A stretch of DNA of 39,624 nt, taken from positions 1 through 39,624 of IMG/VR virus record IMGVR_UViG_3300005264_000074; one strand, 5' to 3'. Each line of letters starts with the position of its first letter. Position 1 is the stretch's first letter. Origin of the DNA: a virus. Below the pieces are notes generated by a model. It saw only the letters and a list, made by a program, of their open reading frames with translations. It did no database searches and was not told the origin of the DNA. This document shows, in pieces, positions 1 to 39,624 of this stretch. Position numbers and translations under genes: made by a program.

Positions 1-329
1 GTCAATCTCTCATACAAACTATTAGCCAATCTACTTTCTACAAGTTCCATAATTTTAAAAGCAGATGCTCCTGCAAACCCTAACAGCCCAGAACGACCCA
101 CCATGTCTAAAGGTAAGAAGCTTCCAACTGCTCCAGCTACGAAAGCACCAACTACCATATTTATTAAAATCATAGATACACTAAAATGCTTGTCTTTGTC
201 ATCAGATTTAGCAAATAAGAACAAGTACACAGCTATCCCTCCACTTGCACCTAACAATACATCTTTTAGTGCTATAAGCACTTGATGTACTAATTGTAAT
301 GTCTCATTTTCTCTTATCATTGTTTCCAC
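1..329 (-). CDS. Holin, full-length allele (3' end runs off the window)
   Basis: Small membrane protein of the LydA/holin superfamily III type, expected to form the inner-membrane hole that releases the endolysin. It starts at a GTG (327-329) behind an AAGGTG-like ribosome site and reads 109 codons to the window edge without a stop. Three hydrophobic stretches are visible: about residues 19-39 (ending AVYLFLF), 51-72 (ILINMVVGAFVAGAVG) and 74-92 (VGRSGLLGFAGASAF), with a charged KSDDKDK linker between the first two. The copy at 39277-39513 supplies the expected C-terminus (GKKIEEE) but lacks 39 internal residues. It overlaps the end of the preceding gene by 26 nt. Family assignment rests on size, topology and position next to lysis genes. 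Confidence 0.75.
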   Translation of the reverse strand, partial: METMIRENETLQLVHQVLIALKDVLLGASGGIAVYLFLFAKSDDKDKHFSVSMILINMVVGAFVAGAVGSFLPLDMVGRSGLLGFAGASAFKIMELVESRLANSLYERL

Positions 330-889
330 CTTGTACGGCGAAAACCAACAACATTACTAACATCATAAGTGAGATGAAGAATAATACATAATAGTAAATC
401 TGAGTTTTTGCTTTCGTTTCATTTTTCTGAATACCTTGAACTAATACAACTTGATGGGGTTTCTTAAGTCCACCCCTAAGCTCCCCATCAAAACCTCTTT
501 GTTCAGTAGGTAAAACTTTCCATTCTAACCATTCTATATTATTAGTAAATCTCCAACCCACCCTATTAAAGTCTCCACTATCATAACCAGAAGTTAAGCT
601 TACTATCATAACCAGAAGATAAGCTTACTAAAGCTTTCTTACAGTCTTTTGGGTGCTTATGTAGCTTACAGTTACTATCCTCTGTCATGATAGCTTCAGT
701 TGTTTGGCAGTCTAACGATGGGTCAAATACAAACTTCCTTGTATTTAAATCAAATGCAAACATATCACCAGTAGGGGTGATTTTCATCTTTCCTGCACAT
801 ATTTTAAAATACTTTTCTAGCTCTTTATCCGTTACACCTTTTTTAGGTAGTAACTGTTCGTTTAGCATGTCCTCTTTGAAGCTTTTCAA
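304..889 (-). pseudogene. Tail-anchored membrane protein gene split by a 25-nt tandem duplication
   Basis: Two overlapping frames, 581-889 (102 aa) and 304-609 (101 aa), look like halves of one gene. The first ends with LVSLSSGYDS followed by a short out-of-frame tail; the second begins IVSLTSGYDS and continues. The overlap holds two copies of a 25-nt unit (577-601, 602-626; one mismatch). Removing one copy gives a continuous protein of about 186 residues with a soluble N-terminal part containing several Cys (ICAGK, LDCQ, NCKLHKHPKDCKK) and one C-terminal membrane helix (about 20 residues, YYYVLFFISLMMLVMLLVF) before a basic tail GGNNDKRK. The first frame opens at TTG 889 without a clear ribosome site; ATG 868, just after AGAGGAC, is an alternative. 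Its position in the lysis region suggests a membrane or spanin-like role, but I do not recognise the family. Confidence 0.6.
577..626. repeat. 25-nt tandem duplication inside a gene
   Basis: Two adjacent 25-nt copies (577-601 and 602-626) differ at one base (t594 versus a619). As 25 is not a multiple of 3, the duplication shifts the reading frame of the surrounding minus-strand gene; one copy alone would leave it open. Confidence 0.9.
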
Positions 890-983
890 TAATAAAACTT
901 GAAGTTGTACTTAGTATTGCAGTAAATATTACTATTAGCCCAGCTAATAGTATAAATCTTTTATCATAATATTTTTTAGTCAA
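843..983 (-). CDS. Small single-helix membrane protein (46 aa)
   Basis: A TTG codon (981-983) preceded at good spacing by AGGTG opens a 46-residue frame: a short basic N-terminus (MTKKYYDKR), one hydrophobic helix (FILLAGLIVIFTAILST) and a polar C-terminus (EKLQRGHAKRTVTT). It lies in the lysis region, 17 nt after the lipoprotein-like gene, and overlaps the start of the next gene in another frame. The architecture fits a small inner-membrane lysis protein (short i-spanin or antiholin), but there is no long coiled coil and no family match that I recognise. The non-ATG start and small size make it moderately uncertain. Confidence 0.5.
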   Translation of the reverse strand: MTKKYYDKRFILLAGLIVIFTAILSTTSSFIIEKLQRGHAKRTVTT

Positions 984-999
984 AATCTACACCTATAAG

Positions 1000-1172
1000 T
1001 TAATTTTCTTTTTCTGAATTGCCAGCTACAATCTTTTTTACATCTTCTCGTACCGTATCATATTTAGCAAGACTTTCTTGCCACCAAGATATAGTGTTTT
1101 AGACTTATCGTATAAGCCACTACATCCACTTATAGCTATTATAGCTACTAGACTTACAATTATCTTTTTCAT
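1000..1172 (-). pseudogene. Small outer-membrane lipoprotein (o-spanin-like), probable 1-nt frameshift
   Basis: ATG at 1170-1172 opens a typical lipoprotein signal: MKK, a hydrophobic stretch IIVSLVAIIA, then lipobox ISGC with the Cys at residue 17. Read straight, the frame stops at 1038-1040 after 44 residues with an unconvincing tail. Changing to the -1 frame around an AAAA run (about 1089-1092) gives a well-behaved continuation, SWWQESLAKYDTVREDVKKI followed by VAGNSEKEN, ending at TAA 1000-1002. One extra A would join them into 57 residues. The length, lipobox and lysis-cassette position match the outer-membrane partner of a two-component spanin. The start overlaps the upstream stop as TAATG. 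A sequencing error, a real mutation or slippage on the A-run are all possible. Confidence 0.55.
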
Positions 1173-1570
1173 TAGATTTCCTTATTTGTTATTATATCAT
1201 TTTTTCTATGATTATTCCACGCTACCCAACCACCAACTCTTAAACCATTTCTTACACTCTTACGAGCTAACCATCCTACACCTAACACTTTCATGGCTTC
1301 TTCTAGTATGTCATCTGATATGCTTCTACTATACTTACCAGTTTTATATAACCAATCATGCACTATATACCCGAACATAGCTTTACCGTCTTTAGGGAAT
1401 ATATTCTGTAGTATTTGAGGTATAGAACCTAAGTCAGTTCTAAGCCCAATAGGTACTATTATCCACTCTTTTACTATATCACTATAAAAGTGTATCTCAC
1501 TAAGTGTTGTTCTTATGTCCCCACTTATGGGGACACTTAATTTTATCTCTGTTTCTTTAAACCTACCCAT
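1172..1570 (-). CDS. DUF1353 family phage protein
   Basis: A 132-residue protein with the pattern of DUF1353 proteins common in tailed phages: a beta-rich N-terminus, the segment VPIGLRTDLGSIPQ (about 39-52), and the conserved IVHDWLY near residue 70. The family's biochemical role is not settled; it is often found near lysis or tail genes, as here, between the tail-fibre genes and the lysis genes. It starts directly at the stop of the upstream gene (shared base at 1570), and its own stop overlaps the next ATG, so it is probably translationally coupled on both sides. No signal peptide or membrane helix is evident. Confidence 0.75.
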   Translation of the reverse strand: MGRFKETEIKLSVPISGDIRTTLSEIHFYSDIVKEWIIVPIGLRTDLGSIPQILQNIFPKDGKAMFGYIVHDWLYKTGKYSRSISDDILEEAMKVLGVGWLARKSVRNGLRVGGWVAWNNHRKNDIITNKEI

Positions 1571-2121
1571 TACTGAACCTTATTTAAATACTCGTCTTGA
1601 ACTATCTTTGCAAAATTCTCTTCATCTGTTAAGATATTAGAAATTTTTTCAAACTGATTTTTCTCTAAGTCTATCCTAACATCCATAGTTAAAATTCTGC
1701 TAGAAATCGCATCAAAGTTTTCTTTGTAGATATTTGCCTCTTTAATGTCCTTTGGTAATGTTTCCCAAAGTGAAGCAAATCCTCTAGCCATAAACTGTAT
1801 AAGTTGCTTTTGGTCAGTTAAATCATCTTCCAAGTCTTTAATACTTCTGATTTCACCCCTTACCACTTTCTTAAGACTAACTCTTCTATCTCTATCAACT
1901 GCTGCTGCACCAGTTTCAGTTGCTTCAAACTTACCATCTATATAAGTATATCTTCTACCTCCAAAGAAAGGAGGTAAATAGTCTACTTCTTTTAAAATAT
2001 AGTTTTCTGTTGTTATGTTACTAGCACCAAAACTATTACCTTTTAAACCCTCATCAGTCAAGACTAAATCTTGCCCAGAGTAAACTACTTCGTTTGTTGA
2101 TTTTTCTATAATTATTTTCAT
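1570..2121 (-). CDS. Tail-fibre-associated protein of unknown function (183 aa)
   Basis: I do not recognise a family. The N-terminal half is short beta-type sequence (VVYSGQDLVLTDEG, VDYLPPFFGGRRYTYIDGKFEAT); the C-terminal half is helical and rich in charged residues (about 85-180), suggesting a coiled coil. Short proteins of this shape directly after the receptor-binding fibre are often fibre assembly chaperones or attached accessory proteins, so that role is inferred from position. The ATG at 2119-2121 follows an AGGGAAA site that lies right after the ancestral stop (2127-2129) of the preceding fibre gene, supporting both the start and the frame-restored reading of that neighbour. Confidence 0.65.
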   Translation of the reverse strand: MKIIIEKSTNEVVYSGQDLVLTDEGLKGNSFGASNITTENYILKEVDYLPPFFGGRRYTYIDGKFEATETGAAAVDRDRRVSLKKVVRGEIRSIKDLEDDLTDQKQLIQFMARGFASLWETLPKDIKEANIYKENFDAISSRILTMDVRIDLEKNQFEKISNILTDEENFAKIVQDEYLNKVQ

Positions 2122-2129
2122 TTTCCCTA

Positions 2130-2568
2130 TCCTATTGTTTGAGCAGTACCATAATCTGAATTACCACTATCTTGATAAGTAACTAAGGCTTGAGTATCTG
2201 TTAATCTTGTTACTGATATGTAGTTAGTACTTCCTGAATTAAATACCTGAATTAAATACTACTTCACTACTAGCTGTGATTGATGTTCCGTTTATAGTTA
2301 GAACACAAGCAGTACCGTAATATGAATTACCATCATCTCTATAAGTAACTAAGGCTTGAGTATCTGTTAATCTTGTTACTGATATGTAGTTAGTACTTCC
2401 TGAATTAAATACTACTTCACTACCAGCTGTGATTGATGTTCCGTTTATAGTTAGAACACAAGCAGTACCGTAACTTGAATTACCATTATCTTGATAAGTA
2501 ACTAAGGCTTGAGTATCTGTTAATCTTGTTACTGATATGTAGTTAGTACTTCCTGAATTAAATACTTC
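2130..2568 (-). repeat. Near-identical 153-nt tandem repeats in the fibre gene
   Basis: The shared stretch around the tcctgaatta landmark recurs at 2551 and 2398, exactly 153 nt apart, and again at 2232, 13 nt further than expected because of a small insertion. Units are nearly identical at DNA level, differing mainly at the codons behind TYQDNGNSSY, TYRDDGNSYY and TYQDSGNSDY. Such repeats are good substrates for recombination and slippage. Confidence 0.85.
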
Positions 2569-3366
2569 CTTAGTACCTATAATACTAGGGTCTATTTCGA
2601 AACTATCTGTTGTAGTTGCTGTTGTACTTCCATAACTTCCGGTATATGTTGCACCATTATATCTAACTTTAAAGCTATATTCTGTACTTTCTAGTAAAAT
2701 TCCAGCAGGTACTTGTATCTCTGTTTTATTTACAGTATCAGCTAAACTTTCCCAAACCACTGAACTATCTGATGTTTTAACTACTTGCCAGTCTGTACTT
2801 TCGTGTGTATCAGAACCACCTATTACCGTAAAAGCTGAACCTATTAAAATAGGTGCTTCTGGAACATCGCTAGGGGCATCTTGAACTGCTACTGTTGGTG
2901 CTGATATAGTTACATTTGGAGTTACAAAGTTAATAGTATCACTCCAAAGACTTAAATGATTATCACTACCATATCTTACACGAACATAAATAGTAGTTAA
3001 CGGTAAGCCTATACTAGGTGTCCAAGTTGTTAAATTTCCAACACTTGAACTATCTACTATGTTTGAAAAATCGCTAGTTGTTGAAGCTTCCCAATATGCT
3101 ACATCCTGTGAACCGTTATAGTTTTCTGATGTTTCGTAAGCACTTGCTACTACTTCACCAATAAAATCTGTTGTTCCATTTATAGGTGCTGTAATGGTAG
3201 GTTTAATTATTACAGCTTCTTTATCTAAAGGGAACCCGCCAACTGTTATCCCATCATGAACAACTAATGTTTTTTTATCTGTATCTACTGTAACCTCTCT
3301 TACAGCTCCCGTGAAAGTACTATGCTCAGCAGTAGTACCTCCTCTTAATTGTAATTTTTTAGCCAT
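2239..3366 (-). CDS. Tail fibre/receptor-binding protein with 51-aa repeats, truncated by a 13-nt duplication
   Basis: The N-terminus (LRGGTTAEHSTFTGAVREVTVDTDKK and VVHDGITVGGFPL, first 50 residues) is the attachment module found at the start of many phage fibres and tropism determinants. Two fibronectin-like segments follow (about 55-150 and 155-255, e.g. STEYSFKVRYNG). The C-terminus is built of 51-residue repeats (VFNSGSTNYISVTRLTDTQA as core) that look like beta-propeller or adhesin blades. As read the protein stops inside the third repeat (375 aa). A 13-nt insertion around 2234-2246 causes this. Without it the frame continues through the rest of that repeat to TAG at 2127-2129 (about 408 aa), directly before the next gene's ribosome site. 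It is probably the host-recognition protein. ATG 3364-3366 overlaps the upstream stop. Confidence 0.75.
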   Translation of the reverse strand: MAKKLQLRGGTTAEHSTFTGAVREVTVDTDKKTLVVHDGITVGGFPLDKEAVIIKPTITAPINGTTDFIGEVVASAYETSENYNGSQDVAYWEASTTSDFSNIVDSSSVGNLTTWTPSIGLPLTTIYVRVRYGSDNHLSLWSDTINFVTPNVTISAPTVAVQDAPSDVPEAPILIGSAFTVIGGSDTHESTDWQVVKTSDSSVVWESLADTVNKTEIQVPAGILLESTEYSFKVRYNGATYTGSYGSTTATTTDSFEIDPSIIGTKEVFNSGSTNYISVTRLTDTQALVTYQDNGNSSYGTACVLTINGTSITAGSEVVFNSGSTNYISVTRLTDTQALVTYRDDGNSYYGTACVLTINGTSITASSEVVFNSGI

Positions 3367-4934
3367 TATGCTAATCCTCCTAAATCTAAATTAAGTGCTT
3401 CAAGCAAAGCATCTTGGACATTAGTTGCACTAATACCACTTGCTGTGTTATCAAAAGATATACCACTTGCTTGTGTAGATATATCATAACTAGAACTAGA
3501 ACTAATAATACTATGAAGACTAACCATAGAATAATCACCCTCTACTTCCCTACACTCCGACCTTAAAGTTATAGGAGCATTAGGTATTCCATTTCTTCCT
3601 ACTGTTACTAAGCCAACTACACTCAAAGATAAAACACTACCAGAACTTGCTTTAACTGAAACATTTTTGGAAGCTACTACAGTATTATCTGCTACATTAA
3701 CTAATCTAAACTCAAAAATTCTCTCGCTGTTAGAATTAGTATTAGACTCTACTACAAAGTCCCTATAGATATTATAACTAGCATTCTTTTTAAATGTTAT
3801 AGTATTATCTTCATTTACTTCAAATACTTCAGTATCAGAACTTGGCTTATCCACAACAATAGGTATAGTAGTAAAAGTATCAGGTATTGGGTCAAATATA
3901 TATCCGCCAGACTGAACACCACTAACTGAACCTGAAGCTGTTGCTAAGTTGCTAATTGAAGTATTTAAGATATCAAACTGTATTTGTGCAGCTTCTGATA
4001 TAGGTTTATCTATGTCAGAGGTGTTATCTATATTATCTATACCTAAATTAACCTTAGCTATATTAATATCATCTATATCACTTAGATTGTTAGCTTTGAG
4101 CAAAGCATCAGTTGAAGCAACTGCTTCGGCTTTTCCTTTCCAGTGATAAGCACTATAGTCTGTACTATTAACAAAACTAAATGTACCGTCTCCATTAGAA
4201 CTCCAAATCTTAACGAAAACATCTTCATCTTCAGTTGCATAACTGTCGGCTGTTCTTTTCTTAGCTTCAGCTTCCCAAGCTCTTAATTGAGCATTTGTAG
4301 CTGCTATTGGAGCCGCTTGAATATCTGCTAAATTATCTGCTGCTGTATTAACATTGTCTATATCAGCAGCTACTATATTAATATTGGTAGTGTTAGCACC
4401 AACAGAATTAACATTAGCTATATTACTGCCTACAGCTATAATCTCAGTAATATTATCAGATACATTAGCTATCTTAGAGTCACCATTATCAGCTTCAGTA
4501 GGGTCTGTGATAGAGCCTAAATCATCACTATAAGTAAATCGACCACTTAAGTCATCTGAGATAATATCTACATTAGCTTGAGCTACTGCTACTACATCAT
4601 CAATATTATTACCAACAGAATTAACATTGTCTATATTAGTAGCAACTAAGTTAATATTTGCTTCGTTATCAGCAACTAAGTTAATATTTGCTTCGTTAGC
4701 ATTAACAGTAGTTATTGCCGGTATATTAGACCCTGCTTGAATTATAGCAGTTGAGTTATCAGCAACTAAGTTAATATTTGCTTCATTACCGGCAACACTT
4801 ATAATAGTATCAATATTATCTGCAGCTATGATTATGTTCTCCTCATTGCTTACTACAGCATCAACACTAGTACCTAGATTAACTAATGTATCAATATTGC
4901 TAGCTATGGTATTAACATTTTCAACATATCCCAT
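3366..4934 (-). CDS. Tail fibre / stalk protein
   Basis: A 522-residue fibre. The first 220 residues are a run of short degenerate repeats of the type NI-x-NV-x-x-V-x-x-N (NEANINLVADN, IDNVNSVGNN, IANVNSVGAN), as in trimeric phage fibre shafts. A conserved connector follows (QLRAWEAEAKKRTADSYATE, about 215-234, then SAYHWKGKAEA at 261-271). Beta-rich domains come next, and the C-terminus (ASGISFDNTASGISATNVQD, about 486-505) is a motif typical of the end of fibre subunits. Two of the short repeats (4641-4670 and 4671-4700) are identical 30-nt DNA copies, a recent in-frame duplication. It precedes the repeat-bearing fibre and probably links it to the tail. Confidence 0.75.
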   Translation of the reverse strand: MGYVENVNTIASNIDTLVNLGTSVDAVVSNEENIIIAADNIDTIISVAGNEANINLVADNSTAIIQAGSNIPAITTVNANEANINLVADNEANINLVATNIDNVNSVGNNIDDVVAVAQANVDIISDDLSGRFTYSDDLGSITDPTEADNGDSKIANVSDNITEIIAVGSNIANVNSVGANTTNINIVAADIDNVNTAADNLADIQAAPIAATNAQLRAWEAEAKKRTADSYATEDEDVFVKIWSSNGDGTFSFVNSTDYSAYHWKGKAEAVASTDALLKANNLSDIDDINIAKVNLGIDNIDNTSDIDKPISEAAQIQFDILNTSISNLATASGSVSGVQSGGYIFDPIPDTFTTIPIVVDKPSSDTEVFEVNEDNTITFKKNASYNIYRDFVVESNTNSNSERIFEFRLVNVADNTVVASKNVSVKASSGSVLSLSVVGLVTVGRNGIPNAPITLRSECREVEGDYSMVSLHSIISSSSSYDISTQASGISFDNTASGISATNVQDALLEALNLDLGGLA

Positions 4935-5214
4935 GAATTTTCCTCCTCTTCTTAGTTTTTTCTATCTCATCTTCAGTACCCAAAGTACCAAGATATTCGT
5001 CAAATTTGACTGCTGCTTCATTTGAAGTATCTCCTGAGTCAATCTTTTCCATTTCCCCTTCAAAGTAAGCAAAAGCTTTATTATCATTATCTCTAGCTAA
5101 AGTATCTACAGTATTAAATAGGTTTTTAGAATATTGTAATACATCATGCACTCTGCTATAACAAAAACCTAGTTTTTCATTTCTAGTAGTGTCTTCATGT
5201 TCTATAACTGTCAT
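4921..5214 (-). CDS. Small protein of unknown function between adaptor and fibre genes
   Basis: A 97-residue, acidic, mostly helical protein (VHDVLQYSKNLFNTVDTLAR in the middle; a lysine/arginine tail KKRRKIHGIC). I recognise no family. It overlaps the upstream adaptor gene by 4 nt (ATGA-type) and the downstream fibre gene by 14 nt, so it is embedded in the late structural operon and probably a minor virion or assembly protein. Confidence 0.6.
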   Translation of the reverse strand: MTVIEHEDTTRNEKLGFCYSRVHDVLQYSKNLFNTVDTLARDNDNKAFAYFEGEMEKIDSGDTSNEAAVKFDEYLGTLGTEDEIEKTKKRRKIHGIC

Positions 5215-5885
5215 GTCATACTCCTATAAGGAACTTCATAGAAATTAATATTATCAGTAAAATCTTTATCTATTAATTTAATAACAGAGTCTAATTCGAC
5301 CATATATAACTGTAATTCCTCAGCACCTAATGCTCTATTCTGAGTATCCATATCTGCTCTAAGCTTTGTACCTACTATATAGTGCTTTAAAGCTGTATCA
5401 AACAACTCATCTAGCTCTAGTTCATCAGTAAGGTTAGTAAGTTTCTTAGGGTTTCTTATATAATAAATATTTAATAAATCTACATCAGTAAAATCTATAA
5501 TTTCATTATCCCCTTGAGCAGGTATGGGACTAAGTTTTAATAAACCTTTCTCTAATTTATTAGTTATAGCGTAAGCTGGAGTACCAAAGTTAGTTTCCCA
5601 CGATTTTCCAAACTTAAAGTCCATTTGTTCATGACCTATAATTCTCAAAGCTCTATTATTGTATAGAACTCTTGTAATAGCTAAAGTATCAGAGGGTAAT
5701 GTATAGGTTGATTGACCTTTATTTATAGGTAGAGAAGTTGAACATCTAAGATATTTACTTTTTCTGTTAATTTTTCTTTGAGCTTCATTCAAAGTGCGGA
5801 TTAGACTATCATCATCCCATCGTTCTTTTTTGAGGTCTGCTAAAGAGTCTCTAACATCTAATAAAATGTCTTGTACTGTACTCAT
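5211..5885 (-). CDS. Head-to-tail adaptor/connector protein
   Basis: A 224-residue protein resembling the adaptor that binds under the portal in podoviruses. The N-terminus is a helix-rich segment (VQDILLDVRDSLADL, DDDSLIRTLNEAQRKINRKS), followed by a beta segment QSTYTLPSDTLAITRVLYN (about 54-72) and a C-terminal helical half (LDELFDTALKHYIVGTKLRA, NRALGAEELQLYMVELDSVI). This order, including the LP-SD phrase, is what I expect of gp4/gp11-like adaptor and DUF6682-type proteins. It lies after capsid and decoration genes and before fibres, the usual position of connector genes. Assignment to a precise family is tentative. Confidence 0.6.
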   Translation of the reverse strand: MSTVQDILLDVRDSLADLKKERWDDDSLIRTLNEAQRKINRKSKYLRCSTSLPINKGQSTYTLPSDTLAITRVLYNNRALRIIGHEQMDFKFGKSWETNFGTPAYAITNKLEKGLLKLSPIPAQGDNEIIDFTDVDLLNIYYIRNPKKLTNLTDELELDELFDTALKHYIVGTKLRADMDTQNRALGAEELQLYMVELDSVIKLIDKDFTDNINFYEVPYRSMT

Positions 5886-5914
5886 AGTACCTCCTTGTAG
5901 ACTAAGGATAATCC

Positions 5915-6310
5915 TTAGTCTGTGTAAGTACCATCAGTGAGTTCAGTCTCAATGTACTCAACAATAATTTTAATTCTTCCAGCATCATCTGGAGCATCTG
6001 CACCAGCAACAACCGTAACAGTACCACCCGTAGGGAAGTAAGCAGGAGTAATAGATGAAGCAGAGGCTATACCTGCTGCACCAACTACTAACTCATTGCA
6101 TACTATTGCAGAACCAACTTTAATGTCTACAGTGTCACCTGCAGCTCCTGAAGGTGTTTCAATATAACCCCAAACATTAGTAACTAGTGACGCTTCAGGA
6201 AGTGTAAATAATGTCTCATCCATAGTAGCTGAAGTAGCTACTATACCTGAAGCAAATACACTAGAAGTTTTCTTTTGGTTATTTTTATTTTCAAATCTTA
6301 AATCTGCCAT
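5915..6310 (-). CDS. Capsid-associated minor structural/decoration protein
   Basis: A 131-residue, Ala/Val/Gly/Thr-rich beta protein (PTGGTVTVVAGADAPDDAGR; ends IIVEYIETELTDGTYTD). It sits directly downstream of the major capsid gene (9-nt gap), where decoration or head-fibre proteins are usually encoded. No catalytic motif, membrane helix or signal is seen. The product name is inferred from position and composition. Confidence 0.55.
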   Translation of the reverse strand: MADLRFENKNNQKKTSSVFASGIVATSATMDETLFTLPEASLVTNVWGYIETPSGAAGDTVDIKVGSAIVCNELVVGAAGIASASSITPAYFPTGGTVTVVAGADAPDDAGRIKIIVEYIETELTDGTYTD

Positions 6311-6319
6311 ATTATCCTC

Positions 6320-7447
6320 CTATAGTACTATGTCTACGAAAACTAGACCATGATTGTAACCAGAAACCTGACCATCTTTATAGTCTTCATTTTCAGCTAT
6401 TAACTTTGTAGGTTTAGTAGCACACCAAGTTTCTAAAGCAGACTCTGAAAATTTACCAAAATCTGTATCTTCATATTTGTAGTCTGGCATTTTACCGTTA
6501 CCTTTTTGAATTGCCCCAGCACCAAGTACTATACAGCGTGAAATAACTATATCATCATAGTCAAAATCTTTTTCTCCCGTCCATCTACCTGCACCATCTT
6601 TTTGTCTCAAACCACAGAACTCAACTCCAGTATTTTCATACTCATAATATTCGTCTGTTAGGATACTACCTTCAGTTTCACCAAAGAAACTTGGAGCTTC
6701 AATAAATACGAAACTACCAATTTTACCTATAACACCTTTAATAACTCTGTTATCATTACCACGAATATCAGCAGAAGTTAAAGCATTACCTGCTCCAGCA
6801 GTATTTAAGAAAGCTCTCTTAGCATGAGAGTCACCCATAAGCAACCAAACTGGTTCACCAGAAGATGTTTTAAATGGAGTTAACGGAATGCGTCTACCTG
6901 AAGCTAATGGTGATGTTGTATAACCTATACCTGTTTTAATCGCAGTTTCAATTGTACCTAAAGCATCTAAGTTAAAATCTGCTGCATCAAAAGTTAACCC
7001 AAACTCCGCCCCTTGTTGGGCTAAATCAAAATATGCTTGGTCTTCAGAGCGAACCCATAGGTCTGCTAATTTTCTTCTTGAGTCAACATGAGAGTTTATA
7101 GTTAAATCCCCAATATCAACACCATCAAAAGCAGTACCATTATCTACTACATATCTATAATCAGATACAACTACTTTATCAGAGAATTTCTTTTTCTGTT
7201 CTCCAGTACCTTTTGCAGTTTTATTACCTTTAACTGGTTTACCACTTAAGTTACCATCAAAATCAAAAACTATTGTGTGCCCTTTATCTGCACTTATCTC
7301 ATTTTTAACTACAATAACTGAGTCGAATGTTTTCCCTTTATAAGGAGCCCAAAAACTTGTTGCTGATTTTTGAATTAAGCCTTCGCTCATCCATGCCTTT
7401 CTCTTAATGTCAGAGTCATAGGCTACTTTTCCTGTACCACCTGGCAT
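6320..7447 (-). CDS. Major capsid protein, N4-gp56 family
   Basis: A 375-residue HK97-fold capsid candidate. It has the family hallmarks: an N-terminal KAWMSEGLIQKSATSFWAPY (about 17-36), a beta hairpin region G-HTIVFDFDGNLSGKPV, the E-loop-like stretch KFSDKVVVSDYRYVVDNG (about 87-104), a helix DSRRKLADLWVRSEDQAYFD (about 122-141), and a late domain with VWLLMGDSHAKRAFL. Such proteins form the icosahedral shell around the scaffold. The gene lies between the scaffold and decoration genes, 28 nt after the former, and is probably transcribed from the promoter at 8147-8169. Confidence 0.8.
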   Translation of the reverse strand: MPGGTGKVAYDSDIKRKAWMSEGLIQKSATSFWAPYKGKTFDSVIVVKNEISADKGHTIVFDFDGNLSGKPVKGNKTAKGTGEQKKKFSDKVVVSDYRYVVDNGTAFDGVDIGDLTINSHVDSRRKLADLWVRSEDQAYFDLAQQGAEFGLTFDAADFNLDALGTIETAIKTGIGYTTSPLASGRRIPLTPFKTSSGEPVWLLMGDSHAKRAFLNTAGAGNALTSADIRGNDNRVIKGVIGKIGSFVFIEAPSFFGETEGSILTDEYYEYENTGVEFCGLRQKDGAGRWTGEKDFDYDDIVISRCIVLGAGAIQKGNGKMPDYKYEDTDFGKFSESALETWCATKPTKLIAENEDYKDGQVSGYNHGLVFVDIVL

Positions 7448-7475
7448 ATATCTTCCTTTGTATATTGTAACGATA

Positions 7476-8105
7476 CTAGTAGATAGTATCGTTATATATT
7501 TGTGCTATATCTAAATTTACAGCATTACTTGATGGTTTACTATCACCTGCAATTTTACCTAAGTTTGGTTGACTTAGTGTAGTATTACCATCCCCTACCA
7601 CCTTTGGAGAACTTAAGAATTCGGTGACTTCAACTAAGAAATCATTGAAGGTAATTTCCCCGGAGTCCAGCTTTTTAGTTATTCTTGGAGGGACATCGTT
7701 ATTGATAACATCATCATTGATTGTTACATTAGGATTACTCACTAAAAAATCATTTAAAACTTGGGCTCTAGTCTCTAGTTCTGATTGTTGGTTAGCTAAC
7801 TTTTCAGCTTCTGTTAGAGTCGCGTTATATGCACTTTTTGCCTCTAATTCCAGCCTATTTAGTTCAGCTCTCCATTTATCAGGGTCAGAAAATTTTAAAT
7901 CTTCCAATTCTGTTTTCTTTGCTTCATCTAGTTCAACTTTCGGTGTAGTTAGTTTCTCTAAAGCTTCTAATTTAGCTTTAGTAGCTTTTAACTCTTGTTG
8001 AGATTTAGTGTAAGCACTCTGGGTATCAAGAAATCTCTTTTTAAAATTTACCCCAGAATCTTCCGATTGTGGGCTAGCATCTGCGCTTTGCTCTGGATTA
8101 GCCAT
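7476..8105 (-). CDS. Capsid scaffolding protein
   Basis: A 209-residue, highly charged helical protein. Residues about 20-120 form a long Glu/Lys/Ala-rich coiled coil (KSQQELKATKAKLEALEKL, LEAKSAYNATLTEAEKLANQ), with a short structured C-terminal part. Length, composition and location immediately upstream of the major capsid gene are characteristic of scaffold proteins that template procapsid assembly and then leave. It has its own promoter upstream, at the beginning of the capsid transcription unit. Confidence 0.7.
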   Translation of the reverse strand: MANPEQSADASPQSEDSGVNFKKRFLDTQSAYTKSQQELKATKAKLEALEKLTTPKVELDEAKKTELEDLKFSDPDKWRAELNRLELEAKSAYNATLTEAEKLANQQSELETRAQVLNDFLVSNPNVTINDDVINNDVPPRITKKLDSGEITFNDFLVEVTEFLSSPKVVGDGNTTLSQPNLGKIAGDSKPSSNAVNLDIAQIYNDTIY

Positions 8106-8146
8106 ATTATTTCCTTTAGTTTGATTTAATCTTATATAATGTAGTT

Positions 8147-8169
8147 ATTATAACATTATTAATATTAAA
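8147..8169 (-). promoter_or_regulatory. Promoter for the capsid operon (TTTAAT-N11-TATAAT)
   Basis: On the minus strand TTTAAT (8164-8169) is followed by an 11-nt spacer ending in TGT and then TATAAT (8147-8152), an extended -10 element. It lies in the 70-nt gap between TerL and the scaffold gene and points at the scaffold. Same architecture and spacing as seven other sites in the window. Confidence 0.75.
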
Positions 8170-8175
8170 CTAATA

Positions 8176-9861
8176 TTAAATATCATAACATTTAGACATA
8201 AGTTTTATTGAAGTCCTAGGTTTAAATTCTCTTACATATATATTAGTTATAGGGCTAAATTTTAAACCCATAGCCATGTATCTAAGCATATCTGCTGGAT
8301 GAGAATGCTCATCATGTACTGGAGCATCTAAATATACATCATATTTACTATCATATTTCTTACGGTAATTCTGAATACAATCTATAATAATTTCACAGTC
8401 TTCGTCTATTTCTAATGTTTTAAGGAACTGTCTAGTTACTTCTATACCCTCCTGTATTCTATGTTTACTAACTAGTATGGGATTAAACCCCATTTCTTGC
8501 ATAGCAGTCCACCTTGTTTTTCCAGCTATTAGTTCGGTGACTTTAATATCATGTGGTACATAAGTATTACCATGAACCCAGCCAAACTTCGCAGATAGTG
8601 CTAAGAAGATATCTCTATAGTGCTCTAAACCATAACCATTATTAGCATATTCTCCTATAATTCTAACTTTACCATTCGGGTGTATCTGAAAGAAGCCTAT
8701 TGAGAATGTATCATTAACACCTAAGTCGAAACTAGAGTGTACTTTAAGGTTACTATCATAACTATTTTTTATTATCTTAAGCTTTTTAAATTCATGCTCA
8801 TAATATGTACCTTCTATACTCTGCTCAAATGCCTCTTTAGCTGTTGTAGGATACTCTTGCTGCATATCGGTACCAAGCTCTTCTTTTTTACTTGCATACC
8901 ACCATTTCTGAGTATCGGCCAGCTCAATATTTAACTCTTCTTCTAGCTTCTTGAAATAGCTATTTAGTTCTGTACTTATCTCTACTTCATGGTCTATATT
9001 ACAATCTAAGTCTTCTAACCAACTAAGGAATATTGGCTGGAAGTCAAATGGTCCCAAAGCTTTCCCTCTATTAACTAGTGACTCTGCTTTAGTCCACATC
9101 TCGTAAAAGAGTCCAGATTTACCTTCAGCCGTCGACTCTATAGTTATCTTATTATCCTTACCTACAGCCTGAAACGCTCCCGTTTTAAGTTCTTTCGCTT
9201 TCTCTGGGAACTTCTTAGCTATTTTACCAAGCTCAGATACATGAAGCCCTTGGAGAGTATCTCCACGGAAGTTACCTATTTTAAGTATCGAGCCGTTCGA
9301 GAATGTCATACCTTTCTGATTATTACTAACCAGCTCTAGTCCTAAGAGTTGTTTAATATCTGGGTCAAGTTCCTCCCACATCAAGAGTGCTCTTTTAGCT
9401 AATTTATCAGCTTCATCTTGCCCATAACTTTGTATCCCTGCTTGATACCCAGAATTAAATAGGCAGGCATCTAAATAATAAGCTAAGTATAGTGTAGATA
9501 TACCTTGCTGTCTAGACTTGAGAATAATCTTCTTACTGTGTCTAAATGACTTAATAACTTTCGTCTGTGCAGAGTTGAGGTGTAGTATCTGCTTCTTAGC
9601 ATTTTTATCTCTAATAGTATAGAGATTATTAAGTCTCCAGAACTTACTCGATAGTTTAGTATCTATAAATTCCTGCTGTTCAGGAGTTAAGCTAAGTTCT
9701 CTATTTTTGTAGTCTTCTGTTAGTTTTTTCCTAGCCTTTAGCTCTTTTCGAGTTTCTTGGGGAGTTTCTATAAAATCCTCATCACTAAGAGAAGCTCTAG
9801 TATAACCAGATAATATAACCGAAGCTAGACCAGATAACTCTATGTTTTCCTTAGCAATCAT
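8176..9861 (-). CDS. terL: Terminase large subunit
   Basis: A 561-residue DNA-packaging motor. The ATPase has an atypical Walker A (KSRQQGIST, about 115-123) in the usual phage-terminase form, and a Walker B region GLHVSELGKI (about 205-214) ending in an acidic pair position, then TIESTAEGKSGLF as coupling motif C. The nuclease domain shows SSFDLGVNDTFSIGFFQ (first acidic residue, about 376), PHDIKVTE and a final DEHSHPADMLRYMAMGLKF. It cuts concatemers and pumps DNA through the portal. ATG 9859-9861 overlaps the end of the small subunit by 11 nt. Unusually, the portal gene is not downstream but some 16 kb away on the circular map. Confidence 0.9.
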   Translation of the reverse strand: MIAKENIELSGLASVILSGYTRASLSDEDFIETPQETRKELKARKKLTEDYKNRELSLTPEQQEFIDTKLSSKFWRLNNLYTIRDKNAKKQILHLNSAQTKVIKSFRHSKKIILKSRQQGISTLYLAYYLDACLFNSGYQAGIQSYGQDEADKLAKRALLMWEELDPDIKQLLGLELVSNNQKGMTFSNGSILKIGNFRGDTLQGLHVSELGKIAKKFPEKAKELKTGAFQAVGKDNKITIESTAEGKSGLFYEMWTKAESLVNRGKALGPFDFQPIFLSWLEDLDCNIDHEVEISTELNSYFKKLEEELNIELADTQKWWYASKKEELGTDMQQEYPTTAKEAFEQSIEGTYYEHEFKKLKIIKNSYDSNLKVHSSFDLGVNDTFSIGFFQIHPNGKVRIIGEYANNGYGLEHYRDIFLALSAKFGWVHGNTYVPHDIKVTELIAGKTRWTAMQEMGFNPILVSKHRIQEGIEVTRQFLKTLEIDEDCEIIIDCIQNYRKKYDSKYDVYLDAPVHDEHSHPADMLRYMAMGLKFSPITNIYVREFKPRTSIKLMSKCYDI

Positions 9862-10297
9862 CTTTAAATTTCTCCGCTAAATTCTGTACAAGTATGTTTA
9901 TCGTAGGTCCTTGGTTCTCTGAGCCTTTATAACTCTTCTCTATTGAGTCAACTATAGCTACCATATCTTTAAACTCTTTAATCTCACAATAATTTATATC
10001 ATCTTCCATAAACTTATTAGCATGAGCTAAGGCCTTTCTCTTAAAGCTGTTTATGCTATCTTGTATATCTATATCTGGAGCTATATCTGGAGCTATATCT
10101 GGAGCTATTATATTTGTAGAGGCAGTACTTGGAACTACTGTTGCTGAAGCTATAGGTTGGTCTTGTTTAGTCCATTTAGTATATCCCTTGAGTTGTTTGG
10201 TTTCTATACTATATTTCTGGCATAGCTCTTCAATTGAGATAGGGGTGCTTTCATATTCTTGTTGATATATTAAGAGTAAGTCGTTTGGTAATTTCAT
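9851..10297 (-). CDS. terS: Terminase small subunit (probable)
   Basis: A 148-residue protein directly upstream of TerL and first in the late arm. The N-terminus (DLLLIYQQEYESTPISIEEL, CQKYSIETKQLKGYTKWTKQ) looks like a helix-turn-helix DNA-recognition domain. A linker follows with tandem APDI repeats (AP DIAPDIAPDID, encoded by 12-nt DNA copies at about 10077-10110), then a helical oligomerisation segment and a C-terminus that would contact TerL. It would recognise the packaging site, possibly the GC-rich island just upstream. Function is inferred from position, size and domain shape. Confidence 0.65.
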   Translation of the reverse strand: MKLPNDLLLIYQQEYESTPISIEELCQKYSIETKQLKGYTKWTKQDQPIASATVVPSTASTNIIAPDIAPDIAPDIDIQDSINSFKRKALAHANKFMEDDINYCEIKEFKDMVAIVDSIEKSYKGSENQGPTINILVQNLAEKFKDDC

Positions 10298-10319
10298 TAA
10301 AGTTCCTTAAATTTTGTTA

Positions 10320-10342
10320 ATTATATCTTATATTAGCTTAAA
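10320..10342 (-). promoter_or_regulatory. Late promoter upstream of TerS
   Basis: Minus-strand TTTAAG (10337-10342), 11-nt spacer ending in GA, then TATAAT (10320-10325), about 22 nt upstream of the TerS start. It differs from the consensus only in the last base of the upstream box and would drive the terminase genes and possibly the whole left arm. Confidence 0.65.
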
Positions 10343-10450
10343 TTTAGTTTAAATTTGAGGATTTGTTAAGAATTGTTTTAGATTTAAGAATTCTGTTATT
10401 CTCTGTAATGGGGTTAAGTTATATAGAATTAAGAATTGCTTTAGATTTCT

Positions 10451-10530
10451 TGGGCCGACATATGATGGTATACTTAGGCCCGGCAGCCCTTGCAGGGGGG
10501 GGGTAGACTACGAACAGAAAATAACGCTAA
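10451..10530. other. GC-rich island with a nine-G tract; candidate packaging site
   Basis: In an AT-rich intergenic region this segment carries GGGCC ... GGCCC inverted arms (about 10452-10481), the near-palindrome CCCTTGCAGGG (about 10487-10497) and nine consecutive G (10495-10503). It lies about 150 nt upstream of TerS, where pac or cos sites are commonly found. The packaging role is inference. Confidence 0.35.
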
Positions 10531-10748
10531 CAATAATCAGTGATAATAAACCGATAATATTTAATTGATTTAAGCTAGATTTAATAGCAATTATGGTATA
10601 GAGAAAGAATTAGCAAATTTGTTATTAATTTAAGCTAGATTTAATATTAATTATAATATTTATATACATTATATATAGATGATAATAAAGTGAGTTAGTA
10701 AATATTAATATAAAAATTTAAAACAGATTTAGCTCTTTTTAATCTAGT

Positions 10749-10771
10749 TTTAATATTTAGTAGTATATAAT
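10749..10771 (+). promoter_or_regulatory. Early promoter 1
   Basis: TTTAAT (10749-10754), 11-nt spacer ending in GTA, TATAAT (10766-10771). It points rightward at the first early gene and lies 84 nt upstream of a second promoter of the same type. Confidence 0.65.
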
Positions 10772-10832
10772 TTAAGTATCAAAAGAGAGTAAGTAAAATT
10801 TAATTAAAATATTCTTTTTGATTTAATTTTTA

Positions 10833-10855
10833 TTTAATAGTTCTTTTGTTATAAT
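10833..10855 (+). promoter_or_regulatory. Early promoter 2
   Basis: TTTAAT (10833-10838), 11-nt spacer ending in TTTTGT, TATAAT (10850-10855), an extended -10. About 50 nt around this site closely resemble the promoter at 15330-15352, including a T-rich upstream stretch, so the two probably share origin and regulation. Confidence 0.75.
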
Positions 10856-10983
10856 TATATACAGCAAAAGAGAGAAGCTAGAAGATAAAGTAATTAAGAC
10901 TATAAATTTATTAGAGTTATAAGTATATCTAATTATAGCTTGTATAAGTCTATGACTTAAATTAAAAACAACAGGAGTCTATT

Positions 10984-11445
10984 ATGGCTAAGTTAACTAA
11001 AAATCAAGTGTGGGCTAATGTCCAAAATCAAGTAGTTGAACTATTAAAAGGTTCTAAAGTAACTAAAGAATTTCAAGAAGAGCTACTATCTATATTAGAG
11101 ACTAATCTTGCACCTAAGACAGGTGGCTCTACAGCTAATCCACCAAAAGAGATAGACGGCGTTATGAACTATTATTGCCGCTTCCACCAAAGATATGAAC
11201 CTATTGAAAATATGGTTATGTCTAAAGATAAATCTAAAGGCTATTGTAAAGCCTCTATCTCACTTTGGAATAAAACTAATAGTGAGATTAAAAAATTAGA
11301 CTCACAAGCTAGTGCATATTTAACTGATGGTGAGTTTGAGAAAGCTCAAGACTTTGCTAAGCAAGCTAAAGCTCTTAGAGATGATTTCAATAAATCAGAG
11401 TTCTATGACTATGATAGAGATTGGGCAGAGTTTAATAAAGTATAG
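10984..11445 (+). CDS. Early protein with a zinc-finger-like module, paralogue of the 17184 gene
   Basis: First gene of the early arm, with AGGAG 5 nt before the ATG. The 153-residue product has an N-terminal helical module (VTKEFQEELLSILETNLAPK, then TGGSTANPP, about 26-54) and a putative metal-binding or knuckle segment YYCRFHQRYEP ... YCKAS (about 64-92), followed by a charged helical tail. The same order, KFNDELQAILAANLEPKAGG then CSVSGAWLP ... FFYEDKAGKG, occurs in the gene at 17184, so they are paralogues. Their position behind early promoters suggests abundant early products, perhaps DNA-binding or host takeover factors, but I recognise no family. Confidence 0.7.
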   Translation: MAKLTKNQVWANVQNQVVELLKGSKVTKEFQEELLSILETNLAPKTGGSTANPPKEIDGVMNYYCRFHQRYEPIENMVMSKDKSKGYCKASISLWNKTNSEIKKLDSQASAYLTDGEFEKAQDFAKQAKALRDDFNKSEFYDYDRDWAEFNKV

Positions 11446-11519
11446 GTTTATTAGAGCTTACTATTAATATAGTGAGCTCATATAAGTCTATTGGCTTAAA
11501 TTAAATATAAGAGTATACC

Positions 11520-11618
11520 ATAAAGTTAGAAGACTTAAGAGCTAAATATAGACCAACTAATGAAAGGCTTCAAGATATAACAAAAGCAATAAAGCTTTTA
11601 AAAGGTATGTTAAAATGA
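11520..11618 (+). CDS. Possible 32-aa protein without a canonical start codon
   Basis: An open frame (reading KLEDLRAKYRPTNERLQDIT then KAIKLLKGMLK) ends in TGA that overlaps the next ATG as ATGA, the coupling signal seen throughout this genome. No ATG, GTG or TTG is present near its 5' end; the only initiator-like codon is ATA at 11520, behind AAGAG. It may be a gene that lost its start, or a rare ATA start. The helical, charged sequence looks protein-like. Confidence 0.3.
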   Translation: MKLEDLRAKYRPTNERLQDITKAIKLLKGMLK

Positions 11619-11815
11619 CTGTTAAGATAAAGAATACAACTATAACTATAGAAGAGGATTTTATTTATACTAGCAGGTTGTTAAATAATAAGCAATATAA
11701 AATATGCACTAAGCTGGATGGAACTATAAGAGACCTGATAGCTAAGTGTGAGACTATATGTAAATTAAATAATGAGCTATATATAGAGTTAGCTATAATA
11801 CAAGCTAAAAATTAA
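11615..11815 (+). CDS. Small early protein of unknown function (66 aa)
   Basis: The 66-residue product (MTVKIKNTTITIEEDFIYTS start) has an N-terminal beta hairpin and a C-terminal helix (LIAKCETICKLNNELYIELA). No family is recognised. It overlaps the small upstream frame by 4 nt and is the last gene before the repeat-rich candidate origin; its 3' end already contains GAGCTATATA-type sequence akin to the repeats beyond it. Confidence 0.55.
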   Translation: MTVKIKNTTITIEEDFIYTSRLLNNKQYKICTKLDGTIRDLIAKCETICKLNNELYIELAIIQAKN

Positions 11816-11819
11816 TTAT

Positions 11820-12105
11820 ATGTTAGGCTATATAGAGCTAGTTATAACGTGGCTAAGTGTAATGATACATTGAGCTAATTATGGAGCTATATTAGGCTAT
11901 ACTGAGCTAAGTGTAATGCTATACTGAGCTAAGTGTAATGCTATATTAGGCTCTAATTATGGAGCTAATTATGGAGCTATATTAGGCTATACTGAGCTAT
12001 ATTAGGCTATACTGAGCTAAGTGTAATGCTATACTGAGCTAAGTGTAATGCTATATTAGGCTCTAATTATGGAGCTATATTAGGCTATGGAGCTAATTAT
12101 AATTT
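11820..12105 (+). repeat. Interspersed tandem repeats with a GAGCTA core (iteron-like)
   Basis: The stretch is built almost wholly from a few modules: GAGCTAAGTGTAATGCTATA, GAGCTATATTAGGCTATACT and GGAGCTAATTAT. A larger block of these modules near 11909-11990 recurs at about 12013-12092. No reading frame is maintained. Position directly upstream of AT-rich DNA and the primase-helicase gene suggests initiator-binding iterons. Confidence 0.8.
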
Positions 12106-12154
12106 GTTATATTTTATTATTAATCTAATATTAAATTTTTATATTAATTATGTT

Positions 12155-12278
12155 ATAAGTACAATAAGTACAATAAGTACAATAAGTACAATAAGTACAA
12201 TAATATAAAAAAGTCGAAATTTGAAAAAAAATATAAAAGAATTTTTTTCATAGCTTATTGTACTTATTGTACTTATTG
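12155..12278. repeat. 9-nt tandem repeats facing their own inverted copies
   Basis: ACAATAAGT is repeated without gaps about 5.4 times (12155-12203). After an AT-rich stretch, the reverse complement appears at 12254-12278 (CTTATTGTA units), so the two arms can pair over 25 nt around a loop of roughly 50 nt. This is a typical layout for an origin or a plasmid-like replication control site. Confidence 0.8.
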
Positions 12279-12336
12279 CAATACAACTAAATTTTAGGAT
12301 TTTTTTAACAAAAACAGGTCCATAAGACTATCCCAC

Positions 12337-12398
12337 ACGTCCATAAATCAAAATTAGATTTTCAACATATTTTAATTTTGATTTTAAAAAATGGACGT
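12337..12398. repeat. Interrupted inverted repeat upstream of the replication genes
   Basis: ACGTCCAT plus ATCAAAATTA (12337-12344, 12347-12356) pairs with TAATTTTGAT plus ATGGACGT (12373-12382, 12391-12398). All 18 bases of the two blocks are complementary, with small bulges. Part of the candidate origin; could alternatively be an operator. Confidence 0.7.
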
Positions 12399-12505
12399 CC
12401 CACAGGCTCCTATGGCGTACTTGTAGTGCTACTAGTTCAAAAATTTAAGCCTAATTTAAGCATAATTTAATATTAGATTAAGATTTCGTTAATATTTAAT
12501 ACATA

Positions 12506-12528
12506 TTTAATATTAAATAGGATATAAT
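12506..12528 (+). promoter_or_regulatory. Promoter of the primase-helicase operon
   Basis: TTTAAT (12506-12511), 11-nt spacer ending in GGA, TATAAT (12523-12528), followed by repeated TTAAATAA and a GAGGA ribosome site before ATG 12568. Same spacing as the other phage promoters. Confidence 0.7.
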
Positions 12529-12567
12529 AATTAAATAATTAAATAATTAAATAATGAGGATATAAAA

Positions 12568-12933
12568 ATGCACACTTACTTAAGCTATAAGGGCTTACAC
12601 AGCATAATCAAATCCCTAGCCTTTCACCGAAATAAATTAAAATTAAGGTTATACAACACAAACCCACCATTTGCCTCGCAGCAAGCAGTATTAGGCAATA
12701 ATAGCAAGGCCATTAAAGCGATACGAGCACATAACTATCATAATGTCACACCTTTAAGAACAGACTATATAGCCGGCAAAGCAACTCCCAATAATAAAGT
12801 GGAGCTAATAATACACTTAGATGAGGAGCAGTTAACCGATGCTATAGAGATACTAAATATAGCTAGGGACTCACAAATAATAGACTCAAGTAGATATAAT
12901 CAATTAAAAGCTTATATAACAGAGGGCCTATAA
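12568..12933 (+). CDS. Unknown protein upstream of the primase-helicase (121 aa)
   Basis: A basic 121-residue protein (SIIKSLAFHRNKLKLRLYNT early; VELIIHLDEEQLTDAIEILN late). The N-terminal third is rich in Lys/Arg/His and could bind nucleic acid; the C-terminal third is helical. It begins 40 nt after a promoter, at the edge of the candidate origin, and ends one nucleotide before the primase-helicase ATG, so the two are co-translated. It is a candidate origin-binding or loading protein, inferred only from context. Confidence 0.6.
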   Translation: MHTYLSYKGLHSIIKSLAFHRNKLKLRLYNTNPPFASQQAVLGNNSKAIKAIRAHNYHNVTPLRTDYIAGKATPNNKVELIIHLDEEQLTDAIEILNIARDSQIIDSSRYNQLKAYITEGL

Positions 12934-12934
12934 T

Positions 12935-15307
12935 ATGACTATAATACCACTACCTAATAGTATACATAGGAACCTAGAGACTAAAAAGAAATTCTACAAA
13001 ACAATAGCTAGTAATGAGATAGCTAAGAGTGCTGGAATGCCAAGAGGCTGGGAGTCAACTAATAGCTACAGTCAGCTAACATATAAGCAAGTTAATAGCT
13101 ATGCAATAAGATGTGATGATGATTTAGTTGTTATAGATTGTGATGACTTAGAGACTACAGTCCTAATAGATGATGCTCTAGTACCAGGTGAGGACCATAC
13201 AAAAGAGCATTATATAATTATTAGTGATAAGGGAGAGAAGCACTTTTATTTTGCACCCTCCGAATACTACAGAGAGAGTAAGCTATACAAGAAGTCGAGG
13301 GTTGCACTAGGTAAAATAGATGTATTGCATGGTAAGGCCCTAGTATATGCAGCTTGTAAGGGTAATGAAACAAAGAGTGTATTACAAGGCACTAAAAATA
13401 TAGATAGTAAATTAGGTTATGGCTTAACTCCAATACCTAATAATATAGTTGATATGCTAGTGCTTAGACTAAAGACGAAAATATTAGCTAAGGAAGAGGA
13501 TTATAAGCCGGTAGTTAGCTTCTTAGCTCCACTAATAGAGCATTCACTAGCACTATATACTCACCATACTAAGGGTGGTAATTATTTAGATATGCAAGCA
13601 CTAATGGCACTAATAACACCAGCGCAGTATAGAGAGGAGTTGAAACCTGATAATAACCCTGCGAGGTTAGAAGAGGGTAGAATGACATACCTCCATGCAA
13701 TAAGCTTTAAGGTTAGTAATGACCCAAGTATTAGCTTTGAGCTACACCAAGAATTAATAAACACAATATCGAATATGTTACAGAGACCAATGGACCCAGC
13801 AAGGCTAAAGGCAGAGATATTTGACTATGTAAGAAGTGAGGTTAATGGTACTAGATGGCAGTATAATAAAAATGCGACTGGGCAGCCACTAGTATCAATG
13901 AATAGCTCTGAGTATTGCCCAATATATAGAACACTAGAGGATGAATATGTATTATCAAAGCCCTCGGGGGATGTAGTTATATTATCAAGTACCCAGAAGT
14001 TTAAGCAGGCGATAGGTACTAAGAACTTTTCACTGCTAGTTAATGGAGCTAAGGTAAATTTAGAGACCTCAATAGCTATGAAAAAATTGCAGGACTCTAT
14101 GGAGACACTGTCTATAAGAGACCTACCATATAGAAACACAGGTGTATTTATCGAGGATAACTCACTATATTACAATAAACATGTACCTACAAAGTATTTA
14201 GGGATAATTAGAGGTACTTATAAAAGTAACTTAGTTTATCAAGGGCCAGAGTCACACCCACTAATAACTAGAATAATTAAGAATGTAATGTGTGATAACC
14301 TAGAAATAGCTGCAAATGATGGCGAGTTAACTATGTACGATAAGTTTATAGAGTTTCTTAGTTTCAAGCTTAAAAAACTAGAGTATTCACCACTAGTATT
14401 TCAGCTTATGGGTAATCGTGGTACTGGTAAGTCGCTGCTCATGCAGATATTTAATGACCTTACTGGGTTATTTATGCCAGTGAGCTTTAGTAAAAAGACC
14501 GAGTTTAATGGTGATATGGCAGGGCAGATATTCTTGAATGAAGATGAAGGATTAGTTACTCAACAGTTAGTTAATACAGCTAAGACGCTATCTGGCTCTA
14601 AAATTATATCAATTCGTAGGTTGTATGCTGAGGCTGAGAAGCAAAGAAATATAGCTACCTATATATTTACTACAAATAAAACTACACCTATGGCAGAGAC
14701 TATAAACGATAGGAGATTTGTTACCTTTAGTAGTTTTAAAGCACCTAAGCTATTTGAGAAAGACATGGAGCTTAGTATAGCCTTAGAATTGGAAGCCTTT
14801 TCACTATGCTTAAGGGACACTAAAATAACTAACCCGAAATTATACTTAGATGCTAATGAGTGGCATGATGCTATACACTATGATAATTTTGAGGAGAAGC
14901 AGCAAGTAACCGAACACATTCCTAGCAGAATAGCTAATTTACTTTATATATTAAATAGCTTATCTGGTGCTGAAATACACAAGCAATTAGAAATGTGCTT
15001 TGGTACTGATTATCACTATATAACAACTAAAAGGTCGCCTACAGTTATCAATATACCTTTAGCTAAGTATCCTCAGTTAGTTAGAAAGTCTGATGGTCGA
15101 GTGTTAACACATGAAATTACTAGGGATATGCTTAAAGCTGTAGAATTAGATAGCTATATAAAGATGGATAGGAATGGTAAGAAGACCGTGTATGGTGAGA
15201 ACTTTTATAGCTTAAGACTTAACTTATCCCACAACCAATTAAGTGAGTGGGAGACAAGCAAAAATGGTATCGAACCTATAGCAGGGGACGATATAGAAAT
15301 TGATTAA
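12935..15307 (+). CDS. Primase-helicase: N-terminal PrimPol (AEP) domain with SF3 helicase
   Basis: A 790-residue replication initiator. The N-terminal primase-polymerase domain shows the three archaeo-eukaryotic primase motifs: acidic VVIDCDD (66-71), SDKGEKHFYF (97-106) and KIDVLHGKALVYAA (127-140). A linker domain follows. The C-terminal superfamily 3 helicase has Walker A LMGNRGTGKS (491-500), Walker B-like IFLNEDEG (532-539), sensor YIFTTNKTTPM (576-586) and arginine motif NDRRFVTF (591-598). Such D5/PrimPol-SF3 proteins unwind at a specific origin and prime synthesis, so the adjoining repeat region is the probable target. Together with the polymerase and ssDNA-binding protein they make a self-contained replisome. 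Confidence 0.9.
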   Translation: MTIIPLPNSIHRNLETKKKFYKTIASNEIAKSAGMPRGWESTNSYSQLTYKQVNSYAIRCDDDLVVIDCDDLETTVLIDDALVPGEDHTKEHYIIISDKGEKHFYFAPSEYYRESKLYKKSRVALGKIDVLHGKALVYAACKGNETKSVLQGTKNIDSKLGYGLTPIPNNIVDMLVLRLKTKILAKEEDYKPVVSFLAPLIEHSLALYTHHTKGGNYLDMQALMALITPAQYREELKPDNNPARLEEGRMTYLHAISFKVSNDPSISFELHQELINTISNMLQRPMDPARLKAEIFDYVRSEVNGTRWQYNKNATGQPLVSMNSSEYCPIYRTLEDEYVLSKPSGDVVILSSTQKFKQAIGTKNFSLLVNGAKVNLETSIAMKKLQDSMETLSIRDLPYRNTGVFIEDNSLYYNKHVPTKYLGIIRGTYKSNLVYQGPESHPLITRIIKNVMCDNLEIAANDGELTMYDKFIEFLSFKLKKLEYSPLVFQLMGNRGTGKSLLMQIFNDLTGLFMPVSFSKKTEFNGDMAGQIFLNEDEGLVTQQLVNTAKTLSGSKIISIRRLYAEAEKQRNIATYIFTTNKTTPMAETINDRRFVTFSSFKAPKLFEKDMELSIALELEAFSLCLRDTKITNPKLYLDANEWHDAIHYDNFEEKQQVTEHIPSRIANLLYILNSLSGAEIHKQLEMCFGTDYHYITTKRSPTVINIPLAKYPQLVRKSDGRVLTHEITRDMLKAVELDSYIKMDRNGKKTVYGENFYSLRLNLSHNQLSEWETSKNGIEPIAGDDIEID

Positions 15308-15329
15308 ATTCTTTTTATTTTAATTTCTA

Positions 15330-15352
15330 TTTAATAATTATTTGGATATACT
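15330..15352 (+). promoter_or_regulatory. Promoter for the small-gene/Dda operon
   Basis: TTTAAT (15330-15335), 11-nt spacer ending in TTTGGA, TATACT (15347-15352). About 50 nt match the early promoter at 10833-10855. It lies 25 nt upstream of the 41-codon gene at 15378. Confidence 0.7.
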
Positions 15353-15377
15353 TATATACATATAATAGGAGATAATA

Positions 15378-15503
15378 ATGGTAATAACTAATATAAAGAC
15401 AGGCTTAAAGAAATATATTAACCGTTGGCTTTACTCACCTCATGAGCTAAATAAAATATTTGAGTTTTATACTCAGCTTAAAATTTATGAGGTTAAGGAT
15501 TAG
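15378..15503 (+). CDS. Small unknown protein (41 aa)
   Basis: ATG with an AGGAGA site 8 nt upstream, directly after a promoter, opens a 41-residue frame with a basic, aromatic sequence (GLKKYINRWLYSPHELNKIF). No family is recognised. The ribosome site, promoter and tight spacing to the next genes support it being real. Confidence 0.55.
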   Translation: MVITNIKTGLKKYINRWLYSPHELNKIFEFYTQLKIYEVKD

Positions 15504-15506
15504 GTT

Positions 15507-15623
15507 ATGGAAGAGTTTGAGATACACAAGAAATTAAGAAGAGAATTTGATAAGCTGTACAGCTTATATTTACAACTTAGAGTTAAAGAAATTGAATCTA
15601 AATTCAAATCAATAGGAAAGTAA
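15507..15623 (+). CDS. Small charged helical protein (38 aa)
   Basis: A 38-residue frame starting 3 nt after the preceding stop and ending 1 nt before the next start. The sequence is a single amphipathic, Lys/Glu-rich helix (HKKLRREFDKLYSLYLQLRV). No family is recognised; the evidence is its packing within the operon. Confidence 0.5.
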   Translation: MEEFEIHKKLRREFDKLYSLYLQLRVKEIESKFKSIGK

Positions 15624-15624
15624 A

Positions 15625-15816
15625 GTGCTAATATTTTACTCAAGTAAAAGTGAGTTTATAGAGCAAGCTAAATACCTACAGAGTAAATTAATTATAATAG
15701 CTTTACTCTTTGGGTTAGCTTTAGGTGTTCTAATTGGATTATCACTACATGAATATAAACAGCTAGAATTAAATAGACAGCAGATAATTAAAATAAGGAA
15801 AAGCCATGGCAATTAA
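15625..15816 (+). CDS. Small inner-membrane protein (63 aa)
   Basis: A GTG start one base after the preceding stop opens a 63-residue protein with one clear membrane helix (LIIIALLFGLALGVLIGLSL, about 22-41) flanked by a charged N-terminus and a basic C-terminal tail (LNRQQIIKIRKSHGN). It overlaps the helicase gene by 11 nt. It may be a host-takeover or membrane-anchoring early protein; no family recognised. Confidence 0.6.
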   Translation: MLIFYSSKSEFIEQAKYLQSKLIIIALLFGLALGVLIGLSLHEYKQLELNRQQIIKIRKSHGN

Positions 15817-17008
15817 ATTTAACTATACTACTGGTTATGCTGGTACTGGTAAAAGTACCGAGCTAATTAAAAGAGTTAACTCTCTACCATTGTCTAGCGC
15901 TATAGTTATTGCCCCTACTCATAAAGCTTTGTATAGACTTAAGGGACATTTACCTCAGAGTTTAGAGGTTAAAACTATACATGCTTTATTAGGTTGGATA
16001 CCTACTATAAATGAAAAAGCTAAAAGAATTGAGCATATAGATAGCACTCACAAATTAGATAAAGGTCTTGAAGAGTATGAGCATATAGTTATAGATGAAG
16101 CAGGTATGATGAGTGAGGAAATGCTTTTCGATATAGTGAGTAAGCTAGAGGAGCAATTAGATTATGATAACACAGAGGATAGCAAGACAATAACTATCCA
16201 TTGTTTCTTAGACCCTTACCAGTTAAAGCCAGTTAAAGGTATTCAGATACAAACTGACCCAGAATATACAACAAAGCTAACTACACAATACCGCTCTGAG
16301 AGTCTTGATATAATTGCCTTATATACTAAGTTTGTTCATTACTTAGAGGGGTTAAATACTAAGGATTTAACTATAGAATACTCTGAAAATGTTAAACCTT
16401 TAGATATAAAGCAATTCAAGAAAGATGATAGGTTACTAGCTTATACAAATAAAGCTGTAGGTAACTGGAATAAAATAATAGCTAAACATTTAGGTATTAC
16501 TTCATATATAAGCCAAGAAGTACAACTAGGTAATAGATTGGACTTAGTTAAGGTTAAGGACTTTATTAAACCTTCACTTGAGGATTTAGTAATGTGGTTT
16601 GAGTCTGGTAAATTAGTATTGCAGAATAATCAGATATCTAAGAGGTTTTTAGAGTCTAATCTACAAGCACTTATAAGTAATGGAAATATAGAGTTTATTG
16701 AAAGTGATGATAGGTTAGTCTACTGTGTTATTGTTGGTATTGATAAAGCTAATATAGCTATAAATAAAGCTAAAGAGAAAGCTATAGAAAATAGGAGAGC
16801 TTTTAAAGATGTTTATGCTTTAGGTAGAGCTTTTATTATGGACTATAATTTTGCTACTACTGTACATAAGAGTCAAGGCTCAGAATTTAATAATATTTTT
16901 ATTGATAAATTAGATATCCAAAAATCAATTAAAAATAATTATTATGATTTATATGCGAGACTACTTTATGTGGCTCTATCGCGAGCTAAACAGTCTATAT
17001 GGATATAA
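15806..17008 (+). CDS. SF1 DNA helicase, Dda/RecD-like
   Basis: A 400-residue superfamily 1B helicase. Motifs in order: Walker A GYAGTGKST (10-18), Ia IVIAPTHKA (about 33-41), Walker B VIDEAGMM (95-102), motif III FLDPYQLKPVKG (about 134-145), motif IV TTQYRS (about 159-164), then a C-terminal half with TTVHKSQGSEF (motif V, about 353) and LYVALSRAKQSIWI (motif VI, at the very end). Size and motif set match the phage T4 Dda helicase, a 5'-3' enzyme that helps start replication and removes bound proteins. It follows the small membrane protein in one operon. Confidence 0.85.
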   Translation: MAIKFNYTTGYAGTGKSTELIKRVNSLPLSSAIVIAPTHKALYRLKGHLPQSLEVKTIHALLGWIPTINEKAKRIEHIDSTHKLDKGLEEYEHIVIDEAGMMSEEMLFDIVSKLEEQLDYDNTEDSKTITIHCFLDPYQLKPVKGIQIQTDPEYTTKLTTQYRSESLDIIALYTKFVHYLEGLNTKDLTIEYSENVKPLDIKQFKKDDRLLAYTNKAVGNWNKIIAKHLGITSYISQEVQLGNRLDLVKVKDFIKPSLEDLVMWFESGKLVLQNNQISKRFLESNLQALISNGNIEFIESDDRLVYCVIVGIDKANIAINKAKEKAIENRRAFKDVYALGRAFIMDYNFATTVHKSQGSEFNNIFIDKLDIQKSIKNNYYDLYARLLYVALSRAKQSIWI

Positions 17009-17063
17009 TTATATTAAATATTAAGTGAGAATTTTAATAATATTTGATTTCATTTGATCTATA

Positions 17064-17086
17064 TTTAATATTTGTTTTGATATAAT
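17064..17086 (+). promoter_or_regulatory. Promoter upstream of the 17184 gene
   Basis: TTTAAT (17064-17069), 11-nt spacer ending in TTTTGA, TATAAT (17081-17086), an extended -10. The roughly 95-nt leader that follows includes complementary AGGCCTT-type sequence, so an RNA structure is possible. Confidence 0.75.
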
Positions 17087-17183
17087 ATTATTACAAATAA
17101 AGAATAAGAGATTATTCTTTGGCTTGAGAAGGTCATAAAACTATCTAATAAATTCGCCTAGTCAAGGCCTTAAAGGATATAAT

Positions 17184-17676
17184 ATGGCAACTAAGAAAGA
17201 AATTTTTACAATGGTAACAACAGCGGTGGCAGCTTTATGCACAACTCATAAAACTCCAACTAAATTTAATGATGAGTTACAAGCTATTTTAGCTGCAAAC
17301 CTAGAGCCAAAAGCTGGTGGTGCAACTGTTAACCTTGATGAAGTTACAAGAAAAGATAAAGACGGTAACATTGTTGAAATTCAATGTTCTGTTTCTGGTG
17401 CTTGGCTACCTGCTACAAAAGAGTTCTTCTATGAAGATAAAGCTGGTAAAGGTATTAATGGTCTTAAGAGACTATCTCGTCAAGCAGAAAGTATCCGTAA
17501 GCATTTCATCAAAGTTCAAAGTTCAAAGTGCTTCTGAGAAAGCTATTGTGGTTGATGTACTTAGTAAAACTATCACTCCTGAAGTTGGTGCAGCTAAAAT
17601 TAAAAAGCTTGAAACTGCAAAACCTGACTTTACAGCAGTAACTGCTAAAGTAGCTGAAAATAAAGAGTCTAACTAA
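17184..17676 (+). pseudogene. Zinc-finger-like early protein (paralogue of 10984), frameshifted by a 7-nt duplication
   Basis: The gene starts at ATG 17184 behind an AAGGATAT site and reads MATKKEIFTMV ... KHFIKVQSS before stopping at 17537. The unit AAAGTTC is present twice in a row (17511-17517, 17518-17524). Removing one copy continues the frame as KVQSASEKAIVVDVLSKTIT and on to TAA 17674-17676, for 161 residues. The N-terminus (KFNDELQAILAANLEPKAGG) and the knuckle-like CSVSGAWLP ... FYEDKAGKG match the gene at 10984. It has its own strong promoter and a terminator, so it is an independent unit. As sequenced the protein is cut to 117 residues, leaving the shared module intact and losing the C-terminal helix. 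Confidence 0.7.
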
Positions 17677-17680
17677 TCTT

Positions 17681-17698
17681 AAGCCTTCGGGCTTTTGA
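17681..17698 (+). terminator. Rho-independent terminator after the 17184 unit
   Basis: AAGCC-TTCG-GGCTT stem-loop (17681-17694) with a stable tetraloop, followed by TTTG, 4 nt after the restored stop codon. Short but well placed. Confidence 0.7.
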
Positions 17699-17702
17699 TT
17701 AC

Positions 17703-17762
17703 AATAAGCTTATAACTGGTATACATTTACTCCTATTGGTGTATATTAGTTATAAGCTTATT
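17703..17762. repeat. Perfect 15-bp inverted repeat
   Basis: AATAAGCTTATAACT (17703-17717) pairs with AGTTATAAGCTTATT (17748-17762); inner bases GGTATACA/TGTATATT extend it imperfectly. It lies between a terminator and the ssDNA-binding protein gene. It could be an operator, a leader structure or a second terminator. Two and a half 10-nt ACAGACTAAA repeats follow at 17798-17823. Confidence 0.75.
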
Positions 17763-17837
17763 TAAGCTGACACAGCCTCGGTGTGCAGAGGTATATAACA
17801 GACTAAAACAGACTAAAACAGACATAAAAGGATTAAC

Positions 17838-18482
17838 ATGTCAAGCAGAATTAAAACAAAAGTATGTAATTTAAAGTACATTTTCATTACAGGTGCCGGT
17901 AGAAACCAAGCTATGCCAGGTGAAGAGCCTCGTATGCAATTTGTTGCAAGTGCTATTATGCCTAAAGATGGTGAGGCTCATAAATACTTATTATCTCAAA
18001 TAGATACTGAGTGGCAAGAATATAAAGAGCAATTTGGTGTAAAAGGTTTACCTAAAACTAATGGTATTAAAGATGAGATGCAAAGAGACCCTAAGGGTGA
18101 AATCGACCCTGCTACTGAAGAAATAAGAAAAGTGCCTACTGGTAATGTAATAGCTACATTCAAAACTAATACAACATGGCCAGATGGTAATGCACAAGTA
18201 GTTAAAGTTAAAGACCGTAAAGGTAAAGATATCACTGAAGCTATAGCTAATGCAGAATGGTCTATTGGTGAAGGTTCTCAAGGTATTATACATGGTATGG
18301 CATCTGCAAATAATATTGGTGGTACACATAAAGTAACACTATATTTATCTGCAATTCAATTAGCTAAATTAGTTAAGTATGAAGGTAATGATGTTCAATG
18401 TGATGAGATTGAGGGTGATGATATTGATTTAGGTGAAGATGTAGCTGCAATTGATAGCTCAGATAATTCTCCAGATATTTAA
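17838..18482 (+). CDS. Single-stranded DNA-binding protein, DUF2815 type
   Basis: A 214-residue protein with the features of phage DUF2815/T7 gp2.5-like ssDNA-binding proteins. The N-terminal beta barrel contains PRMQFVASAIMPKDGEAHKY (about 32-51), a middle loop, and the segment NAEWSIGEGSQGIIHG (about 139-154). The C-terminus is a strongly acidic tail (CDEIEGDDIDLGEDVAAIDS), the usual contact for polymerase and helicase. It would coat single strands during replication and recombination. It is bounded by hairpins and a terminator, consistent with independent strong expression, and lies just upstream of the polymerase. Confidence 0.75.
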   Translation: MSSRIKTKVCNLKYIFITGAGRNQAMPGEEPRMQFVASAIMPKDGEAHKYLLSQIDTEWQEYKEQFGVKGLPKTNGIKDEMQRDPKGEIDPATEEIRKVPTGNVIATFKTNTTWPDGNAQVVKVKDRKGKDITEAIANAEWSIGEGSQGIIHGMASANNIGGTHKVTLYLSAIQLAKLVKYEGNDVQCDEIEGDDIDLGEDVAAIDSSDNSPDI

Positions 18483-18490
18483 TTCAGTTT

Positions 18491-18520
18491 AGGCAAGCTT
18501 AAGGGCTTGCCTTTTATTTT
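18491..18520 (+). terminator. Rho-independent terminator after the ssDNA-binding protein
   Basis: AGGCAAGC (18491-18498) pairs with GCTTGCCT (18505-18512) around a 6-nt loop, followed by TTTATTTT. It lies 8 nt after the stop codon and is the best terminator in the window. Confidence 0.85.
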
Positions 18521-18588
18521 ACAATAACTTTGAAGTTCAACTTCATCCCAAATAGTGAGAGTTACACTAATAAACTAAAGGAATAATT

Positions 18589-18690
18589 ATGACTGAACTA
18601 CCGTTTATATTTACGGATACAGAGAATTATCTTAGGGAATGTATACAAGAGGTAGAGGATTTACTTAATGATTTGGAGACTTTATCATGA
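18589..18690 (+). CDS. Small acidic protein coupled to DNA polymerase (33 aa)
   Basis: A 33-residue frame with an AAAGGA ribosome site before the ATG and a TGA that overlaps the polymerase ATG as ATGA. The product is strongly acidic (ECIQEVEDLLNDLETLS). It may serve as a translational leader for the polymerase; no family recognised. Confidence 0.55.
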   Translation: MTELPFIFTDTENYLRECIQEVEDLLNDLETLS

Positions 18691-20387
18691 GTAATAACTT
18701 TAAACATAAAGTAATAGAAGGGTTAAGTGAGTTATCTCATATCAATACTAACAATGAGGTATTTGCTGATATAGAGACGGATGGTTTATATATAAACTGT
18801 AGGTTAATACAAGTTTACCAACCTACTACAGACGATAAGACAGTTTATATTATAGATACAGATATAATAGATTTAGAAGACGCCAAAGCTTGGCTTAAGG
18901 ATAAGTGGACTGTATGGCATGGTGGTAACTATGATATGGGTACATTAAATATGACTACTAAGAAGTTCGACGATACTTTATTACTAGCTAGAACTGCATA
19001 TCCAGAATGGCAAAAGTTTAGCCTTGATGTAGTTATAGCTAAGCTTGGTTTTGACAAACTCTATGAAGGTTTAGATAAGAAAGCTCTACAGAAAGCTGGG
19101 TTTATTAAAGGTGCATACCTTAGTCAAACACAGCTTAAATACTCAGCTACTGATGTTTATGCCTTAGCACAGATATGGAAAAATCCTAGAATACAAGCTA
19201 CTAGAGAATTATTATGCTATAAAGTAGATATGATTAACTTAGGTTATGCTATAGAATATCAACAAAATAATCTTATAGTCGACCAAGCTTCAGTTAGGAA
19301 AGAGCTGGATAAGTTGATTGATATTATAGAGGCAAACGATAAAGAGCTAAATGGATTAAATCCTAATAGTCCTAAGCAAGTTAAAGAGTTTTTAGGTACT
19401 GAAAGTAGTGCTAAAGAAATCCTTATTGGTATTATTACTGAGGGTGGTCCAAAAGCTAGAATGGCTAAATTAGTCTATGACCAAAGGAGATTACTAAAGC
19501 GTAGAACCTTTTTAAATAGCTATAACTTTCCTTATGTAACTACTAGGTTTAATCCTGCTGGTGCTGCTACTGGTCGATTTACTAGTACAGGTAAAGATTT
19601 ACCACGAGGTATAAATGCTCAGCAAATAACTAGAGACCTACAATATATATTTAATACAGATACTGAAGATACAGTAGTTGTGCATGCTGATTATAGTACA
19701 GCAGAGCTTAGAGCTGGTTGTAGTATTATGAAAGATGCTAAGATGTATGAGGAGCTTAAAGCTAAAATAGACTTGCATAAGATTGCTGCTACTCTAGCAT
19801 TAGGCGGTAACCCAGAAGATATTACTAAAGCAGAAAGACAGAAAGGTAAAGCAATTAGTTTTGGTTTTATCTTTGGTATGTCAGCAGCTTCATTTGTTGA
19901 ATATGCTTATGTTAATTATGGTGTAGTTTTTACCCTTGAAGAGGCACAAGCTATTAAGGCTGCTTATTCAAAAAGATATGTAAACATTGCTAAATATGCT
20001 AAAGCTAGATGGAATGACTATAAAACAGTACCAGTTAAAACACCATTAGGTCGTAGAAATACACCTAGACTAGGTACTGATGCTATCAATTATGCAACTC
20101 AAGGTTGTATAGCTGAAACTACAAAATTAGCTATACATTATTTATGTAGAGAATATAATATAGCTACCAAATATATTTACAATGTTGTACATGATGCTAT
20201 ATATTTAAGGGTGCCTAAAGGTGAAGAGATTATATGGGCAGATAAACTAGTTAAAGCTATGAAAAAAGGTTGGACAGAAATGTGTAAAAGACCTATGCTG
20301 TTCTATAAAGATATACCTATGCCAGTTGAGGTAGAGTATAATGATTATAGTTCTGGTAAACCAATTTATAAATGTGAGGAAATATAA
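18687..20387 (+). CDS. polA: Family A DNA polymerase with 3'-5' proofreading exonuclease
   Basis: A 566-residue replicative polymerase. The exonuclease domain has ADIETDG (D28, E30), WHGGNYDMG (about 77-85) and YSATDVYAL (D156). The polymerase domain has TGRFTSTGKDLPRGINAQQI (about 295-314), motif A HADYSTAELR (333-342, D335), O-helix motif B with R384, K388 and F392 followed by FG, and motif C VHDAIY (H502, D503). No 5'-3' nuclease domain is fused; that activity is the next gene. It is short for the family but every catalytic motif is present. It is translationally coupled to the small gene before it and overlaps the exonuclease start (TAATG). Confidence 0.92.
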   Translation: MSNNFKHKVIEGLSELSHINTNNEVFADIETDGLYINCRLIQVYQPTTDDKTVYIIDTDIIDLEDAKAWLKDKWTVWHGGNYDMGTLNMTTKKFDDTLLLARTAYPEWQKFSLDVVIAKLGFDKLYEGLDKKALQKAGFIKGAYLSQTQLKYSATDVYALAQIWKNPRIQATRELLCYKVDMINLGYAIEYQQNNLIVDQASVRKELDKLIDIIEANDKELNGLNPNSPKQVKEFLGTESSAKEILIGIITEGGPKARMAKLVYDQRRLLKRRTFLNSYNFPYVTTRFNPAGAATGRFTSTGKDLPRGINAQQITRDLQYIFNTDTEDTVVVHADYSTAELRAGCSIMKDAKMYEELKAKIDLHKIAATLALGGNPEDITKAERQKGKAISFGFIFGMSAASFVEYAYVNYGVVFTLEEAQAIKAAYSKRYVNIAKYAKARWNDYKTVPVKTPLGRRNTPRLGTDAINYATQGCIAETTKLAIHYLCREYNIATKYIYNVVHDAIYLRVPKGEEIIWADKLVKAMKKGWTEMCKRPMLFYKDIPMPVEVEYNDYSSGKPIYKCEEI

Positions 20388-21313
20388 TGTGTAATGAATT
20401 AGATATGCTACAAGGTGACGTAGACTTAGATGATATAGTTGATATTAACTTAGATATTGATGGTAAAGTTATGCCGACTAAGCATAATAAAATAGCACTT
20501 ATTGATGCTGATACCATAGCTTATACAGCTTGTTTAAATGTTGAAGTTGCTGGTGATGTCTTAGGTGAAGATTTTCATACTAAAGAAGAGTGGGAAGATA
20601 TACAAAGTGACCCTCAGTATGATGCTGATGAAATGTTACTCTATGAAACTTGCCCAGTGCAAGCATTAGCTAAAGCTCAAGAAAAGATAAATAGAATTCT
20701 TGATAAAACTGGATGCCAAACCGTAGAGTTACATTTTAGTGGTGGTAGAGAAAACTTTAGATATAAATTATATCCTGAATATAAAGCAAATAGGACTGGC
20801 AGAACTCCTGCAGGTTTACAAAGGCTTAAAAAAGACTTATGTGAACTTTATAATGGAACTATACACACTGAATATGAAGCTGATGATATGGTTGTATATA
20901 AAGTTGAGAAATATAAAGACAAATATATACTTTGTGCTATCGATAAAGATGTTTTAAATAGTGTAGCTGGTAAAAACTTTAATTATTATGAGTCTGCTTT
21001 ATATAATATAGAAATGAAGTGGGTTGAAGTTGATAGATATGCTAGTATGACTTGGAGATATCTACAAACTCTTATGGGAGATAAGACTGATAACATTATA
21101 GGTTTAAAAGGTATAGGTCCAGCTAAAGCTCAGAAAATATTAAAAGGTAAAATGTCTCATAAAGATTTATGGCTTACTGTTTGTGATGCTTATATAATGA
21201 AAGGTAGAACTAAAGATGAGGCTTTAATGAATTTAAATTTAGTTGATATGAAGCTACTACAAGATGATGGCAGCATAAAACTTAGAACACATAAGGAGTT
21301 ATTAAGTGAATAA
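20387..21313 (+). CDS. 5'-3' exonuclease / flap endonuclease
   Basis: A 308-residue FEN-family nuclease that removes RNA primers or degrades 5' ends. Visible motifs: ALIDADTIAY (37-46, metal-binding D40 and D42), YKANR (132-136, the arch lysine/arginine), EADDM (164-168), AIDKDV (184-189), MGDKTDNI (230-237) and a helix-hairpin-helix GLKGIGPAKAQKIL (239-252). The first 35 residues form an acidic extension not typical of the family. It directly follows the polymerase, substituting for the missing N-terminal domain, and overlaps the thymidylate synthase gene by 8 nt. Confidence 0.85.
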   Translation: MCNELDMLQGDVDLDDIVDINLDIDGKVMPTKHNKIALIDADTIAYTACLNVEVAGDVLGEDFHTKEEWEDIQSDPQYDADEMLLYETCPVQALAKAQEKINRILDKTGCQTVELHFSGGRENFRYKLYPEYKANRTGRTPAGLQRLKKDLCELYNGTIHTEYEADDMVVYKVEKYKDKYILCAIDKDVLNSVAGKNFNYYESALYNIEMKWVEVDRYASMTWRYLQTLMGDKTDNIIGLKGIGPAKAQKILKGKMSHKDLWLTVCDAYIMKGRTKDEALMNLNLVDMKLLQDDGSIKLRTHKELLSE

Positions 21314-22001
21314 AGAGTACAAAAAATTAGTAAAATATATTTTAGATAATGGTGAGCTTCAAGAATGTAGAAACGGTAACCAGCTTATTATACCTAGCTA
21401 TAGTTTTACACTAGACCTTAGAAAAGATGCAAGCATTTTAACACTCCGTAAGATGTATATCGAAGGTATTATAGGTGAGTTTAATACTTTAATTAGTTCA
21501 GATAAACTGACTAATGTTTCTCAATTTGAAGCTAATAATTGTAACTATTGGAAAAGTTGGGCGGGTAAAAATGGTGAGTTAAACTTAGATTATTATAATG
21601 AGCTTCACCCAGCTTTAAATAATGTTATAAACAAAATTAGAGAAGACCCAGCAAGTAGAAGACATGTCATTAGCTTATGGAATAATGAGCATGCTTTTGA
21701 TGGCTCTTTATCTCTACACAGTTGTTGGCATAATTTAACATTTAGTGTAATCCAGAATGTGCTACACCTTACCTGGACTCAGAGAAGTGTAGATACTATG
21801 GTTGGCTTACCTAGTGATGTTATTTTAGCTGATTTATTTATGCAGTATGTTGCTACTGCTACTGGAACAGAAGTCGGTAGTTGTATGTTTGCTTTATCTA
21901 ATGTTCATATTTATGAGGAGCATATAGAGGGTGCTAAAGAGTTATTAAATAGGACTCAGATAGATAATAGTAAACCGCTTAAGTTTGAATTAAAGGTCTA
22001 G
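21306..22001 (+). CDS. thyA: Thymidylate synthase, ThyA type
   Basis: Converts dUMP and methylene-tetrahydrofolate to dTMP. Key motifs are DPASRRHVISLW (114-125, phosphate-binding arginines), the catalytic Cys at 140 within LHSCWHNLTFSV, QRSVDTMVGLP (159-169) and NVHIYEEH (199-206). At 231 residues it is shorter than the usual 264 or so, losing mainly loop and N-terminal sequence. It starts at GTG 21306 behind AAGGAG inside the end of the exonuclease gene. With the dCMP deaminase two genes downstream it gives a dCMP to dUMP to dTMP route. Confidence 0.9.
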   Translation: MNKEYKKLVKYILDNGELQECRNGNQLIIPSYSFTLDLRKDASILTLRKMYIEGIIGEFNTLISSDKLTNVSQFEANNCNYWKSWAGKNGELNLDYYNELHPALNNVINKIREDPASRRHVISLWNNEHAFDGSLSLHSCWHNLTFSVIQNVLHLTWTQRSVDTMVGLPSDVILADLFMQYVATATGTEVGSCMFALSNVHIYEEHIEGAKELLNRTQIDNSKPLKFELKV

Positions 22002-22003
22002 TT

Positions 22004-22348
22004 ATGAAAATTGGAACTATATTATTAAATAAAGATGATAAGTATATCAAAGGTGATGGTAATTTACCTCATCGCCCTAAACATGATAAATATTTATTGT
22101 CTAACTTAGTAGCTAAAGAAGCTATAGTAAGTGATAAAGGTTATAGTTTATTACCACCAACAATGCAGAAGCTTTGCATTGTTGGTGATAGTAACCTAGC
22201 TATAACTATACCAGAATTAAATAGTTGTGACTTACTTATTATTAGCCGTTCAACAGAGGTTTTTGAAGGTGGTAAGCCTTTCAGATTAGATAATTTCAAA
22301 TGCTTAGTAAAAGATAGGAGGCTTGAACTATGGATTTCAATAAAATAG
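22004..22348 (+). CDS. Unknown protein between thyA and the deaminase (114 aa)
   Basis: A 114-residue protein with a lysine/aspartate-rich N-terminus (LLNKDDKYIKGDGNLPHRPK) and beta-type C-terminal half (LAITIPELNSCDLLIISRST). I recognise no family. It starts 2 nt after thyA and overlaps the deaminase by 19 nt, so it belongs to the nucleotide-metabolism operon. A perfect 13-bp hairpin lies in the middle of its coding sequence (22155-22187). Confidence 0.6.
   Translation: MKIGTILLNKDDKYIKGDGNLPHRPKHDKYLLSNLVAKEAIVSDKGYSLLPPTMQKLCIVGDSNLAITIPELNSCDLLIISRSTEVFEGGKPFRLDNFKCLVKDRRLELWISIK
22155..22187. repeat. Perfect 13-bp hairpin inside a gene
   Basis: CACCAACAATGCA (22155-22167) pairs exactly with TGCATTGTTGGTG (22175-22187) across the 7-nt loop GAAGCTT. 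It is strong for an AT-rich coding region and has no T-run after it. Confidence 0.85.
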
Positions 22349-22929
22349 CTTTAGAGGAAGCTCAAAAATCAAAGTGTAGTAAACGAAAAGTAGGTGCTAT
22401 AATAGTTAATCAAAATAAGACTGAAGTGCTATCAAGAGGCTATAATTATTCTCCAGATGGTAAGCCTTGTGAGGATAAAGATGGTAACACTAAAGATATT
22501 GTTATTCATGCTGAAATTGCAGCTATAGACAAATTAATTAATCGGAATGCTTCAAGAGGTACAGAAGCCTCTTATATTTATGTTACTCATCCACCTTGTG
22601 CTAATTGCCAAGAAGCTATAGATGAACTTAATTTAAAAGTTATTATAGTTGAGAATTTCATGAAGTTTGATGCTGGTAAACTTCGCTATAGTTTAATACC
22701 ACCTAAAGCAACTAAAGAGTTAGCTAAGGTGCTCACTTATGGTGCAAGGAAATATAAGCCAAATAATTGGCAAAAAGTAGAAGATAAAACTAGATATGTA
22801 GATGCTTTATATAGACACTTAGAAGCTTGGAGAGCTGATGAAAAAATAGATAGTGAAAGTGGATTATCTCATTTAAGCCATGCTTTAACAAATATTGCAT
22901 TTTTAATATATTTTGAGGATATAAAATAG
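22330..22929 (+). CDS. dCMP deaminase fused to a dATP/dGTP diphosphohydrolase-like (DUF5664) domain
   Basis: Residues 1-108 are a zinc-dependent deoxycytidylate deaminase: VGAIIV (21-26), HAEIAAI (H60, E62 catalytic) and PPCANC (C90, C93 zinc ligands). The usual last 25 residues or so of the deaminase fold are missing. From M111 the protein continues as KFDAGKLRYSLIPPKATKEL ... YGARKYKPNNWQ ... YRHLEAWRADEK ... SHLSHALTNIAFL, the pattern of DUF5664, whose phage members hydrolyse dATP/dGTP. The fusion would combine dUMP production with purine dNTP turnover. Because the second domain begins at an internal Met, it may descend from two adjacent genes joined by deletion. Confidence 0.8.
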   Translation: MDFNKIALEEAQKSKCSKRKVGAIIVNQNKTEVLSRGYNYSPDGKPCEDKDGNTKDIVIHAEIAAIDKLINRNASRGTEASYIYVTHPPCANCQEAIDELNLKVIIVENFMKFDAGKLRYSLIPPKATKELAKVLTYGARKYKPNNWQKVEDKTRYVDALYRHLEAWRADEKIDSESGLSHLSHALTNIAFLIYFEDIK

Positions 22930-22944
22930 TCTCATATCTTATCA

Positions 22945-23003
22945 ATATGGACAAAATAAAATTAATTTGATGATTTATATTAGATTGATTATTTTGTCCA
23001 TAT
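22945..23003. promoter_or_regulatory. Perfect 15-bp inverted repeat, candidate operator of the HTH gene
   Basis: ATATGGACAAAATAA (22945-22959) pairs with TTATTTTGTCCATAT (22989-23003) over a 29-nt AT-rich loop. It ends 26 nt before a -10 box and 53 nt before the small HTH gene, so it could be bound by that protein. A leader or terminator hairpin for the upstream operon is an alternative. Confidence 0.6.
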
Positions 23004-23011
23004 AAGCCAAA

Positions 23012-23034
23012 TATGAAATTAATTGCGATATAAT
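23012..23034 (+). promoter_or_regulatory. Promoter of the HTH/MazG/RNR operon (weaker match)
   Basis: TATAAT (23029-23034) preceded by GCGA gives the G-N extended -10. At the standard 11-nt spacing the upstream box is TATGAA (23012-23017), a poor match to TTTAAT. It lies 21 nt before an AGAGGAGG ribosome site. Confidence 0.55.
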
Positions 23035-23055
23035 TACATTACAGAGGAGGTAATA

Positions 23056-23277
23056 ATGATAACAGTACAAGAATATGTGCAAACACAACTAGAAGAGCTG
23101 AACAGTCCAGAATTAGCTCATAAGATGGGAGTTTCTTTAAGCATGCTTAGTGCTTATAAGAAGAGTTATAAACCAAGCTTAGATGTTGCTATAAGAGTTT
23201 ATAAGAGTGATAAAATTGTTCTTCACCCTTTTAGTGAAGAGAGTTTAAAGTTTGAAGTTAAAATAGGAGAGAAATAA
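23056..23277 (+). CDS. Small Cro/C1-type HTH regulator
   Basis: A 73-residue protein beginning MITVQEYVQTQL at ATG 23056, chosen over upstream codons because of AGAGGAGG 5 nt ahead. The segment SPELAHKMGVSLSMLSAYKK (about 18-37) is a helix-turn-helix of the lambda-Cro/YdaS type, with ELA-x-x-MGVS forming helix 2 and the turn. It is the only DNA-binding regulator recognised in the window. The inverted repeat at 22945-23003 is a plausible autoregulatory site. It is translationally coupled to the MazG gene (TAATG). Confidence 0.7.
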   Translation: MITVQEYVQTQLEELNSPELAHKMGVSLSMLSAYKKSYKPSLDVAIRVYKSDKIVLHPFSEESLKFEVKIGEK

Positions 23278-23849
23278 TGCAAAAGCTTAATTTACAAGAA
23301 GTAGAAAATAAGGTAGTTAATTGGTCTTCAGATAGAGGGATATTAACTAATGGTAATGCAGTAACTCAATGTATGAAATTAATGAGTGAGATGGGTGAGC
23401 TGGCAGATAACCTTATTAAAGGCAGAGATGTTAAAGATGATATAGGTGATTGTTTTGTTCTGTTAGTTAATATAGCTAGACTTAAAGGAACCACACTAGA
23501 AGAGTGTGCTAATATTGCTTATGAAGATATCAAAGACCGTAAAGGGTTCTTAAATGAACAAGGCAATTTTATTAAAGATACAACTGAGGGTTATGATGAA
23601 TTACTTATGGAATTTGAAAATAAACAAGATAATAATTTTGAACCTAAGATAAGAGAGGTTATTATTAATAGGATGCCTGGAGGCTTCGGTGACCTTAGTA
23701 TTATGATAAAGCTTAGTGATGAGTCTGAAGAAATTTTTGATTTTGTTTCTTATAATAATAATACCATACCAGATAAACTTAATCTATTTATAGGTAAAAC
23801 TTTAACTCGGTTTAAATCTTACTTAATAACTATTGGGAGTGTAGGATAA
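23277..23849 (+). CDS. MazG-like nucleotide pyrophosphohydrolase
   Basis: A 190-residue protein. The first 105 residues are a MazG-type all-helical domain: MKLMSEMGELADNLIKG (E38, E41 as metal ligands) and KDDIGDCFVLLVNIARL (D55, D58). Such enzymes cleave NTPs or dNTPs to monophosphates and in phages may tune nucleotide pools or (p)ppGpp signalling. The remaining 85 residues (about 106-190; IREVIINRMPGGFGDLSIMI) are a separate beta-rich domain that I do not recognise. It sits between the HTH gene and the DnaQ-like gene with overlapping stops and starts. Confidence 0.75.
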   Translation: MQKLNLQEVENKVVNWSSDRGILTNGNAVTQCMKLMSEMGELADNLIKGRDVKDDIGDCFVLLVNIARLKGTTLEECANIAYEDIKDRKGFLNEQGNFIKDTTEGYDELLMEFENKQDNNFEPKIREVIINRMPGGFGDLSIMIKLSDESEEIFDFVSYNNNTIPDKLNLFIGKTLTRFKSYLITIGSVG

Positions 23850-24415
23850 TGAAAACTTTATATATAGATGTTGAGACAACGGGGCTTATTAAATATACTC
23901 ATGGTATTATAGAACTAGCTTATATTATAGAAGATGCTGAAGGCAATGAACTAACAAGAGGTGAACTTAAAATGAACCCTCTTACTTATAGTAAGCAAGT
24001 ATCTGATAAAGCTTTAGAAGTAAATGGCTATACAATAGAACAACTTAAAAAGCTACCTGATGCTAAAGAAGCTTGTTTAAAGTTTATATCAATTCTAAAT
24101 AAATATATAAATGATGAGGATAAATATAAACTAGTTGCCTATAATGCAGACTTTGATACGGGGTTCATTCAAACTTGGATGGATAAGCTAGTTCCTTCTA
24201 CTTACTGGAAACTAATCGACTATAAACACTTAGACCCTTTTGCTTTAGTTAAGTATCTACAGTTCTTTGGCAAGATTAATGTAGGTAAATCTCTAAGTTT
24301 AAGAGCTGTTGCTGAATATTATGGTATTGATTTAATACCTCACAAAGCTTCTAGTGATATAAATGCTACAAGAGAAATACATAAAATTTTAAGTAAGGTT
24401 TTAAAAGATGTTTAA
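23849..24415 (+). CDS. DnaQ-like DEDDh 3'-5' exonuclease
   Basis: A 188-residue RNase T/DnaQ superfamily exonuclease. Exo I is LYIDVETTGL (D7, E9), Exo II is VAYNADFDTGF (about 96-106, D101), and Exo III is PHKASSDINATREI (about 164-177), with the histidine of the DEDDh subtype and its aspartate. As the polymerase already has a proofreading domain, this enzyme probably acts in repair, recombination or host-DNA/RNA degradation. It overlaps the ligase gene by 8 nt. Confidence 0.85.
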   Translation: MKTLYIDVETTGLIKYTHGIIELAYIIEDAEGNELTRGELKMNPLTYSKQVSDKALEVNGYTIEQLKKLPDAKEACLKFISILNKYINDEDKYKLVAYNADFDTGFIQTWMDKLVPSTYWKLIDYKHLDPFALVKYLQFFGKINVGKSLSLRAVAEYYGIDLIPHKASSDINATREIHKILSKVLKDV

Positions 24416-24926
24416 TTTTATACCTCAATATAAAGGTAAAGACCTTAACGATGTAGTTACTAAGGCTAAAAAAGATAAATACTTTTCTGGTATTAAGTAT
24501 GATGGGAATTATGTGCAAATACATAAAGTTGGCAGTGAAGTTATGCTCTTTACTTCTGGTGGCAAGCCATTTAAGTTACTAGATATAGAGGCTGATTTGG
24601 TAAGACTAAACCCTAATGTAGATTTTATTCTTGAAGCTGAATATATAGGTCTTACAGACGGAAAGTTAGGTAGTAGAGGTAAATGTACTACTACAACTTG
24701 GAGGACTAACTATGCTAAAGGTTTATTAGGTAATGCTGGTAAAACACATTTTAAAGTATTTGATATTTTAATACCTTCTATGTCTTTTAGTCAAAGGTTA
24801 GAACAGATAGAAAATATAAAACTAGGTAATAATCTATCTTTAGTACAATTTGATGAAATGCCTTTAAAAGAAGCTATTAATTTTTCAAGCCATTTATGTG
24901 AGCAAGGTTGGGAAGGCAACTTTTAA
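24408..24926 (+). CDS. ATP-dependent DNA ligase, N-terminal part (truncated)
   Basis: The nucleotidyltransferase half of a small phage ligase. Motif I is KYDG (K30 would carry AMP), motif III FILEAEYIG (73-81), motif IIIa HFKVFDIL (114-121) and motif IV begins at GWEG (about 167-170). Then the frame stops after two more residues. Motif V, which should follow with an essential lysine, is absent, as is the join to the OB-fold domain found in another frame just downstream. At 172 residues it is well short of a whole ligase (about 250-350), so it is probably inactive in nick sealing, although self-adenylation could survive. Confidence 0.75.
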   Translation: MFNFIPQYKGKDLNDVVTKAKKDKYFSGIKYDGNYVQIHKVGSEVMLFTSGGKPFKLLDIEADLVRLNPNVDFILEAEYIGLTDGKLGSRGKCTTTTWRTNYAKGLLGNAGKTHFKVFDILIPSMSFSQRLEQIENIKLGNNLSLVQFDEMPLKEAINFSSHLCEQGWEGNF

Positions 24927-25152
24927 ATATAGTGATATTAACCCTAGTGATATAGGTAGTTTACTTTGTGTTAATAGCACTGGTATTGAGGTAGCGGTAG
25001 GTGGTTTAACACATAATCTAAAAAGTAAACCACCTAGCTATTTTATAGATAGAGTTATAGAAATGGCTTATGAGTCTATTGGTATTAATACATACTTACA
25101 GCCGAGATTTAAAAGGTTTAGAGATGATAAAACTAAAGAGGAAATTAATTAA
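24898..25152 (+). pseudogene. DNA ligase C-terminal (OB-fold) remnant, out of frame
   Basis: From GTG 24898, overlapping the truncated ligase in another frame, 84 codons read as the end of a ligase OB domain: DIGSLLCVNSTGIEVAVGGL (about 17-36), PPSYFIDRVIEMAYESIG (about 45-62) and TYLQPRFKRFRDDK (about 65-78). About 50-60 residues including motif V seem to be missing between the two parts, with a frame change at TTGGGAAGGC. It may be translated by coupling, but a split ligase lacking motif V would not be expected to work. Confidence 0.65.
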
Positions 25153-27332
25153 TGTTAAGAAATACACAGAAACTAATGTCGGATGCGAAATTTTATGAGT
25201 CCTATAGCAGACACACAGGAGATAGCTATGAGACTTGGACTCAATCAGTAAATAGAGTAAAAGCTATGCATAATATTAAATATGCTTCAGTAATGTCCCC
25301 ACAACTAGCTGAGCTAATTGATTATGCTATAAGTTATTATGATAATAAAGATATCTTAGGAGCTCAAAGAGCTTTACAGTTTGGAGGTGAACAACTACTT
25401 AATAAAAATGCTAAGATGTATAACTGTACCGCTTCTTATTGTAATAGGAGCGATTTCTTTAGTTCAGCTTTTTGGCTTATGTTATGTGGTTGTGGAGTTG
25501 GTTTTAGTGTTCAGAAACATCATATAGCTAAACTGCCTAATATATCAAAAAGAAAAGGACACGCTAAACCTTTTATAGTTAAGGACTCTATTGAGGGTTG
25601 GGCAGACTCAGTTAAAGTATTATTAGCTAGCTTCTTTGATGAAGATACTGAGTACAGAGGTAGAAAAATCTATTTTGATTTAACTAACATTAGACCTAAA
25701 GGTTCTGAAATATCTGGAGGTTTCAAAGCACCCGGTTCTGAGCCTTTAAGATTAGCCTTAGATAAAATAGAAAAACTACTTAAAGATGAATTAAATAAGG
25801 GAGCAACTAAACTTAGAACCATAGTAGCTTATGATATTATGATGTTTATAGCTGATGCAGTTATTGCTGGTGGTGTCCGCAGAGCTGCAACTATATGCTT
25901 ATTTTCTCATGATGATGAAGATATGATTAAAGCTAAAACTGGTGATTGGTTTGTTACTAACCCTCAAAGAGGTAGGAGTAATAACTCTGCAGTACTACTT
26001 AGAGACTCTACTAATTTTAGTGAGTTCGAAAGTATTATGAAATCAGTACAACACTTTGGAGAGCCAGGATTTGTTTGGGCAGATGACTTAGATATATTAT
26101 TTAACCCTTGTGTTGAGGTAGGTATGTATGGATATACTGAGGACGGTCGTAGTGGCTTCCAAATGTGTAATCTTACAGAAATTAATGGGGCTAAAGCTAC
26201 TACTAAAGAACATTTCTTTAATCAGTGTAAAGCTGCAGCTATATTAGGTACACTACAAGCTGGTTACACTGACTTTGGCTATCTTACAGATGCTACTGAA
26301 GAAATAGTTAATAGAGAAGCACTTATTGGGGTAGGTATTACTGGCTGGATGAATAATCCTGATATACTATTTAATAAGAGTATCCAGCAAAACGGGGCTA
26401 AGATAGTTAAATATTGGAATAAAGTTACTGCCGATTTAATTGGTATTAATCCAGCAGCAAGAACTACAGTAGTTAAACCATCTGGTAATACTTCAGTATT
26501 ATTAGGTACTGCTAGTGGTATTCACGGAGAACACTCACCAAGGTATATTCGCCATGTACAAATGAATAAAGAAGCAGAGGTAGCTAAATTAATAGCTAAA
26601 ACTAATCCAGAAATGGTTGAAACATCTGTATGGTCAGAATTAGATTATTCTATAGGTTTTCCTATTCAGCCTAAAGAAGGCTCCACCTATAAGAAAGACT
26701 TATTAGGGGTAAAACAATTAGAGTATGTAAAACTAGCTCAAGATAACTGGATTGAATATGGAACTAATAAAGAATTGTGTATCAAGCCATTCCTTAAGCA
26801 TAATGTATCTAATACTATTACAGTAGATGATTGGGAGAGTGTAACTAATTATATATATAAGAATAGATATTCTTTATGTGGAGTATCTTTACTATCTGCT
26901 GCTGGAGATAAAGCTTATCCACAAGCACCTTTCACTGAAGTATTAACCATGGAAGAGATTACAGCTAAGTATGGTGAAGTATCACTATTCACCTCAGCTC
27001 TAATTAGTTCAGGACTTTTAGCTTTTAATAACAACTTATGGACAGCTATAGATACTTGTTTAGGTTTTGGTGAGACACTAACTGAGGGTTCTACTACTTT
27101 ATTAAAGAGAGATTTTGTTAGAAGATTTAATAAGTTTTCTAGACATTTTAGCTCTAAAGAAGAGTGTGGAAACTGCTTAAAAGATGTGCATAATTTACAT
27201 AAGTGGTGGAGAATAACTAATAATGCCCAAGAGATTAATTGGTCGCAAGATCTAAGTAAGAAAGAGTTTGTAGAAGTTGGTACATTAACAGCTTCTGGGT
27301 GCTCTGGTGGTGCTTGTGAGCTGGAGTTTTAG
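25152..27332 (+). CDS. nrdJ: Adenosylcobalamin-dependent (class II) ribonucleotide reductase, monomeric RTPR type
   Basis: Reduces ribonucleotides to deoxyribonucleotides using a B12-generated thiyl radical. At 726 residues it matches the single-chain Lactobacillus-type enzyme. Active-site residues: C92 in MYNCTASYC (first redox Cys), C339 and E343 in QMCNLTEIN (radical Cys and catalytic Glu), C358 (second redox Cys), and a C-terminal shuttle pair CSGGAC six residues apart near the end. VVKPSGNTSVLLGTASGIHG (about 473-492) is the conserved substrate-binding loop. It needs cobalamin from the host or medium but no oxygen, so it works aerobically and anaerobically. It follows the ligase remnant with TAATG overlap. 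Confidence 0.92.
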   Translation: MLRNTQKLMSDAKFYESYSRHTGDSYETWTQSVNRVKAMHNIKYASVMSPQLAELIDYAISYYDNKDILGAQRALQFGGEQLLNKNAKMYNCTASYCNRSDFFSSAFWLMLCGCGVGFSVQKHHIAKLPNISKRKGHAKPFIVKDSIEGWADSVKVLLASFFDEDTEYRGRKIYFDLTNIRPKGSEISGGFKAPGSEPLRLALDKIEKLLKDELNKGATKLRTIVAYDIMMFIADAVIAGGVRRAATICLFSHDDEDMIKAKTGDWFVTNPQRGRSNNSAVLLRDSTNFSEFESIMKSVQHFGEPGFVWADDLDILFNPCVEVGMYGYTEDGRSGFQMCNLTEINGAKATTKEHFFNQCKAAAILGTLQAGYTDFGYLTDATEEIVNREALIGVGITGWMNNPDILFNKSIQQNGAKIVKYWNKVTADLIGINPAARTTVVKPSGNTSVLLGTASGIHGEHSPRYIRHVQMNKEAEVAKLIAKTNPEMVETSVWSELDYSIGFPIQPKEGSTYKKDLLGVKQLEYVKLAQDNWIEYGTNKELCIKPFLKHNVSNTITVDDWESVTNYIYKNRYSLCGVSLLSAAGDKAYPQAPFTEVLTMEEITAKYGEVSLFTSALISSGLLAFNNNLWTAIDTCLGFGETLTEGSTTLLKRDFVRRFNKFSRHFSSKEECGNCLKDVHNLHKWWRITNNAQEINWSQDLSKKEFVEVGTLTASGCSGGACELEF

Positions 27333-27333
27333 T

Positions 27334-27618
27334 ATGGCTACTGAGCAACAAATACAAAAGAAGATAACAACATACTTAGAGAGTCAAGGTTGTTACATAG
27401 TAAAGGTAATATCAGCTACTAAGGCTGGTGTTCCTGATATATTAGGCTGTTATGAGGGTGTGTTTTTTGGTATAGAAGTTAAGACACCTAAAACACGAAA
27501 CAATGTCTCTAAATTACAAGAGTATAACTTAGATAAAATACACTCTTGTGGAGGACATTCATTAGTTGCTTGGGGAGTCGAGCAAGTAGAAGATTTTTTG
27601 GGGGGTTTGTTGTGTTAA
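27334..27618 (+). CDS. VRR-NUC family endonuclease
   Basis: A 94-residue stand-alone VRR-NUC (PD-(D/E)XK fold) protein. Start MATEQQIQKKIT is taken at ATG 27334, one base after the reductase stop. Motifs: EQQIQKKITTYLES (helix with a metal-associated Glu), AGVPDILG (catalytic Asp), GIEVKTP (Glu and Lys of the E-x-K), and KLQEYNLDKIHSCGGHSLVA. Such phage proteins are structure-specific nucleases, thought to act on junctions or flaps in replication and recombination. The last codons run over a T6-G6 stretch. Confidence 0.8.
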   Translation: MATEQQIQKKITTYLESQGCYIVKVISATKAGVPDILGCYEGVFFGIEVKTPKTRNNVSKLQEYNLDKIHSCGGHSLVAWGVEQVEDFLGGLLC

Positions 27619-27797
27619 CAGAAGAAGAATTAGATGCTATTAATATGCAAGTACCATTAGCTATAAAATATTTAGTGGAAGCTACTACTAAGTTAATGGA
27701 ACACATAGATAGGTTAGAAGAAGAAAGAGATGTGTATAAAGAGAAGTTTGAAAATGAAGCCGAACTTAGACAACTAACTCAGCAGGATATGATATGA
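27612..27797 (+). CDS. Small coiled-coil protein (61 aa)
   Basis: Start taken at GTG 27612, behind a G6 run serving as a ribosome site and overlapping the nuclease stop by 7 nt. The 61-residue product has the stretch MEHIDRLEEERDVYKEKFEN in a continuous coiled coil. It overlaps the helicase gene by 4 nt (ATGA). It may be an accessory subunit of the adjacent helicase or nuclease; no family recognised. Confidence 0.6.
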   Translation: MLTEEELDAINMQVPLAIKYLVEATTKLMEHIDRLEEERDVYKEKFENEAELRQLTQQDMI

Positions 27798-29050
27798 AGC
27801 CTTATCCACACCAAATAGAATTTGCCAATAAGTGTTGGCAAATTCTAAAAGAAACTGGTTATGTTTATTTAGCAGGTAAGCCCAGAAGTGGTAAGACTTA
27901 TACTAGTATTCTTGTAGCTGAAACTAGCATTAAGATTAATAATGTGCTAGTCTTAACTAAAAAAGCTGCTATTTCTGGTTGGCATAAATTTATAGATAAT
28001 AACGACTCATTACGCCATAAATATACAGTAACTAATTATGAGCAAGTGGGTAAATGGGATAATACTAAACGCAAAGCTGTACTTAAGCTAAACCCTAAAG
28101 ACTATGATTTAGTTATTATTGATGAGTCTCACAATTTAGGTACTGTGGGTAAACCTAGTGGTAGATATAAAACTATTAAATCACTATGCTATAACTTACC
28201 TCATATACATCTTAGTGGTACAGCTATAGTTGAGAGTCCTAATAGTATATACCATCAAATGAGTATATCTAAATACAATCCTTTTAAGTTTAAAAACTTT
28301 TATGACTTTTTTAGAAAGTATGGTGAGCCTTATTATATTAAAGCTGCTGGTAGAGATATAGCTCAATATGATAGATTTAAGCCAGAACTATTAGGTGAGA
28401 TAAATAAATTTACAGTTTATATGACTCAAGAGGATGCAGGTATTAGTAAAGATGTTCAAGCATTAGATAAAGTACACTATGTGGAATTAAACGATAGCAC
28501 TAAGAAGCTGTATAATAAACTACAAAAAGATTGTATAGTTAAGATAGCCAAAACCATGTTTAAAGATAGAAGCATTAAAGACGAACTAGATTTAGTTTGT
28601 GATACTACTATGAAGCTAAGAACCTCTTTACACATGCTAGAGTCTGGAGTAGCTAAGATAGACGATAACTATATAGAATTAGGTAATACAGAAAAAATAG
28701 ATTATATTAAAAAGGAGTTTGGAGATGAAAAAGATATCGGTATCATGTGCCATTTTGTTGGTGAGCGTAGTTTATGCGCTAAACATTTTAAGCATGCCCA
28801 AATATACAGCTCAACCTCTCATGCTGAGGGAGTCGACCTTAGTCATCTTAAACATTTTATCATACTTAGCTCTGATTATTCTGGGAGTAAGTTTATACAA
28901 AGAAGGGATAGAATAGTTAATATTAATGGTAGTAATACAACCATAGTTAATCATATACTTGTTAAGAAAGCTATATCTGAACAAGCATATAAGAAAGTTA
29001 GTAAAAAGGAAGACTTTAACAACTCAACTTATGAAGCTACTACTATTTAG
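27794..29050 (+). CDS. SF2 helicase/ATPase (SNF2/DEAD-like)
   Basis: A 418-residue superfamily 2 helicase. Q-like start YPHQIEFANKCW, Walker A LAGKPRSGKT (26-35), motif Ia VLVLTKKAA, Walker B VIIDESH (107-113), motif III LSGTAI (about 139-144), and a C-terminal RecA-like domain with IMCHFVGE, a motif V-like SSTSHAEGVDLSHLKHFIIL and motif VI QRRDRIVNI. It resembles phage SNF2-like helicases such as T4 UvsW-type enzymes, which remodel replication or recombination intermediates. Last gene of the early arm; its stop codon is part of the hairpin shared with the converging late arm. Confidence 0.8.
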   Translation: MKPYPHQIEFANKCWQILKETGYVYLAGKPRSGKTYTSILVAETSIKINNVLVLTKKAAISGWHKFIDNNDSLRHKYTVTNYEQVGKWDNTKRKAVLKLNPKDYDLVIIDESHNLGTVGKPSGRYKTIKSLCYNLPHIHLSGTAIVESPNSIYHQMSISKYNPFKFKNFYDFFRKYGEPYYIKAAGRDIAQYDRFKPELLGEINKFTVYMTQEDAGISKDVQALDKVHYVELNDSTKKLYNKLQKDCIVKIAKTMFKDRSIKDELDLVCDTTMKLRTSLHMLESGVAKIDDNYIELGNTEKIDYIKKEFGDEKDIGIMCHFVGERSLCAKHFKHAQIYSSTSHAEGVDLSHLKHFIILSSDYSGSKFIQRRDRIVNINGSNTTIVNHILVKKAISEQAYKKVSKKEDFNNSTYEATTI

Positions 29051-29057
29051 TAGCTTC
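29033..29057. terminator. Hairpin shared by the converging arms
   Basis: GAAGCTACTA (29033-29042) pairs with TAGTAGCTTC (29048-29057) over a 5-nt loop. It includes the helicase stop codon on the plus strand and touches the stop of the minus-strand gene. There is no T-run on either side, so termination is plausible from position but not certain. Confidence 0.55.
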
Positions 29058-31095
29058 AATAAACAATCATTTCCCCGCTATCAGTAACTCCACCAAAGCC
29101 AGCATCAATAATTTGTTGTTTAACTTTTGGGTCTCTTAAATCTTTATATTTAGGTTTTCTTCCCAAAATCTTACTAATATCTTCAAAAGTAGCTAACTTT
29201 TCTTTTAGCACTTTCTTAAATAGTTTTTTATCTGTACCTACTTGTCTCTCTTTAGCTTTACTTAACTTTTCAAAATAATAAGTACCTTCACCTAAAGCAC
29301 CCTTAGATTTATGTGTTTCAGAACGGGAAGCTCTATATACTATAGGTGTATATTCTAACATTAAAGGTTTAATCTCAGCTTTAATAGCTGCACTTTCTTC
29401 TTTAGTTATAGCTTTTTGCTTAACTAAATCTTCAACAAAGTCCATAGGGTTGGTAGATTTTTTAATACTATTTTTAATAGCTTTTCTAATAAGAACACTT
29501 TTATATCTACTTCTACTATATAAAGGACTAAGAGTATCTAAAACAGTATTTAGTATTTTACTAGTTACACCTAAAGCATTGAGGTGGTCCATGCTACCCT
29601 CAGGGGTTATAACTGTAGCCATAAATTGGTCATTATGAAAATGCTTTTCAAACTCTTGAAGTATTGGCATAGCCATTTCTATATTATCAGAATTTATACC
29701 CTCCTTTTTAATATCTTTAATAACACCACCCCAATTAACTGCAAAGTCACTTTTAGTATTCTTTTTAATAATATCATCAAACAATTTATTATTTATAGTC
29801 TGTCTGTATTTATTAATTTCAGTCTTGATTAGAGCAGCATCTGAAGCGTCTAAATTCATGTCAAGAAAAGCATCTAATTTTTCTTTTATATTCCCCAAAA
29901 CCTTAGACGATTTATAAGACTTTTTAATGCTAGGTTTTCTTAATATGGCATTTATATTCTCTCTTATATCTAATGCTTGTCCTGCAGATATATTATCTTT
30001 TAAGTCAAACTTTATTTGTTTAATAGCAGTACCAAGACCTGCTGGGTCTGTTGCATAAACATTAGCTAACTCATCTAAACCCTCAGTTATATTTGCTGTA
30101 CTAAAAGTCCCAGCAGACTTGGCATCTATTTGGCTTTTCATAGCTCCAAATGTTTGTTTAGCTTGTATTAAATCTTGCTCATTAGCTACAAAAGGCTCTA
30201 ATATATTTTTACGGGCTTCTAATCTCGCACCATACTTACTAGCTAGTATAGGGTCGTCTTCTATAGTTCCCTTAAAGAATTTTTTAGCTAAGTCTATTCG
30301 TTCAGCTAAATTAATTACTTGGTCTTCTTTAGGTATATCTTTAAGTAGTTTAATAGCTTCAGTTTCACTTATTCTATTCTGATTAAGTTTAAGTAATATT
30401 TTTGCTTCTTTAGTTAGAGGGCCAGAATTAGAGAATATTTTATTTAATACTTTTATAGAAGCTCCACCTAAAACAGCTCCCATAATACCATCTTTAGTTG
30501 CTTGATTATAATCCTTATTACTACCGATAGCAGTAATAAAAGATATAGCTCCTGTGGAAGCTCCACCAGCAACGGCTCCAGCCCCTATCACTGGAGAATA
30601 AGAAAGCATCTCTCCTATTGTACTAGGGTGTATAATTTGGTCTGGATGCTCTTCATTATATCTTTCTGTAAAGTCACTAAGCATAGAAACAGCTTTATCA
30701 GTGGTCTCTTTCTCATTAGGTAATCCCGCTTCAGCTAAGCTATCATTTATAATTTTAGCTAATCCAGCTGTTGGTCGTCTCATACCTGCTACTACTTGTT
30801 CTCCTCCTTCAACTACACTTGTTACTTGTTGAGCTATGTCTTCATCAATAGCTTCTCCTTTTACGGGTTCTGGAGCTAAACTAGGCTCTGGAACGAAACC
30901 TTGTGGTTTCTGGTCGCTAATAGTTTCCATACCCATCAATACTTTCTCCCCCTCACTAAGTTGACCAACCTCCCAAGGTGCTTGACCTACGGGAAAACTT
31001 TGTGGCACTTCAACTGCTGGGCTTACTTCTGTTTCTTGGTTGATTTCCCAAGGTGCTTGGCCTACGGGAAAACTTAGTGGAATTTCTTCATTCAT
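29056..31095 (-). CDS. Large virion (ejection-type) protein with an ADP-ribosyltransferase-like C-terminus
   Basis: A 679-residue protein, last in the late operon. The N-terminus carries two copies of SFPVGQAPWE (about 8-17 and 33-42) in a Pro/Glu-rich disordered region. Residues about 165-215 are Gly/Ala-rich and hydrophobic (GAGAVAGGASTGAISFITAI), a possible membrane-inserting segment. A long helical region follows. The last 100 residues read IVYRASRSETHKSKGALGEG TYYFEK, then end AGFGGVTDSGEMIVY. This is the arrangement of ADP-ribosyltransferase-like domains: R in YRA, a G-x-G-x-Y-F strand, and a final Glu in G-x-G-EMIVY. Ejected phage proteins with such domains can modify host targets. The fold assignment is by eye and is tentative. 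Confidence 0.6.
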   Translation of the reverse strand: MNEEIPLSFPVGQAPWEINQETEVSPAVEVPQSFPVGQAPWEVGQLSEGEKVLMGMETISDQKPQGFVPEPSLAPEPVKGEAIDEDIAQQVTSVVEGGEQVVAGMRRPTAGLAKIINDSLAEAGLPNEKETTDKAVSMLSDFTERYNEEHPDQIIHPSTIGEMLSYSPVIGAGAVAGGASTGAISFITAIGSNKDYNQATKDGIMGAVLGGASIKVLNKIFSNSGPLTKEAKILLKLNQNRISETEAIKLLKDIPKEDQVINLAERIDLAKKFFKGTIEDDPILASKYGARLEARKNILEPFVANEQDLIQAKQTFGAMKSQIDAKSAGTFSTANITEGLDELANVYATDPAGLGTAIKQIKFDLKDNISAGQALDIRENINAILRKPSIKKSYKSSKVLGNIKEKLDAFLDMNLDASDAALIKTEINKYRQTINNKLFDDIIKKNTKSDFAVNWGGVIKDIKKEGINSDNIEMAMPILQEFEKHFHNDQFMATVITPEGSMDHLNALGVTSKILNTVLDTLSPLYSRSRYKSVLIRKAIKNSIKKSTNPMDFVEDLVKQKAITKEESAAIKAEIKPLMLEYTPIVYRASRSETHKSKGALGEGTYYFEKLSKAKERQVGTDKKLFKKVLKEKLATFEDISKILGRKPKYKDLRDPKVKQQIIDAGFGGVTDSGEMIVY

Positions 31096-32948
31096 TATCT
31101 ACCTCCTACTGGAGCTCTACCAGCATTATTATTTATAGCTTGTTCTTGACCCATCTGACCATCTAATTGTCCTTGTTGCATAGCTAGTTGTTGCTGACCA
31201 CTAAGCATTTGGGCGGTACTATCTAGTATAGCTGCTAACTCTAAACTATATTTAGACTTAATATTTTTAACACTCAGGCTACCTGCTTGAAAATAACCTT
31301 GAGGGTTAATTTGGCTAAGTAAATTACCTAAAGGACCGTTAATAAACTGCTCTAATAGCTGTTGGTTTTGTTGGTCGTCTTCATTAAAACTAACTGTATC
31401 AATCTCTATATCAGCTTTAGTAAAAGTTATATCAGTATCCATTGTAGGTATAGGTGCCATGACTAGATTACCTCTATCATCTTTTAAAGGCTTACCTGTA
31501 GCAGGGTCTACAACTTCTTCAAATACCATTTTAGTCTGAGGCTGTCCAGTTACTGGGTCTATTTGTCCATTAGGTATTTGAACTGGCTTATTTAGCTCTA
31601 CCCATTTATTACCTTGATAATTATCACTAACTCTTATTATGTCATGGGCAGTAAAATATTGTTTAATTAGGTTAATAATATCCCAACCTAAAAGTCTATA
31701 GAATTGCTCTATCTTAGCTGTACTATATCTTTGTGCAACTGCTGAAGCATTTTGCTGTAACTTAACCTTAGCACCACTATCACTAGCATAAGCCATACCC
31801 AAAAAGCTATCATTAATTGATAATACTCTTTGTACCCTATCTAATGCTTTATCTATTACTGTATATTGGTCTAATACTTCACGGGTTAAATTCTCTACTC
31901 TTATACCTGCTAAATCTTTAACTGGTATAATAGCATTAACTCTGTTGAATTGGTTAGTGAAGTCTTGAATATTATATTGGTTAGTGAAGTCTTGAATATT
32001 ATCAACTGCTCCTTCTTGGATAAAAGCTTTTTGAGTATTAACCATTAACTGTATCTTGATTAGTGCTTGATTAATAGCATCTTGAGTATTCATAACTTCT
32101 CTAAACTGCCCATAAAACTCTGCTCTATTTGAAGTATTTAGCTTCTGCACTCTATAAGGGTTTTTAACATCTTTATAAGTAATTTCTTGTTTACTAAGTA
32201 TTTCGTCACCACTCCAATATACAGACCAAGACTTATCACCGTCTTTAATAATAGAATGAACTATTAAATAATTATCATATCTCTTATATCTACCTATAAA
32301 CTCTTCATTATAAGTGTAAGAAAATTCAGCTTCATCTATTTCTAGGTGGTTATCATAAGCATCGAGTTTTTCTCTTTTAGCTTTGCCAAAAAGTCTATCT
32401 ACTGCTTCTTCATCCGTCCACTTAAACCTATGTATAAATCTAGCATCAGAGTAGTCATCTAGTCTACTCATAGGGTCTATAGCTAACTCTAAACTGGGAA
32501 CATGACTAAGGTTTATTTTATACTTAGGTCTATTAAACTCATCAAATTCGCTTGTAGGTTCTACTTCTACATAACTACACATAAGCCCTGTAAGAATACA
32601 ATCTAGTTTTATCTTATCCCCCTCAGAACTGAAGTTATTAGTTCTAAACACATAATCAGAAACATCTTGTAATACTTGAGCAGTTATTATGCTATCTTCT
32701 TTAGTAGGGTTAAGTTTAACATTATTAACTATTGTAGAATAATAACCTAATAGCATTCTACCAAATAGCTTAATAATATTAAAGGTCTCTGCTGGCTGCC
32801 CTCTTTCAGCTAATATATTTAACTGGTCTGTATCGTATTGTCTATTGTGATAGTAATCTAATACTCTAAGAGCCTCTTCACGAGACTCCTCAAAAGTATC
32901 ATAACTAATCTTAAATGAGTCTTTAAGGTTTTCTATTGTTGGTTTCAT
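31095..32948 (-). CDS. Portal protein, P22 type
   Basis: A 617-residue portal, the dodecameric ring at the packaging vertex. Family features: the N-terminal helix region ALRVLDYYHNRQYDTDQLNI, the phrase RGQPAETFNIIKLFGRMLLG (about 49-68), YVEVEPTSEFD and the clip/wing region, and the long barrel-helix segment with AYASDSGAKVKLQQNASAVA (about 384-403). The C-terminus is Gln/Gly-rich and low-complexity. It contains an in-frame 27-nt duplication (31950-31976/31977-32003) giving NIQDFTNQ twice. The gene overlaps its neighbours (ATGA upstream, shared base downstream). It lies at the far end of the late transcript from terminase, an unusual order. Confidence 0.8.
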   Translation of the reverse strand: MKPTIENLKDSFKISYDTFEESREEALRVLDYYHNRQYDTDQLNILAERGQPAETFNIIKLFGRMLLGYYSTIVNNVKLNPTKEDSIITAQVLQDVSDYVFRTNNFSSEGDKIKLDCILTGLMCSYVEVEPTSEFDEFNRPKYKINLSHVPSLELAIDPMSRLDDYSDARFIHRFKWTDEEAVDRLFGKAKREKLDAYDNHLEIDEAEFSYTYNEEFIGRYKRYDNYLIVHSIIKDGDKSWSVYWSGDEILSKQEITYKDVKNPYRVQKLNTSNRAEFYGQFREVMNTQDAINQALIKIQLMVNTQKAFIQEGAVDNIQDFTNQYNIQDFTNQFNRVNAIIPVKDLAGIRVENLTREVLDQYTVIDKALDRVQRVLSINDSFLGMAYASDSGAKVKLQQNASAVAQRYSTAKIEQFYRLLGWDIINLIKQYFTAHDIIRVSDNYQGNKWVELNKPVQIPNGQIDPVTGQPQTKMVFEEVVDPATGKPLKDDRGNLVMAPIPTMDTDITFTKADIEIDTVSFNEDDQQNQQLLEQFINGPLGNLLSQINPQGYFQAGSLSVKNIKSKYSLELAAILDSTAQMLSGQQQLAMQQGQLDGQMGQEQAINNNAGRAPVGGR

Positions 32949-34396
32949 TTAATTAATCTCCATTCGTTACCTATTTTTTGATATATATGCCCTTGATATT
33001 CTTTGGTCTCAGCTTGTGTATTAGGCTGTGCTATTTCTATTTTAGGAGGTTCACCATACTGTAGAGTTCTTAATTTATCATAAGTGTCTCCAGTCATACC
33101 ATGTTTAACTAAAGATTTAGCTTCTTGTATAAGTTTATTTTTATTAAACTCTAAAGAACTCTCAAATACTAATTGTCTAGTTTTTGTATTATAGTTGGTA
33201 CTACCTATAGTATCTTTAAGTCTTCTCATGAACTCTGTATCTGATACTGCAGTACCTGATACTTGTTTAAGTACATCAGCCAAATAATTACTTGTTTGAG
33301 TATCTATTTTTAGCATAGTTGAAAAATCTTCGGGTTTATTTATATATTCCCTAATTTGTTTTGGAGTATATTTAGCTATGGTATGTAATGCACTAACTAT
33401 AGGACCTGACTCATATGTACCCGCACTTATAGCTTCATTTAATTGGTCTCCTAAATCACTAGCTACTTTATAAGTATCATACTTAGCATTAAAGTCTTTA
33501 ACTGCTGGTTTTTGAGTTTCATAAGCTTTAGTATTAATAAATTCAGCTTCCTTACTATATCTATCTTTATAGTCTATTTTCTCTTTACCCTCTAGTAATA
33601 TACTACCTAGTTCTTGAGCACTAACTATATCTTTAACGTCTTTATTCTCTCTAATTTGTCCTTGACCACCTAATAATCTTTGATAATTATCTACAGCTAT
33701 TTTATGGTCTTTTTCTGATAAATTAGGGTCTTGAGCTTTTTGTGCTGCTACCTCTAGTTGTTTAAGTGTGTCTCTTCTACCTTCAGTTTGAGTTTTACCT
33801 ACTTGCAAATAATCTTGATAAGTTTTATCTGGGTTAGCTTGTAGCCAAGTCTCCGCACTAGAAGTCTCTAAATTTTGTTGCTTATTTTCTAATTCCTTAG
33901 CTCTTAATTCAGCCTCAGCTTTTTTTGCTTTTGCTTCAGCTGCTTGCTTAGCTAATTGTTCACTTTCTAAATCTTGTTGTACTCCAGAACCTACTATCCA
34001 TTGAGTTAACTGCTCTTTAGGGATAGGGACCACTTTAGTACTACCATCCTCTAAAACTTTAGTTCCCATAAGAACACCATCTTGCATACTATAGTTAGTA
34101 TAGTTACCAAAAGTCTTTCTTAATTCCGGGTCTGTAGCAATTTGGTTCATACCATAAAGATTACCACTAGTAGCAAAACTTTTTAGTGCATTCCTACCAG
34201 TATCTCTCATAACAGTTTTCTTTTGGTTATCTATTTGCATTTCAAGTTGCTGTAATCTTAACTCCATAAGTTTATTATTATTACCTGTAGATACATCTTC
34301 CATAGCTTCTTGTCTTTGTATCTGTCTTCTTTTTTCTATAATACCCTCGCCGGCAGAAATTCCCTGCAGACCAGCTGTTATGCCACCTATATTCAT
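32945..34396 (-). CDS. Coiled-coil internal virion/ejection protein
   Basis: A 483-residue mainly helical protein. After MNIGGITAGLQGISAGEGII (Gly-rich amphipathic N-terminus) comes a Gln/Glu/Lys-rich region with long coiled coils (about 150-185, LAKQAAEAKAKKAEAELRAK). The C-terminal half is helical without a recognised enzyme motif. It lies between the portal and the Gly/Ala-rich protein with 4-nt overlaps on both sides. By size, composition and context it matches the internal proteins that podoviruses eject to span the cell envelope. No specific family is recognised. Confidence 0.6.
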   Translation of the reverse strand: MNIGGITAGLQGISAGEGIIEKRRQIQRQEAMEDVSTGNNNKLMELRLQQLEMQIDNQKKTVMRDTGRNALKSFATSGNLYGMNQIATDPELRKTFGNYTNYSMQDGVLMGTKVLEDGSTKVVPIPKEQLTQWIVGSGVQQDLESEQLAKQAAEAKAKKAEAELRAKELENKQQNLETSSAETWLQANPDKTYQDYLQVGKTQTEGRRDTLKQLEVAAQKAQDPNLSEKDHKIAVDNYQRLLGGQGQIRENKDVKDIVSAQELGSILLEGKEKIDYKDRYSKEAEFINTKAYETQKPAVKDFNAKYDTYKVASDLGDQLNEAISAGTYESGPIVSALHTIAKYTPKQIREYINKPEDFSTMLKIDTQTSNYLADVLKQVSGTAVSDTEFMRRLKDTIGSTNYNTKTRQLVFESSLEFNKNKLIQEAKSLVKHGMTGDTYDKLRTLQYGEPPKIEIAQPNTQAETKEYQGHIYQKIGNEWRLIK

Positions 34397-36201
34397 AATA
34401 AACCTCCATAAGTATCAGCACTAAATAAATCAACATCCTCTAAAGCTGGCACAGTAGCTTTAGCAATCTCGCCTATCAATTCATTTTTTTGTTTATCTTT
34501 ATTAATTTTCAATTCTGTATCTATTTTAGCAGCCTCTAAATTTCTAGTTGCCTCAGCATTATAAGCAGCTGCAGTAGTATTTTGTAAACTATTTTTTTGT
34601 CCTAAACCTAAACTTAAGAATGATTGTTGTTCATTAGCTACTTGACTAGGAGCTAATCTTCTAGCCTCGGAAGAATCTTTAGCTGTAGCTGTTTGAATAT
34701 CAACTATAGATTGAGCTTGAGCTCCACTATCACTTAATCCTCTTTGAGCTAACTGTCTGTCTATTTCAGCTTGAGTATCTTGGTAGTATTTATGTATGTT
34801 ACTTATATTGTTAGCAGCATAACTATCTGGTTCTAAACCTTCATAATAATCAGCTAATGCTTTTTGTGTAGGCCCATAAATATTTTCCCAATCTTCTAAT
34901 TGTTTTTGCATAAATTCTATACCATCACTGCCCCCTAAAGAAGTTCCACTAGGTTGACCATTGTAAATACTAGGTGCTTCACCAGTTATTGCGTCACCTA
35001 TTAAAGAAGAAGCTCCGCTAATTATCACTTTTTTACCTAAAGTCTTAGCAGCATCAGTTAGTGGGCTAGTGGTGGCAGCAGCTCCACCAAATAAATCACT
35101 AGCTAATGAGCCACTAGCTGCAGCTTCTACAGTAGGACCTAATGCACCACCAGCAAGACCTGCCCCAGCACCTCCAGTTAGTCCTGTCATTGAACCACTA
35201 GCTATAGCAGCTTCTGTAGCGCCAATAGCTTCTGCAGTGGTAGCTCCGGTATATAATCCAGTCATTGAACCACTAGCTATGGCTGCTTCTGTTGCAGCGA
35301 TACCTTCTGCTGCTGTGGTAGGTCCTAACGCTGCAGCAGTTGCACCACCAGCAGCTAATCCACTAGCAGCTGCTCCACCTCCTAAGACAGACCCAGCACC
35401 TGCAAAAGCTCCGGGAGTAGCAGCAGCTATTTCTGCAGCAGTTAATCCGCCAGCGGCTGCAGCAGTTAATCCGCCAGCGGCTGCTGCACTTCCCCCTGCT
35501 GCACTTCCAGCTCCCCCTGCTGCAGCTGCTCCGCCACCTGCTGCACTTCCAGCTCCAGCTAATGCTGCTCCACCTACCACTGCTGCCGCTGCTGCAGTTA
35601 CATAAGGAATGGCATCAGTTGCAATTTTGGTTATGTTTCTCATAATTCTATTGAAAGTAGATTGATGACCCGGTAGTCTAAACCCAAAAGATTGTACTAT
35701 ACCAGTATAAAGTTTTGCTTCTTCTTCAGCCTTCCTTCCTGCTTCTGAGTGCTCTCTAGTTATTAAGTCATCTTGCCACTGTGCAAAATCTGCTGTCATA
35801 TTGGAACTTCCGGTAGACTCCATATATTCTACAGCTAAGGGGTTTTTCTCTAGTTCAAGTCGAGCATTTTTACTGTCTATCCATATATATTCTCCAGACT
35901 CACCATCAATAGACCCATAACGATTTAGTATCCTTTGTAGGTCTTTTTCCTCTTCATTCAAAGCTATACCTAAGTCATTTTTTATTCGTATATCATCAAA
36001 AGCATTAATATACTTAGGTAATCCTCGTTCCTCTCTTACTTGTACTAAATAGTTATATAAATTCTGTATCTGAGTAGTAGAGGTATTATATCTCTGTAAA
36101 GACTCTTTATATTCTGCACTTTCAGGGTTATTGCCTGCTTTTTGCATATCATGCCAAGCATCTTTCTGTAAAGATTTTAAATCTGGTAGCTCTTCAGCCA
36201 T
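34393..36201 (-). CDS. Gly/Ala-rich DNA-ejection protein
   Basis: A 602-residue virion protein. Residues 1-190 are charged helices. Residues about 195-385 consist almost wholly of Ala, Gly, Ser and Thr (AAAAAVVGGAALAGAGSAAG and similar), with glycine-zipper-like spacing and internal DNA repeats, e.g. duplicated segments around 35430-35490 and 35177-35300. The remaining 215 residues are helical (EIDRQLAQRGLSDSGAQAQS). P22 gp16/gp20-like and other podovirus ejection proteins use such Gly/Ala-rich stretches to insert into the envelope and form a DNA channel. First gene behind the promoter at 36231-36253. Confidence 0.65.
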   Translation of the reverse strand: MAEELPDLKSLQKDAWHDMQKAGNNPESAEYKESLQRYNTSTTQIQNLYNYLVQVREERGLPKYINAFDDIRIKNDLGIALNEEEKDLQRILNRYGSIDGESGEYIWIDSKNARLELEKNPLAVEYMESTGSSNMTADFAQWQDDLITREHSEAGRKAEEEAKLYTGIVQSFGFRLPGHQSTFNRIMRNITKIATDAIPYVTAAAAAVVGGAALAGAGSAAGGGAAAAGGAGSAAGGSAAAAGGLTAAAAGGLTAAEIAAATPGAFAGAGSVLGGGAAASGLAAGGATAAALGPTTAAEGIAATEAAIASGSMTGLYTGATTAEAIGATEAAIASGSMTGLTGGAGAGLAGGALGPTVEAAASGSLASDLFGGAAATTSPLTDAAKTLGKKVIISGASSLIGDAITGEAPSIYNGQPSGTSLGGSDGIEFMQKQLEDWENIYGPTQKALADYYEGLEPDSYAANNISNIHKYYQDTQAEIDRQLAQRGLSDSGAQAQSIVDIQTATAKDSSEARRLAPSQVANEQQSFLSLGLGQKNSLQNTTAAAYNAEATRNLEAAKIDTELKINKDKQKNELIGEIAKATVPALEDVDLFSADTYGGLL

Positions 36202-36230
36202 TACTAATCCTTATTTAATTATTATAGTCT

Positions 36231-36253
36231 ATTATATCACATTTAATATTAAA
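36231..36253 (-). promoter_or_regulatory. Promoter of the ejection-protein/portal operon
   Basis: Minus-strand TTTAAT (36248-36253), 11-nt spacer ending in GTGA, TATAAT (36231-36236), about 30 nt before the 36201 start. It lies in the only sizeable gap of the right late arm and would boost the ejection proteins and portal. Confidence 0.75.
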
Positions 36254-36278
36254 TTAATATTAAATGCTATATAAATCT

Positions 36279-36587
36279 CTATGGAGTAGGCTCAACTGGA
36301 GTTGATAGCCCAGCAATAGCTGAGGTGTTAGCTGCTACTTGTGCTTGTAAAGCAGCTATATCATCTTCATTAGTTGATATTCTACTATCTAATAAAACCA
36401 ACTGAGCTTCTATGGCTTTTATATTCTCTTTAATATCTTTAATATCTTTGCTATTAGTGCTAATCTTTTTAGTATTAGCACTTACAGCCGCTCTTAAAAT
36501 ATTAAAGTTGTCTAAGAATAGAGTTAAAAATCTTCTAACTAAATTCTCATTTCTTAGATTAGTTGGTATTTGTATATTACCTTGCAT
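36279..36587 (-). CDS. Small coiled-coil structural protein
   Basis: A 102-residue protein. After a 30-residue head (NLRNENLVRRFLTLFLDNFN) comes a regular heptad coiled coil (ANTKKISTNSKDIKDIKENI KA..., to about residue 92) and a Pro-rich end. Such short trimeric coiled-coil proteins in podovirus late operons are often tail needles, head fibres or fibre adaptors. It overlaps the tail hub gene by 11 nt and precedes the internal promoter at 36231-36253. Confidence 0.6.
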   Translation of the reverse strand: MQGNIQIPTNLRNENLVRRFLTLFLDNFNILRAAVSANTKKISTNSKDIKDIKENIKAIEAQLVLLDSRISTNEDDIAALQAQVAANTSAIAGLSTPVEPTP

Positions 36588-38469
36588 TTTGTCTCCCCTC
36601 TACTGGTATTTCTATGTTATATAACTTACTATTATTACCTAAAGTATATTGAAAATATATACTATAAGCTCTTTTACTGCTACTTGGTAACTTATGTTCA
36701 CTTGTACTAAGTGTTTCAGAAGTTAAAGCATAAGAAGCAACTTCTTCCATATCAATAAAAACTTTAACATTTACTGTACCTATATAAGTAAAGTAAAGAA
36801 AATTAAAGATTTTAAGATTTGTAATACTTAAAGGTATAATATCACTTTCATATACATCATTGGCTAACAAGTTAAATATCATAGGGTTATTATTAACTAA
36901 TACCGACTGCTTAAAGTTTATAGCCCCTGCAGAATAAAATCTAGGAGATTGCATAATCTCAGTTCTATTATAGGTGTCGTAACTTATCTCATATATAGTA
37001 CCTACACCATTAAAGTAAAATTCTATACCATCTGACACCACACCATTAAACCCTATAAGCTCTTCAATCTTCCTAGTATTTGAATTTAAGGTAAACTCAT
37101 AATCATTATCTTTTGTGCTTATTCTTAATAAAAAAGAACCTTCATAAGATATTCTCATAGTATCATGAAAGGTAAAATAGCTATGGTCTAAGGTAATAAA
37201 ACCTGTTTTATACTGTAAAGTTCTATCAGATGTACTAGCAGCGTATTTATATAAATAACCATTGTAACTATAATATAGCTCATCATTATAAACATGCCAA
37301 TTAGTAGGAGTTATATCTAACTTACTAATAATAGGTATGGTACTTTCTCTAAAATCTAAGACTAATGTCTCAGTTGAGGTACTTAAATAGTAAACATCAT
37401 TGAGTGTCTCTGCTGCATTAGAACTAGGGTAAGTTATTTTACCTAATTTATTCTTAGTAACTACAACTACTTCACCTCCTGTTGAAGCACATACACCATC
37501 AGAAGACAACCAAACTATATTACCCCTAACATTCTTAATAGTTCTATGGTTTAAACAACCCTGTGTATCATCTAATAAAAACTTAGATAAGGTCTCTGGA
37601 CTATTACCCGGAACTATATAAGTCTTATACTTAGTAAATACAAATAGACCATTAGCTGTATTTCTAAGTCCAGTTATAGTATCATCGAATGATATAAAAT
37701 TATAAGGACTCCAAGCATTTACATTACCTACCTCAGAGAACCATAAGATATCTCCCACTGCTCCAAAAAACATAGCATTAGCTTCAGTTAGGTAAAGCAT
37801 ATCCTCTGGAGGTACTCCATGATTTTGAGAGTCTAATATACGATTACTAACTATATCAATATCTGGAGTATTGTCAGTGTATGTTTGAGATGAGTTATAT
37901 GGATTAGATATCTCTGCTACTAATGTAAAGTCGCTTAAATTTCCTCCTACTCTATATATTCTGATTTTATCTACTTGAGCTAAACCAGAACCATGTACTG
38001 TTAAAGTTGCTTGCTGATTAGTTAATACAATTTCTTTATATGGGCTAGGCATCGACTCTGAACCATCTGATGAGTCATAGTAAGTATAACAATAGGTATA
38101 TGTGCTATCTAATACACCAGCACTACCTACTGAAGCTGTAAAGGTTGTGGGCTTATTTATACCTAATCTATGCCAGACATTATTCAAAACATCATAACCC
38201 TTTAAGGGTTGTTGAATACCATCTGAAGCATATAAATTACCTTGAAAATCAACTATGTTTATATCTAAAGTACTATATGATAGCCAAGTATCTTCATAGT
38301 TGTATATATAGTTATCAACAGCTATACCAGTATTTAAGTCGTCTTTAATGCTTGATAAAGCATTACTAAATAAGTCTACTCCATTACAGATAGTAGACTC
38401 ATTAGTAGATATCAAATGCTTATTTAATCTAGTATTAAGACCTCCGTTAAATTGTTTTATTTGTACCAT
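36577..38469 (-). CDS. Tail hub/nozzle beta-propeller protein
   Basis: A 630-residue beta-rich protein. The N-terminus IKQFNGGLNTRLNKHLISTN, then GVDLFSNALSSIKDD, is the pattern at the start of podovirus nozzle or stabilisation proteins (T7 gp12, P22 gp10 class). A fibronectin-like segment (TYTYCYTYYDSSDGSESMPS, then VDKIRIYRVGG) is inserted at about 120-215, followed by propeller blades (GDILWFSEVGNVNAWSPYNF, GLFVFTKYKTYIV, GNIVWLSSDGVCA). It closes the tail tube below the adaptor until infection. The gene lies between endolysin and coiled-coil genes. Which of the two families it is closest to cannot be decided by eye. Confidence 0.7.
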   Translation of the reverse strand: MVQIKQFNGGLNTRLNKHLISTNESTICNGVDLFSNALSSIKDDLNTGIAVDNYIYNYEDTWLSYSTLDINIVDFQGNLYASDGIQQPLKGYDVLNNVWHRLGINKPTTFTASVGSAGVLDSTYTYCYTYYDSSDGSESMPSPYKEIVLTNQQATLTVHGSGLAQVDKIRIYRVGGNLSDFTLVAEISNPYNSSQTYTDNTPDIDIVSNRILDSQNHGVPPEDMLYLTEANAMFFGAVGDILWFSEVGNVNAWSPYNFISFDDTITGLRNTANGLFVFTKYKTYIVPGNSPETLSKFLLDDTQGCLNHRTIKNVRGNIVWLSSDGVCASTGGEVVVVTKNKLGKITYPSSNAAETLNDVYYLSTSTETLVLDFRESTIPIISKLDITPTNWHVYNDELYYSYNGYLYKYAASTSDRTLQYKTGFITLDHSYFTFHDTMRISYEGSFLLRISTKDNDYEFTLNSNTRKIEELIGFNGVVSDGIEFYFNGVGTIYEISYDTYNRTEIMQSPRFYSAGAINFKQSVLVNNNPMIFNLLANDVYESDIIPLSITNLKIFNFLYFTYIGTVNVKVFIDMEEVASYALTSETLSTSEHKLPSSSKRAYSIYFQYTLGNNSKLYNIEIPVEGRQNAR

Positions 38470-38478
38470 TTTTGTTCC

Positions 38479-38886
38479 TTAAGGGTAAAACTTCACTAGC
38501 TTATCTTCATTGCGAGTATCACAATGTAACCAACTCACACCCATCTCAAGACCTTTGATGTGAGGATACTTTTCTGGGTTATTAATTATAAATTTTCTCA
38601 CCTCTTTAGCTGAATAATTACTAAAAACTGCATCAATAGCACTACCGAAAGAGTGCATACTTGTTTCTGAATAATCTGGACTTTTTGGTGTTCTCAAACC
38701 ACTCCATTTTCTATTTCCTTTCCATTTATAGTTATTAATAGTCATAGTCCCTTTAGGGAAGTCCTCTTTTAATTGGTCAATACTTTCTATCAATCTACTG
38801 TCTATAAATCTCCATGCTTTCTTACCAAACTTTTTATAAATATGTGGTGGTACTAATTCATGTATTTTAAATTTCTTACTCTTCAT
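38479..38886 (-). CDS. Endolysin, M15-type zinc peptidase
   Basis: A 135-residue peptidase M15A-like enzyme that cleaves peptide cross-links of peptidoglycan. The zinc site is complete: H78 and D85 in SMHSFGSAIDAVF and H121 in SWLHCDTR; R65 in SGLRTP is the usual structural arginine. It has no signal peptide or cell-wall-binding domain, so it depends on the holin for export. It sits downstream of the holin and monooxygenase-like genes and 9 nt before the tail hub gene. Confidence 0.85.
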   Translation of the reverse strand: MKSKKFKIHELVPPHIYKKFGKKAWRFIDSRLIESIDQLKEDFPKGTMTINNYKWKGNRKWSGLRTPKSPDYSETSMHSFGSAIDAVFSNYSAKEVRKFIINNPEKYPHIKGLEMGVSWLHCDTRNEDKLVKFYP

Positions 38887-38941
38887 TCTTTTCTCCAGTT
38901 ATGCGTATAATAAGATACAATAAAGCTACGGGTAAAACCAT
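38876..38941 (-). CDS. Possible very small membrane protein (21 aa)
   Basis: A frame between the monooxygenase-like gene and the endolysin reads MVLPVALLYLIIRITGEKNE from ATG 38941, one hydrophobic helix plus charged tail, and overlaps the endolysin start by 11 nt. The frame is open further upstream (IELVFVAT...) but has no better start. It may be an antiholin-like peptide or a remnant. Confidence 0.35.
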   Translation of the reverse strand: MVLPVALLYLIIRITGEKNEE

Positions 38942-38961
38942 AGTAGCTACAAATACTAATT

Positions 38962-39276
38962 CTATCCTCTTTCATAAAGCTTTACATTCCAGCATTTTAC
39001 CGAACCTCCAACTTGAAGACACTCTTTTTCAAAGAAATTGATGATATGGTTAGATTTATTATGGTTTTCAAAGTCCTCTAAAGTTTCCCATATCTCATTA
39101 AAAGCAATATCGCCAACAGACCTACCTGTTGCAAACTGACTCTCGAGTCTTTCAGTAACTAAATACTGAACACATCCTTTCTCTGTTTGAGTTTCCTCTT
39201 CTAAGCCTTTCAAGGCTTTAATTAAATCTTTTCTACGACCCTCTTTAGCTTTAAACTCTGCTATACAATATACCAT
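38962..39276 (-). CDS. Antibiotic biosynthesis monooxygenase (ABM/YgiN-like) protein
   Basis: A 104-residue dimeric alpha+beta-barrel type protein. The sequence follows the ABM domain: VYCIAEFKAKEGRRKDLIKA LK, then TQTEKGCVQYLVTE, IAFNEIWETLEDFENHNKSN HI, and the final strand VKCWNVKLYERG. Cellular relatives are quinol monooxygenases or heme/aldehyde-handling enzymes; the family is catalytically diverse. It lies between holin and endolysin with its ATG overlapping the ribosome site and stop region of the holin gene, so it is expressed with lysis genes. A metabolic gene here is unusual. No signal or membrane segment is seen. Confidence 0.75.
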   Translation of the reverse strand: MVYCIAEFKAKEGRRKDLIKALKGLEEETQTEKGCVQYLVTERLESQFATGRSVGDIAFNEIWETLEDFENHNKSNHIINFFEKECLQVGGSVKCWNVKLYERG

Positions 39277-39513
39277 CTATTCCTCCTCTATCTTTTTTCC
39301 TGTCAATCTCTCATACAAACTATTAGCCAATCTACTTTCTACAAGTTCCATAATTTTAAAAGCAGATGCTCCTGCAAACCCTAACAGCCCAGAACGACCC
39401 ACCATCAAATACACAGCTATTCCTCCACTAGCACCTAACAATACATCTTTAAGTGCAATAAGCACTTGATGTATTAATTGAAATGTCTCATTTTCTCTTA
39501 TCATTGTTTCCAC
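39277..39513 (-). CDS. Holin, short allele lacking 39 internal residues
   Basis: A second copy of the gene at 1-329, starting from the same GTG (39511-39513). The 78-residue product runs ETMIRENETFQLIHQVLIAL ... GGIAVYL and then directly MVGRSGLLGFAGASAFKIME, ending GKKIEEE. Compared with the other copy, 117 nt are missing in frame, removing the charged loop and the middle hydrophobic segment. That should leave two membrane helices and change the topology, which could make it a weak holin, an antiholin-like partner or a non-functional variant. The 3' 103 nt shared with the other copy are identical, while the 5' part differs at several bases. Confidence 0.7.
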   Translation of the reverse strand: METMIRENETFQLIHQVLIALKDVLLGASGGIAVYLMVGRSGLLGFAGASAFKIMELVESRLANSLYERLTGKKIEEE

Positions 39514-39624
39514 CTTGTATGGCGAAAACCAACAACATCACCAACATCATAAGTGAGATGAAGAATAATACATAATAGTAAATCTGAGTTTTTGCTTTCG
39601 TTTCATTTTTCTGAATACCTTGAA
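39302..39624. repeat. Terminal redundancy: window end repeats window start (1-440)
   Basis: 39302-39404 matches 1-103 exactly; a 117-nt segment present in the first copy is missing; then the rest matches up to base 440 with roughly ten scattered differences, concentrated next to the gap, and a clean match over the last 70 or so bases. It fits a circularly permuted or circularly mapping genome of about 39.3 kb whose ends came from two variants. Confidence 0.85.
39488..39624 (-). CDS. Second copy of the tail-anchored protein gene, 3' end only
   Basis: Homologous to 304-440. It encodes the C-terminal membrane helix (YYYVLFFISLMMLVMLLVF) and GGNNDKRK end of the protein described at 304-889, with one residue change (AIQGG instead of AVQGG). 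It runs off the window end and overlaps the holin start by 26 nt, as in the first copy. Confidence 0.7.
   Translation of the reverse strand, partial: QGIQKNETKAKTQIYYYVLFFISLMMLVMLLVFAIQGGNNDKRK

Follow-up and report, generated by a model that had tools for sequence, protein, structure and literature searches.

Extended -10 promoters with paired TTTAAT boxes in an uncultivated phage clade, probably a Campylobacterota promoter style

Promoter sites of the window and the genes they precede

The window, that is the whole stretch of 39,624 nt analysed here (positions 1 to 39,624 of IMG/VR record IMGVR_UViG_3300005264_000074), belongs to an uncultivated phage, has an AT content of 67% and, with genes taken as simple longest-ORF calls, is only 9.6% intergenic. 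A sequence-only reading had pointed out eight intergenic sites in which TTTAAT, an 11-nt spacer and TATAAT follow each other; we recovered all of them, with the same positions and strands, and each lies entirely (100%) in intergenic DNA. The sites are listed below together with one weaker site. Scores come from a 40-position weight matrix built on 41 distinct sites from related viral contigs, with the window left out of training (consensus aaaATTTAATnnAAnTTTAATataaanTAtGaTATAAT). Promoter positions are numbered by placing the -10 box at -12 to -7.

8147..8169, minus strand: predicted promoter (-29 to -7), second box TTTAAT; matrix score 31.5
10320..10342, minus strand: predicted promoter, first box TTTAAG, second box TTTAAA; matrix score 29.2
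10749..10771, plus strand: predicted promoter without the G at -14, first of a tandem pair; matrix score 27.0
10833..10855, plus strand: predicted promoter, second of the tandem pair; matrix score 22.1
12506..12528, plus strand: predicted promoter, counterpart in relative G006; matrix score 30.8
15330..15352, plus strand: predicted promoter, -10 box TATACT; matrix score 17.2
17064..17086, plus strand: predicted promoter, second box TTTGAT, counterparts in relatives G003, G004 and G006; matrix score 27.3
36231..36253, minus strand: predicted promoter; matrix score 31.5
23012..23034, plus strand: probable weaker promoter, absent from the earlier list; matrix score 15.7

On the minus strand, the site at 8147 precedes a gene in the scaffold position (7476-8105) and the major head protein operon, with counterparts at the matching gene position in G003, G004, G005 and G006; the site at 10320, with counterparts in the same four relatives, precedes the gene in the small terminase position (9851-10297), the immediate upstream neighbour of the large terminase gene, and the site at 36231 precedes the DNA-ejection/internal virion operon (36201-29056). 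On the plus strand, the tandem sites at 10749 and 10833 precede gene 10984-11445, the site at 12506 precedes gene 12568 and a primase/helicase-like gene (12935-15307), downstream of the site at 15330 come a small ORF at 15378, equipped with a GGAG ribosome site, and the helicase gene (15806-17008), and the site at 17064 precedes gene 17184, after which come the genes for an SSB-like protein (17838) and the DNA polymerase (18687). The weaker site lies at the start of a small HTH-like gene (23023-23277), whose homologs in G002, G003, G005 and G006 are preceded by sites of the same type. The distance to the start codon is 23-42 nt for the sites at 8147, 10320, 12506 and 36231, and the leaders are longer at 10749, 10833 and 17064. 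The earlier proposal that early and late modules have one promoter type in common is borne out by the presence of sites before both sets of operons and, given this sharing, it is fair to infer that temporal control comes from elsewhere.

Spacing of the boxes and the second upstream box

The exact motif TTTAAT-N11-TATAAT occurs six times in the window, compared with a mean of 0.12 and a maximum of 2 in 300 dinucleotide shuffles of it. When the spacer between TTTAAT and TATAAT was scanned from 0 to 39 nt, N11 gave six pairs and N22 five; all other lengths gave 0-2 each. The held-out matrix led to the same sites: its top eight matches in the window are exactly the eight intergenic sites, with scores of 17.2-31.5, and the eight matches scoring at least 17 compare with an average of 0.05 in Markov shuffles. 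An alignment on the best TATAAT matches of the window alone (13 sites) showed no clear 11-nt periodicity, probably because weak or false -10 boxes were mixed in.

The -10 box is TATAAT in seven of the eight sites and TATACT in the remaining one. The G two bases before it, which the sequence-only reading had ascribed to all of them, is present in seven as an extended -10 feature at -14 and is replaced by T at 10749. The first upstream box occupies -29 to -24 in all eight, and exactly 11 nt farther upstream, at -40 to -35, every site carries a second TTTAAT-like box (TTTAAT in six, TTTGAT and TTTAAA in one each). The motif as originally described is thus present but incomplete, since this second box had been overlooked, and the full unit is TTTAAT-N5-TTTAAT-N11-TATAAT. 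By the positions of its parts, this unit combines an extended -10 element with a direct repeat of two boxes set one helical turn apart. The upstream box had been remarked to be too close for a -35; with the second box one turn farther upstream, the arrangement becomes the known 10-11 nt periodic signal. In a scan of positions 8000-18000, sites of the TTGACA/TATAAT type numbered 38, below the shuffle mean of 48.9, and none of the matches listed had a canonical TTGACA -35 sharing the -10 of a reported site. Between the divergent arms (10560-10980), TTTAAG/TTTAAT pairs 11 nt apart also occur at 10580 and 10640, where the -10 boxes are poor.

Conservation in related contigs and occurrence in Campylobacter phages

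A terminase alignment yielded 80 viral loci, from which we defined a near set of 36 loci at 50% terminase identity or more (474 kb, the contig L028 of a metagenome-assembled genome, MAG, among them) and a distant set of 45 loci (538 kb). The spacer scan gave 101 pairs at N11 and 85 at N22 in the near set, over a background of about 8, and 8 and 11, respectively, in the distant set, over a background of about 5. The promoter layout is common to the 36 related contigs and hardly occurs in the next clade. On the terminase tree, site presence required 9 changes compared with 28 for shuffled labels, a strong clustering, and rows with sites made up 35 of 37 in the half containing the window and 7 of 47 in the other. 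Matches in the relatives lie mostly 20-40 nt ahead of start codons, at matching gene positions. Five near-complete relatives have sites ahead of the same genes, although not every site is present in every relative. These genes are the two that flank the large terminase gene (the one after it being in the scaffold position), genes 10984 and 17184, the HTH-like gene and those of the ejection protein operon. Across 200 sites of the clade, T frequency forms waves at -29 to -27 and -40 to -38.

The same matrix was applied to other phages. In the Campylobacter phages CP220 and NCTC12673, which are T4-like, unrelated to the clade of the window and have a proven Campylobacter host, 12 sites were found in 50 kb of the former, where 1.5 were expected, and 23 sites in 100 kb of the latter, where 4.0 were expected; three of the NCTC12673 sites fall at depositor-annotated promoters, of which the scanned stretch holds eight. 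Both phages share with the window the paired boxes 11 nt apart and the N11 spacer to TATAAT, but their hexamer is mostly TTTAAG. RNA-Seq of NCTC12673 reportedly assigned most transcription to A/T-rich promoter motifs (PMC6024767). By protein, the nearest annotated relatives of the window are Pseudoalteromonas phage PH1 and Edwardsiella phage KF-1, with terminases 38-40% and DNA polymerases about 30% identical to those of the window, but by the matrix they have no sites of its promoter type; T4, Pelagibacter phage HTVC010P, PH1 and KF-1 gave 0-1 matches. The tail-assembly-like protein encoded at 1172-1570 is the only one of the window that matched the searched parts of the Campylobacter phages and a C. 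jejuni plasmid. The promoter DNA of the window, searched as such in phages, gave no match.

Comparison with Campylobacterota promoters, recognition and host

As published for C. jejuni, sigma-70 promoters combine a periodic A/T pattern in place of the -35 with TGxTATAAT in some 89% of promoter regions (PMC3656092); sigma-70 promoter waves have been published at -7, -17, -27 and -38 (PMC3847290). The box centres of the phage, at -26.5 and -37.5, agree with the T-rich waves at about -27 and -38. The comparison with host promoters that the sequence-only reading had suggested came out in favour of a match: as in the RpoD promoters of C. jejuni and Epsilonproteobacteria (Petersen 2003; PMC3656092; PMC3847290), an extended -10 is combined with T-rich waves every 10-11 nt and no TTGACA. 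The difference is that the phage waves are near-fixed TTTAAT hexamers, whereas the published genome-wide ones are diffuse. An older C. jejuni consensus (Wosten), given in PMC3824568 as TTTAAGTnTT / TTTTTTTG / TATAAT and cited for Sulfurospirillum too in PMC7755780, shares the TTTAA core of the hexamer, the TATAAT and the extended -10 G; its sixth hexamer base is G, whereas in the phage it is mostly T (G in one site), and the accessible text of the two sources has one box, called -35, with no exact repeat described.

Campylobacterota test DNA for the matrix consisted of plasmids and phages, the C. jejuni plasmid pVir not being among the sequences analysed. One gene of the C. jejuni plasmid pTet has a strong, high-scoring site. 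No matrix sites were found in 100 kb of Sulfuricurvum plasmid, where T periodicity of 11-12 nt is weak, or in H. pylori phage KHP30; the sharp hexamer is therefore not universal in Campylobacterota.

As had been claimed, no phage sigma factor was detected: Sigma70_r2 and Sigma70_r4 were absent from all six frames of the window, with positive controls. For phage RNA polymerase, PF00940 had no match in the window and gave no positive in the control set either, and none of the proteins compared with PHROGs and Pfam was a single-subunit RNA polymerase. Together with the match to published C. jejuni promoters and the layout in unrelated Campylobacter phages, the lack of a phage sigma factor makes host sigma-70, one of two options left by the sequence-only reading, well supported; there is no need to invoke the other, an unidentified phage factor. 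We consider it highly probable (about 0.9) that these are ordinary host RpoD promoters in a podovirus-like phage of Campylobacterota, with the paired boxes replacing the -35. The main promoters of the phage would be read by host RNA polymerase carrying RpoD, the housekeeping sigma factor; early and late operons would share their architecture, and each of the sites would be in use. TATAAT and the G at -14 would serve sigma region 2 and the extended -10 contact, and the two TTTAAT boxes, on the same helix face and one turn apart, would stand in for the -35 hexamer as a strong version of the AT signal that recurs every 10-11 nt in this phylum, possibly aiding polymerase binding through DNA shape, bending or upstream contacts.

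Going further, the paired TTTAAT boxes could be a distinct sequence-specific element, stricter than the AT waves of the host, on which Campylobacterota phages converged to outcompete host promoters, possibly via direct contacts with sigma or the alpha subunit that are undescribed for the phylum; we regard this as rather unlikely. Quite improbable is a phage-encoded activator or sigma-like protein that binds the paired boxes and recruits host polymerase to the extended -10. In this clade the paired hexamer is indeed more sharply defined than the diffuse waves reported for host genes, and all five near-complete relatives retain the HTH-like gene (23023-23277) as well as genes 10984 and 17184; nevertheless, the TTTAA[G/T] pair also occurs in T4-like Campylobacter phages that share only the 1172-1570 match in the parts searched, a C. 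jejuni plasmid gene likewise has a high-scoring site, neither sigma region 2 nor sigma region 4 was found in the window, and early genes would require the factor before its synthesis. Even less credible are repressor operators that overlap ordinary promoters and serve temporal control rather than polymerase recognition: some boxes are palindromic (TTTAATATTAAA at 12506 and 36231), but the palindrome is missing from the clade consensus, the same boxes stand at early and late promoters, and they coincide with the published sigma-70 waves. A chance product of AT-rich intergenic DNA, conceivable in a window that is 67% AT, is ruled out by the spacing scans (exact spacings of 11 and 22, all others at background), the shuffles and the held-out matrix recovering the same eight sites, and is also contradicted by the AT-rich controls T4 and HTVC010P with 0-1 matches and by the conserved gene positions in relatives.

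The promoter style alone points to a host in Campylobacterota. Prophage or genome contigs gave a single match, a contig in a MAG named Spirochaetia (L028, 1-14202), which is a phage contig of the same clade as the window, with TTTAAG-type sites. We set this link aside: in the rest of the MAG the pattern is only slightly enriched over the reversed control, with no exact match among the places listed, and because of this low enrichment L028 is probably misbinned. Plasmid and phage similarity returned only distant relatives and no Campylobacterota record among the matches listed.

Because the promoter style is known from Campylobacter and its relatives, the feature is largely ordinary, yet usable as a host clue. 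It would extend the periodic promoter style of Campylobacterota to a clade of uncultivated phages, where it takes the shape of an exact double hexamer; as a sequence fingerprint, this could give the host phylum of phage contigs without any other host link, and the eight sites are clean candidate strong promoters for studying how the polymerase of the phylum works without a -35 box.

Among other genes of the window, a ribonucleotide reductase gene (25152-27332; PHROG 367, with a weak match to a B12-dependent insertion domain) and, amid the late genes, a gene for a protein with the antibiotic-biosynthesis-monooxygenase (ABM) fold (38962-39276) had no match in the related contigs examined. An ATP-dependent DNA ligase (24408-25152) is split over two frames and is shorter than those of the relatives (about 280 aa). 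Gene 17184 is likewise broken into two frames (17184-17676), beside a repeated AAAGTTC, and its counterpart in two relatives is a single ORF of 152-165 aa; the break may be a sequencing error or a real frameshift.
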